A stretch of DNA of 64,000 nucleotides from Burkholderia stabilis. Its GTDB lineage: Bacteria; Pseudomonadota; Gammaproteobacteria; Burkholderiales; Burkholderiaceae. Of this stretch, positions 1 through 64,000 are shown one piece after another. The translations under genes were made by a program, and so were the position numbers. Below the pieces are notes generated by a model. That model saw only the letters and a list, made by a program, of their open reading frames with translations. It was not told where the DNA came from and searched no databases. The stretch lies in the NCBI RefSeq assembly GCF_001742165.1, contig NZ_CP016442.1, forward strand, positions 3,100,001 through 3,164,000, given 5' to 3'. Positions within the stretch are counted from its first letter, which is position 1. Each line of letters opens with the position of its first letter.

Positions 1-2
1 AG

Positions 3-425
3 CTCGCGGTGCCGAACGATCCGTCGAACGAGAACCGCGCGCTGCTGCTGCTGCAGACGCAAGGCGTGATCAAGCTGAAGTCGGGCGCCGGCACGGGCGG
101 CAACAACGCGACGGTGCTCGACATCGCCGAGAACCCGAAGAAGCTGAAGATCTCCGAGCTCGACGCCGCGCAATTGCCGCGCGTGCTGTCGGACGTCGAC
201 GCGGCCGTGATCAACACGAACTACGCGATCGCCGCGAACCTGCAGCCGACCAAGGACGCAATCGCGCTCGAATCGCTGACGAGCCCGTACGCGAACCTGA
301 TCGCCGTGCGCTCGAAGGACAAGGATCAGCCGTGGGTGAAGAAGCTGGTCAAGGCGTACCAGTCGCCGGAAGTGAAGGAATTCATCAAGAAGCAGTTCAA
401 GGGCTCGATGGTCGCGTCGTTCTGA
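3..425 (+). CDS. metQ: MetQ/NlpA-family ABC substrate-binding protein, 5' end missing
   Basis: This is the C-terminal ~140 residues of a periplasmic lipoprotein of the NlpA family, which delivers D/L-methionine to the MetNI importer. The open frame runs in from the window edge, so the signal peptide and N-terminal lobe are not visible. The visible part begins with the family-typical VPNDPSNENRAL stretch, continues through the conserved VLSDVDAAVINTNYA region that contributes to ligand binding, and ends KGSMVASF. A strong terminator follows 29 bp after the stop, so this is the last gene of its operon. Methionine specificity is inferred from the family; other NlpA proteins bind related amino acids. 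Confidence 0.82.
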   Translation, partial: LAVPNDPSNENRALLLLQTQGVIKLKSGAGTGGNNATVLDIAENPKKLKISELDAAQLPRVLSDVDAAVINTNYAIAANLQPTKDAIALESLTSPYANLIAVRSKDKDQPWVKKLVKAYQSPEVKEFIKKQFKGSMVASF

Positions 426-453
426 GCGCCGCACCCGTCTTACCGCTGAACGC

Positions 454-482
454 AAAGGGCCTGCATCGCGCAGGCCCTTTTT
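454..482 (+). terminator. Rho-independent terminator after metQ
   Basis: An 11-bp perfect stem (454-464 with 470-480), loop ATCGC, followed by T residues. It closes the metQ operon and lies in front of the convergent small gene that ends at 534. Confidence 0.88.
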
Positions 483-533
483 CATTGGCGCGGCCGGCGG
501 ACGGCCGCGCGACGCTTGGTGTTCAGCGCCGGC

Positions 534-842
534 TCACATCTCGCCGCGCCGCGAGCAGATCGACATGATCTGCTGGATCGCGTAGTTGTCCCGCACGCCG
601 GGCAGCGACTGCACGACGCATTCATGAAAGCGCCGCTCGCGCGGCAGCAGCATCGCGTTGTTGCGGTACAGCGCGTCGCAGGACCGCTGGATCAGTTGTG
701 CCGCCGCGCCGTTGCGGCTTTCGCGCAGCGCGTTGAGCATGCAGTCGTCGTATTGCGCGCTGCCGTCGGTCAGCGCGAACGCCGCACCCGGCATCGTCAG
801 CGCAGCGGACGCGAATGCGATTGCACGGAGCCCCCGTTTCAT
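534..842 (-). CDS. small secreted four-cysteine protein
   Basis: A 102-residue protein of unknown function. The start at 842 is supported by a GGAGG-type ribosome binding site just upstream on the minus strand; longer open frame further upstream lacks such support. The N-terminus (positive MKRGLR, then a hydrophobic run ending AAFA) is a clear signal peptide with likely cleavage after AFA, so the mature protein is periplasmic or secreted. Four cysteines at residues 34, 55, 75 and 96 are spaced about 20 apart, suggesting two disulphides. It resembles small four-Cys exported proteins common in proteobacteria, but I cannot name a function. It converges with metQ and diverges from the importer at 1173. 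Confidence 0.7.
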   Translation of the reverse strand: MKRGLRAIAFASAALTMPGAAFALTDGSAQYDDCMLNALRESRNGAAAQLIQRSCDALYRNNAMLLPRERRFHECVVQSLPGVRDNYAIQQIMSICSRRGEM

Positions 843-1172
843 GTGCCCTCCGAAGGAGTGGATTGGGTCGGCCGACAGCATAACGTAAAGCCTCGACCGC
901 GGCTGACGCGTTGCGCCGATGCCGGCAGGAGCCGCCGCCGGCCGGGCTTCGCGCGCGATTGAACGGCACCGGCAGGCGCGGCGATCCGGTGCGTTGCGCG
1001 AAAGCGCGGAGTCAGGCGGTGGTCTGCGGAAATGGTATCCTCGTGCGTTCGCCGCTGCACGCCTTCCCGGGGCGCGCGCGGGCCGATCGCCGCCGTCATG
1101 CGCGGCGGCGCCCGCATGACGGCGGCGGGAATCCATCATCCAGAACCGACACAATACGGGGGAGACTCACCC
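843..1172. promoter_or_regulatory. divergent intergenic region
   Basis: This 330-bp GC-rich gap separates the small secreted protein (leftward) from the ABC importer (rightward) and must hold both promoters. A purine-rich GGGGGAG site at 1158-1164 is the ribosome binding site for the gene at 1173. I see no recognisable operator, RNA motif or additional gene. Confidence 0.4.
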
Positions 1173-2135
1173 ATGAAGTTCAAGACTTTCGCGATCCGTT
1201 CGATCACGGCCGGCGTGGCCGCACTCGTGCTGGCAGGCGCCGCGCACGCGCAGACCGTCAAGGTGCTGTCGATCGTCGACCATCCTGCGCTCGATGCGAT
1301 CCGCGACGGCGTACGCGCCGAGCTGAAGGCGGAAGGTTACGGCGACGACAAGCTCAAGTGGGAATACCAGAGCGCGCAGGGCAATACGGGCACGGCCGCG
1401 CAGATCGCGCGCAAGTTCATCGGCGACCAGCCCGACGTGATCGTCGCGATCGCGACGCCGGCCGCTCAGGCGGTCGTCGCGTCGACGAAGAGCGTGCCGG
1501 TCGTCTATTCGGGCGTCACCGATCCGGTCGCCGCGCAGCTCGTGAAGGGCTGGGGCCCGTCGGGCACCAACGTGACGGGCGTGTCCGACAAGCTGCCGCT
1601 CGATCGCCAGGTCGCGCTGATCAAGCGCGTCGTGCCGAATGCGAAGACGGTCGGCATGGTCTACAACCCGGGCGAGGCGAACTCGGTCGTCGTCGTGAAG
1701 GAGCTCAAGGAGATCCTCGCGAAGCAGGGGATGACGCTGAAGGAAGCGGCCGCGCCGCGCACCGTCGACATCGGCCCGGCCGCGAAGAGCCTGATCGGCA
1801 AGGTCGACGTGATCTACACGAACACCGACAACAACGTCGTGTCCGCGTACGAAGCGCTCGTGAAGGTCGCGAACGAAGCGAAGATTCCGCTCGTCGCCGG
1901 CGACACCGACAGCGTGAAGCGCGGCGGCATCGCGGCGCTCGGCATCAACTACGGCGACCTCGGCCGCCAGACGGGCAAGGTCGTCGCGCGCATCCTGAAG
2001 GGCGAGAAGCCGGGCGCGATCGCGTCGGAGACGAGCAGCAACCTCGAGCTGTTCGTGAACACGGGCGCGGCCGCGAAGCAGGGCACGACGCTGTCGCCGG
2101 ATCTCGTGAAGGAAGCGAAGACGGTCATCAAGTAA
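1173..2135 (+). CDS. ABC transporter substrate-binding protein, TrpX-like
   Basis: A 320-residue periplasmic binding protein of the ABC_sub_bind family (the TrpX/YtxM type). The start ATG follows a GGGGGAG ribosome binding site, and the N-terminus is a signal peptide ending AGAAHAQ. The mature part has the type 1 periplasmic fold pattern: VKVLSIVDHPALDAIRDG at the front, the DVIVAIATPAAQA and VPVVYSGVTDPVAA segments, and YTNTDNNVVSAYEAL in the second lobe. It is first in an operon with a permease and an ATPase. In Gram-positives this family takes up tryptophan or other aromatic compounds; the substrate here is unproven. Confidence 0.85.
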   Translation: MKFKTFAIRSITAGVAALVLAGAAHAQTVKVLSIVDHPALDAIRDGVRAELKAEGYGDDKLKWEYQSAQGNTGTAAQIARKFIGDQPDVIVAIATPAAQAVVASTKSVPVVYSGVTDPVAAQLVKGWGPSGTNVTGVSDKLPLDRQVALIKRVVPNAKTVGMVYNPGEANSVVVVKELKEILAKQGMTLKEAAAPRTVDIGPAAKSLIGKVDVIYTNTDNNVVSAYEALVKVANEAKIPLVAGDTDSVKRGGIAALGINYGDLGRQTGKVVARILKGEKPGAIASETSSNLELFVNTGAAAKQGTTLSPDLVKEAKTVIK

Positions 2136-2195
2136 GCCGCGGCCGGCCCGACGCCGCGCTTGCAGGCCCGAACCGGGCCTGAACGAAACCGCCGG

Positions 2196-2224
2196 ACGGG
2201 CGGCTCCCACCCGGGGCCGCCCGT
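2196..2224 (+). other. intercistronic hairpin between binding protein and permease genes
   Basis: A perfect 9-bp GC-rich stem (2196-2204 with 2216-2224) without a following T run. Such structures between a binding-protein gene and its permease gene commonly protect the upstream mRNA, allowing more binding protein than permease. Role inferred. Confidence 0.55.
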
Positions 2225-2277
2225 TCGCTTCACCCGGCCGTACACGTCCGGCCGGGAAGCAACAGGATTTCCCCATC

Positions 2278-3174
2278 ATGTCTCTGTTCTCGTTTATGGG
2301 CGCCCTGGAGATCGGACTGATCTTCAGTCTCGTCGCCCTCGGGGTGCTGATCTCGTTTCGCATCCTCAACTTCCCCGACCTCACCGTCGACGGCAGTTTT
2401 CCGCTCGGCGGCGCCGTTGCCGCGACGCTGATCTCGGCCGGCTACGACCCGTTCAGCTCGACCTGCATCGCGATCGTCGCGGGCGCGGTGGCCGGCTTCA
2501 TCACGGGCTGGCTCAACGTACGCCTGAAGATCATGGATCTGCTCGCCAGCATCCTGATGATGATCGCGCTGTATTCGGTGAACCTGCGGATCATGGGGCG
2601 GCCGAACGTGCCGCTCATCACCGAGCCGACGATCTTCACCGTGCTGCAGCCCGACTGGATGCCCGACTACATGCTGCGCCCGGCGCTGCTCGCGATCGTC
2701 GTCGTGGTCGCGAAGCTCGGCCTCGACTGGTTCTTCTCGTCGCAGCTCGGCCTCGCGATGCGCGCGACCGGCGCGAACCCGCGGATGGCGCGTGCGCAAG
2801 GCATCGCGACCGGCCGCGCGACGCTCGCCGGGATGGCGCTGTCGAACGCGCTCGTTGCGCTCGCAGGCGCCTTGTTCGCGCAGACGCAGGGCGGCGCGGA
2901 CATCTCGATGGGGATCGGCACGATCGTGATCGGGCTGGCCGCCGTGATCATCGGCGAGACGCTGCTGCCCGCGCGCCGGCTCGTGCTGACGACGCTCGCC
3001 GTCGTGCTCGGTGCGATCGTCTACCGCTTCTTCATCGCGCTCGCGCTGAACAGCGAATTCATCGGCCTGAAGGCGCAGGATCTGAACCTCGTGACGGCCG
3101 CGCTCGTCACGATCGCGCTGGTGCTGCCGGCGACGCGCAAGAAGCTGTTCGCGCGCAAGAACGGAGGGGCATGA
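2278..3174 (+). CDS. ABC transporter permease, TrpY-like (LIV-H type)
   Basis: A 298-residue integral membrane protein with about eight hydrophobic segments, the membrane component of the importer begun at 1173. It belongs to the branched-chain amino-acid-type permease family (BPD_transp_2): note the FRILNFPDLTVDGSFPLGGAVAA segment near residue 38 and the cytoplasmic loop AMRATGANPRMARAQGI near residue 160, which contacts the ATPase. The stop is followed at once by the ATPase start, indicating translational coupling. Substrate unknown; see the binding protein. Confidence 0.85.
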   Translation: MSLFSFMGALEIGLIFSLVALGVLISFRILNFPDLTVDGSFPLGGAVAATLISAGYDPFSSTCIAIVAGAVAGFITGWLNVRLKIMDLLASILMMIALYSVNLRIMGRPNVPLITEPTIFTVLQPDWMPDYMLRPALLAIVVVVAKLGLDWFFSSQLGLAMRATGANPRMARAQGIATGRATLAGMALSNALVALAGALFAQTQGGADISMGIGTIVIGLAAVIIGETLLPARRLVLTTLAVVLGAIVYRFFIALALNSEFIGLKAQDLNLVTAALVTIALVLPATRKKLFARKNGGA

Positions 3175-3175
3175 C

Positions 3176-3970
3176 ATGCTGTCCGCACAAGACCTGAAAC
3201 TCACGTTCAATCCCGGCACGCCGATCGAGACGCGCGCACTGCGCGGGCTGTCGCTCGAGATTCCCGACGGCCAGTTCGTCGCGGTGATCGGCTCGAACGG
3301 CGCCGGCAAGTCGACTTTCCTGAATGCGGTCAGCGGCGACCAGCGCGTCGATTCGGGGCGGATCTCGATCGACGGCGCGGACGTCACGCGTCAGCCGGCG
3401 TGGGACCGCGCGCACCTCGTTGCGCGCGTGTTCCAGGATCCGATGGCCGGCACCTGCGAGGCGCTGACGATCGAGGAGAACATGGCGCTCGCGACGGCGC
3501 GCGGCGTGCGGCGCGGCTTCCGGGCCGCACTCGACCGGCCGTCGCGCGAGCTGTTCCGCGACAAGCTGCGGCTCCTGAACCTCGGCCTGGAAAACCGGCT
3601 GACCGACCGGATCGGGCTGCTGTCGGGCGGCCAGCGGCAGGCCGTGAGCCTGCTGATGGCGTCGCTGCGGCCGTCGCGGATCCTGCTGCTCGACGAGCAC
3701 ACGGCCGCGCTCGACCCGAAGACGGCCGCGTTCGTGCTGGAGCTGACCGCACGCATCGTCGCCGAGAGCAAGCTGACGACGATGATGGTCACGCACAGCA
3801 TGCGGCAGGCGCTCGACTACGGCGACCGCACGGTGATGCTGCACCAGGGGCAGGTCGTGCTCGACGTGTCGGGCGACGCGCGCCGCGGGCTCGACGTGCC
3901 GGATCTGCTGCAGATGTTCGAGAAGGTGCGTCACGAGCAGCTCGACGACGACGCGTTGCTGCTCGGTTGA
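3176..3970 (+). CDS. ABC transporter ATP-binding protein, TrpZ-like
   Basis: The 264-residue ATPase of the three-gene importer. Walker A is GSNGAGKST near residue 41, the Q-loop lies in VARVFQDP, the signature motif is LSGGQRQAVSL, Walker B is ILLLDEHTAALD and the switch histidine is in VTHSMRQA. The start ATG lies 2 bp after the permease stop, and the GGAGGGG stretch inside the permease's last codons is its ribosome binding site. The length equals the half-transporter ATPases that work as homodimers. Confidence 0.87.
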   Translation: MLSAQDLKLTFNPGTPIETRALRGLSLEIPDGQFVAVIGSNGAGKSTFLNAVSGDQRVDSGRISIDGADVTRQPAWDRAHLVARVFQDPMAGTCEALTIEENMALATARGVRRGFRAALDRPSRELFRDKLRLLNLGLENRLTDRIGLLSGGQRQAVSLLMASLRPSRILLLDEHTAALDPKTAAFVLELTARIVAESKLTTMMVTHSMRQALDYGDRTVMLHQGQVVLDVSGDARRGLDVPDLLQMFEKVRHEQLDDDALLLG

Positions 3971-4202
3971 CGGACGGCGCGCGGGCCGGCGCGGTGCGGG
4001 GTGTCGCATCGCGCCGGTTTGCGTGACGGTCCGGCCAGGCGATTCGGTTCGTGTGCGTCGCATCGGGCCGGATGGTCGTGACGGGCGTTGGGGCGGCATG
4101 ATCCGGCCGCGCTCCGTCCGGCGGGCCGGCTTTCCTCCTGTTTTCCTCTGACAAAAACCGGTTTCGCACCGGTGCTGTGCGACGCGAGCGCATTGCCATA
4201 TA

Positions 4203-4218
4203 CTGTATATCCATACAG
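4203..4218 (+). promoter_or_regulatory. LexA (SOS) box of the imuA-imuB-dnaE2 operon
   Basis: CTGT-N8-ACAG with an AT-rich centre, the proteobacterial LexA consensus, 14 bp upstream of the imuA ATG. This agrees with the known SOS control of imuABC mutasome operons. The rest of 3971-4232 shows nothing else recognisable. Confidence 0.92.
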
Positions 4219-4232
4219 TTGTGGGTGGCGTC

Positions 4233-4940
4233 ATGCTCGCATCCTCCATTTCTCCCGAATCCCTTCATCCGTCCCTTTGGCGCGGCTCCCAGCTCGCGCG
4301 CGGCGGCCCGCGCACGGTCGAGACCGGCTTTGCGCCGCTGTCTACCGAGCTGCCGGGCGGCGGCTGGCCGATCGGCGGGCTCGTCGAACTGCTGGCCGCG
4401 CAGCCTGGCTGCGGCGAGATGCGGCTGCTCGCGCCTGCGCTCGCACGCACCGTCAGCGCGCGGCGCCCGCTCGCGCTCGTCGCGCCGCCGCAATCGCCGC
4501 ATGCGACCGCGCTCGCCAGTCTCGGCGTGCCGGCCGATGCGCTGCTGTGGCTGCGCGCCGGTAGCCGCACCGATGCGTTGTGGGCCGCCGAGCAGGCGCT
4601 CAAGACCGGCTGTTGCGGCGCGCTGCTGCTCTGGCAGGACGCGCGGCCCGACGCACTGCGGCGCTTGCATCTCGCGGCCGCGCGCACGGGCGACACGCTG
4701 TTCGTGATGCTGCGCCCGCTGTCGGCCGCACGGCAGCCGTCGCCGGCCGTGCTGCGCGTTGCGCTGTATCCCGTGCCGGGCGGCGTGTCGCTCGATATCG
4801 TCAAGCGTCGCGGGCCCGCGCGCGGCGAGCCGCTCGTGCTCGACCTGCCGTCGCCCATCGTGGAGAGCCGCTATGCGCGTCTTGCTCGGCATCCATCTGC
4901 CGCGCCTGCCGCTCGACGTGTGCGCCCCGCCGCCGTCTGA
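4233..4940 (+). CDS. imuA: ImuA, SOS mutasome accessory protein
   Basis: A 235-residue protein of the ImuA/SulA-like, RecA-related family, first gene of the DNA-damage-inducible translesion synthesis operon. It has the family's N-terminal HPSLWRGSQLA segment, the LPGGGWPIGGLVELL loop equivalent to a degenerate RecA front end, and PGCGEMRLLAPALA in the region of the P-loop. The first ATG after the LexA box was chosen; an in-frame GTG lies 12 bp upstream. ImuA is thought to support ImuB and DnaE2 in error-prone lesion bypass. Its end overlaps imuB by 68 bp. Confidence 0.88.
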   Translation: MLASSISPESLHPSLWRGSQLARGGPRTVETGFAPLSTELPGGGWPIGGLVELLAAQPGCGEMRLLAPALARTVSARRPLALVAPPQSPHATALASLGVPADALLWLRAGSRTDALWAAEQALKTGCCGALLLWQDARPDALRRLHLAAARTGDTLFVMLRPLSAARQPSPAVLRVALYPVPGGVSLDIVKRRGPARGEPLVLDLPSPIVESRYARLARHPSAAPAARRVRPAAV

Positions 4941-6369
4941 CGGCGCGGCGGACGACGCAGACGACGCAGGCTGCGCGGTGCTCGAGCAAGGCATCGTGCT
5001 GATCGCCGATGCGGCCGCGCGCCGGCACGGCGTGCGCGCGGGCATGAAGCGCGGCGGCGTGCTGACGCTCGCGCCCGAGACGCAGCTCGTCGAACGCGAT
5101 CCCGCGCGCGAGGCCGATGCGCTGCGCGCGGTCGCGCTCGCGTTGCTGCGCTTCTCGCCGTGTGTCGCGCTCGACGACGAAGCCACGCTGATCGTCGACG
5201 TCGGCCCGAGCCTGCGTCTGTTCGGCGGGCTGCCGTCGCTGTGCCGGCAGGTGCGCACGACGCTCGCGGCGCTTGGTTATGCGGCGCGCCTGTCCGCCGC
5301 GCCGACCGGGCACGGTGCGTGGCTGCTCGCACGCATGTCGGCGCGCGCGCACGTCCGGCGCCGCGTGGCCGGCCACGCGGCGCTCGTCCGCTCGCTCGAC
5401 AGGCTGCCCTGCGTGTTGTTGCCCGATGCGCGTCCGTATGCGGGCTGGTTCGACGGCCTGGGTTGCCGCACGCTCGCCGATCTGCGCAACTTGCCGCGTG
5501 CGGGGCTGCAGCGCCGCTGCGGCCCCGCGCTGCTGGCCGCGCTCGATCGCGCGTACGGCGATGCGGTCGAGCCGCTTGCGTGGATGGCGGTGCCGCCCGT
5601 GTTCGACGTGCGGCTGGAATTGCCGGAGCGTGTCGAATACGCGGAAGCCGTGCTGTTCGCCGCGCGGCGGCTCGTCGTGCAGCTGTGCGGCTGGCTGGCC
5701 GCGCGGCAACTCTCGCTGGCCGCGATGACGTTCGATCTCGAGCACGAGCGCGGCCGCCAGGCCGTGCCGCCGACGCCGCTCGAACTCGCATTCGCCGCAC
5801 CCGTGCGCGACGAGGCGCACTTCATGCGGCTGCTCGGCGAGCGGCTCGCGCGTGTCGAACTGCCGGCCGCGGTGATCGCGGTGCGCCTGAAGGCCACGCG
5901 TGTCGAATCGGTCGCACCGCCGGCCGACGATCTCTTTCCCGAGCCGGGCGGTACGCGCGAGACGCGTGCGCGGCTGTTCGAGCTGCTGGTCGCGCGGCTT
6001 GGCGCGGAGAACGTGCTGCGCGCGGCGCCCGTCGCCGATTACCGGCCCGAGGCCGCGAACCGCTGGCTGCCGCTCGATGCGCAGGCCGGCAAGCAGGCCG
6101 GTGGTCCGCCGGCCACGCCGCCGCGTCCCGCGTGGCTGCTGGCCGAGCCGCTGCCGCTGTTGATGCGTGAGAACCGGCCGGTGTTTCATACGCCGCTGAG
6201 GATGATGTCGTCGCCGGAGCGGATCGAGGCCGGGTGGTTTGACGGTCAGCTTGCCGAGCGCGATTACTACGTGGCGCAGGACGAAGAGGGCGCGTGCTAC
6301 TGGGTGTTCAGGGAGCGGACGAGCAGCCAGGCTGACCCGCACTGGTTTTTGCACGGTCTGTTCGGGTGA
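4873..6369 (+). CDS. imuB: ImuB, catalytically inactive Y-family polymerase homologue
   Basis: A 498-residue DinB-like protein that bridges the beta clamp and DnaE2 in the mutasome. The N-terminus MRVLLGIHLPRLPLDV occupies the place of the Y-family motif that carries the first catalytic aspartate, and CVALDDEATLIVDV replaces the SLDEAYLDVT active-site motif, so the protein lacks the usual polymerase carboxylates, as is usual in ImuB. The C-terminus has the family-typical ending around ERIEAGWFDG and DYYVAQDEEGACYWVFRER. The ATG at 4873 overlaps imuA, consistent with tight coupling. The stop is 6 bp before dnaE2. Confidence 0.9.
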   Translation: MRVLLGIHLPRLPLDVCAPPPSDGAADDADDAGCAVLEQGIVLIADAAARRHGVRAGMKRGGVLTLAPETQLVERDPAREADALRAVALALLRFSPCVALDDEATLIVDVGPSLRLFGGLPSLCRQVRTTLAALGYAARLSAAPTGHGAWLLARMSARAHVRRRVAGHAALVRSLDRLPCVLLPDARPYAGWFDGLGCRTLADLRNLPRAGLQRRCGPALLAALDRAYGDAVEPLAWMAVPPVFDVRLELPERVEYAEAVLFAARRLVVQLCGWLAARQLSLAAMTFDLEHERGRQAVPPTPLELAFAAPVRDEAHFMRLLGERLARVELPAAVIAVRLKATRVESVAPPADDLFPEPGGTRETRARLFELLVARLGAENVLRAAPVADYRPEAANRWLPLDAQAGKQAGGPPATPPRPAWLLAEPLPLLMRENRPVFHTPLRMMSSPERIEAGWFDGQLAERDYYVAQDEEGACYWVFRERTSSQADPHWFLHGLFG

Positions 6370-6375
6370 GCCGCG

Positions 6376-7586
6376 ATGGTTTCGGAATTCAGTTTGCTGC
6401 CCGATTACGCGGAGTTGTTCTGCCGCTCGAATTTCTCGTTCCTGCATGGTGCGTCGCACGCGGAGGAGTTGGTCGCGCGCGCGGTGGAACTTCACTACCG
6501 CGGGATCGCGATTACCGACGAATGCTCGCTCGCAGGCGCGCCGCGCATGCATGTCGCGGCGAAGGCGAAAGGGCTGCCGCTCATCATCGGTTCGTACTTC
6601 GAGGTGACGCCGGACGATGTTCCGCCCGGCCATGATCCGGGCCCCGGTGCGTTCGGGCTCGTGCTGCTCGCGCAGAACCGCGAGGGCTACGGCAACCTGT
6701 CCGAGCTGATTTCGTGGCGGCGGATGGAAGCGCCGAAGGGGACTTACACGCTGACGTCGCACATGCTGTCGAGGCCGCCCGAAGCGTTCGCGCACCTGCG
6801 CGGCATGCCCGACTGCTTCGCGATTCTCGTGCCCGCGTATCCGGTGCGCGCCGATGTACTCGATGCGCAGGTCGCGTGGTTTCGTGCGACGTTCGGCGAG
6901 CGGGCTCGGCTCGGGCTCGTGCAATTGCAGCGCGCGCTGGATGGCGTGCAGCGCGAGGAGATTCGCGAGGCGGGCGAGCGGCGCGGCGTGCGTGTTGTTG
7001 CGCTCGGCGACGTGACGATGCACAAGCGTTCGTGCAAGGGGCTGCAGGACGTGATGACGGCGATTCGCGTCGGGATGCCGGTGTCGGAGTGCGGGTATGC
7101 GCTTGCGCCGAATGCGGAGCAGCATCTGCGTTCGCGCGGGCGGATCGCGAAGCTTTTTTCGTCGGAGGAGATTGCGGAGACGTGTGCGATTCTCGACGCG
7201 TGTCATTTCGCACTCGATTCGCTGCGCTACGAGTATCCCGACGAGATCGTGCCGAAGGGGCTCACGCCGACGAGCTACCTCAAGCAGGAGACTCAGGACG
7301 GCGCACTGCGACGTTACTCCGGAAAGGTGCCCGAGCACGTGCAGGAGCGGATCGACTACGAGCTAAGGCTGATCGAGAAACTACATTACGAACCGTTCTT
7401 CCTGACCGTCTACGACATCGTCAAATATGCGCGCAGCCGGAACATCCTGTGTCAGGGTCGAGGCTCGGCGGCGAACTCGGTCGTCTGTTATTGCCTGGGC
7501 ATCACCGAGGTGAATCCCGAGCAGAGCACGATGCTGTTCGAGCGTTTCATCAGCGAGGAGCGCGGTGAGCCGCCCGACATCGACGT
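6376..7586 (+). pseudogene. dnaE2: host dnaE2 (imuC), 5' part, interrupted by the island
   Basis: The N-terminal ~404 residues of the error-prone DNA polymerase III alpha-like subunit DnaE2, third gene of the SOS mutasome operon. The PHP domain (YAELFCRSNFSFLHGASHAEEL; ITDECSLAG) and the start of the polymerase domain (CQGRGSAANSVVCYCLGIT) are intact. The reading frame breaks within PPDIDV, the motif carrying two catalytic aspartates (D401, D403 here). After the break the frame continues into island DNA for 25 unrelated codons and stops at 7662. The rest of the gene lies at 37911-39911 in the same frame: 401 codons up to 7578 plus 667 codons from 37911 give a 1067-residue protein. The fragment cannot polymerise DNA. 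Confidence 0.93.
7579..7586 (+). repeat. left 8-bp direct repeat at the dnaE2/island junction (attL core)
   Basis: ATCGACGT, identical to 37911-37918. It encodes I-D-V of the DnaE2 active-site motif. The next base differs from the expected dnaE2 continuation, so the repeat ends here. It may be the crossover core of a tyrosine recombinase or a target duplication. Confidence 0.8.
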
Positions 7587-7602
7587 ATATAGCCCCCTTT
7601 TT

Positions 7603-7615
7603 TCTACCGATGAGC
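7603..7615 (+). repeat. left-end arm repeat (TCTACCGATGAGC), inverted relative to right end
   Basis: Lies 16 bp inside the attL core. The opposite end carries the near-identical inverse at 37881-37893 (TCTACCGAAGAGC on the minus strand). Likely recombinase-binding sequence; inferred from symmetry only. Confidence 0.55.
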
Positions 7616-7666
7616 CGAATGCTTGCCTGTTAGCCTTTTGCCTTGGTACTTCACCACCTTAGATGA

Positions 7667-7675
7667 ATCGGTAGA
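7667..7675 (-). repeat. second left arm repeat, inverted copy of TCTACCGAT
   Basis: ATCGGTAGA on the plus strand is the exact inverse of 7603-7611. With the right-end copy this gives three copies of the nine-base word near the island ends. The 7587-7800 interval otherwise shows no gene and no LexA box. Confidence 0.45.
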
Positions 7676-7800
7676 TATACGGAATCAATCGGGATAGCGC
7701 GAAAGAGCATCGTTTTCCAGGGCGTTGGCGCACACAGTGCGCTCGGATGTCTGAGGGATGCCCTGTTCGATGGAAATGTTCTGCATCGGTTGTACATCTC

Positions 7801-10800
7801 ATGGCCACATTGCCTCTCTCGTTGCCGGCATATGCCGAGCTCTTCTGCTTATCGAACTTCACTTTCTTGGAAGGGGCTTCGCATGCGGAGGAGCTGGTCA
7901 AGCGAGCCGCTCAACTGGGTTACTCTGGGATTGCCATCACAGACGAATGCTCTTTGGCGGGGGTTGTCCGGGCGCATGTAGCTGCCAAGGATCTAAATTT
8001 TCCGTTGGTCATCGGGTCATACTTCAAGTTGACTCAAGCCGATTCGTCGCCTGCCCTTGACCTGATCTTGCTTGCCCAGAACCGCGAAGGGTACGGCAAT
8101 CTGTCCGAGCTCATCACGCTGGCACTCATGCGATCACCCAAAGGTGGATATCGCCTCACGCCACAGGACCTCTCGAAACCGGAGAAGGCGCATGCCCATC
8201 TGAGAGGCATGCCAGGATGCCTCGCGATCTTGATCCCCAAGTTCCCCGCGAAGCCGGAAGCGCTGGACGCTCAAGTTGAGTGGCTGTTGGAGACGTTCCC
8301 AGGGCGTGCATGGGTCGGCCTATGTCTGCATCAGCGCGCAATGGACAATCCCCATGCTGGTGTTGTCGAGCACATAGCGTATGGCAACGGTGTCCCAGTA
8401 GTTGCGGTCGGGCATGTAACCATGCATGTCCGTTCCAGGAAGCCGCTGCAGGACACAATGACGGCGATCCGTATAGGCAAGCCCGTCGCAGAATGCGGCT
8501 ATGAGCTTGCACCGAATGCCGAGCAGCATCTGCGGTCGCGGATGCGCTTGGCGCATCTCCATCATCCAAACGCGTTAAACGAGACGGTCGCGATTCTTTC
8601 ACGTTGCGGGTTCTCGCTCGATGAGTTGCGTTACGAGTACCCCGATGAACTAGTGCCGGCTGGGCTCACACCAACTGAATATCTGCGGCAGGAAACATAC
8701 ATTGGAGCGCATCGTCGCTTCTCGAGCGGCATCCCTCTCAACGTGCAGACGCAGCTCGAACATGAGCTCGAACTCATCACGGATTTGAGCTATGAGCCAT
8801 ATTTTTTGACGGTGTACGACATCGTCAAATTTGCGCGCAGCGAAGGAATTCTTTGTCAGGGACGTGGGTCAGCAGCCAATTCTGCGGTCTGTTATTGCCT
8901 TGGCATAACGGAGGTGGACCCTGCGCGATCGACGATGCTGTTTGAACGATTTATCAGCCGGGAACGCAATAGTCCACCCGACATAGATGTCGATTTCGAG
9001 CATCAAAAAAGAGAAATCGTTATGCAATACATCTATCGAAAGTATGGACGTGACCGCGCAGCTATCGCTGCTGCTGTATCGACATACCGTGCGCGAGGTG
9101 TGCTGCGGGACGTAGGGAAAGCAGTCGGTGTTGATGCTCAGATTGTCGATCGAGTTGCCAAGGCGCACCACTGGTTCGACGGCACGGCAGATTTGCTCGA
9201 GCGATTTTCAGAGTCAGGGCTGGATCCATCGGCACCCATCATTCAAACTTGGGCATCGCTGGCCGCGCAGCTGCATGGTTTTCCTCGACATCTTTCCCAG
9301 CACTCCGGTGGCTTTGTGATCAGTCGAGGCAAGTTGTCACGCCTTGTACCGATCGAGAACGCGGCAATGCAGGACCGTAGCGTGATTCAGTGGGATAAGG
9401 ATGACCTTGAGTCGCTCGGGTTGCTCAAAGTGGATGTGTTGGCGTTGGGAATGCTGAGCGTCATTCGCCGTGCGCTTGACCTCATATCCCTGCACCGTGG
9501 TGAACCGTTTGAGATGCAGGATATCCCGTCAGAGGATCCGGAGACGTATGACATGATCTCTAACGCGGATACGATTGGCGTATTTCAGATCGAGTCGAGA
9601 GCGCAACAGTCGATGTTGCCACGATTGAAGCCACGGACGTTCTACGACCTCGTGATTGAGGTGGCGATCGTGCGTCCTGGTCCGATTCAAGGTGGTGCTG
9701 TCCATCCGTATTTGAAGCGACGTCAAGGAATAGATCCGGTTAGCTATCCGAGCAAGGATCTGGAAACAGCACTAGCTCGAACGCTCGGCGTGCCGATTTT
9801 CCAGGAACAAGTGATGCAGGTCGCAATTCTCGCGGCCGGTTTTTCTCCCGGTGAGGCCGACGGACTACGGCGCGCGATGGCAGCCTGGAAGCGCAAAGGC
9901 GGGCTGGAGCCCTATCACGATCGCCTAGTGAGTGGCATGTTGATACGAGGCTACGAAAGAGAATTTGCAGAAGCGATCTTTGCTCAGATAAAGGGGTTTG
10001 CCGACTATGGCTTCCCGGAAAGCCATGCGGCAAGCTTTGCGTTGCTTGTCTATGTCAGCAGCTGGTTGAAATGTCACGAGCCAGAGGCGTTTCTTGTATC
10101 GTTACTGAATAGCCAGCCAATGGGGTTCTACTCGCCCTCACAGCTTATCCAGGACGCGAAACGTCATGGGGTTACGGTCTTGCCTGCAGATGTCGCGATC
10201 AGCAACTGGGAGTCGTCTCTGGAATATCCAGAGGTGGATGGGCGTCCAGTTGTTCGGCTTGGCCTCTCTCTTCTGCATGGGATGCGAGCGGAGGCGGCTG
10301 ATCGCATTGAAATGGCCCGAGCTGTTGAGCCTTTTTCGTCAACGATTGATCTGGCTCGGCGGGCTCAGCTGGATCGACACGATTTGCATGTTCTGGCTCG
10401 ATCCGATGCACTTGTGTCGCTGGCTGGCGGTCGTCGAAGTGCGCTGTGGGAATCCGTTGTCGCTGCTCCGGACAAGGATCTGCTTGCTTCAGCAAATGTG
10501 GTTGATGAAACACCTGATCTCGGATGGGCATCCGAAGGGGACGAGATACAGAGTGACTACCAGTCTATGGGGCTGACGCTGCGACGACACCCCCTAGCGT
10601 TGCTGCGTCCGATGCTACATGCGAGGAAGCTCATGCCGGCCGCTACGTTAAACACCTACCCAAACGGAAGGCTCGCGCGTGCATGTGGGTTGGTCACCGT
10701 ACGACAGCGGCCGGGAACTGCGAAAGGCGTAATCTTCGTCACGCTTGAGGACGAAACCGGAAACGTGAACGTTATTATCTGGCCGAAGTTGATGGAGATG

Positions 10801-10950
10801 CAGCGTAAGGAAGTCCTTGGTGCTCGGCTGCTAGCGGCGTTGGGCGTTTGGCAAAGTGTTGACGGGGTGCAACATCTGGTTGCCAAGCGTCTGGTGGATC
10901 TCTCCCATCTTCTAGGCGAGTTGCCGACGGTCAGTCGTAACTTTCACTAG
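7801..10950 (+). CDS. dnaE2: island-encoded intact DnaE2 error-prone polymerase
   Basis: A complete 1049-residue DnaE2, homologous over its full length to the broken host gene but clearly diverged and of lower GC. It has the PHP domain (YAELFCLSNFTFLEGASHAEEL), CQGRGSAANSAVCYCLGIT, the catalytic PPDIDVDFEH motif near residue 395, the FPRHLSQHSGGFVISRG and VRPGPIQGGAVHPYLKRR segments, and the C-terminal OB-fold ending LPTVSRNFH like the host's. The start aligns with the host N-terminus (ATLPLSLPAYAEL); an in-frame ATG 54 bp upstream is less likely. It lies in the orientation of imuAB, 215 bp past the break, so SOS transcripts could read into it. I found no LexA box of its own. It is probably the working polymerase of this strain's mutasome. 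Confidence 0.93.
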   Translation: MATLPLSLPAYAELFCLSNFTFLEGASHAEELVKRAAQLGYSGIAITDECSLAGVVRAHVAAKDLNFPLVIGSYFKLTQADSSPALDLILLAQNREGYGNLSELITLALMRSPKGGYRLTPQDLSKPEKAHAHLRGMPGCLAILIPKFPAKPEALDAQVEWLLETFPGRAWVGLCLHQRAMDNPHAGVVEHIAYGNGVPVVAVGHVTMHVRSRKPLQDTMTAIRIGKPVAECGYELAPNAEQHLRSRMRLAHLHHPNALNETVAILSRCGFSLDELRYEYPDELVPAGLTPTEYLRQETYIGAHRRFSSGIPLNVQTQLEHELELITDLSYEPYFLTVYDIVKFARSEGILCQGRGSAANSAVCYCLGITEVDPARSTMLFERFISRERNSPPDIDVDFEHQKREIVMQYIYRKYGRDRAAIAAAVSTYRARGVLRDVGKAVGVDAQIVDRVAKAHHWFDGTADLLERFSESGLDPSAPIIQTWASLAAQLHGFPRHLSQHSGGFVISRGKLSRLVPIENAAMQDRSVIQWDKDDLESLGLLKVDVLALGMLSVIRRALDLISLHRGEPFEMQDIPSEDPETYDMISNADTIGVFQIESRAQQSMLPRLKPRTFYDLVIEVAIVRPGPIQGGAVHPYLKRRQGIDPVSYPSKDLETALARTLGVPIFQEQVMQVAILAAGFSPGEADGLRRAMAAWKRKGGLEPYHDRLVSGMLIRGYEREFAEAIFAQIKGFADYGFPESHAASFALLVYVSSWLKCHEPEAFLVSLLNSQPMGFYSPSQLIQDAKRHGVTVLPADVAISNWESSLEYPEVDGRPVVRLGLSLLHGMRAEAADRIEMARAVEPFSSTIDLARRAQLDRHDLHVLARSDALVSLAGGRRSALWESVVAAPDKDLLASANVVDETPDLGWASEGDEIQSDYQSMGLTLRRHPLALLRPMLHARKLMPAATLNTYPNGRLARACGLVTVRQRPGTAKGVIFVTLEDETGNVNVIIWPKLMEMQRKEVLGARLLAALGVWQSVDGVQHLVAKRLVDLSHLLGELPTVSRNFH

Positions 10951-10977
10951 AGAGAAATCAAGGAGGAGGCGTACACG

Positions 10978-12228
10978 ATGTCGATACAAAGCGTTGAGAG
11001 CAGATGCATCTACTGTTCGAGCCTCGGGCCATTCAGTGACGAGCATATGATTCCTGCGGGGCTAGGTGCCGACGACAACCGGTATCTACTTCGCGACATG
11101 GTGTGCGAGACGTGCAACACAACCGTTTTCTCGCCACTCGAACTCGAGTGGTTGCGGAACTCGCCGACGGCGATTGGCCGAATTTTTATGCAGGCAAAGG
11201 GGAGAAAGCGGGGTAACAAGAAAAACCCTCCGAAACTAGGCGCGGCAACGCAGATCCTTGTTACCCCTGAGGGTTACACTGCCGAAGCAGAAATCGGCTA
11301 CCAAGGTAAGGCGACGATTCTTCCGCAGATGATTCTCGTCGATGAGCATCAGTGCAGTGTGACGGGATCAAACAAAGAGGAGTTCGACCGGTTCATTTCG
11401 CAGGTTCAAGAAGGGTTCGGGTCATCAATCACATGTGCGTCCAAGCTCGACGAGACGGCAACACACAAGTTCCAAATCGCAACATTTGTATGGGAAGACG
11501 GGCGCTACATCGAGCACCATCAAGTGGACGCAGACAAGCTACCTGCTTCTTGTTTGCTGTACCTTCCCATCGCTCCAAATGAGCACGGAAAATTCACGTC
11601 CAACAGCAGACTTTTCCGACGTCCGAACGGACAAATAGTATTGCGTCTCAGAAGAGACCTACAGCTCGGCAGTGCGCTGGCCGCATTCCGAAAAGTTGGT
11701 GAGAGCCTCGATCTATCGACGCTTGTCGAAGGCGAACTCAAGAATCCACTTGTCAACATTGGCTTCTCGTTTCAACCGGAAGTGACCGGCCGAGTACTCG
11801 CCAAGACGGGACTCAATATTCTCGGACATCTCCTGGGAGTGAACTATGTTGGGCACCCGGCCTTCCAGAGCATTAAGGAATCGATTACGACCGGTAGGCC
11901 ATCCATTCCTCCCTACACGGACGAAGCGAAGGCCCCGTTTCGAATGTTATTTTCTGGGCTGCCCGACACACACCATGGCTTCATGCTCTCGGCTCACCCA
12001 TGGCACGAACAAACATGTGGTATCGGATTGGCAACACGGTTGTATGGATCCCAGGTGGGAGTTGTGCCTCTCGCCCACGGCCTACCTCACCCGCCAATTG
12101 ATCTGCCAGTGATATTCACCGTCGACTATGGTGCCCATCTCATTGAGCAATACAGCCTAACGGAATACATGCGAAAGTATCCAATCACACCTTCGTCACT
12201 CGGCGGCAACCACGTACTGTCCGGTTAG
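10978..12228 (+). CDS. HNH-endonuclease-like protein
   Basis: A 416-residue protein preceded by a strong GGAGGAGG ribosome binding site and only 27 bp after the island dnaE2, so probably co-transcribed with it. The N-terminus has a C-x2-C pair (CIYCSSLG), the sequence FSDEHMIPAGLG and a second C-x2-C pair (CETCN). This Cys2-[D/E]H-Cys2 layout is that of zinc-binding HNH nucleases. The remaining ~350 residues are not recognisable to me. It may be a restriction or defence nuclease, or an accessory factor of the island; activity is not shown. Confidence 0.65.
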   Translation: MSIQSVESRCIYCSSLGPFSDEHMIPAGLGADDNRYLLRDMVCETCNTTVFSPLELEWLRNSPTAIGRIFMQAKGRKRGNKKNPPKLGAATQILVTPEGYTAEAEIGYQGKATILPQMILVDEHQCSVTGSNKEEFDRFISQVQEGFGSSITCASKLDETATHKFQIATFVWEDGRYIEHHQVDADKLPASCLLYLPIAPNEHGKFTSNSRLFRRPNGQIVLRLRRDLQLGSALAAFRKVGESLDLSTLVEGELKNPLVNIGFSFQPEVTGRVLAKTGLNILGHLLGVNYVGHPAFQSIKESITTGRPSIPPYTDEAKAPFRMLFSGLPDTHHGFMLSAHPWHEQTCGIGLATRLYGSQVGVVPLAHGLPHPPIDLPVIFTVDYGAHLIEQYSLTEYMRKYPITPSSLGGNHVLSG

Positions 12229-12501
12229 GCTTGCCTACGGAGAATGGAAATTTTCACTAAGGTATTTCTTGAGATAGCATGTCTGCGAGCACGCGCCTCA
12301 TACTATCTTGATGAATCCGGGTGCTTAGCGCCGCGGGATGTGGGGATCTGGGAGTACGATGACTAGCCCCGTGAGGCAGTGCACCTCTGCTCCGCCGTGA
12401 ACCACCGCATAAAAATGACGAGCAGCTTGAGCTCACATGGCAAGAACTCGGGAACATACGTCTCAGACCATTCGTGTTGCCGGCACTTACTTCTGACGAC
12501 A

Positions 12502-14223
12502 ATGGAAGACAATCTAGATCACGCGATGTTGGTTCAAGCGCTCCGCGACGTTATCGACGATCCTTCGGCGCTTCTTACGAGGCTGAAGGTGCATGCACTG
12601 GAATCTAGAGATATTCTCCATGCGCCGGTGTATGACGCAGCTGCCGAACTGAATGCTGAAGAGTCCTCGTTTTTCCGGGCAGTGGCTCGCGCCGCTAGAC
12701 AAGGACTTCCGAAGCATGAAATCACAACATTCATGTTTCCAGCGGTTGCGCTCTGTCAGCACGGTGATCCCCCGGCCGTTGTAGATATGCTTGTCGCCTT
12801 CGCGGAAACGTGGGGCGCGTCTCCAGTCGACTCAGTACATGTCGTCTCGAAAGTATTCTCGAACATCCCCACGCTTTCGTATGCCTGCACCGACATGGCA
12901 TTAGGAGGCACCGGATCGCTCTCAAAAATTGCGCCAACACTAGCAGTGGCCACAGCAGCATCCGAGGGCCTCGCTGCAATTCCGTATCTACTGGACTTGG
13001 CGGAGTCCCGGGATGCCGCACATGCGCATGCTGGCTTGGCAGGGCTTTGCGCAGTTGACGCTGATAGGTGGCCAGAAGCTAGCGTGTATATCGACCGGGT
13101 GATGGCGGTTGCAACGAAGGCCATCAGTGAGGAAGGCATCCAGTATCTGGGATACCGATTACTCAATCACATCTCCCTTGTTGATAAGCGAGTCGATCAA
13201 CTGCTGCTCGATGCCATGGGTGCCGGTAACGAAACGGCTCAGGTCGAAACGGTGCAGTGGCTCAGGTTTACGGCGCGCGATCGCGATCCTGGGTATGTTG
13301 CTCGCGTGCTCGAAATACTCGTGCCTGCATCTTTGGAGAACCGCGATATCCGAGATGTGGTGGAGGCGTCCATCATTAGCCTCATGTTTCACCGTGAGAC
13401 ACGAGCAGTTGGCTTATCGGCAATCGACCATATTGGGTGCCTTCTGCCGGGGAGGTCTCTCGAGGACGAATTTCGCCAACTCTACAACGCAATAATTTCG
13501 GATAACGATAGATATGTTCAAGTCGTTTCGCGTTGGCTGCTGATGTCCGACATATCGATTGCAGCGCTAAGGTCTGTCCTGGCGTTCGCGCAAACGGCGC
13601 CACACCGACTATTGCCAGATGTTCTGAGCTTCTCCCGAGCAGACGAACGAGAGCGCGTGAGAGCTGTTCGACGGTTGCTTGGACTTTGCTATAACGGCGC
13701 GGCGATCGCTGGATTTTTGTGCGAGCTCGCGATCCATGATTCGACAGAAAGCTGGGCTTTGAGGGCCTTTTCAGACGTTCTGGAAAACTATCTTCGAATC
13801 GAGTATCCCGCAGAAACGCGGACGTTCCTGGAAACACGACTCGAGCAAACGCCAGCGCGCAGCAAACTTCACCGCGAGATAGCCAGAGGACTGAAGCTCA
13901 TTCGAGAATGGGACAAGGTCTTGCGTAGCTTGCCCAACCTCAGGGAGCTTCAGCCTCGTCAAGAACAGCTGGTCACCCTAAATCTTGCCGATCGAAAGCG
14001 TAATCGTGAGATCGGTCGTGACGTCCGTCAGAGATCGATCTTTTCGATGCTTGCCAACCAAGTCTGCATTAAACAGGGGCAAGGCGTGGTGACGAAGATG
14101 CCAGACGGCACCAGTACTATCACCCCGCTCAGACCGCATTCAGTAACATTCGAGGTCCCTGGTTCCGAAGCCTCCGATCCGCTGTTGGGACAACTTCGAC
14201 GTCTCCGCTACTTATCTGATTGA
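12502..14223 (+). CDS. helical-repeat protein, first gene of a two-gene module
   Basis: A 573-residue protein of unknown function. Its sequence is a succession of amphipathic helices with HEAT/ARM-like periodicity (for example PAVVDMLVAFAETWG, AAIPYLLDLAESRDAAHAHAGLAGL and RDVVEASIISLMFH), suggesting a scaffold of alpha-solenoid type; I recognise no enzyme motif. The start at 12502 (MEDNLDHAML) was chosen because the upstream in-frame stretch looks non-coding; no clear ribosome binding site is visible, so the start is uncertain. The stop is 2 bp before the next ATG, showing strong coupling with the nuclease-like gene. The 273 bp before it probably contain a promoter. Confidence 0.6.
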   Translation: MEDNLDHAMLVQALRDVIDDPSALLTRLKVHALESRDILHAPVYDAAAELNAEESSFFRAVARAARQGLPKHEITTFMFPAVALCQHGDPPAVVDMLVAFAETWGASPVDSVHVVSKVFSNIPTLSYACTDMALGGTGSLSKIAPTLAVATAASEGLAAIPYLLDLAESRDAAHAHAGLAGLCAVDADRWPEASVYIDRVMAVATKAISEEGIQYLGYRLLNHISLVDKRVDQLLLDAMGAGNETAQVETVQWLRFTARDRDPGYVARVLEILVPASLENRDIRDVVEASIISLMFHRETRAVGLSAIDHIGCLLPGRSLEDEFRQLYNAIISDNDRYVQVVSRWLLMSDISIAALRSVLAFAQTAPHRLLPDVLSFSRADERERVRAVRRLLGLCYNGAAIAGFLCELAIHDSTESWALRAFSDVLENYLRIEYPAETRTFLETRLEQTPARSKLHREIARGLKLIREWDKVLRSLPNLRELQPRQEQLVTLNLADRKRNREIGRDVRQRSIFSMLANQVCIKQGQGVVTKMPDGTSTITPLRPHSVTFEVPGSEASDPLLGQLRRLRYLSD

Positions 14224-14225
14224 CT

Positions 14226-15950
14226 ATGAGTCTCGATCTGCTCCTGGAAGAGTACCTCGCAACAATGCGTGAGGAGGGTGAGCTCGACGCGTTTCTCCCG
14301 TTACTTACCACCGCTATGGGTCACGAAACAGCATCGAAGCCGCAGCGTGGTGTACGTCAGAGTGGTGTCGACATCGTAACGGTCGGAAAGGATCTAGATG
14401 GCGTCCGGAAAGTCTTTCTGTGGCTCGTCAAGTGCGGAGATGTTGACCGAAGCGCATGGTCAAGCGGCCCTCAGGCTATACGTCCGTCGTTGGAAGAGAT
14501 AGTCGATGTGTTCGTCAAAGCGAATCTCGCCCCTTCACACAAGCGCCTGCCGAAAAAGGTGATGATCACGACGAACGGGCACTTCAAACAGGAGGTGCTG
14601 CAACAAATCAGTGGTTACCTCGTCGAGTACGAGGCGAAGCACAGTGTAGAAACCATGCAGGTCAATGGGAGCACCCTTGCCAAATGGACAGAAGCATTCA
14701 TGCTGGACGAGTACGTGCTCGGTGCGGAAAGGCAGAGCTTGGTGCGACGGGCTCTTGCCAACGTGGAGACTCCGGAACACTCTATTAGCCACGCTCGTCA
14801 GCTTGTCACCGATACATTCGAGGCAGTTGCGAAGCTTGGCAGCAGTACACGTGCACGCTCAAGAAAGGTTCTTGCTTTGATGCGCGCCGTCACCCTCTTC
14901 AATGCGGTCCTTTTGGCATGGGCAAGGCAGGCAGACAACTTAGAGAGTGCGTACCTGTGCGCGGAGTTCACGTTGCTAGCTGGTTGGTCGCATCTGCATG
15001 GTAGTGAGTGGATCGAACGTGATGATGTGCAAAGAATATATGCCGGATATGTCGATCACTATATTGGCGTCGCGCATCAATACCATACGAAGGTCGCCCC
15101 CTACTATCATGTGGAGGCGTCGTTCGCTTCCGCACTTCGTGAAAACACACTTGTCGTCGAGCGAGTCTTTGAGGAAATCGGTCGCCTAGGTACGACAGCT
15201 TGTGTTCTATTTTATATAGCAAGGGCTTATCAAAACTCCGATGCGAACAACATGGCTCGTGACCTCTGCGGCCACCTCAGTGATCTGATAGAGACGCACA
15301 CGGTATCCGGGTCGCCGTGCTACGACAAGCAGACGGTCGACATTTCCTGTGCCATCGCAGCATTGATCATGAACGATCGACACGACGATGCTGGAGTCTG
15401 GTTGCATAACCTGATTTTTCGCCTGCGAGACGCGAAGCGACTAGGGCGTTACGTGCCCCTGAGCACTGACTCTTACGATGATTTGGTTGCGATCCGATAC
15501 GAGCATCTGGAGATGAGCGATGAGCTTACGCAGGTGTCGACACTGATTCCGGCGTTGGCGCTGTGGTGCGAAAGGCTCGGTATGCAGGCTGAGTACGACG
15601 GTCTCGTGCAACAGGTCGCACCGTTGTACGACAAAACGACGCTCAACGTATGGTTTTGTGGCACCGAATTCGAGAGTGATATGGTGGACCCATACAAGCT
15701 CATGGCAAGCGGGTTTGCTGAGGTCGTTAGGCTACCAGCTCGCATGGGCGAACTTTCTTCGACACTGCAAAGGATGCCTGATGGGGTGCCGAAGCTGGCA
15801 GATTTGCGTGCGTCGAAATACGGTATGCCATGGATCGCGTTATTGGCAGCACGTCATTGGCATCTCCAGTTACCACATGATCTCATTTTTTGCCTGACAA
15901 ACATTGCGCGTGAAGCCAGTCCCCAAGGCCAGACTGGCAGCGAGGTTTGA
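14226..15950 (+). CDS. putative restriction-endonuclease-like protein with helical C-terminus
   Basis: A 574-residue protein translationally coupled to the preceding gene (2-bp gap). The first ~160 residues look like a nuclease-fold domain: RGVRQSGVDIVTVG supplies an aspartate after a glycine-rich turn, then VFLWLVKCGDV ends in a lysine in the place of the (D/E/Q)xK motif, followed by KVMITTNGHFKQEVLQQI, a pattern seen in Mrr-type and related domains. The acidic residue before the lysine is missing (leucine), so it may be degenerate or my alignment may be wrong. The C-terminal ~400 residues are helical (AARQADNLESAYLCAEF and following). Together with its partner it is a candidate anti-phage system. 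Confidence 0.55.
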   Translation: MSLDLLLEEYLATMREEGELDAFLPLLTTAMGHETASKPQRGVRQSGVDIVTVGKDLDGVRKVFLWLVKCGDVDRSAWSSGPQAIRPSLEEIVDVFVKANLAPSHKRLPKKVMITTNGHFKQEVLQQISGYLVEYEAKHSVETMQVNGSTLAKWTEAFMLDEYVLGAERQSLVRRALANVETPEHSISHARQLVTDTFEAVAKLGSSTRARSRKVLALMRAVTLFNAVLLAWARQADNLESAYLCAEFTLLAGWSHLHGSEWIERDDVQRIYAGYVDHYIGVAHQYHTKVAPYYHVEASFASALRENTLVVERVFEEIGRLGTTACVLFYIARAYQNSDANNMARDLCGHLSDLIETHTVSGSPCYDKQTVDISCAIAALIMNDRHDDAGVWLHNLIFRLRDAKRLGRYVPLSTDSYDDLVAIRYEHLEMSDELTQVSTLIPALALWCERLGMQAEYDGLVQQVAPLYDKTTLNVWFCGTEFESDMVDPYKLMASGFAEVVRLPARMGELSSTLQRMPDGVPKLADLRASKYGMPWIALLAARHWHLQLPHDLIFCLTNIAREASPQGQTGSEV

Positions 15951-15952
15951 CG

Positions 15953-16660
15953 TCACTCTTGGCGTTGAGCATCTATCCACCGAACAGCTTCATTCCACTG
16001 TGCCGGCGAGAGAAGTGTCTGGATGATTCCGTCGCTTTCAAATGCGAGCCTGACCGAGTGTCCGCGACGTTGTATGTGCACCAACGCAGGTTGCTTATGA
16101 AGAATGGCTGCCAATGCATCAAGCACACACTTCGGAATGAGTGCGTTTGAGTGTTGTGGACGGAGGTCGAGCGTCAAGTCGTCTGCGGGGCCGCGGCCGA
16201 AAGCTTCGGCCAGCGAGTATGGATGCCGTAGTGAATTTTGTTCGAGGAGTTGCGCTAGTCGCCCGTTCTCCTTGCGCAGGCGTTCGTTATCTTGCTTCAG
16301 GAGATCGAGGTACAGCTTCGTTTTTGAATCCAGGTCATCTGTTGGGTAGTGTCGCGTCGCACTTACCGCTTGCATCTGTGGAGATCGCGTCTCTCTCGGT
16401 CTCGTCTGGTGGTATTCGGCGATTCGAGTTGCAATGTACGCTTTCAGGTGCGGATTGTTCTGGATCGTTTGAGCACGAGGGCTGCCGAACAGTTCAACTG
16501 TCACTGCGGCGACGCGGCTGTAGTTCATGAGACCCCGCATTGCTTCGATTCTGTCGCACGCGGCCTTGATGCGTTCTAGGCTAACTCGGGCTTTCGCACC
16601 CACCAGATCCATCAATTGCGCTAGTACCTGTTCTGCTGTTCCATCGAATTGATCAGCCAC
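15953..16660 (-). CDS. coiled-coil accessory protein of the recombinase trio (TnpC/GmtX-like position)
   Basis: A 235-residue protein whose GTG start (16660) follows an AGGA ribosome binding site and overlaps the end of the large recombinase gene by 8 bp, so it is the third gene of that operon. The middle (KTKLYLDLLKQDNERLRKENGRLAQLLEQ, shown in part) is a strong coiled coil. The C-terminal ~80 residues form a small alpha/beta-looking domain. In Tn554-type elements a small coiled-coil protein (TnpC) and in Gamma-Mobile-Trio islands GmtX accompany two tyrosine recombinases. The position and coiled coil fit that role; homology is not verified. It converges with the nuclease-like gene (2-bp gap). 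Confidence 0.6.
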   Translation of the reverse strand: MADQFDGTAEQVLAQLMDLVGAKARVSLERIKAACDRIEAMRGLMNYSRVAAVTVELFGSPRAQTIQNNPHLKAYIATRIAEYHQTRPRETRSPQMQAVSATRHYPTDDLDSKTKLYLDLLKQDNERLRKENGRLAQLLEQNSLRHPYSLAEAFGRGPADDLTLDLRPQHSNALIPKCVLDALAAILHKQPALVHIQRRGHSVRLAFESDGIIQTLLSPAQWNEAVRWIDAQRQE

Positions 16661-17859
16661 GGCGTATTTTCCTATCGTATTGCTTCGACTGATTCGGCAG
16701 GGCCTTTTGACTTGGCGGCATCGCCTCTGCAAGCGTTGATGCGACCCATCGATGAAACTCATCACGCTTTTCTACCGAGAGGGGAAGCGGTGTGCGCGCG
16801 TCGATCGCTTCCTGGGCGCTTTCATACCCGACAAGATGCTCCACCATGGAGGCCATAAGATAGGCTGCTCGATGGCGCAGTCGATCATCCCGAATATCCA
16901 TCAGCAAATGGCGACTGTCTTCGGTCCGAAGAATCCTGTCCATGAATTGCGAACATGCATCCTTCGACAGACTGGACGCTTTCTCAAGACCCCCTTGGAT
17001 GATCGCCGCGTCGAGGATATTCCTGACCAGCCCGAAGTCGCCGGACTTCTCAAACCGCACTTCGACTTCACGCCTCAACTTGTCGTCGCTCTCGCCCGCT
17101 ACCAGCAAAAAATGCCCGGGCGTTGGCGAGCGCTTCTGTTTGAACCCCTTCCATTCCTTCGTCAGTCGGGCCGACTCGGTATACATGCGGTAGCGATTGA
17201 TCCACTCAAGGATCAAGGGCTCGCTCTTTCGATCGAAGTCGGCGATCTTCTCTTTGATCAGTTGCTTGTCAAACACCAATTTATGCCGCTCGGCCTCAGT
17301 GAGATCGGGAACGTCCTTCCATGCCAGCTCAGACAACGCGTCGTACAGGGCTTTACGCTCGCGGCCGAGGAGACGGAGCTCAAGCATGAGTTCATTCATC
17401 GCAAGGCCCTGATGAATGAGGAACGCTGGCCCGGTACTGAAGAAGCGGCAGTTACCACATCCGCCTTCCACGGGTGAGTAGTGTCGGACGATCTTGTCAG
17501 GATCTTCCTCCTCGGACGGGATGCCGATATGGCATCCGCTACCACCCACTGGGCAGATTCCGCCCGGTACGGTCTTCCAGCTCGATGGCTGCTCCAGAAT
17601 GTCATCGGCGCGGTGGCGAGCGTATCGTCGATTGAATGTCCACAGCGCTCGTTGAGCACTCAACGGCTCGCGGTACCAGTCCCACTCGTCGGCCGTCCCG
17701 CTGTTCTGAAGTGCCTCCAACAGTCTCGCTTTGAAGGCGCCTGGCTCCGCCTTGCTGTAATACATCGTCATCACTGCGGTAGCGTGGCCCGCGATGAACT
17801 CCTGGACTATGCTCACGGGAACGCCCATCTCGATCAGGCGGGAAATTCCAGCGACCCGA
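16653..17859 (-). pseudogene. large tyrosine recombinase (TnpB/GmtZ-like), 3' part, cut off by an IS
   Basis: The C-terminal ~400 residues of a very large tyrosine recombinase. On the minus strand the sequence resumes directly after the IS with VAGISRLIEMGVPVSIVQEF followed by IAGHATAVMTMYYSK, which contains the second histidine box and the nucleophilic tyrosine. The long tail beyond carries a cysteine-rich patch (GICPVGGSGCH, EGGCGNCRFF) and a coiled-coil stretch. The coding frame here can read outward from the IS, but the fragment lacks the catalytic arginine. Removing the IS and one CCGA repeat joins it in frame to the piece at 19098-21523, giving 1210 residues. Confidence 0.82.
17856..17859. 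repeat. 4-bp target duplication (CCGA), left of IS copy 1
   Basis: CCGA is repeated at 19094-19097, directly flanking the IS ends. Four-bp duplications are usual for the IS407 group. Confidence 0.85.
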
Positions 17860-17927
17860 TGACCTGCTCCCCGTAAACCGGGCCAGTCGGAATCTAGTAA
17901 AGTCCGTTTTCGGAGAGGAAGACGGAC

Positions 17928-18191
17928 ATGAAGAAGCGCTTTTCGGAAGAACAGATCATCGGCTTCCTGAAGGAAGCGGAGGCGGGCCTGCCGGTGAAGG
18001 AGCTGTGCAGGAAGCATGGGTTCAGTGACGCCTCGTTCTACACGTGGCGCGCGAAGTTCGGCGGCATGGAGGTGTCGGAAGCCCGTCGGCTCAAGGAGCT
18101 GGAAGCCGAGAACGCGAGGCTGAAGAAGCTGCTGGCCGAGGCGATGCTCGATATGGAAGCCCTGAAGGTGGTCGTGAAGGGAAAGCCCTGA
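17928..18191 (+). CDS. IS3-family transposase OrfA, IS copy 1
   Basis: An 87-residue helix-turn-helix protein (FSEEQIIGFLKEAEAG, VKELCRKHGFSDASFYTWRAKFGG) followed by a leucine-zipper-like end (LKELEAENARLKKLLAEAM). It binds the IS ends. OrfB lies in the -1 frame and overlaps it, as usual for IS3 elements that make the OrfAB transposase by programmed -1 frameshifting; a GGGAAAG stretch near 18180 is a possible slippage site. Confidence 0.92.
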   Translation: MKKRFSEEQIIGFLKEAEAGLPVKELCRKHGFSDASFYTWRAKFGGMEVSEARRLKELEAENARLKKLLAEAMLDMEALKVVVKGKP

Positions 18192-19045
18192 GCCCGCAGG
18201 CCAGGCGCGAGGCGGTCGCGGCGATTCGGCAGAAGGTCAATGTCTCCGAGCGCCGTGCCTGCCGGCTTGTCGGGCTTTCGCGCAGCGTGCTGCATTATGA
18301 AGCGCAGCCGGACCACGAGAATGAGGCGCTCAAGGCGCGCCTCATCGAGCTGGGGCACCAGAGGCGGCGTTTCGGCTATCGGCGGCTACACGCGCTGCTG
18401 GCGCGCGAAGGAAGGCACGTAAACCACAAGCGCGTGCACCGGCTGTATCGCGAGGCCGGACTGGCCGTGCGGCGCCGGCGACGGCGCCACGGCGTGATGG
18501 TCGAGCGCGAGCAGCTGGCTTTGCCGAGTACGCCGAACGAGGTGTGGTCCCTCGATTTCGTGATGGACGCATTGTCCAACGGGCGTCGCCTGAAGTGCCT
18601 GACCATTGTCGACGACTTCACCAAGGAAGCGGTCGAGATCGTGGTGGACCACGGCATCTCGGGTCGGTATGTGACGCGCGTGCTGGACCGGGTGGCGCGC
18701 TTCAGGGGCTACCCGAAAGCGTTGCGCACGGACCAGGGACCCGAATTCACGAGCCGCGCGCTGGACCAGTGGGCCTACGCCAACGGCGTGACGTTGAAAT
18801 TGATTCAGGCGGGCAAGCCGACGCAGAATGCGTACATCGAGTCGTTCAATGGCAAGTTTCGTGACGAGTGTCTGAACGAGCACTGGTTCACGACGCTCGC
18901 CCACGCCCGGGCCGTGGTGTCGGCATGGCGCCGGGACTACAACGAGGCACGGCCGCACAGCGCATTGAACTACCAGTCGCCGGCCGAATTCGCGGCGAAG
19001 CATCCGGCACCAGTAGGCGCTCCTGTCTTGCAGGAGCATGTTTGA
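18044..19045 (+). CDS. IS3-family transposase OrfB, IS copy 1
   Basis: The catalytic part of the transposase. The DDE residues lie in VWSLDFVMDAL, LRTDQGPEFTSRAL and AYIESFNGKFRDECLNEHW, with the HTH_21-like segment RRFGYRRLHALLAREG in front. The open frame begins inside orfA; the real OrfB sequence starts around 18190 (LSPQARREAVAAIRQ) and is probably translated as an OrfA-OrfB fusion after a -1 shift. Confidence 0.92.
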   Translation: MAREVRRHGGVGSPSAQGAGSREREAEEAAGRGDARYGSPEGGREGKALSPQARREAVAAIRQKVNVSERRACRLVGLSRSVLHYEAQPDHENEALKARLIELGHQRRRFGYRRLHALLAREGRHVNHKRVHRLYREAGLAVRRRRRRHGVMVEREQLALPSTPNEVWSLDFVMDALSNGRRLKCLTIVDDFTKEAVEIVVDHGISGRYVTRVLDRVARFRGYPKALRTDQGPEFTSRALDQWAYANGVTLKLIQAGKPTQNAYIESFNGKFRDECLNEHWFTTLAHARAVVSAWRRDYNEARPHSALNYQSPAEFAAKHPAPVGAPVLQEHV

Positions 19046-19093
19046 ACAGGACTTTACTAGAAGCTCCGTGGCCCTATCGAAGGGGGCAGGTCA

Positions 19094-21523
19094 CCGAAGC
19101 CCATGGATCTCGTATATGCTGGTCCGGCCCTCATGGCTGGAGCTTGATGTACTCGTCTGAGTGAGTCTTACATTCCGTCCTTCGGCGGCGAGCCTCTTTT
19201 CGGTTTCGATCGACAGCGCATTGAACAACTTATAAAGCTTGTTGTGTGATACAGGTTGGTAGTAACGCGTTTGCTTGTTGTCGCCCCTGTAGTACTCGTT
19301 GCTCAAGTCCGCGAAGAGTGGTGTGAATGCCGGCAACAAGTCAAGATACTTGTCATTGACCTGTAGCCTGTCGGAAATTGAGTCGCCGAAGGAGATTGGT
19401 ATTGGATTGGGGTGGTACTGGTTCATCCAGTCGATCTGCTTCGCAATCAACGTGTACGGACGGTTTAACCACTGCGCGGTTTGCGACGCTATGCTGGAAT
19501 CGTGATCCTCCCGAATGTTCGGCCATGGAAGTTCATATCCACGTCGACTAGATGGATCCCACATTTGGGTCTTGTTGGTATTGATGAAGATACCGAGTTC
19601 TTCTTCCTCAAGCATTGGATCTACGAGTGGCTGAAGTACCCCGCTCGGTCGCCCATAACGCTGCCGGTGCGTGCTCCCATCAGGGTACCGCCACTTTCGA
19701 AGGGGGTGCTTGTTCACAACGTATCGGTGTTGGCCGACGTCCCAGATATGCTCGTCTAGAAGGCCGCGATCCAGCCACCGAGCCTGCTTTGCTCGGATCG
19801 GTAGAAGAAGCAGCAGAGCAAGAAGTGCACATCTTGACGGGCACCATACTGTCTCACTTTGCCCACCTACGTGAGATCGCCATTCGAACCAATCTGTGTG
19901 GCAAATGGTCTTTGCCCAGCGAAATGTTGGTGTTCCCGTGTCGTCTGCCTCCAGCAGTACATCGATCATTGCATCGTGCACGCTGTTGGGTAGTCGGCGT
20001 CGAGAAGACTTGTGCTGTTGGCTTATGTTGAACGGGTTCTCGATGGCTTCGAACGGACTTTCGTCGATAGGCAGCAGCGCGTCTGGCGCCAGCTTTAGGG
20101 CGTTGACAACGCCACGAAAGGCATGCGCGGTTGAATGCCAGTATCCCCACGCCGTTCCGGTTGAAATTTTCCCTTGCTGAATGCGGCTCGCGAGATAGTA
20201 CTTGAACGTGATCTTGCTCGTCGGAGCAGCCGGATCGATCAGGTCACGAATGGTAATGTCCGCGGGAGATTGGATTTCTCTCTGTGTCGCCCATTGAACA
20301 ATGCTGCGTAGCGAAGCTCGAGTGTGTGCTTTTCCAGATTCACTCGTTTGGACAACGAGCTCCGCAAATCGACTCCATGCGAAGCCGCTCTTGTCACCGA
20401 TAGCGGTGGGTGTCCACACCTCGTTCTGCGCCTTTGCTCCTTGTCGACGGCCCCCGTGAAGACCGCTGAGGGGCCATGGACTGAGTTTGGTATTGTCACG
20501 CTGCACTGGCTCCACGAGATGCTTGGTCAAACTGTAGGCATAGTGGCTCTCCTTGAAGCCGGAAAGCCAACCCCTCAGTTGTGCTGGGACATCATTGACG
20601 TTACGGACATCAGTCGATGAAATCAGCAGTTGCAGTAACGGTCGGTGGTGTGGCTTTATCGTGCTCCATGGCCAATGAGGCGCAGCGATTCGACAGACTT
20701 CTGGGTACACCATTTGGGATGACGGGAGAAGTATTGAGCCACGTTGGACAAGGTTGACCAATGTGAGCTCTGCGGCATTCGCGATGTTCAGCAATGACAT
20801 CCCGTCGGGAATGCTGGATAGCGTTGCGCACGGAACGGCGAACGCTTTAAGACGCGATAGCACTTGACGATTGTGCTTTCGTGCCCAGCTGAGATCATAT
20901 CCATTGCGGTGTTTGTTCCAGCTAAATTGCTGAGCAACGCAGAGAATTGCAATTGCAGCATCAAGTGACTCTTGTGACAACGCTTCGAGCAGTTGGAGAA
21001 ACTCTGACTTTCCAAGGTGTAGCCAAGAGGTGGAAGAACCATTCAATCTGGGCATCCCGTCGGAGGAGTGCTTGAGCGACTGAGTGACCTCGTCGATCAC
21101 AAAGGCTCGCTGCTGCTCAATGCCACTCGGATAACTTTCTTTGAACCACGCGGTGAACTCTTGCCACGTGAAGGCATCAAGTTTTTTTCCAGAGGGAAGC
21201 TGTTGGTGGAATGTTCTGAACAGCGTGAGCGGAAACCACAGACGGAAACTCGAGGTCGGTGAGTCAAAAGCTCGCGATAAGGAGCCATCCGACAGTTCAA
21301 CGCAGCGGTCAAATCGCGCGGTGATCTCGTCACGAAGGTGCTTTCTATAAAGCTGGAGACAGAGCTTGCGGATTTGTGCGACCGTAAGCGACGAGTCGAG
21401 AATGACGACCTGGTCTCCGGCATTGAATCGTATTTCCTTGCGAGACCAGAATCCTTGCGTGACCCGGAGCGAGGATTGATCTCTCGACACGGTCGGAGCA
21501 GAGAAGGCCTTCGGGAGTCTCAT
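19094..21523 (-). pseudogene. large tyrosine recombinase (TnpB/GmtZ-like), 5' part, cut off by an IS
   Basis: The N-terminal 810 residues of the large recombinase. A long N-terminal region without recognised domains is followed by a core-binding-like segment and the catalytic arginine region (LLPIRAKQARWLDRG). The piece ends SIYEIHGLR, the HxLR motif with the second catalytic arginine, exactly where the IS begins. Its start lies 15 bp after the stop of the smaller recombinase, so the two and the coiled-coil gene form an operon. Such a tandem of one ~500- and one >600-residue tyrosine recombinase recalls Tn554 TnpA/TnpB and the GmtY/GmtZ pair of Gamma-Mobile-Trio islands. The split protein should be inactive. 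Confidence 0.82.
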
Positions 21524-21538
21524 GATGGCTCATCGACA

Positions 21539-23023
21539 CTAGGTGATACTGGTCCAATGGGAGGGCAAATCCAGCGAGGTGCGCTCCCCCCGATAAGGCA
21601 TATCGCTCGGTGGAATATCGTGCTGTTGCGTTACAGATTCGACCACCGCGTGCCGAACCGTATCGTTCGTCAGGTGGTAGTAGATCTGCGTGCTTTCGAC
21701 ACGAGCGTGACGCAGGAGCACTTGGGTTGTCTCGATAGGGTGCCGGAGGACGTTCGCGCAATAGAAGCCGGCGAGATGGCGCAGTGAATGGGGGCCCAGA
21801 TGCAGGCTTTCGAGCCCGAGGCGCTTCATGCTCCTGCTCCACGTCTTTTTCACCGCGGGAAGCGACATCGGCAAGCCGAACCTCTCTCTGTCTAAATGGA
21901 TGTACAGCCATGGGTGAAATGGCCATCGCTTCGGTCTCCCGTGGAAATGCTCCTCCATGTACGCTTTGAAGCATTTCAAGAAATACACACCGATGCGCGG
22001 GTCGATCCATATCGCTTCGTTGCCAAAGGACGTAGCATCGAGCCCCGAGCCCAGGTGGAACGTCATTCCCTTGAATCCCGCGTACATACCACCGCGGCGG
22101 CCATAGCGAGTCCGCGGAACCAACCGATAAAGCACAGGGTATGCATCCCTGAACTCCTCATTGGACCAGTTGGATTCGAGATAGCTTGTGCGGGTGGTCG
22201 ATCGATGCTTACCTTGCGAGTCTCGCCAGTTCCACAAACCAGTTTCCGGGTCATCGAGGCGAACGCGAGCCTCGCCATATCGACCGATCCCGAAAACGTC
22301 CTCCGTGTAGAGATGAAGTAGCTCGGAGGTTCGAAGAGCTAAACCAAACATCTGCAGGTACAACATCTTGTCGCGCGGATTGCTGCATTGTTCCACCAGG
22401 TCGACAAAAGCCGCTAACGGGAAGCACTTGGGGCTCGAATGTGGTGCTCGCTGCAGACGTTGATGCCAGTGTGGAGCGCGATGGAGATGAACCGTTTTCT
22501 CTTTTCGCTGAGAGGGAAATAAGTGGAGCATTGGATCCCACCGCTCTCGACGACGGAACTCGGAGTACAACTCCCAAGCGGTCATCAGCCGCTGCTCAGA
22601 TGGATTTAGTCGTTTGGAGCGATGGAAGGCAGCCTGCCATGTATCGAACGCGTTTAGGCCCGCGAGATATTTCAATAACGTTGCACGTCGCACGGGACGC
22701 CAGAACAAACCTAGCGGATACGTTCCGTCAGGTCTATCCGTGCCCACCTTCTTGGCTGTCAAAAATTCACCGACGAGTGAGTGGGCAGCCTGTTCGGACA
22801 GCTGGTTCTGGCCGTGACGCGCCCAGCAAAAATCGTGGAGATGCAGGACTGCGCGGATGCGTTCTTCAAGTAATGACTGCTCGATGCCACCGTCGAGCAT
22901 GTGGGCGATCCACTCGTTGATCACGTATCCCGGGTCGCCGTTCAGGAACACGAGCGGAAAGCGGCGATGCGGAAATTCGCGAACGAAGACGTACTTGATC
23001 GACCAGAAGTGCCTAGCGTGCAT
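21539..23023 (-). CDS. tyrosine recombinase (TnpA/GmtY-like integrase)
   Basis: A 494-residue site-specific recombinase, first gene of the trio. The catalytic set is complete: R231 in LALRTSELLHL, H412 and R415 in GPHSLRHLAGFY, H439 in LLRHARV and the nucleophile Y448 or Y449 in STQIYYHL. The N-terminal half should hold the arm- and core-binding domains. It presumably cuts within or near the ATCGACGT core in dnaE2. Tn554-type systems need their partner recombinase, which here is disrupted. A small XRE regulator gene lies upstream in the same orientation. Confidence 0.88.
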   Translation of the reverse strand: MHARHFWSIKYVFVREFPHRRFPLVFLNGDPGYVINEWIAHMLDGGIEQSLLEERIRAVLHLHDFCWARHGQNQLSEQAAHSLVGEFLTAKKVGTDRPDGTYPLGLFWRPVRRATLLKYLAGLNAFDTWQAAFHRSKRLNPSEQRLMTAWELYSEFRRRERWDPMLHLFPSQRKEKTVHLHRAPHWHQRLQRAPHSSPKCFPLAAFVDLVEQCSNPRDKMLYLQMFGLALRTSELLHLYTEDVFGIGRYGEARVRLDDPETGLWNWRDSQGKHRSTTRTSYLESNWSNEEFRDAYPVLYRLVPRTRYGRRGGMYAGFKGMTFHLGSGLDATSFGNEAIWIDPRIGVYFLKCFKAYMEEHFHGRPKRWPFHPWLYIHLDRERFGLPMSLPAVKKTWSRSMKRLGLESLHLGPHSLRHLAGFYCANVLRHPIETTQVLLRHARVESTQIYYHLTNDTVRHAVVESVTQQHDIPPSDMPYRGERTSLDLPSHWTSIT

Positions 23024-23163
23024 CGCTCACTCCTCACTCAGAGTGTCACGCCGACGAAGTATTGATGGCTTACAAGGCAGAAATGTGACTGAGTGCGGTG
23101 CTACCGAATTCAGGTGGAGTGCACCGAGAGTGACTTATGACGCGGAGATAGTGACGCCGTGGC

Positions 23164-23409
23164 CTACAGGCCGGCGGATTGAAGCAGGTCAGAAGGTTTG
23201 CACGCGAGTGCCCCGGCAATCTTGACGAGATTCAGGAGCGTGACGTTTCGCTCGCCCCGCTCAATCTTTCCCATGTGACTTCGGTCAATTTGCGCGAGGT
23301 GTGCGAGTGACTCTTGTGAGATCTCTAGGATTTCTCGACGAGCTCGAATAGAGCGCCCCAACGCTTTGAGGTGCGCGTCTGCGTCGTTTCGTCCCGATAC
23401 CCTTTCCAT
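23164..23409 (-). CDS. XRE-family helix-turn-helix regulator
   Basis: An 81-residue Cro/CI-type DNA-binding protein: helix-turn-helix in EISQESLAHLAQIDRSHMGKIERG, followed by NVTLLNLVKIAGALACKPSDLL. It lies about 140 bp upstream of the recombinase operon on the same strand. A perfect inverted repeat spans its own start codon (23395-23419), suggesting autoregulation and possibly control of the divergent gene at 23545. A role as the switch for island recombination or cargo is inferred from position. Confidence 0.85.
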   Translation of the reverse strand: MERVSGRNDADAHLKALGRSIRARREILEISQESLAHLAQIDRSHMGKIERGERNVTLLNLVKIAGALACKPSDLLQSAGL

Positions 23410-23419
23410 TCGGGTATCG
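23395..23419. promoter_or_regulatory. palindromic operator candidate over the XRE gene start
   Basis: CGATACCC-N9-GGGTATCG, a perfect 8-bp inverted repeat. The ATG of the XRE gene (23409-23407) lies in the spacer. A repressor bound here would block the XRE gene itself. Confidence 0.6.
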
Positions 23420-23544
23420 TCCGGTTATCATCCAATGTTGGCCACGGCATTTACGACCCATTTTCGCGTGGCTTCGATCGTCAGGCGGTCTCAGAATCTG
23501 CCGTTGCTCGACTAGATCCGCCTCTCCATCTTGTTTGTAGCTTT

Positions 23545-24012
23545 ATGAAAGACACCGCACATCTGGTGCGCGGTAGCGCGTCATCTCCGAGTCGACATGG
23601 TCGTGCTTCGGAATCCTCGAAAGTGTTGATAGCCATTGAGCGCGTGCTCTCCAAGCACCAGGGAGAGCGTGATCTCGATCTTCTGCGTGCGGCGAGCCCG
23701 GAGCGGTCTCGTGACGAGACACGCAGAAAGCTCCCGACCGGTAAGCGATACACAAGGGAGTTCAAAGCTGAAGCGGTGCGGCAAGTATTGGAACGTGGCG
23801 CTTCCGTAAAGCAGGTCGCGACTAGGTTGGGTGTGTCAACGTGGAGCCTGCATCGCTGGGTCAGGGAGCGGCATGCGTCGCATCCTGCGGTGGACACCAG
23901 CCCCGAGCACTCGTCGGAAATTCAGTGGCTTCGGGCGGAACTGCTTCGTGTAACGGAGGAGCGGGATATGCTCGAGAAGGCCGCTGCATACTTTGCGAAG
24001 CAGGCGGGATAA
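23545..24012 (+). CDS. orphan IS3-type OrfA (transposase helix-turn-helix) with N-terminal extension
   Basis: A 155-residue protein. Residues from about 65 on are a typical IS3 OrfA: KRYTREFKAEAVRQVLERG, VKQVATRLGVSTWSLHRWVRE, then the coiled EIQWLRAELLRVTEERDMLEKAAAYFAKQAG end. No orfB follows and I see no matching IS ends, so it is a remnant or a gene turned to another use. The front ~65 residues are not typical of OrfA; the start at 23545 is a guess. It is divergent from the XRE gene and could share its operator region. Confidence 0.55.
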   Translation: MKDTAHLVRGSASSPSRHGRASESSKVLIAIERVLSKHQGERDLDLLRAASPERSRDETRRKLPTGKRYTREFKAEAVRQVLERGASVKQVATRLGVSTWSLHRWVRERHASHPAVDTSPEHSSEIQWLRAELLRVTEERDMLEKAAAYFAKQAG

Positions 24013-24203
24013 GTTCGGTCGGTGAAGCGCGAGACTTGAGCGTGGGCATCGATGAGGTGCCATTGCCCCCGACCTATTGACGCCGGATGGTCGTGCTAGG
24101 GGCGATCGTCTCGTTCAACCATACACACAGGTCGTCCACGACTATTCGAGTTTGCCTGCACCGGCTAGGATGATATCCGGAACAAGAGCTTGGTGAGGTG
24201 ACC

Positions 24204-25883
24204 ATGTCGCGACAGCAGATTCAGTCGGTCGTTGAGAATTTCGTCGGTAATGTAACGCCTCAGGTCCTCGCCGTGACGGGGCTCTGGGGAGTAGGAAAGA
24301 CGTTCACGCTCAAAAAGATAATCGAATCCTATACGGGTTCAGGATCGCTCAAGCGGTACTCGTACGCATCCGTGTTTGGTGCCCAGTCCATTGCGGAGGT
24401 ACGTACTTTGCTCTTGGCTAGAACGAGGGCATTTCCCTTGACCGGGGACGCTGATGCTGGCGTTCGCGCAAAAGTTGAACGCCAGGCGGGGCGAATAAGA
24501 TTCCGCGAGACCGTTGATCAGTTGAAGGAGATGATCCCGTTTGGCGGCAAGCACTTGGTGATAGCGCTGGAGACGATGGCCGGGTCACTTCTAAGGGATA
24601 CGCTCGTTGTACTCGACGATTTTGAGCGTCTCAATGAAAAGGTGAAGATGGAGGACCTAATGGGGCTTGTGTCGGAGCTCAGAGAGCAAGCCGGATGCAA
24701 GGTCATTATGGTCTTCAATGAAGATGGTTTGAGCGACGATGCCAAAAAGAGCTATGCACTCTACGCAGAGAAGGTCGTCGATCAAAAGCTGCAGTTTATT
24801 ATGTCGCCGCAAGACGCGGTTGAGCTGGGCCTGCCGGATGATGTGCCGTTGCGGAGCTTCGTGACGCAACCGATCCAACATCTCGAGATCGCGAATATCC
24901 GGGTGATTCAGAAGATTGCAGGCGCGTTGCGGATGATCTATCCGGTCATTGAGAATTGCTCTCCTGCCGTCCAGCAACAGGCAGCGATTTCGGTTGCCGT
25001 ATTTGCGTGCGCCTTGTATGAGAGAGGTCGAGAGTTTCCGGAGCCGGCGGTGATTCTGAAATACAACGCGTTCACCTACCGACGGAAGCTAGCCGAGGCG
25101 GGGCGAGATGCGGATAAAGAAGCGTGGGTCGAAAAACTGGAAGCGTGCGGCTTTACAAGTGCGGACGAGTTCGATGCTGCTCTCCTCGATGCGATGAGCT
25201 GCGGGTACGTTCAAGGGGCTGCGATCAGCGAGCATGCTGCAAGTCTGGACGAAGGGGTTGATCGCGCAAGGCTCGACGGAATCTTCACGGACGCATGGAA
25301 TCTGTTTCATAACAGACTCGACGTGACTGCGGACGAACTTGCCGACGCGTTTGTCGGGTCGGTAACTGCAGCCGCACGTGTGATTTCGCCGGTCAATCTG
25401 AACAGTACGGTGAAGGTGCTTCGTGAGCTCGGACTTGACGAGAAGGCGGACGAAATCATTGAGATCTACATCGGGAAACGAAGGGACACTCCAAGAATTT
25501 TTGATGTCGACCACCACTCACGACTCGGCGAGGTCGATGACCCACGGACGCGTGCACGGTTTCTGGAGATTTTCAATAATTCTGGCGACGCGCTGACTTT
25601 GCAGGAAGCGGCTGACATCATCGTCGCAAATGAACATTGGGACGACCGGGTTGTACCGGCGTTCGTTCGAGCAGAGTCGGAGCAACTGGTCGAGCTACTC
25701 ATGGTCAACCAAGGTGAGAACTTGCCGAAACTCATCTCCGGAATGCTCAATTTGCCGGTGGGGATGGAGGATCGTGAGCGAGTCCGCCTGAACGTCGTTG
25801 GGGCACTCACAGTTGTTGGGCGGCAGTCGCCGCTGAACCGGATGAAGGTGAAGCGATGGGGAGTTCACATTGCTGATGCATGA
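24204..25883 (+). CDS. KAP-type P-loop NTPase
   Basis: A 559-residue ATPase of the STAND/KAP-like class. Walker A is GLWGVGKT (residues 26-33), Walker B is DTLVVLDDFERL near residue 135, and a sensor-like segment CKVIMVFNEDGL follows. I see no transmembrane segments, unlike many KAP proteins. The C-terminal ~300 residues are helical and unassigned. The ATG at 24204 is preceded by GGTGAGG; a GTG 6 bp upstream is also possible. KAP NTPases are frequent in mobile elements and defence loci, so an anti-phage role is possible but unproven. It converges with a small TPR-like gene. Confidence 0.68.
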   Translation: MSRQQIQSVVENFVGNVTPQVLAVTGLWGVGKTFTLKKIIESYTGSGSLKRYSYASVFGAQSIAEVRTLLLARTRAFPLTGDADAGVRAKVERQAGRIRFRETVDQLKEMIPFGGKHLVIALETMAGSLLRDTLVVLDDFERLNEKVKMEDLMGLVSELREQAGCKVIMVFNEDGLSDDAKKSYALYAEKVVDQKLQFIMSPQDAVELGLPDDVPLRSFVTQPIQHLEIANIRVIQKIAGALRMIYPVIENCSPAVQQQAAISVAVFACALYERGREFPEPAVILKYNAFTYRRKLAEAGRDADKEAWVEKLEACGFTSADEFDAALLDAMSCGYVQGAAISEHAASLDEGVDRARLDGIFTDAWNLFHNRLDVTADELADAFVGSVTAAARVISPVNLNSTVKVLRELGLDEKADEIIEIYIGKRRDTPRIFDVDHHSRLGEVDDPRTRARFLEIFNNSGDALTLQEAADIIVANEHWDDRVVPAFVRAESEQLVELLMVNQGENLPKLISGMLNLPVGMEDRERVRLNVVGALTVVGRQSPLNRMKVKRWGVHIADA

Positions 25884-25945
25884 TCAACTACGGCGACCGT
25901 CCTGTTCCTGGTTCGAGCTGCGAGCAAAAGCTGGAGGTGATCCGT

Positions 25946-26329
25946 TTACATCGCATGAACGTCAAAGTAGGCCTGCCACGTCACAGGATCGGCTTCTAGT
26001 CCCGCGCCCCGGGTGAGCATTGCTCGGGCATCGTCGATCGTTGCGCACACGAGCATGGCAACGAAAGCATTGAAGTATGTGTTCCAGTCGGTCGATCCTA
26101 ATGAGATCGCGCGCTTCATATGGTTGTGTGCTTGCCCGTGCAAATGCAAATCGCACAATACCGCTCCCAGGCAAGTTAGGACCGACACATCGTCGGGTTC
26201 GCGTTGAAGTACAGCCTCAAGCCGTGTTTGAGACTCCCGAAGAAGGTGGTGATACGACGCTGGGTCGTTCCAGGCTTGGCTAGAGATCGCTTTCGCCGCA
26301 GTCAGATCATCAATATTATTGCTGCTCAC
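25946..26329 (-). CDS. small TPR-like protein
   Basis: A 127-residue protein with tetratricopeptide-like helices (RLEAVLQREPDDVSVLTCLGAVLCDLHLHGQAHNHMKRAISLG, in part). The GTG start at 26329 has a GAGG site at good spacing; the longer frame upstream overlaps repeat-like DNA and is less likely. It ends 62 bp from the KAP gene, convergently. A protein-binding role is inferred; no partner is known. Confidence 0.5.
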   Translation of the reverse strand: MSSNNIDDLTAAKAISSQAWNDPASYHHLLRESQTRLEAVLQREPDDVSVLTCLGAVLCDLHLHGQAHNHMKRAISLGSTDWNTYFNAFVAMLVCATIDDARAMLTRGAGLEADPVTWQAYFDVHAM

Positions 26330-26486
26330 ATTACCTCGTCGTTTACCGTATCGAACCGACCTCGATAATGTAACGACATTCCACAAAATCTGGCGATGCA
26401 GTCGGCGTTGCTTGTATGGCTCGAGGTGCTGCACGCCCCGCGCTGGAAGCAATTCTGCGACACCAGGCGTTGATTACTCTGGCTTC

Positions 26487-26490
26487 GCGC
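26487..26490. repeat. 4-bp target duplication (GCGC), left of IS copy 2
   Basis: GCGC is repeated at 27724-27727 at the other end of the IS. Confidence 0.8.
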
Positions 26491-26537
26491 TGACCTGCCC
26501 CTTCGATAGGGCCACGGAGCTTCTAGTAAAGTCCTGT

Positions 26538-27539
26538 TCAAACATGCTCCTGCAAGACAGGAGCGCCTACTGGTGCCGGATGCTTCGCCGCGAATTCGGC
26601 CGGCGACTGGTAGTTCAATGCGCTGTGCGGCCGTGCCTCGTTGTAGTCCCGGCGCCATGCCGACACCACGGCCCGGGCGTGGGCGAGCGTCGTGAACCAG
26701 TGCTCGTTCAGACACTCGTCACGAAACTTGCCATTGAACGACTCGATGTACGCATTCTGCGTCGGCTTGCCCGCCTGAATCAATTTCAACGTCACGCCGT
26801 TGGCGTAGGCCCACTGGTCCAGCGCGCGGCTCGTGAATTCGGGTCCCTGGTCCGTGCGCAACGCTTTCGGGTAGCCCCTGAAGCGCGCCACCCGGTCCAG
26901 CACGCGCGTCACATACCGACCCGAGATGCCGTGGTCCACCACGATCTCGACCGCTTCCTTGGTGAAGTCGTCGACAATGGTCAGGCACTTCAGGCGACGC
27001 CCGTTGGACAATGCGTCCATCACGAAATCGAGGGACCACACCTCGTTCGGCGTACTCGGCAAAGCCAGCTGCTCGCGCTCGACCATCACGCCGTGGCGCC
27101 GTCGCCGGCGCCGCACGGCCAGTCCGGCCTCGCGATACAGCCGGTGCACGCGCTTGTGGTTTACGTGCCTTCCTTCGCGCGCCAGCAGCGCGTGTAGCCG
27201 CCGATAGCCGAAACGCCGCCTCTGGTGCCCCAGCTCGATGAGGCGCGCCTTGAGCGCCTCATTCTCGTGGTCCGGCTGCGCTTCATAATGCAGCACGCTG
27301 CGCGAAAGCCCGACAAGCCGGCAGGCACGGCGCTCGGAGACATTGACCTTCTGCCGAATCGCCGCGACCGCCTCGCGCCTGGCCTGCGGGCTCAGGGCTT
27401 TCCCTTCACGACCACCTTCAGGGCTTCCATATCGAGCATCGCCTCGGCCAGCAGCTTCTTCAGCCTCGCGTTCTCGGCTTCCAGCTCCTTGAGCCGACGG
27501 GCTTCCGACACCTCCATGCCGCCGAACTTCGCGCGCCAC
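26538..27539 (-). CDS. IS3-family transposase OrfB, IS copy 2
   Basis: Identical in sequence to OrfB of copy 1, with the DDE residues in VWSLDFVMDAL, LRTDQGPEF and AYIESFNGKFRDE. Probably made as an OrfAB fusion. Being intact, it can supply transposase. Confidence 0.92.
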   Translation of the reverse strand: MAREVRRHGGVGSPSAQGAGSREREAEEAAGRGDARYGSPEGGREGKALSPQARREAVAAIRQKVNVSERRACRLVGLSRSVLHYEAQPDHENEALKARLIELGHQRRRFGYRRLHALLAREGRHVNHKRVHRLYREAGLAVRRRRRRHGVMVEREQLALPSTPNEVWSLDFVMDALSNGRRLKCLTIVDDFTKEAVEIVVDHGISGRYVTRVLDRVARFRGYPKALRTDQGPEFTSRALDQWAYANGVTLKLIQAGKPTQNAYIESFNGKFRDECLNEHWFTTLAHARAVVSAWRRDYNEARPHSALNYQSPAEFAAKHPAPVGAPVLQEHV

Positions 27540-27655
27540 GTGTAGAACGAGGCGTCACTGAACCCATGCTTCCTGCACAGCTCCTTCACCGGCAGGCCCG
27601 CCTCCGCTTCCTTCAGGAAGCCGATGATCTGTTCTTCCGAAAAGCGCTTCTTCAT
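27392..27655 (-). CDS. IS3-family transposase OrfA, IS copy 2
   Basis: Identical in sequence to the 87-residue OrfA of copy 1: helix-turn-helix plus leucine-zipper end, with orfB overlapping in the -1 frame. Confidence 0.92.
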   Translation of the reverse strand: MKKRFSEEQIIGFLKEAEAGLPVKELCRKHGFSDASFYTWRAKFGGMEVSEARRLKELEAENARLKKLLAEAMLDMEALKVVVKGKP

Positions 27656-28089
27656 GTCCGTCTTCCTCTCCGAAAACGGACTTTACTAGATTCCGACTGG
27701 CCCGGTTTACGGGGAGCAGGTCAGCGCGGCTACCGCTCGATTCGAGGGGCGAGCTTCCCAAAGCCATTGCTGCGTCGAGGAGTGCGGTGCAAATGGCCAT
27801 CGTCGTTTTGCGATGCTAGGGCGCTGTGCCGTGATGCTCCAGGGCGAGACGGGGCAGGTGGACGTGATCCAGTGGCTCAACTTGCTGGAGAACTATCGAA
27901 AGGTTGCGCTCGGCGCTGCCTTGTTGGCCGTCTACTATATGTGGCAGGCCGACGGCAAGGTGTGGTACCTGATTGCGCGCAAGCTCGTCGATGGGACCGA
28001 GGTACTCGGGGGAGCTCGGTTGCGTCTGGATCGGCTCGGCGAATCTGAGCCTGGACTATTGCGACCTCCGTGACCCACCATGCCAACTT

Positions 28090-28445
28090 GGCGTCAAAAT
28101 CAACGCAAGCCGGATACTCGGCCGCGCCAATGCGCTGTGTTCGCTTGCCGGCCCCAACCGACGCCCCGCGCCTTGGCTCGTAGCCGCAGCGGTGCATGAT
28201 CTGGACCTACAGCGCGATACCGAGCGCGATTACACGGCGCCGGCGCAGCCGCAGTGCCGGAGATCGTGACGGACTACCGCACGATGGGCTTCACGCTTCG
28301 TCGACCCGCGGGCGCTGCTGTGTCCGCGCCTGACGCTCGATCACCTGCAGTCGGCCAATCAGATGGCGTCGCTGCGAAACGGACAACTGGCGCGCGCATG
28401 CGGATCGGTCGCGGTGCGGTAGCGGCCGGGCACACATTAGTCTCG
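28090..28445 (+). pseudogene. dnaE2: decayed dnaE2, remnant B
   Basis: A second degenerate stretch of dnaE2 on the plus strand, from a region upstream of that covered by the end of remnant A. Readable pieces are ASRILGRANALCSLAG, then VAAAVHDLDLQ (DnaE2: ANALATLAG, VAAAPERDLL), then EIVTDYRTMGFTLRR (DnaE2: DILADYDTTGLTLNR), then after a frameshift RALLCPRLTLDHLQSANQMA and LRNGQLARACGSVAVR-stop-RPGT (DnaE2: DDRLARACGIVTARQMPGT). At least two frameshifts and one stop codon. The order A-then-B is wrong for one gene, so two different copies or a rearrangement are involved. Confidence 0.7.
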
Positions 28446-28619
28446 GTCAGGTGGTTGTCTGTACAAGCATTGCGATTGCCGCGTCGTTCGCGGATCAAGC
28501 TCAGCACATGCGCGACTAACGTTCAGAAGCGGTATCCAACCGTCAAGCGAACCCCTGGGATCCCGCGGGAGCACTGGTCAATGCCGTTCGCTCTCTTCAG
28601 CCGCCATCGGCGTCAGCCG

Positions 28620-29121
28620 GATCGGCCTACCTCGACAACTGGAACCTGAAGACGTGGACGATCGGCACGACGTATTCGTACAAGGCGGCGACGCTGTATG
28701 CGGGCTACGCCGGCACAATCGATGAAGTCGGCGGCGTTCTGAGCAAGACCTATCGTTCACAGCTCTTTTGGGCGGGTGCAAGTTACTTGCTGACCCCAGC
28801 ACTGAATTTGCGTGGCGGGTACTACAAGCTCCTGATGCGGGACACGACAACGCATCCGACGCTGCTGGCGCCCAACTCGACTACTTCCTCTCAAAGCAGG
28901 TGGACACCTACGTAGCGGTCGCATTCGCGCGAAATACGCCGAATGCCGCCGTCAGCTTTCCGACGGTTGCTGGTGTGTCCGCCGCCGGTGCGGCCAATCT
29001 GAGCGATCTCTTGCGCACTCCAGTGGCCGCAGGCGCAGTCAGGGCCGGCGCCAACCAGCTTCAGATTCTTGCCGGAACTCCGCTACAAATTTTGAGGCGC
29101 AGGGCAGAACTCCGGGGTTGA
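28620..29121 (+). pseudogene. outer-membrane porin, degenerate C-terminal part
   Basis: The plus strand reads LDNWNLKTWTIGTTYSYKAA, then LYAGYAGTIDE, WAGASYLLTPALNLRGGYYK, and after a shift AQLDYFLSKQVDTYVAVAFAR, the beta-strand pattern of Burkholderia trimeric porins (final LSKRTxLY strand region). The frame changes around 28860 and again near the end, and the N-terminal half is missing, so no functional barrel can be made. An intact but different porin lies at 35452. Confidence 0.68.
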
Positions 29122-29257
29122 ACCTTCGTTGGCTTGTGGAGCAACCAGGTTGCAACCCCAACCCGCGTTTACGCCTATAGGCCAACTTTTTAGCGATGCT
29201 ACTATGAATATGTAAATGCATCGGTATTCACATACGAATGGTGAGAAAGTGACCGCA

Positions 29258-30121
29258 ATGTCAGCAACCCAAGGCGAGCGATACGAAATCCGGAGTCGAG
29301 CCAGCCGCCGCCCGAGCGCGGCCCGACTCGCGACATACCTCAGACGTGTGCTGGTTTGCTCCGTCTACGTCTTCATGCTCAGCCCGCTGCTGTTTGTCGT
29401 GTGGCTCAGCTTTTTCTCCGATTCGATCCCGACGTTTCCGCCTACCGGTTACAGCCTCCACTGGTATCGGGCGGCCTGGAGCAACGAGGCGTTTTCAAGC
29501 GGTTTCGTCCTGAGTGTCGAACTCGCACTTTGCGCCGTGGCGATCGGCGTCAGCGTCGCGGTTGCTGCAGCACTGGCCATCCATCGGTTCGACTTCCGAG
29601 GGAAGTCGGCAGTCCGGTTCGTTTTGCTAAGCCCTCTGGTAATCCCTGGGATCGTCGCCGGGATTGCCATTTATCTGTTCATGTTGCGGGCTGAAAACGC
29701 AATGAATATCGGGATCGTCGGTACGTTTCCGGCGCTAGTCGCGGCTCACGTATGCCTAACTATTCCCTGGACCTTGCGTCTCGTGTCCGCATCGCTGACC
29801 GGTGTCGATCCGCTGATCGAAGAGGCCGCTCGCAATCTCGGGGCGCGTCCGTGGACAGTTTTCACGCGCGTGACTTTGCCCTTGCTTCGTCCCTCGATCG
29901 TTGCGTCTGCGCTCTTCAGCTTCATTGTTTCGTTCGAGAATCTCGAGATCACGTTGCCGCTCGTCGGCGCAGGTCATACAACCCTCCCTATCGCGATCAT
30001 GCAGTACCTCGAGTTCAGTCTCGATCCCACGATCGCTGCCGTCTCGGCGGTTCAAATCGTGGTTCTAGGGGTGGTCATGCTCGTGACGGATCGCTTTGTC
30101 AAACTCAGTCAGGTGGTGTGA
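29258..30121 (+). CDS. ABC transporter permease, PotC-like
   Basis: A ~287-residue inner-membrane permease with six predicted membrane helices, of the spermidine/putrescine (PotC/PhnV) type. The cytoplasmic EAA loop reads LIEEAARNLGARPWTVFTRVTLPLLRPSI. The start is uncertain: ATGs at 29216 and 29258 and a GTG at 29249 are in frame; 29258 gives the usual short cytoplasmic tail. The ATPase gene begins 3 bp after its stop. With the genes to 33136 it forms a four-gene importer operon. Confidence 0.85.
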   Translation: MSATQGERYEIRSRASRRPSAARLATYLRRVLVCSVYVFMLSPLLFVVWLSFFSDSIPTFPPTGYSLHWYRAAWSNEAFSSGFVLSVELALCAVAIGVSVAVAAALAIHRFDFRGKSAVRFVLLSPLVIPGIVAGIAIYLFMLRAENAMNIGIVGTFPALVAAHVCLTIPWTLRLVSASLTGVDPLIEEAARNLGARPWTVFTRVTLPLLRPSIVASALFSFIVSFENLEITLPLVGAGHTTLPIAIMQYLEFSLDPTIAAVSAVQIVVLGVVMLVTDRFVKLSQVV

Positions 30122-30124
30122 AAA

Positions 30125-31174
30125 ATGAGTCACGTCTCCATTCGAAATCTTTGCAAGCGGTATGGTGACCACACCGCTGTCGCAGATTTCTCGCTTGAAA
30201 TCGCCGAGGGCGAACTCGTTGCGTTCCTCGGCCCGAGCGGATGCGGAAAAACGACGACACTGCGCATGGTCGCCGGTTTCGTTGAGCCGACTTCCGGTGA
30301 GATCGTCGTCAACGGACGCGACATCACGTTCATGCCACCCCATGCCCGCAATACGGGGATGGTGTTCCAGCGCTACGCGCTTTTTCCGCACATGACGGTT
30401 GCCCAGAACGTGGCATTCGGCCTGGAAATGCGCAAGGTGTCTCGGACCGAGCGCGAGGAGCGGGTGCGTGCCGCTTTGGACATGGTGCGCCTCAGCACGC
30501 TAAAGGATCGATATCCCCGGCAGATGTCAGGCGGCCAGCAGCAGCGCGTCGCCATTGCCCGCGCGCTGGCCATTCAGCCGGACGTTTTTCTCCTCGACGA
30601 GCCGCTGTCGAATCTCGATGCGAAGCTTCGCGTCGAAGTGCGTGAAGAGATTCGCGCGCTGCAACGCGAGCTGGGCCTGACGACCATCTTCGTTACCCAC
30701 GATCAAGAGGAGGCCCTGACGATTGCCGACCGCCTCGCGATCATGCACGACGGACGTGTGCAGCAGGTCGGTACGTCATCTGACCTGTACGAACGACCGT
30801 CCAACAAGTTCGTCGCCGACTTCCTGGGCGTGATGAATTTTCTCAGCGGTACGGGCGGCAAGGATGGCTTCCTGACCAGCAAAGGCCTGAGCCTTCCCAT
30901 TTTCGACGGCGGCCCGGGGACCCGGACACTGGGAATCAGACCCGAACGCGTCTCCATCAACGAACGCCCCGTCTCCGGTCTCATCAACGTCCCGGTCCGG
31001 GTGACTGCGACGATCTACAAAGGTTCGTTGCTGGAGGTGCGCGCCGTTTCTCCGTCTGGAGATGTCTTCATGTCGCACTTGCCGAACACGATCGCGGCGA
31101 GCGGATTGCGACTTGGCCCCGACGAACGCTGCAACCTCAGTTTTGCCGAAAGTGATTGCCATTTCTTCGACTAG
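30125..31174 (+). CDS. ABC transporter ATP-binding protein, PotA-like
   Basis: A 349-residue ATPase. Walker A GPSGCGKTT (near residue 38), Q-loop in GMVFQRYALFPHM, signature MSGGQQQRVAIARAL, Walker B VFLLDEPLSNLDAKLR, switch histidine in VTHDQEEAL, and a C-terminal TOBE regulatory domain (LGIRPERVSI; TIYKGSLLEVRA). This is the standard PotA/PotG architecture. The substrate (polyamine or another small organic compound) cannot be told from the ATPase. Confidence 0.9.
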   Translation: MSHVSIRNLCKRYGDHTAVADFSLEIAEGELVAFLGPSGCGKTTTLRMVAGFVEPTSGEIVVNGRDITFMPPHARNTGMVFQRYALFPHMTVAQNVAFGLEMRKVSRTEREERVRAALDMVRLSTLKDRYPRQMSGGQQQRVAIARALAIQPDVFLLDEPLSNLDAKLRVEVREEIRALQRELGLTTIFVTHDQEEALTIADRLAIMHDGRVQQVGTSSDLYERPSNKFVADFLGVMNFLSGTGGKDGFLTSKGLSLPIFDGGPGTRTLGIRPERVSINERPVSGLINVPVRVTATIYKGSLLEVRAVSPSGDVFMSHLPNTIAASGLRLGPDERCNLSFAESDCHFFD

Positions 31175-31187
31175 GCAGGTAACAACG

Positions 31188-32243
31188 ATGAACACCACTG
31201 ACCGCCGGACCTTTCTCAAGCTGACAGCAAGCGCCGCGTTGGCACCTGCTGTCGCGGCCTTCTCACCCAGAGGATGGGCATCCACCACTTGTCCGAGCAC
31301 GATTGTCGGGACTTGGGGCGGTGATTACCAGAATCTTCTGGATACCAATATCGCGGCTGCATTGATCAAGCCTCAGGGCGGCAGCGTCGTCTTCGCGACC
31401 GCGGATCAGACGTCTCGCATGACAAAAATGCGGGCGGAAAAAATGTCACGGCGTGGCTCCCTCGACGTTACGTGCCTGTCTGATATCGACATGTACGAGA
31501 TGAATCGCGCGGGTCTCTTGCAGCCGATTCAACCCGCGCTCGTACCGAATCTCGGTAACACGATCGATCAGTTCAAGAAGCCTTACGCGGTCGCGCAAAT
31601 GTTCAGTGCATTCGTGCTTGTCTTCACTTCCGGCAAGGGGACGGCTCCGAAAAGCTTCTCGGATGTGCTGAACCCGAAATACAGCGGCAAGGTAGGTTTT
31701 TCCGATCTCCTCTACGGCCTGATCGGTGCGTCTGCTGGTTTGGCCGCCGGTGATCGGTCGGGTGGCATGATGGCCGGCCGGGACTTTCTCAACAAGCTCA
31801 AGGCAAATCGCCCGAAAGTCTATCCGTCAAATGAAGCGGTCGCCGCCGCGTTGAAGAGCGGCGAGATCGAGATGACATGGATGTGGAAGGCACGCGCCAT
31901 TCAATGGAAGAAGGCCGGATTGCCGATCGATTTTACGGTGCCGCGCGAAGGGGCGATACCCGCATTCTTCGAGGCCGCCGTTCCCAAGAATGCACCAGGT
32001 GATACGTGCGGATTCCAGTTTCTGAACGCAATGCTCGACCCGAAAGCGCAACAGGCATTCGCGGAAAAGATGGGCTATGCGCCGACCGTGCGTAATGCGG
32101 CGCTGCCCTCAACTCTTCAGCAACAAGTCGGCTTCACGGACGCCGAGCTCGGTCTCTTCGTCAAGCCGAACTATGAAGCGATGCTGAATCAGCGCGCCGC
32201 GTTCCTCGATTACTGGACGAAGGAATTCAAGGCTGGACTGTGA
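31188..32243 (+). CDS. ABC transporter substrate-binding protein, PotD-like, Tat-type signal
   Basis: A 351-residue periplasmic binding protein (extracellular solute-binding family 1/8). The N-terminus TDRRTFLKLTASAALAPAVAA has the twin-arginine pattern RRxFLK, suggesting Tat export of a folded protein. The mature protein starts TIVGTWGGDYQN and has the KMRAEKMSRRGSLDVTCLSDIDM and LNPKYSGKVGFSD segments typical of PotD-like proteins. The ATG at 31188 follows AGGCAGG. Its stop overlaps the next start (TGATG). Confidence 0.87.
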   Translation: MNTTDRRTFLKLTASAALAPAVAAFSPRGWASTTCPSTIVGTWGGDYQNLLDTNIAAALIKPQGGSVVFATADQTSRMTKMRAEKMSRRGSLDVTCLSDIDMYEMNRAGLLQPIQPALVPNLGNTIDQFKKPYAVAQMFSAFVLVFTSGKGTAPKSFSDVLNPKYSGKVGFSDLLYGLIGASAGLAAGDRSGGMMAGRDFLNKLKANRPKVYPSNEAVAAALKSGEIEMTWMWKARAIQWKKAGLPIDFTVPREGAIPAFFEAAVPKNAPGDTCGFQFLNAMLDPKAQQAFAEKMGYAPTVRNAALPSTLQQQVGFTDAELGLFVKPNYEAMLNQRAAFLDYWTKEFKAGL

Positions 32244-33136
32244 TGAGCGCGAATACCCAGACAGCCCATGGATCAGGCTCGTCGAATGTAAAGACGGGTT
32301 ACCTGCTTGCCACGCCCGCTACCGCCATCGTAGCGCTCATCGTGCTTGTTCCTGCCTTGCAGCTTGTTCGTTACAGCTTGAATCATTTCGATCCTGTCGA
32401 TCTGATGCAGACGGCGCTGACCACGGAAAACTACAGGCGGTTCTTCACCGACCCGTACTACCAGTCGGTTCTCTGGAGCACGCTGAAGATCTCGATTTTA
32501 TGCACGGTTCTTTCGCTGGTGCTCGGTTTCCCGGTCGCTTACTCGCTCGCCAAGTCTCAGTCGAAACGCAAGAGCTTGCTGATCATTCTCATCGTGTTTC
32601 CGCTCCTGGTCGGAAGCGTGGTCAGAGCAGCCGGGTGGATGGTCATCCTCGGAAACGCAGGGTTCGTCAACGCGCTGCTCATTCATTTCGGGATTGTTTC
32701 CAGTCCGATCCGCCTCATGTACACGCCGCTTGCGGTGGTCCTCGGGACGACGGGAGTTGTGCTGCCGTACATGATCCTGACGTTGCAGAGTGTGCTCGAA
32801 GGGATCGACCTGTCCGTGGAGGAAGCTGCGCGGAACCTGGGCGCTTCCCCGGCTGTCTCGTTCTTCCGGATCGTGTTGCCGATGGCAACCCCCGGGATCG
32901 CGGCCGGCACGATGCTAGTGCTGATTCTGTGCATGAACGCCTACGCGACTCCTGTTCTCCTGGGCGGAACAGGGCTGACGATGATGGCACCGACCGTCTA
33001 CGAACAGATTTCGAAAGCCTCGAACTGGCCGTTTGGTTCGGCTCTCGCGCTCATTCTGATGGTTGTCACGTTGGGGACTGCAGTCCTCTCAAATCTGGTG
33101 ATCCAGCGTAACCACGTCAAGACTATGCAGTCCTGA
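32243..33136 (+). CDS. ABC transporter permease, PotB-like
   Basis: A 297-residue permease with six membrane helices, partner of the PotC-like protein. The EAA loop is LSVEEAARNLGASPAVSFFRIVLPMATPGI. Its ATG overlaps the binding-protein stop by one base, indicating coupling. The gene order permease-ATPase-binding protein-permease is a variant of the usual potABCD order. Confidence 0.87.
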   Translation: MSANTQTAHGSGSSNVKTGYLLATPATAIVALIVLVPALQLVRYSLNHFDPVDLMQTALTTENYRRFFTDPYYQSVLWSTLKISILCTVLSLVLGFPVAYSLAKSQSKRKSLLIILIVFPLLVGSVVRAAGWMVILGNAGFVNALLIHFGIVSSPIRLMYTPLAVVLGTTGVVLPYMILTLQSVLEGIDLSVEEAARNLGASPAVSFFRIVLPMATPGIAAGTMLVLILCMNAYATPVLLGGTGLTMMAPTVYEQISKASNWPFGSALALILMVVTLGTAVLSNLVIQRNHVKTMQS

Positions 33137-33176
33137 CGGAACGCATCAACCAGTTTCTTCTCAGGAAAATCCGAAC

Positions 33177-34367
33177 ATGCCGAAACTCTCAAGAAAAACT
33201 TACGATCAGCGTTTGATCTCGATGCGATCGATGATGAAGGAGCACCAGGTAGACGCACTGATGTTCTCGACGGCGGACTTCTTTCAGTGGGCAACGAATT
33301 TCCACGTCGATGTACAGACGTGGGAGCGCCCCATCTTCGTTGTGATTCCCGCGAGCGGCGAGCCCTTCGCGATCATGAACGAGCTGTCGACCAGCCACAT
33401 GCGATTCGCAACGGAGCGCGAAACGGTCTGGGTCAACGACATTAGCTATTACCTCGAGCATCACTGTGCAGTCGACAACAGGCCGCGGCTGCCCGCGCTG
33501 TCGGAAATGATCGCCGAACGGCTGCGTTCGGCCGGCCTCGGATCGAGCCGGATTGGCGTCGATGCAACGCCGGCCGTGCTGTCGAAGGCGGGGCAGATCA
33601 TCCCTGGCGTTCGCTTCGTTCCGATGCTCAGCGATCTGCGCTCACTGCGGTGGGTTAAGGGCGCTGAGGAACTGGAGGTGATGCGCGCTGCGTCTTCGCT
33701 GTCGGATTGGGTGCAGGAGCGTTATCGGGAAAACATTCGGCCGGGACGTCTCGTTCAGGAGCTGGACTTCCAGATGGCGTCGCTCATGGTCGAAGAAGGG
33801 GCACGTCGCTTCCCGGGGGAGAATCTCGAGGTTCTGCGTTGCTGGACACTTTCTGGTCCGGCGTCGGCTTCGCCGCATGGTGACGGCGCGTCGTGCGGCG
33901 CGAGGATCCAGGCCGGCGATGGTCTCGTGAATATCGTGATTCCGCGACTGAACGGTCTCGTCATCGAGAATGAACGAACCTGGTTCTGCGGCAGGCCGAA
34001 TGCCGACCAACAGCGGTTTTTTGAGGCGGCCCGAGCAGCGAACGAAGCAGCGACTGATGCGGCGGTGACCGGCCGCCCGGTATCCGGAATCGATGCTGCT
34101 GCGCAGGCCGTCATCGAGAAGGCTGGCTGTGCGCAATACATTCGACATCGCACCGGGCACGGAATGGGGATCATGGGGCATGAGTACCCGGACGACATGG
34201 CCTTCAACCATCGGCCGCTGCTGGCAGGCGAAGTGTACTCCGCTGAACCGGGCATCTATGTGTTTGGTCTCGGAGGCTTCCGTCTTGACGACTCGGTCGT
34301 CGTCGGATCGACGCCCGAGATTATGACGACCACGCCGCGAACGATCGACTACGCAACTATCGTCTGA
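33177..34367 (+). CDS. M24-family (creatinase/aminopeptidase P-like) protein
   Basis: A 396-residue cytoplasmic protein with the creatinase N-terminal domain (~1-150) and a pita-bread M24 domain. The histidine and one glutamate are kept (HRTGHGMGIMGHE; SAEPGIYVF), but the two aspartates of active aminopeptidases appear changed (GLVNIVIPRLNG where VxxDxG is expected; ENERTW for SDxTRT) and the last glutamate is aspartate (GGFRLDDSVVV). This suggests a metal-independent, creatinase-like hydrolase rather than a peptidase. It is 40 bp after the importer and may process the imported compound, for example a guanidino or dipeptide-like substrate. Confidence 0.78.
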   Translation: MPKLSRKTYDQRLISMRSMMKEHQVDALMFSTADFFQWATNFHVDVQTWERPIFVVIPASGEPFAIMNELSTSHMRFATERETVWVNDISYYLEHHCAVDNRPRLPALSEMIAERLRSAGLGSSRIGVDATPAVLSKAGQIIPGVRFVPMLSDLRSLRWVKGAEELEVMRAASSLSDWVQERYRENIRPGRLVQELDFQMASLMVEEGARRFPGENLEVLRCWTLSGPASASPHGDGASCGARIQAGDGLVNIVIPRLNGLVIENERTWFCGRPNADQQRFFEAARAANEAATDAAVTGRPVSGIDAAAQAVIEKAGCAQYIRHRTGHGMGIMGHEYPDDMAFNHRPLLAGEVYSAEPGIYVFGLGGFRLDDSVVVGSTPEIMTTTPRTIDYATIV

Positions 34368-34774
34368 TGTAACGGGGTTTCAGCGAACCGACCGCTTATC
34401 GTCAAAAAAATACATCACATATCATTCCATTAATTATGGATAACTAATTTATTGATCAATGATGCGTGATTGCGGGACGATTATTACCAAATTGGTGGAA
34501 TACCGTCGGGCGGTCGGTCGAACATCGGACATCGCGTATGAGTCGGTTCTGAGTCGTCTATGAGATGACTCACCCGGCGATGTCGCGACCTCTTCTGCGC
34601 CGGTTCAAGATGGTCCCGATGTCGATTTTTCGCGCCGAACTCATTTCGTAATCAATGACTTCGAGCATGCCTCAAGGCCTGCGCACGTGCCGTGCTCGAC
34701 GTTATATCAAAACAACAAGCAAGATCCTCCGAGTGCCAGACGTCTTTATCAAAGCAATTTCACGGGAGCTCTTG
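34368..34774. promoter_or_regulatory. AT-rich intergenic region
   Basis: About 400 bp with a notably AT-rich segment (34405-34460, including the palindrome ATTGATCAAT). It probably carries the promoter of the lipoprotein gene at 34775. I see no gene, terminator hairpin or known operator. Confidence 0.4.
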
Positions 34775-35392
34775 ATGGACAGCAAGCTGAGTAAGAGAAA
34801 GATGTTACTTGTCATGGGATCGACCATCCTGGCAAGCTGCACCGGAGGCATCACTGTCGGTGATACCCGGCGCTCCGTTGACAAGGACATATCGCCCCGA
34901 AACATCGAGAAGAATGAGGCAGCGACGATTTCCGCGCTCGCACTTCCTAATCAGCCAGACCCAGGATTGGCGGCAATCGATCGGGGACTGGCCAATACGG
35001 TCGGACACAAGCTGTTCACCGTTCTGATGGTTGACCTTTCACACGACAAGAACCAACGGTACTACTCGAATCAGCCGGGAGCGTATCCGGTCGGGGGCAG
35101 CAAGCCGATCGTTCGAAGCAACGACTTTTTCCGAGATGTCGTGGTGGGTGGAAAACCGCGGATATGCCGGAACTACGAGGACATGAAGAAGGCTTTCTTC
35201 GACCATGAACTCATTCGCTCTCTCGGCTGCGAGAGCGCGGTCAACTATCCCATTCGTTGGGATGGAAAGACGGTCGGGACGTTGAATCTCCTTCATCAAG
35301 AAAATTGGTACAGCGAGGCAGACTTGCCCGCAATCGACGTGTTCGCAGGGTTGGCTATCGCACCGCTGCAAAAAATCATCTCGCAGAACTAG
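34775..35392 (+). CDS. GAF-domain lipoprotein
   Basis: A 205-residue protein. The start at 34775 has a GGGAG ribosome binding site and yields a lipoprotein signal (RKMLLVMGSTILASC) with lipobox LASC, so it is probably membrane-anchored. Residues from about 60 resemble a GAF domain (GHKLFTVLMVDLSHDKNQRYYSNQP; ESAVNYPIRWDGKTVGTLNLLH). GAF domains bind small molecules and are usually cytoplasmic, so an exported one is unusual. Between the catabolic-type operon and a porin it could sense the transported compound; this is speculative. Confidence 0.68.
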   Translation: MDSKLSKRKMLLVMGSTILASCTGGITVGDTRRSVDKDISPRNIEKNEAATISALALPNQPDPGLAAIDRGLANTVGHKLFTVLMVDLSHDKNQRYYSNQPGAYPVGGSKPIVRSNDFFRDVVVGGKPRICRNYEDMKKAFFDHELIRSLGCESAVNYPIRWDGKTVGTLNLLHQENWYSEADLPAIDVFAGLAIAPLQKIISQN

Positions 35393-35451
35393 ATCGGCTC
35401 TTGACGAGTCGCTGGATACTTATACGTATAATTAATAGGAATACATAATAA

Positions 35452-36588
35452 ATGAAGAATCGAATTGTCTTCTTCGCGGGTTTGGGGTTGTCCGTCATGG
35501 CGCACGCGCAGTCCTCCGTCACGCTGTACGGCACGATCGACAATGGGTTCCAGTTTACGAGCAACCAGAAAGGAGACCGCTCCTACATCCTCCAGCAAGG
35601 GGGGCTCGGCAGCAGTAAGTGGGGGATGTTGGGAACGGAGGATTTGGGGGGCGGTTACAAAGCCGTCTTCAACCTCGAGAACGGATTCGATCCAAACACG
35701 GGGAAGTTCGGGAACAACGGCGCGCTCTTCGGGCGCAAGGCGTTCGTCGGGGTGAGCAGCCCTTACGGTACGGTCCGCATCGGGCGACAGTACGATCTCT
35801 CTTATGAGACGCTCGGCGCCTATGCTGCTCCGAATCGCTTCGACGGTGGGTTGGGCGCGCACCCCGGAGACGTCGACAATCTGTGGGGGGACTTCAACAT
35901 TTCGAATGCCGTAAAGTACACGTCTCCGACATTCTTCGGCTTTTCGTTTGGTGCGCTATATGGGTTCGGCAATACTGCCGGCGATTTCACGCGATCGCAG
36001 ACGACGAACTTTGTTGCGTCGTATTCGAACGGCAACTTTTCGGGCGCCGTCGGCTATCTCAAGGTGAACGATCCGGCGATCACGATCTGGAATGCAGCGT
36101 CTTCGCCAGTCAGTGGGCAGACGTTCGCCAATCCGGTGACTTCGCCCATCTACAGCGGCTACGCGTCGGCCGGTGCCCTGCAGATCGCAACGGCCGGAGC
36201 CAGCTATACGATCGGGAGCGTCGTGCTTGCGGCCGTCTACTCGAACACGGAGTTCAAGAACGTTGTTGCGACCAGCAGCACGCCGAAGGCCGGGACATTC
36301 ATCTTCAATAACTACGAGGCAAACGCGAGCTGGATGATCAGTCCGACTGTCTATGTCGCAGCCGGGTACACGTTTACGAAGGCAGAGAGCGCACGCTACC
36401 AGCAAGTCAACGTCGGAGCGAAGTACTTCCTGTCCAAGAGAACCTACCTGTATTTTGCCAGCGACTGGTTGCATGCGAGCGGCATCGACTCGACCGGTCA
36501 TACCGCCGTTGCGGCAAGTAACAACATCACGGCGGCAAGCGGCTCGAGTCAGTTTGTCGGGCGTGTCGGTATACGTCACCAGTTCTGA
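35452..36588 (+). CDS. outer-membrane porin (OmpC-like, Burkholderia type)
   Basis: A 378-residue trimeric porin. Signal peptide ends VMAHAQ; the mature protein begins SSVTLYGTIDNGFQFTSN, continues with GSSKWGMLGTEDLGGGYKAVFNLENGF and the L3-type segment, and ends with the terminal phenylalanine (GRVGIRHQF) needed for outer-membrane assembly. Part of the metabolic cassette; it presumably provides entry for the importer's substrate. Confidence 0.9.
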   Translation: MKNRIVFFAGLGLSVMAHAQSSVTLYGTIDNGFQFTSNQKGDRSYILQQGGLGSSKWGMLGTEDLGGGYKAVFNLENGFDPNTGKFGNNGALFGRKAFVGVSSPYGTVRIGRQYDLSYETLGAYAAPNRFDGGLGAHPGDVDNLWGDFNISNAVKYTSPTFFGFSFGALYGFGNTAGDFTRSQTTNFVASYSNGNFSGAVGYLKVNDPAITIWNAASSPVSGQTFANPVTSPIYSGYASAGALQIATAGASYTIGSVVLAAVYSNTEFKNVVATSSTPKAGTFIFNNYEANASWMISPTVYVAAGYTFTKAESARYQQVNVGAKYFLSKRTYLYFASDWLHASGIDSTGHTAVAASNNITAASGSSQFVGRVGIRHQF

Positions 36589-36746
36589 CAGCAGACCTAG
36601 CTGCCGACATTTGCCCTGTCGGCGGCTATGTTCGTGGTGAGGCAAGGCTATCGAGCGTTTCGGGCGACCTGGAGCGGACAGCCTTTGTGCTAGCATCATC
36701 CACCTGCAATCGCCCATCCTGCAGCACGCAGGCAGGTGCATCGGCG

Positions 36747-37682
36747 ATGTCAACACTCGAAATTCTCCGAATGGACTTCCGTCACATCGACGCTTTCAGA
36801 GCGCTAATGCTTACCCGCACTGCGACAAAAGCTGCTGCGCTGGTCGGTACCTCTCAGCCAGGGATCAGCCGGTTGATCGCGGAGTTGGAGCGGTCTACGG
36901 GGCTGACCTTGTTCAACAGAGAGCGCGGCAGACTAGAACCAACGACGGAAGCGCAATCGTTTTTTGAAGAGGTGGAACGCCGCTATGCGGGCCTGGAGAG
37001 TTTGCGTGAGTTCGCCGTCGGCTTGCGCAATCCCGAATCCTCGGTGATCCGCGTAGGCAGTGTTACGACCTACAGCCTTGGCCTTTTTGCGAGAACCGTC
37101 GCGGCATTTCGAAAAGAGGAGCCTTCGACCAAGATTGCGCTGTCCGTTGCGCCGTCGGAAACCATTCGCGATCAGGTTGCCTCACGAACATTGTCGTTAG
37201 GGTTTGTGAATGGCGGGGTTGACGTATCGGACCTCGATGCGGAGCTGTTTTGCAGCACGCCCGCAATCTGCGCCATTCCTGCGTGCCACCCGCTGGCCAA
37301 AAAGAAAGTCGTAACAATAGCGAGCCTTCGTGATCAACCGCTGATCGCATACGAACCCGCCGCAATGGTTCGATGGGGCATCGACAGCTTTTTCCTCAAC
37401 GCGGATTTGAATCGACAGGTTGTAGCGGAAGTTAGGTATGCAGTGAACATTTGCACGATGGCCAAAGAAAACGTCGGCATCGGTCTCGTCCATCCTGTTG
37501 TTGCATATGACTTCCTGTCGTCGCAAGACATCGTCTTTCGACGTTTCGAGCATGATGTCGTGTTTCACTCGCTTCGCATCAAACCGACGATTCCGCCGCC
37601 CTCGCCGCAACTTCAGAAGTTCATATCGCTCAGCGAATCAATACTGAAGGAAACACTGGATCTCTTGGAAGATCATTTGTAG
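36747..37682 (+). CDS. LysR-family transcriptional regulator
   Basis: A ~311-residue regulator. N-terminal winged helix-turn-helix (FRALMLTRTATKAAALVGTSQPGISRLIAELE, in part) and a C-terminal periplasmic-binding-protein-like effector domain. The start is uncertain: ATGs at 36747 and 36771 are both plausible, neither with a strong ribosome binding site. It lies at the end of the cassette and may control the importer, M24 and porin genes, although it is not divergent from them. The 228 bp to the dnaE2 junction hold the right arm repeat. Confidence 0.85.
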   Translation: MSTLEILRMDFRHIDAFRALMLTRTATKAAALVGTSQPGISRLIAELERSTGLTLFNRERGRLEPTTEAQSFFEEVERRYAGLESLREFAVGLRNPESSVIRVGSVTTYSLGLFARTVAAFRKEEPSTKIALSVAPSETIRDQVASRTLSLGFVNGGVDVSDLDAELFCSTPAICAIPACHPLAKKKVVTIASLRDQPLIAYEPAAMVRWGIDSFFLNADLNRQVVAEVRYAVNICTMAKENVGIGLVHPVVAYDFLSSQDIVFRRFEHDVVFHSLRIKPTIPPPSPQLQKFISLSESILKETLDLLEDHL

Positions 37683-37880
37683 AAAGATTAGATGTCCAGG
37701 GGGTAACGGTCGAGTACAGGTACGAATACCTGCAGCCGAGTATCCGGAACGTGCTCAGCGCAATGTATCTCGTCTAACGCACCACGCATGCCAAACGCTG
37801 CTGCCGAGGCTCTTTAGCCTGATCTGCAGGTTCGTGAAATGGTGCCGAATCGTATGAATCGAAGCTGCGGGTAATCAATC

Positions 37881-37893
37881 GCTCTTCGGTAGA
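37881..37893 (-). repeat. right-end arm repeat (TCTACCGAAGAGC on the minus strand)
   Basis: Inverted relative to the left-end copy at 7603-7615 with one mismatch, 17 bp inside the right core repeat (left spacing is 16 bp). The symmetry supports 37910 as the true right end of the insert. Confidence 0.55.
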
Positions 37894-37910
37894 GTAACCA
37901 TGGGTACCAT

Positions 37911-37918
37911 ATCGACGT
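37911..37918 (+). repeat. right 8-bp direct repeat (attR core)
   Basis: ATCGACGT, identical to 7579-7586. Downstream the dnaE2 frame resumes as GTG GAC TTC GAA (V-D-F-E). Confidence 0.8.
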
Positions 37919-39911
37919 GGACTTCGAACATCAGCGTCGTGAGGAGGTGATCCAGCATATCTACACAAAATACGGCAAGGACCGCGCCGCGCTCGCGGCC
38001 GCCGTATCGACTTACCGCCCGCGCGGCGTGCTGCGCGAAACCGGCAAGGCGCTCGGCGTCGATCCGATGCTGGTCGATCGCGTCGCGAAAGGGCATCGCT
38101 GGTTCGACGGCAGCCGCGACCTGCTTCAGAAATTTGCGACGGTAGGGCTTGATCCTAAGACGCCGCTGATCCAGGCATGGGCCGAACTCGCCGCGCGGCT
38201 GCTCAATTTTCCGCGTCACCTGTCGCAGCACTCCGGCGGCTTCGTGATCAGCCGCGGCAAGCTCACGCGGCTCGTGCCGGTCGAAAACGCGGCGATGGAC
38301 GGGCGGCGCGTGATCCAGTGGGACAAGGACGATCTCGAATCGCTCAAGCTGATGAAGGTCGACGTGCTTGCGCTCGGGATGCTGTCAGCACTGCATCGCG
38401 CGTTCGACATGCGCACTGCATGGCGCGGGCCGTCGGAGCAGGACGGCAAGCCGTTCACGCTGAAACACATTCCACAGGATGACGTAGCGACCTACGACAT
38501 GATCTGCCGCGCCGACACGGTCGGCGTGTTCCAGATCGAATCGCGTGCGCAGATGTCGATGCTGCCGCGTTTGCGCCCGCGTACTTATTACGATCTGGTG
38601 ATCGAGGTCGCGATCGTGCGGCCGGGGCCGATCCAGGGCGGCGCGGTGCATCCCTATCTGAAGCGTCGGCAGGGGATCGAAAAGGTCAGTTACCCGAAGG
38701 AAGATCTGAAACCTGCACTCGAACGGACGTACGGCGTGCCGATCTTCCAGGAGCAGGTGATGCAGATCGCGATGATCGCGGCAGGCTTCACGCCCGGCGA
38801 GGCTGATGAACTGCGTCGCGCAATGGCCGCGTGGAAGCGCAAGGGCAACCTGGAGCAATATCACCGCAAGATCGTCGACGGGATGCGCGAGCGCGACTAT
38901 CCGCCCGAATTCGCCGAACAGATCTTCGAGCAGATCAAGGGCTTCGGCGATTACGGCTTCCCCGAAAGCCACGCGGCCAGCTTCGCCAAACTCGCCTACG
39001 CCAGCAGTTGGCTCAAATGCCACGAACCGGCGATCTTCCTCGCCGCGTTGCTGAACAGCCAGCCGATGGGTTTCTATCCGCCGTCGCAACTCGTGCAGGA
39101 CGCGAAGCGGCACGGCGTGCAGGTTTTGCCGATCGACGTCACGCAAAGCGACTGGGAAGCATCGCTCGAAGCGCTGCCCGGCCAGTCGCCTCCGCATGGC
39201 CAGCCGGCCGTTCGGCTCGGGTTGTCGCTCGTGAGCGGGCTGGGCGAAGCCGCCGTCCGCCGGATCGAAACCGCGCGCGCGGCCGGCCCGTTCGAGAACG
39301 TCGACGCACTCGCGCGCCGCGCGCAGCTCGAACGCCGTGATCTCGAAGCGCTCGCCGCCGCGAACGCGCTCGCGACGCTCGCCGGCCATCGCCGCGATGC
39401 GTTGTGGCAGGCCGTCGCCGCGGCGCCGGAGCGCGACCTGCTCGCCGCCGCGCCGATCGACGAGCCGGAGAAGCCCGCACTCGGCGCGCCGTCGGAAGCC
39501 GACGACATCCTCGCCGATTACGACACCACCGGCCTCACGCTGAACCGCCATCCCGTTGCACTGCTGCGGCTCGCGCTGCGCGCGAAGCGGCTGTCGTCCG
39601 CGGCCGAACTGCGCGATCGTCCGGACGACCGGCTCGCCCGCGCGTGCGGAATCGTGACCGCACGGCAGATGCCGGGCACCGCGAAAGGCGTGATGTTCAT
39701 GACGCTCGAGGACGAAACGGGCTGCGTGAACGTGATCGTGCGGCCCGAGCTGCTCGTGCGGCAGCGCCGGGAAACACTCGATTCGCGGTTGCTCGCCGCG
39801 TCCGGCGTGTGGCAGGTCGTGAGCGACGTGAGGCACCTCATTGCGCAGCATTTCGAGGATCTGACGCCGCTGCTCGGCGGCCTGCGCACGTCGAGCCGCG
39901 AATTCCACTGA
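37911..39911 (+). pseudogene. dnaE2: host dnaE2, 3' part, cut off by the island
   Basis: The C-terminal 666 residues of the host DnaE2, starting inside the catalytic motif (IDVDFEHQRRE). It includes FPRHLSQHSGGFVISRG, VRPGPIQGGAVHPYLKRR, the helix-hairpin-helix region and the C-terminal OB domain ending RTSSREFH. Codon use is GC-rich like the host. It lacks a promoter and PHP domain. The sequence is undamaged, so the disruption is recent or reversible by excision. Comparison with the 5' part at 6376 shows a perfect in-frame join at the ATCGACGT repeat. Confidence 0.93.
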
Positions 39912-39944
39912 CGCGCCGGCGTCGTGCTGGCTTGCGTGATGCAT

Positions 39945-39963
39945 ACCAGTTGGCTCAACTGGT
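39945..39963. promoter_or_regulatory. upstream GntR-type operator candidate
   Basis: ACCAGTTG-GCT-CAACTGGT, a perfect palindrome sharing half-sites ACCAGT/ACTGGT with the site at 40132, about 190 bp apart. A looping arrangement is possible. Confidence 0.5.
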
Positions 39964-40131
39964 TCTATTTCGGTCTCATATTCGCACCCAAAACCCGGCC
40001 GGGACGCACACTGGAACTGTCCCCTTGCATACCAATCCGGGTAAATCCCTATCCCGTACTTCGTTGTAAACAAAGGCTTTACCGCTACTAAAACGCTTGT
40101 GCAGCAAGGCTTCCAGCGATTTTCAAGACGC

Positions 40132-40157
40132 TAATACCAGTTCGTTGACTGGTATTA
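40132..40157. promoter_or_regulatory. proximal GntR-type (NagR-like) operator
   Basis: TAATACCAGT-N6-ACTGGTATTA, a perfect 10-bp inverted repeat 63 bp before the regulator start. The half-site matches the ACTGGT element known from GntR/HutC regulators of GlcNAc genes (DasR/NagR), though in everted order. Confidence 0.65.
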
Positions 40158-40220
40158 TGGTGGTTATATAATGCGTTCACTTTCGACGGCCTGAGGTCGT
40201 CGTCCGACACCCGGAGACAC

Positions 40221-40955
40221 ATGGAAACCAGCTGGTCCGCACTGGCGCCCGATCCCCTCAACGACACGCCGCTCTATCTGCAGCTCGCCCGCAATCTGGC
40301 AAGCGCGATACACGGCGGCGCGTGGCAGGCCGGCGAGGCGTTGCCGTCGGAGCGGCTGCTGTCGGTGTCGGTCGGCGTATCGCGGATCACGGCCCGTCGC
40401 GCACTCGCGCTGCTGGTCGAGCAGGGGCTGATCAAGCGGGCGCGCGGCGCGGGCAGTTTCATCACGCCGCGTGTCGCCGATCCGCTGTCGCGTCTGGTCG
40501 GTTTCACCGCGAAGATGAAGCAGCGCGGCTTCGTGCCCGATTCGGTGTGGCTGTCGCGCACGCTGCGCGCCGCCACCCGCGACGAGATCACGCATCTCGG
40601 TCTCGCGCCCGGCGCGACGGTGGCGCGGCTCGAACGGCTGCGCCGCGCGGACGGCATCGTGATGGCGGTCGAGCATTCGACGCTGCCGGCCGCGGTGGTG
40701 CCCGATCCGCAGGCGCTCGGCGCGTCGTTGTACGAATACCTCGAAGCGCGCGGGATGACCGTCGTACGCGCGTTGCAGCACTTTCGCGCGGCGAACGCGA
40801 CGCACGCGATCGCGAAATGGATGGCGGTGAAACCGGGCTCGGCGCTGCTCGTGATCACGCGCATCGGCTACGGCGCCGACCAGCGCGCGATCGAAGTGTC
40901 CGAAACGTATTGCCGCGACGACTACTACGACTTCGTCGCCGAACTGAAACGCTGA
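40221..40955 (+). CDS. nagR: GntR/HutC-family regulator of GlcNAc use (NagR-like)
   Basis: A 244-residue repressor. The N-terminal winged helix-turn-helix (LNDTPLYLQLARNLASAI; LPSERLLSVSVGVSRITARRALALL) is followed by a UTRA ligand-binding domain (VARLERLRRADGIVMAVEHSTLPAA; ALLVITRIGYGADQRAIEVSETYCR). It is the first gene of the cluster with nagA, the SIS-family deaminase and the PTS genes, and two matching palindromes lie upstream. The effector is probably GlcNAc-6-phosphate or glucosamine-6-phosphate. DasR/NagR-type role inferred from context. Confidence 0.83.
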   Translation: METSWSALAPDPLNDTPLYLQLARNLASAIHGGAWQAGEALPSERLLSVSVGVSRITARRALALLVEQGLIKRARGAGSFITPRVADPLSRLVGFTAKMKQRGFVPDSVWLSRTLRAATRDEITHLGLAPGATVARLERLRRADGIVMAVEHSTLPAAVVPDPQALGASLYEYLEARGMTVVRALQHFRAANATHAIAKWMAVKPGSALLVITRIGYGADQRAIEVSETYCRDDYYDFVAELKR

Positions 40956-41054
40956 CGCGCGAGACTGCCCGCGCGCGACATGCGTGAAGCAACGACACGG
41001 ATTTTGCAAATCACGACGCGGATGCCCGCGTCACCAGATCATCAAGAGAACGTC

Positions 41055-42158
41055 ATGCTGACTGGAAACATCCTCACCCCCGACGGCTGGATTCACGGTT
41101 CGCTCGATAGCGAGAACGGCCGCATCACCACGCTCGACGGCACGCCCGCCGATCCCGCGAAGAACGACGCGCCGTACATCCTGCCCGGCTTCATCGACCT
41201 GCACGTGCATGGCGGCGGCGGCGCCGACGTGATGGAAGGCGGCGACGCGATCGAGACGATCGCCCGCACGCACGCGCAATTCGGCACGACGAGCCTGCTC
41301 GCGACGACGATGACCGCGCCGCGCGACGAACTGATGAAAGTCGTCGGCAACCTCGGCAGCGTTGCGCGCACCCGCACGCCGGGCGGCGCGCGCGTGCTCG
41401 GCGTGCACCTCGAAGGCCCGTACATCAACCCCGGCAAGCTCGGCGCGCAGCCCGACGCGGCCGTGTCGGCCGTGCTCGACGAAGTGCTGAAGTACCTGTC
41501 GATCGCGCCGATCCGCGTTGTCACGCTCGCGCCGGAAATCGCCGGCCACATCGAGATCATCGGCGAGATGGCCGCGCGCGGCGTGCGCGTGCAGCTCGGC
41601 CACTCGCTCGCGACCTACGACGATGCCGTCGCCGCGCTCAAGCACGGCGCCTGCGGCTTCACGCACCTGTTCAACGCGATGTCGCCGCTGCATCACCGCA
41701 ACCCGGGCCTGGTGGGCGCGGCGCTTGCGCATGCCGAATACGCGGAAATCATTCCCGACCTGCTGCACGTGCACCCGGGTGCGATTCGTGCTGCATTGCG
41801 CGCGATCCCGCGCCTGTACGTCGTGACCGACAGCACGTCCGCAACCGGCATGCCCGACGGCGAATACCGGCTCGGCAGCCAGCACGTGACGAAGTGCCTC
41901 GGTGGCGTGCGCCTTGCCGACGGCACGCTCGCCGGCAGCACGCTGACGATGGACCAGGCACTGCGCAACCTCGTGTCGCTCGGCCTGCCGATCGCCGACG
42001 TGTCGAACCGGATGTCGCGTTATGCGGCCGACTACCTCGGCATCGCCGATCGCGGCCGCCTCGAGCGCGGCGCATGGGCCGATCTCGCGGTGTTCGATCG
42101 CGACCTGAACCTCACCGCGACCTACGTCGAAGGAGAATCGATTGTCGAATATGCTTAA
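41055..42158 (+). CDS. nagA: N-acetylglucosamine-6-phosphate deacetylase
   Basis: A 367-residue amidohydrolase that converts GlcNAc-6-P to glucosamine-6-P and acetate. Metal and active-site signatures: GFIDLHVHGGGGADVMEGG, GVHLEGPYINPGKLGA, VQLGHSLATYDDAV, HLFNAMSPLHHRNPGLVG and YVVTDSTSATGMPDGEY. The start at 41055 is chosen because the alignable part begins MLTGNILTPDGW; the longer frame upstream (40980) is less likely. The stop overlaps the following gene. Confidence 0.93.
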   Translation: MLTGNILTPDGWIHGSLDSENGRITTLDGTPADPAKNDAPYILPGFIDLHVHGGGGADVMEGGDAIETIARTHAQFGTTSLLATTMTAPRDELMKVVGNLGSVARTRTPGGARVLGVHLEGPYINPGKLGAQPDAAVSAVLDEVLKYLSIAPIRVVTLAPEIAGHIEIIGEMAARGVRVQLGHSLATYDDAVAALKHGACGFTHLFNAMSPLHHRNPGLVGAALAHAEYAEIIPDLLHVHPGAIRAALRAIPRLYVVTDSTSATGMPDGEYRLGSQHVTKCLGGVRLADGTLAGSTLTMDQALRNLVSLGLPIADVSNRMSRYAADYLGIADRGRLERGAWADLAVFDRDLNLTATYVEGESIVEYA

Positions 42159-43167
42159 GGAAGCGCGCGAGTCCGCCCAGGTCGTCGCCGCGCAGATCGC
42201 CGATACCACGCGCGTCGAAGCGCTCGCCGGCCAATTGCTCGATCACCCGCCGGCCGTCGCGCTGACGGTCGCGCGCGGCAGCTCGGATCACGCCGCGAGC
42301 TATTTCGCGAGCCTGACGATGAGCCGCCTCGGCGTGCCGGTCGCATCGCTGCCGATGTCGGTCGCAACGCTGCAGCAGGCGCCGCTGAAGGTGCAGGATC
42401 AACTCGCGATCGCGTTCTCCCAGTCGGGCAAGAGCCCCGATCTCGTCAACACGATGGCCGCGCTGCGCGAAGCCGGCGCGCGCACCGTCGCCGCCGTGAA
42501 CGTGCTGCCGTCGCCGCTCGCCGACGCATGCGAGCACCAGTTGCCGCTGCTCGCCGGTCCCGAACTGTCGGTCGCCGCGACGAAGAGCTATATCGCGATG
42601 CTGTCGTTGTCCGCGCAGATCGTTGCCTACTGGCAGCGCGACGCCGCGCTGGTGAGCGCGTTGCGCGGCCTGCCCGACGTGCTCGCGCAAGCTGGCCAAC
42701 TCGACTGGTCGCCGGCCGTGGCCGCGCTCACGGGCGTCGAGCGGATGATCGTGATCGGCCGCGGCCTCGGCCTCGCCATCGCGCAGGAAGCCGCGCTGAA
42801 GCTGAAGGAAACGTCCGGCATCCAGGCCGAGGCGTTCTCGAGCGCCGAAGTGCGTCACGGCCCGATGGAGCTGATCGACCGCGATTACCCGCTGCTCGTG
42901 TTCGCACCGCCGGGGCCCGAGCAGGCCGGCCTGCTGCAGCTCGCCGAAGACATGCGCGCACGCGGCGCCGCCGTGCTGCTCGCGGCGCCCGCCAGCACGC
43001 CCGGCCTGCCAGGCACGGTGCTGCCGCTTGCGCAGTCCGCCCATTCGGCGCTCGACCCGATCGCCGCCATTCTTTCGTTCTACGTGATGGCGGCGGATCT
43101 CGCCGTCGCGCGCGGCCGCAATCCCGACACGCCGCGCCACCTGAACAAAGTCACCGAAACGCACTGA
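42142..43167 (+). CDS. SIS-domain glucosamine-6-phosphate deaminase (GlmS-isomerase-like)
   Basis: A 341-residue protein with two SIS domains, like the isomerase half of GlmS (ARGSSDHAASYFASL; FSQSGKSPDLVNTM; ETSGIQAEAFSSAEVRHGPMELID). In nag clusters such proteins act as an alternative NagB, turning glucosamine-6-P into fructose-6-P and ammonia. A TTG at 42142 lies 6 bp after GGAG, better spacing than the ATG at 42151, so translation probably starts at TTG within the end of nagA. Sometimes called nagB-II. Confidence 0.87.
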   Translation: MSNMLKEARESAQVVAAQIADTTRVEALAGQLLDHPPAVALTVARGSSDHAASYFASLTMSRLGVPVASLPMSVATLQQAPLKVQDQLAIAFSQSGKSPDLVNTMAALREAGARTVAAVNVLPSPLADACEHQLPLLAGPELSVAATKSYIAMLSLSAQIVAYWQRDAALVSALRGLPDVLAQAGQLDWSPAVAALTGVERMIVIGRGLGLAIAQEAALKLKETSGIQAEAFSSAEVRHGPMELIDRDYPLLVFAPPGPEQAGLLQLAEDMRARGAAVLLAAPASTPGLPGTVLPLAQSAHSALDPIAAILSFYVMAADLAVARGRNPDTPRHLNKVTETH

Positions 43168-43206
43168 TAGCCGAGAAAGCCGATGAGACGCGCCGAGGAG
43201 TCCCAG

Positions 43207-45765
43207 TTGAAGAGCCCCACCCATGATCAGATCGTCCTGCTTAGCCCCTTGACGGGGCCGATCGTCGCGTTGGCCGACGTGCCCGATCCGGTGTTCTCCG
43301 GCGGGATGTTTGGCGACGGCATCGGCATCGACCCGCTCGCGGGCAAACTCGTCGCGCCGTGCGCGGGCATCGTGTCGCATCTCGCGCGCACGGGCCACGC
43401 GCTGACGATCACGACGCCGCAAGGCGCGGAAGTGTTGCTGCACATCGGCATCGACACCGTCGAGCTGAACGGGCAGGGCTTCGCCGCGCACGTCGAGGCC
43501 GGCGCACGCGTCGAAGCGGGCGATCTGCTGATCGAGTTTGACCAGGACGCGGTCGCGCGCAGTGCGCATTCGCTCGTGTCGGTGATCGCGATCGCGAACT
43601 CCGATGCGTTCGAAGTCGTCGACCGCGCGAGCGGTTTCGCGACGGCCGGCGAGACGCCGTTGCTCGCGCTGCGCGGCAAGGGCGCAGCCGCCGCACAGGC
43701 TGCGCAGGCCGGCGCATCGGCGATGAACGAAGTGCGCCGCGAGATCGTGCTGGCGCAGCCGGGCGGCCTGCATGCGCGGCCGGCCGCGCGTGCGCGTGAA
43801 GCCGTGCGCGGGTTCGACGCGAGCGTCGACGTGCTGTTCGACGGCCGCAAGGCGTCGATCGCGAGCGTCGTCGGCCTGCTCGGCCTCGGCGCCGGCGAAG
43901 GCGCGACGGTCGAGCTGGTCGGTCGCGGCGCGCACGCGCAGCAGGCCGTCGATGCGGTCGAGCACGAGCTGCTGCGCGAAGCGCACGGCGAGGTGGAGGA
44001 AAAGCCGGCGCGGCTGAAGTCGCCCGCGCCGCAGATGGTCGCGCGCAACACCGGCGTACCGCTGGACCCGAACACGCTCGCGGGCGTGTGCGCGGCGCCC
44101 GGCATCGCGGTCGGCACGCTGGTGCGTCTCGACGATGCGGAAATCGTGCCGCCGGAGCAGGCAGCCGGCACGCCCGCCGCGGAAAGCCGCCAGCTCGACC
44201 AGGCGCTGAAGGCCGTCGACGCCGAACTCGACGAAACGGTGCGCAACGCATCGGCGCGCGGCGCGGTCGGCGAAGCGGGCATCTTCGCGGTGCATCGCGT
44301 GCTGCTGGAAGACCCGACGCTGATCGACGCGGCGCGCGACCTGATCAGCCTCGGCAAGAGCGCGGGCTTCGCGTGGCGCGCGACGATCCGCACGCAGATC
44401 GACACGCTGTCGAAGCTCGACGATGCGCTGCTCGCCGAACGCGCGGCCGATCTGCGCGACATCGAGAAACGCGTGCTGCGCGCGCTCGGCCACACGAACG
44501 GCGCGGCGCGCGCGCTGCCCGACGAGGCCGTGCTGGCCGCCGAGGAATTCACGCCGTCGGATCTGTCGTCGCTCGATCGCCAGCGCGTAACCGCGCTCGT
44601 GATGGCGCGCGGCGGCGCGACGTCGCACGCGGCGATCATCGCGCGGCAGCTCGGCATCCCGGCGCTGGTCGCGGTCGGCGATGCGCTGTATGCGATTCCG
44701 GACGGCACGCAGGTCGTCGTCGATGCGAGCGCGGGCCGTCTCGAACACGCGCCGACCGCACTCGACGTCGAGCGCGCGCGGCACGAGCGCCAGCGCCTGG
44801 ACGGCGTGCGCGAAGCGAACCGGCAGTTGGCTGGCGTTGCCGCCGAGACGGCCGACGGCCGCGCGATCGAGGTTGCCGCGAACATCGCGACGCTCGACGA
44901 CGCGAACACCGCGGTCGACAACGGCGCTGACGCGGTCGGCCTGCTGCGCACCGAGCTGATGTTCATCCATCGCCAGGCCGCGCCGACGGTCGTCGAACAC
45001 CAGCAGAGCTACCAGTCGATCGTCGACGCACTGCAAGGCCGCACGGCGATCATCCGCACGCTCGACGTCGGCGCCGACAAGGAAGTCGACTACCTGACGC
45101 TGCCGCCCGAACCGAACCCGGCGCTCGGCCTGCGCGGCATCCGCCTCGCGCAGGTGCGCCCCGACCTGCTCGACGATCAGTTGCAGGGCCTGCTCGCGGT
45201 GAAGCCGCTCGGCGCGGTGCGCATCCTGCTGCCGATGGTCACCGACGCGGGCGAGCTCGTGCGGCTCAGGAAGCGCATCGACGAATTCGCGCGCGCGCAG
45301 GGCCGCACCGAGCCGATCGAGGTCGGCGTGATGATCGAGGTGCCGTCGGCGGCGCTGCTGGCCGACCAGCTCGCGCAGCACGCGGATTTCCTGTCGATCG
45401 GCACCAACGACCTGACGCAGTACACGCTCGCGATGGACCGCTGCCAGGCCGATCTGGCCGCGCAGTCCGACGGCCTGCATCCGGCCGTGCTGCGCCTGAT
45501 CGACATCGCGGTGCGCGGCGCCGAAACGCACGGCAAGTGGGTCGGCGTGTGCGGTGCGCTCGGCGGCGATCCGCTCGCGGTGCCGATCCTCGTCGGCCTT
45601 GGCGTGACCGAGTTGTCGGTCGACCCGGTATCGGTGCCGGGCATCAAGGCGCGTGTGCGCCGTCTCGATTACCAGTTGTGTCGTCAGCGCGCGCAGGATC
45701 TGCTCGCGCTCGATTCGGCACAGGCGGTAAGGGCAGCAAGCCGCGAGGTCTGGCCGCTCGACTGA
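43207..45765 (+). CDS. PTS EIIA-HPr-Enzyme I fusion protein
   Basis: An ~850-residue multiphosphoryl transfer protein feeding the GlcNAc permease. Order: EIIA-Glc-type domain (~1-150; VLLHIGIDTVELNG carries the phosphorylated His), HPr (~180-265; GGLHARPAARAREAV) and Enzyme I (~290-850; APGIAVGTLVRL, phospho-His in ARGGATSHAAIIAR, PEP-binding LRTELMF and DFLSIGTNDLTQYTLAMDR). It passes phosphate from PEP to NagE. A TTG at 43207 with GAGGAG at 6-bp spacing seems the best start; an ATG at 43183 is the alternative and would add 8 residues. Confidence 0.9.
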   Translation: MKSPTHDQIVLLSPLTGPIVALADVPDPVFSGGMFGDGIGIDPLAGKLVAPCAGIVSHLARTGHALTITTPQGAEVLLHIGIDTVELNGQGFAAHVEAGARVEAGDLLIEFDQDAVARSAHSLVSVIAIANSDAFEVVDRASGFATAGETPLLALRGKGAAAAQAAQAGASAMNEVRREIVLAQPGGLHARPAARAREAVRGFDASVDVLFDGRKASIASVVGLLGLGAGEGATVELVGRGAHAQQAVDAVEHELLREAHGEVEEKPARLKSPAPQMVARNTGVPLDPNTLAGVCAAPGIAVGTLVRLDDAEIVPPEQAAGTPAAESRQLDQALKAVDAELDETVRNASARGAVGEAGIFAVHRVLLEDPTLIDAARDLISLGKSAGFAWRATIRTQIDTLSKLDDALLAERAADLRDIEKRVLRALGHTNGAARALPDEAVLAAEEFTPSDLSSLDRQRVTALVMARGGATSHAAIIARQLGIPALVAVGDALYAIPDGTQVVVDASAGRLEHAPTALDVERARHERQRLDGVREANRQLAGVAAETADGRAIEVAANIATLDDANTAVDNGADAVGLLRTELMFIHRQAAPTVVEHQQSYQSIVDALQGRTAIIRTLDVGADKEVDYLTLPPEPNPALGLRGIRLAQVRPDLLDDQLQGLLAVKPLGAVRILLPMVTDAGELVRLRKRIDEFARAQGRTEPIEVGVMIEVPSAALLADQLAQHADFLSIGTNDLTQYTLAMDRCQADLAAQSDGLHPAVLRLIDIAVRGAETHGKWVGVCGALGGDPLAVPILVGLGVTELSVDPVSVPGIKARVRRLDYQLCRQRAQDLLALDSAQAVRAASREVWPLD

Positions 45766-45852
45766 ACGTCGGCGGCGGGCTCGCGACCCGTTTCACTACG
45801 AGAGCAATTAGGTCAACGACGATTAACGACGAGACAAGGATTGGAGGACTGA

Positions 45853-47616
45853 ATGAACGGGAATCCGTTTCTGAAAATACAGGGCCTGGGCCGGGCGCTA
45901 ATGCTGCCGATCGCGGTATTGCCGGTTGCCGGCATCCTGCTGCGACTCGGCCAGCCGGACGTGTTCAACATCAAGATGATCGCCGACGCCGGCGGTGCGA
46001 TCTTCGACAACCTGCCGCTGCTGTTCGCGATCGGCGTGGCGGTCGGCTTCGCGAAGGACAATAACGGCGTCGCCGCGCTCGCGGGCGCGATCGGCTACCT
46101 GATCGAAACCGCGATCATGAAGGACATCGATCCCAAGCTGAACATGGGCGTGCTGTCCGGGATCATCGCGGGCGTGGTCGCGGGGCTGCTGTACAACCGC
46201 TACAAGGACATCAAGCTGCCGGACTACCTTGCGTTCTTCGGCGGCAAACGGTTCGTGCCGATCATCACGGGGCTGGTGTGCGTGATACTCGGCATCGTGT
46301 TCGGGTACGTCTGGCAGCCGGTCCAGCACGTGATCGACGCGGCCGGCCAGTGGCTGACGACGGCGGGCGCGATCGGTGCGTTCGTATTCGGCTTCCTGAA
46401 CCGCCTGCTGCTCGTGACGGGCCTGCACCACATCATCAACTCGCTCGCGTGGTTCGTGTTCGGCAACTTCACGCCGCCCGCCGGCGGCGAAATCGTGCAC
46501 GGCGACCTGCACCGCTTCTTCGCGGGCGACCCGACCGCGGGCACCTTCATGGCCGGCTTCTTCCCGATCATGATGTTCGGCCTGCCGGCCGCGTGTCTGG
46601 CGATGCTGCACGAAGCGCCGAAGGAGCGCCGCGCGATGGTCGGCGGCCTGCTGTTCTCGATGGCGCTCACGTCGTTCCTGACCGGCGTGACCGAGCCGAT
46701 CGAATTCAGCTTCATGTTCCTCGCGCCGGTGCTGTACGTGATCCACGCGGTGCTGACGGGGCTGTCGCTCGCGATCTGCCAGATCCTCGACGTGAAGCTC
46801 GGCTTCACGTTCTCGGCCGGCGCGATCGACTACGTGCTGAACTACGGGCTGTCGACGAAGGGCTGGATCGCGATTCCGCTCGGCATCGCATACGGCGCCG
46901 CGTACTACGGGCTGTTCCGCTTCTTCATCCGCAAGTTCAACATGGCGACGCCGGGCCGTGAGCCGGCATCGGCCGATGCGGCAGCCGATTCGTACGCATC
47001 GGGCGGCTTCGTTGCGCCGGCTGCGGGCGCCGCTGCAGCTGCGCCGCGTGCGCAGCGCTACATCGCCGCACTCGGCGGAGCGGGCAACCTGACGGTCGTC
47101 GACGCATGCACGACGCGCCTGCGCCTGACCGTCGTCGATGCGGAGAAGGTGTCGGAGCCGGAACTGAAGTCGATCGGCGCGCGTGGCGTGCTCAAGCGCG
47201 GCGGCAACAGCGTGCAGGTGATCATCGGGCCGGAGGCCGACATCATCGCCGACGAAATGCGTGCGGCGATCGGCAGCGGCGCGACCGGCGCGGCAGCGAC
47301 GGCAACGGCCGCCGCGGCGCAGCCCGTCACGGGCGCGGCCGCCGGCCCGCTCGATCCGGAACCGGCCCGCTGGCTCGCGGTGTTCGGCGGGGCGACCAAC
47401 GTCGCGTCGCTCGCTGCGGTCGCGACCACGCGCCTGCGCGTCGTCGTGCGCGACCCGTTGGCGGTCGACCGCGATCGTCTCGGCGCGCTCGACGTTGCAT
47501 GGGTGTCGCTCGACACGTTCCACATCGTCTGCGGCAACGCGGCGGCACGTTATGCCGAACAGCTCGGCGCGCGCCTGCCGCCGTCGGGCAGCGGGGCGGC
47601 TGCGCAGCCGGCCTGA
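45853..47616 (+). CDS. nagE: PTS GlcNAc-specific EIICB permease with second EIIB-like domain
   Basis: A 587-residue permease that imports and phosphorylates N-acetylglucosamine. Residues 1-370 are the membrane EIIC domain (LMLPIAVLPVAGILLRLGQ; GLHHIINSLAWFVFG; TGVTEPIEFSFMFLAP). Residues ~395-475 are EIIB with the phosphorylated Cys419 (DACTTRLRL). A second EIIB-like domain follows (~505-580), in which that cysteine is alanine (A524, VATTRLRV), so it cannot be phosphorylated in the same way. There is no EIIA domain, which the fusion protein upstream supplies. Confidence 0.9.
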   Translation: MNGNPFLKIQGLGRALMLPIAVLPVAGILLRLGQPDVFNIKMIADAGGAIFDNLPLLFAIGVAVGFAKDNNGVAALAGAIGYLIETAIMKDIDPKLNMGVLSGIIAGVVAGLLYNRYKDIKLPDYLAFFGGKRFVPIITGLVCVILGIVFGYVWQPVQHVIDAAGQWLTTAGAIGAFVFGFLNRLLLVTGLHHIINSLAWFVFGNFTPPAGGEIVHGDLHRFFAGDPTAGTFMAGFFPIMMFGLPAACLAMLHEAPKERRAMVGGLLFSMALTSFLTGVTEPIEFSFMFLAPVLYVIHAVLTGLSLAICQILDVKLGFTFSAGAIDYVLNYGLSTKGWIAIPLGIAYGAAYYGLFRFFIRKFNMATPGREPASADAAADSYASGGFVAPAAGAAAAAPRAQRYIAALGGAGNLTVVDACTTRLRLTVVDAEKVSEPELKSIGARGVLKRGGNSVQVIIGPEADIIADEMRAAIGSGATGAAATATAAAAQPVTGAAAGPLDPEPARWLAVFGGATNVASLAAVATTRLRVVVRDPLAVDRDRLGALDVAWVSLDTFHIVCGNAAARYAEQLGARLPPSGSGAAAQPA

Positions 47617-47672
47617 TGCGGTGACGAAGCCGGCCTGATCCGCGATGTGGGTCCGGGCCGGCGGGGAAAATG

Positions 47673-47710
47673 AAAACGGCTTGCGATGTGTGCATCGCAA
47701 GCCGTTTTTC
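47673..47710 (+). terminator. terminator of the GlcNAc/PTS operon
   Basis: A 16-bp perfect stem (47673-47688 with 47693-47708), loop TGTG, followed by T residues. Very stable; also flanked by A residues on the left, so it may work in both directions. Confidence 0.9.
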
Positions 47711-47770
47711 TTTGGGGCGGGTGATGACGCGATGCGCGATGCGTTTGCCCGCATCGCGCAATGCTTGCCG

Positions 47771-47938
47771 CAGAACCGCAGAACCGCAGAACCGCAGAAC
47801 CGCAGAACCGCAGAACCGCAGAACCGCAGAACCGCAGAACCGCAGAACCGCAGAACCGCAGAACCGCAGAACCGCTCAACCGCTCAACCGCTCAACCGCT
47901 CAACCGCTCAACCGTGCAACCGTGCAACCGTTCAACCG
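47771..47938. repeat. octanucleotide tandem repeat array (21 units)
   Basis: Thirteen exact copies of CAGAACCG (47771-47874), then five of CTCAACCG, two of TGCAACCG and one TTCAACCG. All share the frame NNCAACCG/NNGAACCG, so variants arose by unit substitution and spread. It lies between the convergent nagE and hexosaminidase genes, 2 bp beyond the latter's stop. Eight-bp units suggest slipped-strand variability. No coding role is likely. Confidence 0.95.
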
Positions 47939-47939
47939 T

Positions 47940-50423
47940 TCACGGGTTCGTCAGCGTGAAGGTCGGCTTCCGGTAGCCGATGCCGGCCCGCTCGAGCTTC
48001 GGCAGTTCGCGTTGCGTGAGCAGCGTCGCGAAGCCGGCCCAGTCGCGCTGCAGCGCGGCCGTGTCGACGTGATGCGTGTCGCCGCGCTTGTAGCGCACGC
48101 CGGCCGCATACGGCAGCTCCCAGTCGGCCCGGTGCCACGCGCGCTCGGCGAGCGCGAGCAGTCGCGGATAGGCCATGTATTCAAGGAAGGTGTCGTTGCG
48201 CATCACCTCGCCCCAGGCCTGCCCCTGCATGCCTTCGATGCGCGGCGCGGGGCCCGTGCCCGTCACCTCGAACGCGTTGCCGTCGCGGTCGCCCATCACT
48301 TCGGCGTTCTGCGGCAGGTTCTCGGGCGCGAGTGAGAACACCTTGTACTCGTCCGTCGCCTGCGAACCCCAGTAGTAGCCGCGCTCGCGCGGGTTCAGCG
48401 TGTACGGGAAGTCGAAGTACAGGTAGTCGGGCAGCGCCAGCACCGTCAGGTAGCCCTTGCTGCTCAGGTCGCGCGCGCTGTCCGACGCGCCCCAGAAGAT
48501 CGTGTCCCACAGCGACACCATCACGTGGCGCGTGCTGAAGTCCTGCGGCCCGTTCGCGTGCTTGATGCCGTCCTGCCACGCGGCCATCGTGTCGATCCCG
48601 TTCGCGCCCACCGCCGCGCTCACCTGTTTCGCGAAACGCGTCGGCAGCTCGTCGATCGACTTGATCTCGCCGCGCTGGAGCAGCGCCGTGCATGCGGGCG
48701 AACGCGCCCACGGCTTGTCCTGCGCGGCGAGGTCGATGCGCCCCTTGTTCGGGTCGGTGCCGTTCAGCGGCTGGAAGCCCGCGCCGAGCAGGATGTTCTT
48801 CGCCTCGTCGCCGCCGTAGTGCCAGGTGTGCAGCGGCGCCTGCGCGTCGGCATGCATCGCCGCGATCTCGCGGATCACCTTCGACGCGAAGTTGAGCGCG
48901 CCCGGCACGCACGGGTTCAGGTCGCTGCGCCGGTCGTAGAACTGCACGGTCAGCAGATTCGACGTGTCCTGCGGATCGAGCAGCCGGTACGCGTTCGCTT
49001 CCTGCTCGCGGCCCGCCGCATGGAGCCGCCGGTAACGCGCTTCCATCGTCACGACGGCCGCGCGCGCGTGCGCGGGCATGTCGATCTCGGGGATGATCTC
49101 GACGAAACGCGTGGCCGCGTAGCGCACGAGCGCCACGTAGTCGTCGCGCGTCAGGTAGCCGCCGCCTGAGCGGTTGTCCGGGCCGGAGCCGAGCTGCGGC
49201 AGCAGGCAGCGCGTCTCGCTCGGGTCGTGGCAGCGACGTCCGCCGATTTCGGTCAGCTCGGGCAGGCCGGGAATCTCGATGCGCCAGCCTTCGTCGTCGG
49301 ACAGGTGCAGATGCAGGCGGTTGAGCTTGTACGCGCTCATCTGGTCGATCAGGCGGCGCAGCGTCGCCGGGTGCTTGAAGTTGCGCGCGAGATCGACGTG
49401 CATGCCGCGATGCGTGAAGCGCGGCGCATCCTCGACGAGCATCGCCGGGATCGGGCCGCCGCCGGCCGGCGCGAGCGAGAAGAGCGTCTGTACGCCGTAG
49501 TAGAGGCCCGCGCGATCGTAGCCCTCGACGAGCACGCCGCGCGGCCCGATCGCGAGCCGGTAGCCGCCCGGCGTCGCGATGTCGGCCGGCAGCCGGCGCG
49601 GCGTGACCGCGCCCCACACCGGCACGCGTGCGCCGTCGAGCCCGAGCGTCGTCGCGCGCTCGCGCAGCGCCGCGACCTGCGCGTCGGGCAGGTCCGGCAG
49701 CGCGAGTTCGACACCGCGCAGGTCGAGCGTGCCGGGCAGCGGCTGCTCGCGCTTCACGCTCGGCAGCGCGCGGCTCGCGTCGGGCCGTGCGGCCACCGGC
49801 GGCGCATTGCCGGTCGAGTTGTTCTGCGCGTCGGCCGGCAGCGATTCGACGTAGCGCAGCTCGTTGTCGGTGTCGTTGTAGCGGAGCACGGCCGGCGGCG
49901 CGCCATCGACGACGACATACGGGCGCGGAATCACGTCGCTGTAGCGCCGCAGCCAGTATTCGGCGACGAACGGCAGTTCGATGCGCTCGCCGGGCGCAAG
50001 CCGCACCGAGCCCGGCTGCGGCGTCAGTTCGTACAGGTCGCCCGTGAGCCGCCGCAGCGCGAAGCCCGGGCGGTCGATTCGCAGCAGGCGGCGGATGCTG
50101 TGCAGATAGAGCTTCCAGCCGCCGTCGGCGATCACCTGGTGGCCGCGGTTCTGCAGGATCAGGCGGCCGGTCGCGCAGGCCGCGCCGTCGGCGCCGAGAT
50201 CGGCGCACGGCACGCCGGCCGCGGCCGCGTGGTTGTTGTCGACGGCGACGCGCAACGCGAGGCCGTTCGACAGCGCCGCTGCGAGACTGGCCGGCTGCAC
50301 GGCCGCCGGTGTGGCGCCGGCGGTCGCGATGCTGGCGGTCGACGCCGGCTGGGCGCCGATCGCGGCCGGCGGCAGCGTCGCGATCAGCAGGCCGGCAAAC
50401 AGGGATGACAAGGTACGTGTCAT
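47940..50423 (-). CDS. beta-N-acetylhexosaminidase (GH20, chitobiase-like)
   Basis: An 827-residue exported glycoside hydrolase. A signal peptide (MTRTLSSLFAGLLIATLPPAAIGAQ) leads into an N-terminal carbohydrate-binding-like beta domain (~60-200), a GH20b domain, then the catalytic barrel (FTHRGMHVDLARNFKHP; NRLHLHLSDDEGWRIEIPGL; the D-E pair in HTWHYGGDEAKNILLGAG). It releases GlcNAc from chitooligosaccharides in the periplasm or outside, supplying NagE. It converges on the nag operon, with the repeat array immediately after its stop. Confidence 0.9.
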   Translation of the reverse strand: MTRTLSSLFAGLLIATLPPAAIGAQPASTASIATAGATPAAVQPASLAAALSNGLALRVAVDNNHAAAAGVPCADLGADGAACATGRLILQNRGHQVIADGGWKLYLHSIRRLLRIDRPGFALRRLTGDLYELTPQPGSVRLAPGERIELPFVAEYWLRRYSDVIPRPYVVVDGAPPAVLRYNDTDNELRYVESLPADAQNNSTGNAPPVAARPDASRALPSVKREQPLPGTLDLRGVELALPDLPDAQVAALRERATTLGLDGARVPVWGAVTPRRLPADIATPGGYRLAIGPRGVLVEGYDRAGLYYGVQTLFSLAPAGGGPIPAMLVEDAPRFTHRGMHVDLARNFKHPATLRRLIDQMSAYKLNRLHLHLSDDEGWRIEIPGLPELTEIGGRRCHDPSETRCLLPQLGSGPDNRSGGGYLTRDDYVALVRYAATRFVEIIPEIDMPAHARAAVVTMEARYRRLHAAGREQEANAYRLLDPQDTSNLLTVQFYDRRSDLNPCVPGALNFASKVIREIAAMHADAQAPLHTWHYGGDEAKNILLGAGFQPLNGTDPNKGRIDLAAQDKPWARSPACTALLQRGEIKSIDELPTRFAKQVSAAVGANGIDTMAAWQDGIKHANGPQDFSTRHVMVSLWDTIFWGASDSARDLSSKGYLTVLALPDYLYFDFPYTLNPRERGYYWGSQATDEYKVFSLAPENLPQNAEVMGDRDGNAFEVTGTGPAPRIEGMQGQAWGEVMRNDTFLEYMAYPRLLALAERAWHRADWELPYAAGVRYKRGDTHHVDTAALQRDWAGFATLLTQRELPKLERAGIGYRKPTFTLTNP

Positions 50424-50858
50424 TCGAACTCCTGAGAAAAAAGGGGGCGTGGCGGCGTCGTGGGTGACGTCGCTGCGATCGGGTCTTTCAACGGAGCTGC
50501 GGGAGATACCTGCGCGCGGGGCGATGTGGCTGCACCGCGCACATTCGGCACGCGGGCGCGTGCGTTACGGGACGGGAGGCGGGCAGGCGTGCCGATCGGA
50601 TCGGCGGGGCGGCGTACGCGTGCTCATCGGTGGCGCGCAGCAACGACCGCGGCGGCATCGCGGCCGCGGCCGATTGCGTTCGGCCGACCGCGCGCGATGG
50701 CGACGGCCGGCGCCTCCAGACGGCAACCGGTCACCGCCGCAAGAAGCGCACGGCGATACGGCGCGCATGCGCGCGCCACATACGGGATTCGCATGTCTCC
50801 CCCACCCAGATGGAATCGGCCTGTCAGCGGCCGTGTCCAAAGATCTTATGAAACCTTT

Positions 50859-50880
50859 TATTGGTATTCAAGTGGTATCA
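50859..50880. promoter_or_regulatory. possible NagR-like site (two TGGTAT half-sites)
   Basis: TTGGTATT and GTGGTATC lie 11 bp apart in direct orientation, in an AT-rich stretch about 440 bp upstream of the hexosaminidase start. They resemble the CTGGTATT half-site of the operator at 40132. Weak evidence. Confidence 0.35.
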
Positions 50881-50931
50881 ATCTGGCGCTAAATTGGCAT
50901 CGATGCGCCGGGCTTGTCCGGGCGGCCGGGA

Positions 50932-50960
50932 CGAAAAAAAACCTCGCGCGAGGCGAGGTT
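50932..50960 (-). terminator. terminator of the cyd operon
   Basis: Stem of 8 bp (50940-50947 with 50953-50960); on the minus strand it is followed by eight T residues. Confidence 0.85.
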
Positions 50961-51002
50961 CTTTCCGAACGGCGGCGGCGCGGCGCTGCACCGCGCGCGA
51001 TG

Positions 51003-51125
51003 TCAGTCGCGCCGCGCGCGTACCGGCGCTTCCTGCGCCTTCTGCCGCGCTTCGAGCCACATCGCGTTGACGATGCCGAACGACAGCGCGACGCCGATAC
51101 CGAGAATCCAGCTGAAATACCACAT
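51003..51125 (-). CDS. cydX: CydX, small subunit of cytochrome bd oxidase
   Basis: A 40-residue single-span membrane protein beginning MWYFSWILGIGVALSFGIVN and continuing AMWLEARQKAQ, the conserved CydX/YbgT pattern with the tryptophan-rich front and the AMWLE turn. CydX stabilises the haem groups of the CydAB complex. It lies 54 bp after cydB in the same operon. Confidence 0.9.
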   Translation of the reverse strand: MWYFSWILGIGVALSFGIVNAMWLEARQKAQEAPVRARRD

Positions 51126-51179
51126 GATCCGACTCCTTGCGAAACGGTAGGCGAGGGCGCTTGCGCGCCCCGGCCCGGT

Positions 51180-52316
51180 TCAATACATCGAGTGCTTGTT
51201 CTCTTCGAGCGTCTGGTGCGTGACCTTGCCGCGCATCACGCGATACACCCAGCTCGTATAGAGCAGGATGATCGGCAGGAACACGATCACCGCGAACAGC
51301 ATCACCTGCAGCGTCATGTGGCTGGACGTCGAATCCCACACGGTCAGGCTGCTGCGCGGGTCGAGCGACGACGGCATGATGAACGGGAACATCGAGAAGC
51401 CCGCGGTCAGGATCACGCCGACGATCATCAGGCCCGTGCAGAAGAACGCCGTCTTTTCCTGCTTCGAGCCGGCGAGCAGCAGCGCGAGCACGCCGCCCGC
51501 GATCCCGACGACGGGCGCCGCGATCATCCACGGATACTCGCCGTAGTTCGCGAGCCACAGGCCCGAGCCGGCGGCGACTTCCTTGAGCAGCGGGTTCGCG
51601 ACCGTGTCGGTCGGCGCGGCGTTCGTGATGTGGAAGCCGCCGATATAGGAGGCGACCAGCACGCCGGCCAGCACGAACAGCACGACCGCGAGGAACGCCG
51701 ACGCGCGCAGTGCGATCGATGCGCGGCGCGCGATCGCGCCGTCGGTCTTCATCTTGATGAACGCGGCGCCGTGCGCGACGAGCATCGTGAGGCTGACGAG
51801 CCCGCACAGCAGCGCGAACGGGTTCAGCAGCGCCCAGAAGCTGCCGTAGTAGGTCACGCGCAGATCGCTGTCGAACTTGAACGGCACGCCCTGCAGCAGG
51901 TTGCCGAACGCGACGCCGAACACCAGCGCCGGCACGAAGCCGCCGACGAACAGGCCCCAGTCCCAGCCAGCGCGCCAGCGCGGGTCCGGCCGCTTGCTGC
52001 GGTAGTCGAAGCCCACCGGCCGGAAGAACAACGCGAACAGCACGAGCAGCATCGCGAAGTAGAAGCCAGAGAACGACGCCGCGTAGACGAGCGGCCAGGC
52101 GGCGAACATCGCGCCGCCGGCCGTGATCAGCCACACCTGGTTGCCTTCCCACGTCGCGCCGACCGTGTTGACGATGATGCGGCGCTCCTCGTCGGTCTTG
52201 CCGAGGAACGGCAGCAGCGCGGTCGCGCCCATGTCGAAGCCGTCGGTGACGGCGAAGCCGATCAGCAGCACGCCGACGAGCAGCCACCAGATCAGCTTGA
52301 GAGTTGCATAGTCCAT
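51180..52316 (-). CDS. cydB: cytochrome bd oxidase subunit II
   Basis: A 378-residue membrane protein with about eight or nine helices. Family features: [31 protein letters not shown] at the front (in part), then [26 protein letters not shown], which includes the conserved GNQVW segment. With CydA it forms the quinol oxidase with high oxygen affinity. It starts 31 bp after cydA. Confidence 0.94.
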
Positions 52317-52347
52317 AGCGATTCCTTGTTCCGTTTCAGGTGCGTGC

Positions 52348-53928
52348 TCAGGCCGGGGCGCGCTCGCTGGCGGCCGCGAGTTCGTGGTGATAGCGGCCGG
52401 TATGCAGCGACGACGGGCCGAGGCGCGCGTACTTGAACATCAGCTTGATCTCGATGACGAACAGCGCGGTATAGAACAGGATGAAGCCCGCGAGACTCAG
52501 GTACAGGTCGGTCGGCGTGAGGCTCGACGCGGACAGGTGCGTCGGCAGCACGCCGGCGATCGTCCACGGCTGGCGGCCGAGCTCGGCGACGATCCAGCCG
52601 AATTCGATCGCGATCCACGGCAGCGGGATCGCCCACACCGCGTAGCGCAGGAACCAGCGGCGGTTGTCCTGCAGCAGTTCGCGGCGCGCGCAGAACCAGA
52701 ACGCGGCAACGAACGTCGCGACGAACAGGAAGCCGAGGAACACCATGATCCGGAACGAGAAGAACACGGGCGCGACCGGCGGGATCGTCTTCTTCGCGGC
52801 GGCCTTGATCTGCTCGGGCGTCGCATCGACCACGTTCGGCGTGAACTGCTTGAGCATCAGCCCGTAGCCGAGATACTGCTTGTGCTGGTCGAACAGCTCG
52901 TGCGTCGCCGCGCTCGTGTCGCCCTGCTTGAGCTTCTGCAGCGCGCCGTACGCGATCATCCCGCTCTGGATGTGCTCTTCGCTGTGCTTCGCGAGGTCGC
53001 GCAGGCCGATCACCGGTTCGTCGAGCGAGCGCGTCGCGATCAGGCCGAGCGCGTACGGGATCTTGATCGCGTAGTCGGTGCGCTGTTCTTCCTGGTTTGG
53101 AATGCCGATCAGCGTGAACGCTGCGGGCGCCGGCTGCGTTTCCCATTCGGATTCGATCGCGGCGAGCTTCATCTTCTGCACTTCGCCGGTCGTATAACCC
53201 GATTCGTCGCCGAGCACGATCACGCAGAGCGTCGCCGCGAGGCCGAAGCCGGCCGCGACCGCGAACGAGCGCAGCGCGAAATCGACGTCGCGCTTCTTCA
53301 GCAGGTACCACGACGACACGCCGAGCACGAACATCGCCGCCGACACGTAGCCGGCCGATACCGTGTGCACGAACTTCACCTGCGCGACCGGGTTGAACAG
53401 CACGTCGAACAGGCTGGTCATCTCCATGCGCATCGTCTGGTAGTTGAACTCGGCGCCGACCGGGTTGTTCATCCAGCCGTTCGCGACGAGGATCCACAGC
53501 GCGGACAGGTTCGAGCCCAGCGCGACGAGGAACGTGACCATCAGGTGCTTGACCTTCGACAGGCGGTTCCAGCCGAAGAAGAACAGGCCGACGAACGTCG
53601 ATTCGAGGAAGAACGCCATCAGGCCTTCGACCGCGAGCGGCACGCCGAAGATGTCGCCGACATAGTGCGAGTAGTACGACCAGTTCGTACCGAACTGGAA
53701 TTCGAGCGTGATGCCGGTCGTCACGCCCATCGCGAAGTTGATCCCGAACAGCTTGCCCCAGAACTGGGTCATGTCCTTGTAGACCTGCTTGCCGGTCATC
53801 ACGTACACGGCTTCCATGATGACGAGCAGCCAGGACAGGCCGAGCGTCAGCGGCACGAACAGGAAGTGGTAGAGCGCCGTGATGCCGAACTGCAGACGTG
53901 ACAGATCGACGACTTCACTACTTATCAT
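52348..53928 (-). CDS. cydA: cytochrome bd oxidase subunit I
   Basis: A 526-residue membrane protein that binds haems b558, b595 and d. The front carries [20 protein letters not shown] with the axial H21, then [19 protein letters not shown], the second ligand histidine in [20 protein letters not shown], and [13 protein letters not shown] near the C-terminus. The periplasmic Q-loop is of the long type as in E. coli, in line with the length. The start overlaps cydP by 11 bp. Confidence 0.94.
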
Positions 53929-54196
53929 GGTGGTCTCCCTCGGTAGATGCAGGCGCCGGCACCGAAAGCAGCCTCTCGGCGACGGCGGCAGGCGGCAGCG
54001 ACATGTGCTCGGCCTGCGGATGATTGAAGAATGCGTATTTGAGCGACATCAGGAGGATCAGCTTGACGATCAGCACCAGGGTGATGTCGCGGGCGAGGGT
54101 CGGTCCGCGTGCCCACGCGACGATGCGCGCGCGCCAGCCGATCGTGCCGGCCGGCCGCGGGGGCGGCGGCGCAGGCTCTTTATTGATCGAGATCAA
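53918..54196 (-). CDS. cydP: CydP, putative small subunit of cytochrome bd
   Basis: A 92-residue protein with one transmembrane segment ([21 protein letters not shown]) followed by [12 protein letters not shown], the pattern of the small CydP proteins found before cydAB in beta- and gammaproteobacteria. The first possible start is a TTG at 54196, behind a weak AGGA; no in-frame ATG lies near. A perfect FNR-type box covers this start codon, so the true start or promoter may be further inside. It overlaps cydA. Confidence 0.75.
54183..54196. promoter_or_regulatory. FNR/Anr-type box at the start of the cyd operon
   Basis: TTGAT-CGAG-ATCAA matches the FNR/Anr consensus exactly. Oxygen-responsive control is expected for a bd oxidase. 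The box coincides with the inferred TTG start of cydP. Confidence 0.75.
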
Positions 54197-54576
54197 GGCG
54201 ATTATCCTGAATCGATTTAGGTCGGTTTTTGGGGCGACTTTACGTCGGATTTATGACGGCCGTGAAGCTGTTTTAATCCTTTTGCGCCGGACATGCCAAT
54301 TTTAAAAGGACGGCTTTCCGATGCCGAGTGCTGCGCTGCGGCAGACCGTCGCGAACCGGCGGCTAAAAATTGAGGCAGATCAAGGTTATGCGGAAGGGGG
54401 CCGAAAACCGCCCAATACCCGATGAAACAGGTCAATTAATCGGCGCAGAAACGGACGGAGAAGCGGGCGGGGCGGCGGGTGAAAAACCGGCGAAAAACCG
54501 GTGAAAAAGACAGGCGAAAAAAAACCGCTGCCGGTCGGGCAGCGGTTTTCGACGAGGCGCTCTAAATCGCAGGGAT
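54197..54576. promoter_or_regulatory. intergenic region between cydP and rpoH
   Basis: 380 bp. The cyd side is AT-rich for this genome (54200-54300) and should hold the promoter; the rpoH side ends in a terminator. It also has short GAAAAACCGG repeats at 54481-54505. No gene seen. Confidence 0.5.
54513..54549 (-). terminator. terminator of rpoH
   Basis: A 12-bp perfect stem (54521-54532 with 54538-54549), loop GGTCG on the plus strand; on the minus strand it is followed by a T run. Confidence 0.88.
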
Positions 54577-55512
<936 letters not shown>

Positions 55513-55872
55513 TAAAAACTCCTTTGGAATCAGGGACAAACCCCGGGTCTCGGATGAGAAACCGGAGCCAATCTTAGCACTCCCGTAATCCGAGTGCTAA
55601 TTCCTTAGAGCGGGCGTGGACATCTGAGTTCCCGGTTTTTCTATCGAAATAGTCGAGTCGATAGTCTAATCTGCGACCAAAGCGGCGGATCGAAGTTCCG
55701 TAAGCTGTTGTTTCTGATGGTAATCAGTAGACGATTTCGATTTTTGTCGTTTTGGAAGCAAGCCATTTCGTTTCGTGATGCCGATCCGAAAAGTCCTTTA
55801 CCATACCATTCAGTTCGCTCGGGCACGGCTGGGATGGCCGGCCCCATTCAACCCACAAAGTTGGAGTGTCAG
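55513..55872. promoter_or_regulatory. divergent region between rpoH and pagL
   Basis: 360 bp with the rpoH leader, the CIRCE element (55574-55600) and the AT-richer upstream region of pagL (55700-55760). No further gene recognised. Confidence 0.55.
55574..55600. promoter_or_regulatory. CIRCE element (HrcA operator) upstream of rpoH
   Basis: TTAGCACTC-N9-GAGTGCTAA, an exact match to the CIRCE consensus. HrcA repressor binds this sequence in heat-shock genes such as groESL. Confidence 0.95.
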
Positions 55873-56442
55873 ATGAACAATAAGAAGAATCGCCGGCCCC
55901 GCAGCCGGCTTGCGCTGCATGCGATGCTCGCGGCGTCACTTCTGGGCGGATCGGGTGCGGCATGCGCGGATCGATGGGGGATTCAGGCGGGCGGCGGTTT
56001 TTCGGATCGCCACGGGGTCGACAAGGCCGATCTCGGCGTGGTGTGGGATCCGGGCTGGAACTGGTGGGAAATCGGTGGCTGGCACTTCGCGTTCGTCGTG
56101 GAAGGGCATGCCGGCTACTGGCACACGGGCGGCAACGTTCACAGCAGCATCGGCGAATTCGGCGTGACGCCGATGTTCCGCTTCATCAAGAGCGCCGGGG
56201 AGATCCGCCCGTTCATCGAGGCCGGCGGCGGCCTTCGGCTGCTGACGCACCCGACGATCTCGGATCGTTTCTCGATGGGGACCGCGTTCCAGTTCGCGCC
56301 GACTGCGGGTGTCGGCGTGCAGTTCGGCCAACGGCAACAGTATCAGGTCGGCTACCGTTTTGAACATGTGTCTAACGCGGGTATCAAAGAGCCGAATCCT
56401 GGTATAAATTTCCACCAGTTCTACGTGCAGTACAACTTCTGA
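55873..56442 (+). CDS. pagL: lipid A 3-O-deacylase (PagL-type)
   Basis: A 189-residue outer-membrane beta-barrel enzyme that removes the 3-linked acyl chain of lipid A. The ATG at 55873 follows TTGGAG; the signal peptide ends around GAACA. The barrel strands alternate (WWEIGGWHFAFVVEGHAGYW), and the catalytic motif is YRFEHVSNAGIKEPNPG with the His-x-Ser pair. The end YVQYNF has the terminal phenylalanine for outer-membrane assembly. Length and motif agree with PagL of Pseudomonas and Bordetella. Confidence 0.87.
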   Translation: MNNKKNRRPRSRLALHAMLAASLLGGSGAACADRWGIQAGGGFSDRHGVDKADLGVVWDPGWNWWEIGGWHFAFVVEGHAGYWHTGGNVHSSIGEFGVTPMFRFIKSAGEIRPFIEAGGGLRLLTHPTISDRFSMGTAFQFAPTAGVGVQFGQRQQYQVGYRFEHVSNAGIKEPNPGINFHQFYVQYNF

Positions 56443-56487
56443 TCCGCATGCCCGCGCACGGTGTGCGCGTTGCCGAGGAGTCTGGCG

Positions 56488-56871
56488 ATGGCGAAGGTGA
56501 TCGATGCGATCCGCGCGCTCGAGCGCGATCGGTTCCGGGCGATGGTGGACGGGGACGGCGAGGCGCTCGGCGCGCTGCTGTCGGACACGGTATTTTTCGT
56601 GCACACCAACGGCAAACGTGAAACCAAGCAGCAGTTCATCGACGCCATCGTCGCCGGCCGCCGCCGTTATCGTCAGATCGAAATCCAGTCGCAGGACGTG
56701 CTGCCCGTCGGCAGCGAAACCTGCGTCGTCACCGGGCGCGCGCTGATCGAGATGGAAACGAACAACGGCGGCCTGGTCTTCCCGATTGCCTATACATCCG
56801 TCCACACCCAGGAGCAGGGCCGCTGGTGCCTGCTCGCGTGGCAGGCGACGCGGTGCGCGACCGAGACATGA
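56488..56871 (+). CDS. SnoaL/DUF4440-like small protein
   Basis: A 127-residue protein of the NTF2-like fold (ALERDRFRAMVDGDGEALGALLSDTVFFVHTNGKRETKQQF, in part; VTGRALIEMETNNG; RWCLLAWQATR). Such proteins are small enzymes or ligand binders of mostly unknown substrate. The ATG at 56488 gives a normal N-terminus for the family. It is 45 bp after pagL and followed by a terminator, so the two may be co-transcribed. Confidence 0.75.
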   Translation: MAKVIDAIRALERDRFRAMVDGDGEALGALLSDTVFFVHTNGKRETKQQFIDAIVAGRRRYRQIEIQSQDVLPVGSETCVVTGRALIEMETNNGGLVFPIAYTSVHTQEQGRWCLLAWQATRCATET

Positions 56872-56903
56872 GCACGCGTGGCGCTCCTTTTCATGTCCCG
56901 ACG

Positions 56904-56927
56904 AAGCGGCCTTCTGGGCCGCTTTTT
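56904..56927 (+). terminator. terminator after the SnoaL-like gene
   Basis: An 8-bp stem AAGCGGCC (56904-56911) with GGCCGCTT (56917-56924) followed by T residues. Confidence 0.85.
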
Positions 56928-57001
56928 GTTGCCTCGTGCGGCGCGGATCGCGCGCAGCACGGGCGGTCACGCCCCGCTCGCTGACTGTCGAACTCTGAGC
57001 G

Positions 57002-58648
57002 TCAGGCTGCCGCGCGGCGGTCTGCGCAGTGCCATGCGGAGCGGTTGATCGCGCTGACGATTGCGTCGAGCGCGGCGCTCGCCGCATCGGCGTGCAGGCC
57101 GACGCCATGCCGCAGCGGCGCATCGCCGACCCGGCAGCCGACCGATACCGCGATCCGTCCGTCCGTCGTGCGCGTGTGCTCGCACGACGCGACGTCGATC
57201 GCGGCGCCGGCCGCCGCCGCGAATACCGCGGCCAAACGTCGCACGGCGTCCTCCGGCGTCGCGTCGGCCGCGGGCACGCCCGCGATCTCGCGGTTCCGCC
57301 AGCGCGCGCCGCTGCCCTGGCGCGCGGCCGGGCCGTCGGTTTCGAAGAATTCGCGCGCGAACAGCGTGCAGATCGCGTCGCCGGTCACTTCTTCGCCGGA
57401 TGCGTCGGCAAGCGTCTGCACCGCGTGGCTGAATTCGATCTGCACACGGCGCGTCGGCGTGAAGCCCATCCCGCGTTCGAGCAGGAACGTCGCGCCGCCC
57501 TTGCCGGACTGACTGTTCACACGAATCACCGCGTCATAGCTGCGGCCGAGGTCGGCCGGGTCGATCGGCAGGTACGGCACTTCCCAGATTGCGTCAGGGC
57601 GCTGCTGCGCGAAGCCCTTGCGGATCGCGTCCTGGTGCGAGCCCGAGAATGCGGTGAACACGAGGTCGCCCGCGTACGGATGGCGCGGATGCACGGGAAT
57701 CTGGTTGCAGCGCTCGACGACGCGGCGCACCGCGTCGATGTCGGAGAAATCGAGGCCCGGATCGATGCCCTGCGTGTAGAGGTTCAGCGCGAGCGTGACG
57801 AGATCGACGTTGCCGGTGCGCTCGCCGTTGCCGAACAGGCAGCCCTCGATGCGGTCGGCGCCCGCGAGCAGTGCGAGCTCGGCCGCCGCGACCGCGGTGC
57901 CGCGATCGTTGTGCGGATGCACGGACAGCACGATGCTGTCGCGATACGCGAGGTTGCGGTCCATCCATTCGATCTGGTCGGCGAACACGTTCGGGCTCGC
58001 GGCTTCGACGGTGGCCGGCAGGTTGACGATCATCTTGTGATCGCGGGTCGGCCGCCAGGTCTGCGCGACCGCGTCGCAGATCTCGCGGGCGAACGTCAGC
58101 TCGGTCATGCTGAAGGTTTCCGGCGAGTACTGGAAGGTCCAGTGCGTGTCGGGGCGCGCGGCGGCGTGCTCCTTGATGATGCGCGTGCCGTCGACCGCAA
58201 GCGCCTTCACGTCGTGCTTCGACATCCCGAACACGATGCGGCGGAACGACGGGCAGACCGCGTTGTACAGGTGCACGATCGCGCGCGGCACGCCTTCGAG
58301 CGCGTCGAACGTGCGGGCGATCAGGTCTTCGCGCGACTGCACGAGCACCTCGATCGTCACGTCGTCGGGAATGCGTTGCTCGTCGATCAGCTTGCGCACG
58401 AAATCGAAGTCGGTTTGCGACGCCGACGGAAAACCGACTTCGATCTCCTTGAAACCGATTGCGACCAGCATCTCGAAGAACTCGAGCTTCTGCTCGATGC
58501 TCATCGGTTCGATCAGCGACTGGTTGCCGTCGCGCAGGTCGGTGCTCATCCACACGGGCGCGCGCTCGATGGTGCGGGTCGGCCAGCGGCGGCCATTGAT
58601 GCGGACGGGCTCGAACGGGCGGTACTTGTCTTGCGGATTGCGCTTCAT
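57002..58648 (-). CDS. leuA: 2-isopropylmalate synthase
   Basis: A 548-residue enzyme that condenses acetyl-CoA and 2-oxoisovalerate in the first step of leucine synthesis. The HMGL-like barrel has the metal and catalytic motif [11 protein letters not shown] (DGNQ), and the [21 protein letters not shown] segment with the metal histidines. The C-terminal ~130 residues are the leucine-feedback regulatory domain. Length and the [17 protein letters not shown] start correspond to the long (type 2) LeuA. The ATG at 58648 follows GAGGT. Confidence 0.93.
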
Positions 58649-59028
58649 CTTCTGGACCTCGGGTCTCAAGTCGCGAGCGAAGACGGGCGGCATGGGCGAC
58701 GGTTGGCGCTGCCTCGCACCACGGCGCGCGATCGCGCTGCGGATGCGGATGATCTTCGCGAATCGACCGACGGATAGACGGACGAATGCTGACGACTTCG
58801 GGTTGTAAAAACTGCGAGAGGGGTACTGCGAGGAACTGCTGGGAGGGACCGTGCGGACAGCACACGGCGCTACGACAGCCTTAGGCTAGTCGTAGCGATA
58901 GCGGCCGCGCTAGGCGGCCGGAGGTAATTCGGAGGGTGTTCGGAAAGGAACGCATGGCGACAACTCTATGCCAGGATGCGGGCGCCTGTCAAATGGTCGG
59001 CGCGCGGGGGCGCGGTGCCGCCGTGCGA
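58649..59028. promoter_or_regulatory. leuA upstream region
   Basis: 380 bp between leuA and ybiB, both leftward. It contains a strong hairpin (58870-58895) and the leuA promoter region. A short frame from about 58865 exists but is not leucine-rich, so there is no obvious attenuator peptide. Confidence 0.5.
58870..58895 (-). other. hairpin in the leuA upstream region
   Basis: A 7-bp outer stem (CTACGAC 58870-58876 with GTCGTAG 58889-58895) and a 5-bp inner stem (AGCCT/AGGCT). No T run on either strand. It could be part of an untranslated leader; role unknown. Confidence 0.5.
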
Positions 59029-60003
59029 TCAGCGCGCGATGCGGGCGATCTGCACGATCGTCGCGACCTGTCGCGCGACCGTGTCGGGCACCGGCATTTC
59101 GCCGCGCAACACGGTGTCCGTCCACGCGGCGGTCGTCGCCGCGTCGCGCGATTCGGGCAGCGTGACGGGCGGCGCATCGGCCGACGAGCGTTCGGCCTCG
59201 ATCAGCGTGTCGCACACGCCGTCGTGCAGCCAGTCGACCTGCACCTGCCGCCGCGTATCGGCGACGGCTTCGCCTTCGGTGCCGCGCGCGAGCAGCGCGC
59301 CGCCGAGCGCGGCGTCCGGATGGTCGCGGAACAACTGCGCGAGGCTGTCGCGGTACGGCGGATGCGTGTAGTTGACGAGCCGCAGGCCGGCCGGCGCGAA
59401 CGGCTGCAGGATCTTCACGAGCGTATGCGTCGAGTTGCGCACGCCGAGCACGCTGCGCATCGACAGCAGGCGCGCGATGCTCGGCGCCAGTGCCTCGATC
59501 GGCGCGAATGCGACACGACGTTCGGCGAGCGTGTCTTCGATCGCATCGTGCGACGTCGACGGCGCGAGCGACAGCGCCGAGAAGATTTCCGCGCTCGTCA
59601 CGCGGCCGGGGTCGCGCTCGACACCGTGCACGAGCACCGGCACGCCTTCGCGCGCGAGCAGCAGCGCGAGCAGCGGCACGAGATTCGGCTGCTTGCGCGC
59701 GCCGTTGTAGCTCGGGATCGACACGGGGCGGAACGCGCCATCCTGCACGCGCACGGGCTCGAACGACGCCTGCGCGGCGGCGAGCATCGCGGCCAGTTCG
59801 TCGGCGGTTTCGCCTTTCAGCCGATAGGCGATCAGGATCGCGCCGAGTTCGACGTCCGACACGCGCGCATCGAGCATCGCGCGATAGAGTTCGAACGTGT
59901 CCTCGGCGGACAGCGCGCGTGCGCCGTGCGGGCCGCGGCCGATCTCCTTGATGAAGCGGGCGCAAGGGAACGGAGCGGCTGCGGGATCGTGGGAAGCGGT
60001 CAT
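59029..60003 (-). CDS. ybiB: YbiB, glycosyltransferase-3-fold DNA-binding protein
   Basis: A 324-residue homologue of anthranilate phosphoribosyltransferase (TrpD2/YbiB group). Features: FIKEIGRGPHGARALSAEDTFELYRAMLDARVSDVELGAILIAYRLKGET at the front (in part), PSYNGARKQPNLVPLLALLLAREGVPVLVHG and NSTHTLVKILQPF. E. coli YbiB lacks PRT activity, binds nucleic acids and is linked to the SOS response. The ATG at 60003 gives the family N-terminus. Confidence 0.82.
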   Translation of the reverse strand: MTASHDPAAAPFPCARFIKEIGRGPHGARALSAEDTFELYRAMLDARVSDVELGAILIAYRLKGETADELAAMLAAAQASFEPVRVQDGAFRPVSIPSYNGARKQPNLVPLLALLLAREGVPVLVHGVERDPGRVTSAEIFSALSLAPSTSHDAIEDTLAERRVAFAPIEALAPSIARLLSMRSVLGVRNSTHTLVKILQPFAPAGLRLVNYTHPPYRDSLAQLFRDHPDAALGGALLARGTEGEAVADTRRQVQVDWLHDGVCDTLIEAERSSADAPPVTLPESRDAATTAAWTDTVLRGEMPVPDTVARQVATIVQIARIAR

Positions 60004-60180
60004 CGGGGCGTGGGGCGCTCGGCCGGCATCGGGCCGCGCGGCGGGGTGAGGAATGCCCCGAGTATCGCACGGGCGCGGCCGCGCATCGCGGCGCGCTACA
60101 CTCTGGTTCCCGGCGGTGCGCGCGCCGGCTGCGCCGCGCAGGTGCCGTCGCCGGCCGAATACGACTACGAGAGACATCCC

Positions 60181-60825
60181 ATGAAGCTCTACAGCTATTT
60201 CCGCAGTTCCGCGTCGTACCGCGTGCGGATCGCCCTGAACCTGAAGCAGCTGCCGTTCGACTACGTTCCCGTGCACATGCTGCGCGACGGCGGCGAGCAG
60301 CTGAAGGACGCGTACCGCACGCTGAATCCGGATGCGGTCGTGCCGACGCTGATCGACGGCGACGCGACGCTGCAGCAGTCGCTCGCGATCATCGAATATC
60401 TCGAGGAAACCCATCCCGAACCCGCGCTGTTGCCGAAGCTGCCGGTCGATCGCGCGTATGTGCGCGCGGTCGCGTTGCAGATCGCGTGCGAAATCCATCC
60501 GCTCAACAACCTGCGCGTGCTGAAGTACCTGAAGCACACGCTGCAGGTGCCCGAGGAAGCGAAGAACGCGTGGTACCGGCACTGGATCGAGGCGGGCTTC
60601 GAAACGCTCGAGACGCGTCTCGCCAGCGATCCGCGCACCGGCAAGCTGTGCTTCGGCGATACGCCGACGCTCGCCGACGTGTGCCTCGTGCCGCAGGTGT
60701 TCAACGCGAACCGCTTCTCGATCGACACCTCGCGCTATCCGACGATCCAGCGGATCGTCGATCATGCGTCGACGCTCGATGCCTTCAAGGCCGCCGAGCC
60801 CGGCGCGCAGCCCGACGCCGAATGA
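60181..60825 (+). CDS. maiA: maleylacetoacetate isomerase (zeta-class glutathione transferase)
   Basis: A 214-residue glutathione-dependent isomerase of tyrosine/phenylalanine breakdown. The N-terminal thioredoxin-like domain has YFRSSASYRVRIALNLK, where the family motif is normally SSCxxRVRIAL; here alanine replaces cysteine. Further signs are VVPTLIDGDATLQQSLAIIEYLEE and FGDTPTLADVCLVPQVFNANRF. No other tyrosine-degradation gene is near, so the function rests on sequence. The start ATG at 60181 aligns with the family. Confidence 0.87.
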   Translation: MKLYSYFRSSASYRVRIALNLKQLPFDYVPVHMLRDGGEQLKDAYRTLNPDAVVPTLIDGDATLQQSLAIIEYLEETHPEPALLPKLPVDRAYVRAVALQIACEIHPLNNLRVLKYLKHTLQVPEEAKNAWYRHWIEAGFETLETRLASDPRTGKLCFGDTPTLADVCLVPQVFNANRFSIDTSRYPTIQRIVDHASTLDAFKAAEPGAQPDAE

Positions 60826-60855
60826 GCGCGGCGCGCCCCGGTTTCGGGCGCGCAT

Positions 60856-60880
60856 GAAAAAGGGCGCCCGAAGGCGCCCT
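60856..60880 (-). terminator. terminator of ftsY
   Basis: An 8-bp stem (60861-60868 with 60873-60880), loop CGAA on the plus strand. On the minus strand it is followed by TTTTT, so it serves ftsY; maiA converges on it. Confidence 0.8.
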
Positions 60881-60902
60881 GCGTGATGCGTGCCGGCGGT
60901 GT

Positions 60903-62057
60903 TCAGCCGAGCAGCGCGTCCGCGAATTCCACGGCGCTGAACGGCTGCAAATCTTCGACCTTCTCGCCGACGCCGATGAAGTAGACGGGCACCGGGCGTT
61001 GCCGCGCGATCGCGGCGAGAATCCCGCCCTTCGCGGTGCCGTCGAGCTTCGTGACGATGAGCCCGGTGAGGCCGAGCGCGTCGTCGAATGCCTTCACCTG
61101 CGTGAGCGCGTTCTGGCCGGTGTTCGCGTCGATCACCAGCAGCACCTCGTGCGGCGAGCCGTCGTGCGCCTTCGAGATCACGCGCTTCACCTTCTTCAGC
61201 TCTTCCATCAGGTGGAGCTGCGTCGGCAGGCGGCCGGCCGTGTCGGCCATCATCACGTCGATCTTGCGCGCGCGCGCGGCGCTGACCGCGTCGAAGATCA
61301 CCGCGGCCGGATCGCCGCTTTCCTGTTGCACGACCGTCACGTTGTTGCGCTCGCCCCAGACCGCCAGCTGTTCGCGCGCGGCCGCGCGGAACGTGTCGCC
61401 TGCGGCCAGCAGCACCGACTGGTCGAAGCTCTGCAGATGTTTTGCGAGCTTGCCGATGCTGGTCGTCTTGCCCGCGCCGTTTACGCCGGTGATCATCATC
61501 ACGAGCGGCTGCGCACGGCCGAGCATCAGCGATTTCTCGAGCGGCGTCAGCAGCTCGACGAGCAAATCGTGCAGCGCGGCCTTCACCTGCTGCGGGTCGG
61601 TCAGCCGGCCCGTGCGCACCTTTTCGCGCAGCGCGCCGAGCAGGTACTCGGTTGCGTCGACGCCTGCGTCGGACATCAGCAGCGCGGTTTCGAGCTCCTC
61701 GTACAGATCCTCGTCGATCTTGGTGTTGACGAAGACGCCGGTGATGTTCGAGCCAGTCTTCGCGAGCCCCGTTTTCAGGCGCGCCAGCCACGACTTCTTC
61801 GCGGAGGCGTCCTGCGTCGGCGGCGGGACGATTTCGACCGTCTCGACGACTTCGTCTCGGCCGTCGTTGGTCGGCGTGACCGTCATCACGACGGCCGGCG
61901 CGGCCGGTTGGGCGGGCGCCTGCGGCACGTCGGCCACCGGCGGGGCTTCGACCGCGGGCGCGTCGGACGGCTCGTCCGTTTGCGGTGTGTCGGCCGATTG
62001 CGATTCCGCCGGATCGGGCTCCTGCGTTTTCTTGAATCGTTTGAAGAAGCTGAACAT
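60903..62057 (-). CDS. ftsY: signal recognition particle receptor FtsY
   Basis: A 384-residue SRP GTPase. An acidic, proline- and alanine-rich A domain (~1-85) leads into the NG domain: GVNGAGKTTSIGKLAKHL (G1), AAGDTFRAAAREQL (G2), MADTAGRL (G3), TKLDGTAKGG (G4). It docks ribosome-SRP complexes at the membrane. The ATG at 62057 gives the typical MFSFFKRFKK start. It is divergent from rsmD, as in many proteobacteria. Confidence 0.95.
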   Translation of the reverse strand: MFSFFKRFKKTQEPDPAESQSADTPQTDEPSDAPAVEAPPVADVPQAPAQPAAPAVVMTVTPTNDGRDEVVETVEIVPPPTQDASAKKSWLARLKTGLAKTGSNITGVFVNTKIDEDLYEELETALLMSDAGVDATEYLLGALREKVRTGRLTDPQQVKAALHDLLVELLTPLEKSLMLGRAQPLVMMITGVNGAGKTTSIGKLAKHLQSFDQSVLLAAGDTFRAAAREQLAVWGERNNVTVVQQESGDPAAVIFDAVSAARARKIDVMMADTAGRLPTQLHLMEELKKVKRVISKAHDGSPHEVLLVIDANTGQNALTQVKAFDDALGLTGLIVTKLDGTAKGGILAAIARQRPVPVYFIGVGEKVEDLQPFSAVEFADALLG

Positions 62058-62273
62058 GGTCTGACGTCGGGAAGAGGGCGGGCCGCCGCGAGGAGCGGGG
62101 CGCCGGAGGGGCCGTTCTGCGTTCGCGCGGGCGCGGCGCACGGCGGCCGAAACCGAGCATTTTATCAGTGCGGCGTGGCGCTCGCGTCAGTGTGCGCCGC
62201 CGCTGTGGTAACGTGCGCCTGTTTGGCGGTGCGCCCTGGCGCGCGCCCGGTCCCTCCGTTGTCACTATTCCGT

Positions 62274-62888
62274 ATGTCCCGTTCCTCTTCCGGCCGCCCG
62301 GCGGCCCCGCCCAGCCGCGGCAAGCCGCACACGATCCGCATCATCGGCGGCGACTGGAAACGCACGCCGCTCGCGGTGCTCGACCTCGACGGCCTGCGGC
62401 CGACACCCGATCGCGTGCGCGAGACGCTGTTCAACTGGCTCGGCCAGGATCTCGAAGGCCGGCGCTGCCTCGACCTGTTCGCCGGTACCGGCGCGCTCGG
62501 CTTCGAGGCCGCTTCGCGCGGCGCGTCGAGCGTCGTGATGGTCGAGCGCCATCCGCGTGCCGCGCAGCAGCTGCGCGCGATCAAGGACAAACTCGGCGCC
62601 CGCATGGTCGAGGTCGCGGAGGCCGATGCGCTGCGGCTCGCGGCCGGGCTCACGCCGGGTGCGTTCGACGTCGTGTTTCTCGATCCGCCTTTCGGCGATA
62701 CGGCCGCGCTCGAGCGCGCGATCACGCTGTCGGCGCCGCTCGTCGCGGCGGGCGGCGCGCTGTACGTCGAGACGGGCGAGGAACTCGATCCGGCCGCGCA
62801 CGACGCGCTCGCAGGCTGGCAGGTCGTGAAGCACGGCAAGGCCGGTGCGGTTCACTATCATTTGCTGCGGCGCGAAAATGATGAATAA
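62274..62888 (+). CDS. rsmD: 16S rRNA (guanine966-N2)-methyltransferase
   Basis: A 204-residue methyltransferase. RIIGGDWKRTPL at the front, LRPTPDRVRETLFNWL, SAM-binding CLDLFAGTGALGFEAASRGA and the catalytic DPPF motif in VVFLDPPFGD. The ATG at 62274 gives the usual short basic N-terminus. It is the first of three rightward genes with coaD and the ferredoxin. Confidence 0.94.
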   Translation: MSRSSSGRPAAPPSRGKPHTIRIIGGDWKRTPLAVLDLDGLRPTPDRVRETLFNWLGQDLEGRRCLDLFAGTGALGFEAASRGASSVVMVERHPRAAQQLRAIKDKLGARMVEVAEADALRLAAGLTPGAFDVVFLDPPFGDTAALERAITLSAPLVAAGGALYVETGEELDPAAHDALAGWQVVKHGKAGAVHYHLLRRENDE

Positions 62889-63497
<609 letters not shown>

Positions 63498-63504
63498 CGC
63501 GGCG

Positions 63505-63530
63505 CCGGCCGGTTTCGTCGAGAAGCCGGC
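63505..63530 (+). other. hairpin between coaD and the ferredoxin gene
   Basis: GGCCGGTTTC pairs imperfectly with AGAAGCCGGCC without a T run. Likely a weak intercistronic structure rather than a terminator. Confidence 0.35.
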
Positions 63531-63541
63531 CGCTGGCCTGA

Positions 63542-63823
<282 letters not shown>

Positions 63824-63906
63824 CCATGGGGTGACGCGTGCGGCCGTCAGGCGGCATTGCGCCACGACTCCCCCGAGCGGCGCCGCCTGGCGCCGCTTCA
63901 TCCGCT

Positions 63907-64000
63907 TCAGCCCAGCAATTCGCGCAGCGCTGCGACGAGCGCATCGCATTCGGCGTCGGTGCCGACGGTGATGCGCAGATGCTGGTCGATCCGCGGCAGC
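63907..64000 (-). CDS. hisC: histidinol-phosphate aminotransferase, C-terminal end only
   Basis: The last ~30 codons of a leftward gene running out of the window: [30 protein letters not shown]. The LRITVGT motif with the final helix is the C-terminus of HisC-type class II PLP aminotransferases. The PLP lysine is outside the window, so the assignment is tentative. Confidence 0.7.

What the first reader, a model, noticed from the sequence alone, without database searches (positions are those of the whole stretch)
7579..37918. Island inserted in dnaE2 that carries its own complete dnaE2
Seen: host dnaE2 is split at codon 404 by ~30 kb, with an 8-bp direct repeat (ATCGACGT) at both junctions and a perfect in-frame join if excised. 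The first gene inside is an intact, diverged dnaE2 of the same length and orientation. Inference: the element targets a conserved gene and pays for the damage by bringing a full replacement. Partial restoration of a target gene's end is well known for integrative elements; a whole-gene replacement of a mutagenic polymerase is, to my knowledge, not described.
Basis: partly seen in the sequence, partly recalled or inferred. Interest (0 to 1): 0.95.

Follow-up and report, generated by a model that had tools for sequence, protein, structure and literature searches.

The report
Island replaces the gene it breaks
A mobile DNA island in a Burkholderia bacterium has cut the cell's mutation-making DNA polymerase gene exactly at its active-site codons, and it brings its own complete, distantly related copy of that same gene; sister islands have cut two other copies of the gene at the same place.

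Summary
Observation confirmed. Host dnaE2 is split after codon 401 by 30,324 bp; ATCGACGT (7579-7586, 37911-37918) flanks the insert and encodes I-D-V inside the PDIDVDF motif (catalytic aspartates). The first island gene is an intact dnaE2 (start 7801), about 66% identical to the host gene. Decisive new evidence: in 65 genomes of the genus, 3 dnaE2 genes are cut at this codon by the same left end, and all 3 have a dnaE2 of one separate clade 212-214 bp inside it: the window, contig G348:C4, and a Burkholderia cenocepacia plasmid whose target is a different dnaE2 lineage (its island copy is 3'-truncated). A motif search found no other interruption. In the window and G348 the island copy is the only uninterrupted DnaE2. 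It is under strong purifying selection (omega 0.06) while G348's host halves have decayed. An operon distantly related to GMT recombinases GmtY/GmtZ is the likely integrase; its large gene is IS-split here, and G348's island lacks it. The principle is not new: recA-mobile elements (Vibrio) and Tn6283 (bcp) also carry a homologue of the gene they break. A polymerase target, catalytic-codon core, and repeated hits on chromosome and plasmid appear new. Function and excision are inferred, not shown.

The parts
4203..4218 (+). LexA-type SOS box CTGTATATCCATACAG, the only exact CTGT-N8-ACAG in the window, just before the imuA-like region
   Evidence: 1 match; 0.31 expected, 28 of 100 shuffles have at least 1; imuA position from the match of window 4253 onward to annotated imuA of pBCPS27
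4759..6369 (+). host imuB (ORF opens at 4759; homology to G348 begins near its residue 35)
6376..7586 (+). host dnaE2, N half, codons 1-401 plus core
7579..7586 (+). left core copy ATCGACGT, codons I402-D403-V404
7587..7800 (+). element left end: ATATAG...TACCGATGAGC, motif TCGGTAGA in both orientations, and a 47-bp block identical in the three aligned islands; probable recombinase arm sites; no exact SOS box
7801..10950 (+). island dnaE2, complete, 1049 aa, co-oriented with the host gene, start 214 bp inside the left end
10978..12228 (+). 416-aa ORF, no Pfam, NCBIfam or PADLOC family at E <= 0.001; cargo
12379..15950 (+). OloA-like and OloB-like pair (Olokun anti-phage defence models); cargo
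15953..16765 (-). 270-aa third gene of the recombinase operon; 44% identical to the third gene of the G361 operon, 25% to that of Vibrio vulnificus
16653..21523 (-). large integrase gene (Integrase_2, GmtZ-like), split by an IS copy into a C part (within ORF 16653-18017, whose first ~50 codons are IS sequence) and an N part (19091-21523)
17859..19092 (.). IS copy 1, 4-bp repeats CCGA on both sides
   Evidence: transposase domains seen in copy 2
21539..23023 (-). GmtY-like tyrosine recombinase, 494 aa, Phage_integrase domain
24198..25883 (+). AAA/KAP-type ATPase, partial match to defence candidate PDC-S49; cargo
26491..27724 (.). IS copy 2, identical and inverted to copy 1, rve transposase domains, 4-bp repeats GCGC
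27819..28437 (+). remnant of another, plasmid-type dnaE2 (C-terminal pieces in swapped order)
29216..37682 (+). cargo: ABC transporter set, M24 peptidase, GAF protein, porin, LysR regulator
37880..37910 (+). element right end ...TTCGGTAGAGTAACCATGGGTACCAT, its last 12 bases shared with G348 but for one
37911..37918 (+). right core copy ATCGACGT
37911..39911 (+). host dnaE2, C half; open to its stop codon

Best explanation
This is a site-specific integrative element whose attachment core is the DNA that encodes Ile-Asp-Val in the catalytic motif of DnaE2. Insertion breaks the host's SOS polymerase gene in its active site. The element carries a complete, foreign dnaE2 with its start codon 212-214 bp inside the left end and in the host gene's orientation, so the imuA-imuB-dnaE2' transcript (the LexA box stands before imuA) can run on into it and the ImuA-ImuB-DnaE2 mutasome is re-supplied. 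Shown: the boundaries, same-codon insertion into three different dnaE2 genes, a separate island dnaE2 clade, purifying selection on it, decay of the host halves in one case. Inferred: integration by the GmtY/GmtZ-like operon, expression by read-through, functional replacement in the cell.
For: Junction pattern in 3 of 65 genus genomes, reversed-pattern control 0; each has an island-clade dnaE2 beside it (start-codon distances 214, 213, 212 bp). Motif check: 79 uninterrupted rows (dnaE2 by motif); of the 42 sites not and not already known, fetched is an uninterrupted dnaE2 and 41 are not dnaE2. Tree: islands form one clade 100/100 while the three targets fall in three places. Island dnaE2 window vs G348: dS 0.434, dN 0.026, omega 0.059; vs plasmid 0.065. 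G348 host halves: N half lacks about 118 internal codons, C half reduced to about 59 codons with frame loss. Window genome and G348 each have one uninterrupted motif match, and it is the island copy. Island D394/D396 align with D401/D403 of solved E. coli Pol III alpha (that these are catalytic is recalled). The only exact SOS box is before imuA; none exact in three left ends. The GmtY-like protein has a Phage_integrase domain, and a GmtZ-like remnant 81-82% identical lies in the plasmid island in the same relative orientation.
Against: The G348 island has the left end and dnaE2 but no Gmt-like genes; of its five ORFs scanned, four look like type I secretion and VgrG cargo and one has no family. 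So the link between this operon and this site rests on two of three islands and on a left-end likeness to G361 that random windows reach in 10 and 16 of 2000 draws. The operon lies mid-island, not at an end as in GInts. Only three insertions are known, all in one genus. Host imuB and hostN omega between window and G348 are high (0.41; 0.35-0.39) against 0.24-0.31 for intact N-part pairs with G155, too small a difference to build on. No expression, excision or mutagenesis data.
Confidence: 0.8

Rival explanations
1. The island dnaE2 is ordinary SOS cargo; that it sits inside dnaE2 is a coincidence or a relic of how the element once picked up its attachment site, and no replacement is selected for.
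For: dnaE2-like genes are common on mobile DNA: 794 plasmid records match island DnaE2 at E <= 1e-100, and an ICE carries imuABC (PMC7466150, passages).
Against: In 3 of 3 insertions the gene is first inside the same end, co-oriented, at 212-214 bp, with no imuA or imuB between the end and it; omega 0.06; sole uninterrupted copy in the window genome and G348.
Confidence: 0.12
2. One ancestral insertion, inherited vertically, explains the window and G348; only the plasmid case is separate.
For: Island dS between window and G348 (0.434) is close to that of the host N parts (0.453). Right ends agree but for one base.
Against: Host relatives on both sides are intact: L081 (G155) is sister to the G348 host fragment (99/89; the fragment fills 38% of the columns), and L076-L080 group with the window host (100/100), so several precise losses would be needed. 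Window host halves look undecayed (C-half omega 0.09-0.10 in 5 of 6 comparisons), G348 halves decayed. Beyond dnaE2 and the ends the two islands share no DNA match. The plasmid target is in any case a third gene.
Confidence: 0.2
3. Recombination or duplication between dnaE2 genes made the arrangement, not site-specific integration.
For: Three dnaE2 lineages lie within 34 kb, among them a rearranged remnant at 27.8-28.4 kb.
Against: Exact 8-bp core at both ends, the same non-coding left end in every case, 66% identity between copies, target genes of three lineages.
Confidence: 0.04
4. Assembly artefact or chimera.
For: None found.
Against: Independent records with the same left junction, two of them complete plasmids.
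Confidence: 0.01

Closest known systems
recA-mobile element (RME) of Vibrio cholerae S24 and VpRME of V. parahaemolyticus 090-96 (PMC4405046, parts 1-3 of 6 read; PMC4334540, passages)
   Same: About 30-kb island inserted at one site inside a DNA-repair gene, carrying a complete divergent copy (23-24% diverged recA), in RME at one end; hits in different strains and two species at nearly the same position (491 and 494); the RME authors propose that the carried copy spares the cell the loss. RME also holds IS copies with different repeats.
   Different: Target recA, not a polymerase; 9-bp inverted repeats (V. cholerae) or 6-bp overlap (V. parahaemolyticus); recA-RME has its own LexA box and was shown to work in E. 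coli, and excision and insertion were shown; its recombinases were not compared with ours. No selection or decay analysis in the parts read.
Tn6283, a strand-biased circularizing element (PMC5991714, passages; SE class PMC10214605, passages)
   Same: Multi-recombinase element without known conjugation genes; inserts in bcp and encodes a 54.8% identical homologue, suggested to compensate in part.
   Different: Different gene; bcp site described as without inverted or direct repeat; core gene set intA-tfp-intB-srap.
Gamma-Mobile-Trio (GMT) islands (PMC12039261, passages; the main paper seen only as its reference 23; NCBIfam models)
   Same: GmtY-like and GmtZ-like recombinases; anti-phage defence cargo.
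   Different: Scores far below the NCBIfam cut-offs; the GmtZ-like protein is ~1200 aa in the intact relatives against a 784-position model; no GmtX match.
GInts (PMC5385486, first of six parts read)
   Same: Several recombinase-type genes with a small accessory gene, large cargo, flanking direct repeats.
   Different: gin operon of four genes at the 5' end of the element; target in the part read is an ABC transporter gene; no replacement copy mentioned there.
Integron-like elements in rulB (PMC4542609, passages)
   Same: Site-specific insertion into an error-prone DNA polymerase gene by tyrosine recombinases; one element carries a 160-aa RulB-like ORF.
   Different: 3-bp GAT repeat; no complete rulB inside the element in the passages seen; the authors report no loss of UV tolerance on insertion.
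thymidylate synthase insert of Clostridium difficile (Knetsch et al. 2011, seen only as cited in PMC4405046)
   Same: A 4.2-kb insert disrupts a gene and brings another version of it.
   Different: Small insert, different gene; paper not read here.

Membership tests
Elements that replace the gene they interrupt (RME kind) | Insertion at one specific site inside a protein gene | tested here: met
   same codon and left end in 3 of 65 genus genomes, plus plasmid HI2424, which is 99.9% identical over 8 kb to the PS27 plasmid and not counted apart
Elements that replace the gene they interrupt (RME kind) | Complete, divergent copy of the target gene inside the element | tested here: met
   complete in window and G348, 3'-truncated in the plasmid
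Elements that replace the gene they interrupt (RME kind) | Excision as a circle restoring the target | not testable with these tools
   no PCR or read data
Elements that replace the gene they interrupt (RME kind) | Carried copy functional | tested here: inconclusive
   intact frame, motif and omega 0.06; no assay
GMT islands | GmtY above NCBIfam cut-off | tested here: not met
   140.4 bits against 340
GMT islands | GmtZ above NCBIfam cut-off | tested here: not met
   77.1 and 109.6 bits for the two parts against 600
GMT islands | GmtX present | tested here: inconclusive
   no NCBIfam family for the 270-aa third gene at E <= 0.001; whether the library holds a GmtX model was not checked
GInts | ginABCD operon next to one end | tested here: not met
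   three-gene operon in mid-island; no Gin profile was run
SEs | intA-tfp-intB-srap and 6-bp footprint | not tested
   no SE profile was run; gene count differs
ICE or IME | Relaxase or conjugation genes inside the element | tested here: not met
   none among the 20 island ORFs scanned with Pfam; shorter and overlapping ORFs not scanned

The most novel reading that the evidence does not exclude
A mobile lineage that spreads by making itself the cell's only source of an SOS mutagenic polymerase. It uses codons of the catalytic motif as its landing site, which any working dnaE2 must keep. It destroys the resident polymerase, supplies its own from the host's SOS operon, and its own copy departs from the landing core (ATAGATGT, ATCGATGT, GTCGACGT in the three islands), so it is a poor target for itself. 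Once the host halves decay, as in G348, the element can no longer be lost without losing the polymerase.
Probability: 0.4. Interest if true: 0.8.

Novelty: new variant of a known kind. Interest (0 to 1): 0.64.

Why it matters
It turns a single curiosity (recA islands, perhaps bcp) into a pattern: integrative elements that break a conserved gene at an invariant codon and bring a foreign copy. Here the swapped gene sets the rate of damage-induced mutation, so a mobile element may have replaced the host's mutagenic polymerase with one of another lineage. The system is directly testable (excision, replacement, immunity of the recoded core). It also warns that dnaE2 phylogenies and 'split dnaE2' annotations in this genus can reflect element swaps.

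Tried and rejected
Scans that gave nothing useful: an exact 24-mer of the left-end block in genome contigs found 0. The junction pattern in genome contigs found 8 stretches and in viral contigs 1; tblastn with island and host proteins found no dnaE2 in any of the 9. So outside the genus no insertion of this type was seen in these collections (near records may be left out by the tool; a different element end would be missed). The family-wide dnaE2 search (398 genomes) lists only the best matches, so it cannot show or exclude split genes outside the genus. A viral scan with island DnaE2 gave 2 relatives of 52-53% identity, not pursued. A viral scan with the GmtY alignment confirmed none; with it, 1 of 399 genomes of the order (the window) reached E 1e-80. 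Single-protein searches of 398 family genomes found the large integrase in 3 and GmtY in 6 at E 1e-20, the window included. Rfam (6000-40000) and tRNA scans were empty.

Rejected ideas. (a) IS-mediated inversion of the recombinase block: each IS copy has its own matching 4-bp repeats, so two separate insertions. (b) A second left end next to GmtY inside the window: the region upstream of GmtY encodes an XRE-type regulator and no similar end was seen by eye or alignment. (c) Relaxed selection on host imuB or dnaE2 after insertion: N-part omega for pairs with window or G348 across the two host groups (0.33-0.39) is only modestly above intact pairs with G155 (0.24-0.31), and imuB has no baseline here; not used. 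(d) Core recoding as proof of immunity: 0 of 3 islands have the exact core, against 65 of 77 non-island rows (counted by eye), but among the 50 non-island genes only 32 have it; suggestive only. (e) A target-gene copy in the G361 element: none found in its two fetched contigs for the neighbouring 261-aa gene. (f) The C half of the cut plasmid gene was not found by protein search in L072-L074 (1-92,000 and 109,000-158,900 of pBCPS27); its right end is lost, moved or in the unsearched rest.

Literature searches aimed at an island in dnaE2 or imuC: none seen among the 20, 20, 15 and 12 papers listed of 90, 312, 48 and 36 found.
Full report
WHAT IS THERE. The window is G000:C1:3100001-3164000 of an 8.5-Mb, 3-contig genome. 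It shares its genus code with G372, whose 160,144-bp contig has the length and dnaE2 position of Burkholderia cenocepacia PS27 plasmid NZ_CP060042, so the genus is Burkholderia; the species was not determined. Host imuB (4759-6369) is followed by dnaE2 from 6376. After codon 401 the gene is interrupted; ATCGACGT stands at 7579-7586 and 37911-37918, and counted with one copy the halves are in frame. Island G+C is 56.6% against 68.9% and 67.4% in the flanks.

THE SITE. The core reads I-D-V inside PPDIDVDF. Aligned to solved E. coli Pol III alpha, island D394 and D396 pair with D401 and D403; that these are catalytic metal-binding residues is recalled, not from a call. So the recombination core lies on active-site codons, a stretch that a dnaE2 must keep. 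All 65 genus genomes hold an uninterrupted form of the motif.

SAME SITE, THREE TARGETS. The junction pattern (PDIDV codons followed by TATA) occurs in 3 of 65 genus genomes, with none for the reversed control: the window, G348:C4 and G372:C4. Plasmid HI2424 (NC_008545) has the same junction, but its region is 99.9% identical over 8 kb to that of the PS27 plasmid, so I count three insertions, not four. To see other interruptions I searched for the motif without the following codons. I fetched the 42 sites that were neither nor already known. One (L133) is an uninterrupted dnaE2 and 41 encode no dnaE2 by tblastn. Hence 3 cut genes, all with this element end, and 81 uninterrupted motifs (79, L133, and the plasmid island copy), 3 of them island copies. 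The 79 rows were taken as dnaE2 by motif and not each checked; a cut gene without the PPD[IV]DV codons would be missed.

THE CARRIED GENE. In all three cases the next gene is a dnaE2 in the host gene's orientation, its start codon 214, 213 and 212 bp inside the left end. It is complete in the window and G348; in the plasmid it is cut after about codon 940 beside an IS3 transposase gene. The three copies form one clade (100/100) in a tree of 56 N-terminal parts, while the targets fall in three places: the window host with five chromosomal-type Burkholderia genes (100/100), the G348 host fragment as sister of G155 (99/89; it fills 38% of the columns), the plasmid target among plasmid genes. The island gene is also closer to genes of other genera (76-80% identity, mostly Paraburkholderia) than to the host gene. 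Two protein clusters of 98% and 92% identity stand for 41 and 26 member sequences, so the island copy is not confined to the window.

SELECTION AND DECAY. Window against G348 island dnaE2: 1049 codons, dS 0.434, dN 0.026, omega 0.059; against the plasmid copy 0.065. In G348 the host N half lacks about 118 internal codons (the frame stays open) and the C half is reduced to about 59 codons with frame loss. In the window both host halves are still open, with C-half omega 0.09-0.10 in 5 of 6 comparisons and 0.28 with the distant G155, so this insertion looks recent. In both genomes the island copy is the only uninterrupted match to the motif, and a protein search of the window genome finds otherwise only the two host halves, two pieces of a remnant and a 31% homologue presumed to be DnaE1. 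Together this says that the island copy does the work that the broken gene no longer can; it is inference, not assay.

EXPRESSION. The only exact CTGT-N8-ACAG in the window is at 4203-4218, just before the region that matches annotated imuA of pBCPS27; one such match by chance is not rare (28 of 100 shuffles), so its place is the argument. None of three left ends holds an exact one, the best having 2 mismatches in 8, and no sigma-70-like site was found between 7400 and the gene start. Read-through from the imu operon is the simplest model. RME differs: its recA has its own SOS box (PMC4405046).

THE RECOMBINASE. A three-gene operon on the minus strand (23023 to 15953) encodes a 494-aa tyrosine recombinase, a large Integrase_2 protein and a 270-aa protein. 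The same order is seen in G361 (502, 1202, 240 aa) and in Vibrio vulnificus NZ_CP015514 (516, 1209, 255 aa), with homology in each gene. NCBIfam places the first two near GmtY and GmtZ but far below the cut-offs. Here the large gene is split by an IS with 4-bp repeats, so the element is probably not mobile by itself now. The plasmid island keeps a GmtZ-like piece, 81-82% identical, in the same relative orientation. The left end of the G361 element resembles ours (TATA...ACCC...TATACCGAT), a likeness reached by 10 or 16 of 2000 random windows. The G348 island (14,685 bp) lacks the operon and has other cargo. So assignment of this operon to this site is likely, not proven. The operon is rare: 3 of 398 family genomes have the large integrase at E 1e-20, 6 of 398 the recombinase.

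CARGO. An OloA/OloB-like pair and an AAA ATPase with partial similarity to a defence candidate, then an ABC transporter set, M24 peptidase, GAF protein, porin and LysR regulator, with a rearranged remnant of a plasmid-type dnaE2 between. No conjugation genes were found among the 20 ORFs scanned.

RESULTS THAT CUT THE OTHER WAY. Island dS between window and G348 is about that of the host N parts (0.434 and 0.453), as vertical descent would give; intact near relatives on both sides argue against it. Host imuB omega is high (0.41), without a baseline. N-part omega involving window or G348 across the two host groups is 0.33-0.39 against 0.24-0.31 for intact pairs across them, too close to read as relaxed selection. 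The recoded core is suggestive at best: 0 of 3 islands exact against 65 of 77 non-island rows in the genus (counted by eye) and 32 of 50 in the mixed set. The G348 island lacks the presumed integrase. All insertions known so far are in one genus.

WHAT IS KNOWN. Whole-gene compensation by an integrative element is in print: recA in Vibrio (PMC4405046, parts 1-3 of 6 read; PMC4334540, passages) and, as a suggestion, bcp for Tn6283 (PMC5991714, passages). Error-prone polymerase genes are known landing sites (rulB, PMC4542609, passages). Four searches aimed at dnaE2 or imuC as the target showed no such report among the 67 papers listed (486 found in all, overlaps not removed); most subscription papers are not in that library. 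I therefore call it a new variant of a known kind: same principle as RME, with a different gene, different flanking repeats, a core on catalytic codons, and evidence from three targets on chromosome and plasmid, with selection and decay to back it.

Noticed in passing
window 27819-28437: Remnants of a third, plasmid-type dnaE2 inside the island, in swapped order (C-terminal piece before the preceding piece), 75-76% identical in DNA to the second dnaE2 of plasmids pBCPS27 and HI2424.
   Followed up: partly
window 17859-19092 and 26491-27724: Two identical inverted IS copies (rve transposase) with different 4-bp target repeats; the first splits the large integrase gene.
   Followed up: yes
window 12379-15950: OloA-like and OloB-like pair (Olokun defence models in PADLOC) as island cargo.
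   Followed up: no
window about 23100-23330, minus strand: Small ORF that looks like an XRE-type regulator (by eye, no family search) directly upstream of the GmtY-like gene.
   Followed up: no
L073 3091-9346 and L057 15526-22835; L075 26509-32764: Two related B. cenocepacia plasmids of one replicon cluster carry two imuA-imuB-dnaE2 cassettes, each beside an SOS-associated peptidase gene; one of the two is cut by this element.
   Followed up: partly
L010 12560-18525: Intact three-gene recombinase operon about 100 bp from an apparent element boundary with an end resembling the dnaE2 islands, next to an unrelated 261-aa ORF.
   Followed up: partly
L059 17983-23934 and 31269-36698: Vibrio vulnificus record with the GmtY-like, VPA1269-family and small third gene, and a second set with shorter first and second genes 13 kb on.
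   Followed up: no
G348:C4, 14.7-kb island (L051, L052): The sister island carries ABC/HlyD/outer-membrane efflux genes and a VgrG-like gene; none of the window's defence or recombinase genes were found there.
   Followed up: partly
G141:C4:156-3278 and 204326-207448: Two dnaE2 matches with the same score near both ends of one 209,807-bp contig, perhaps a terminal overlap of a circular plasmid.
   Followed up: no
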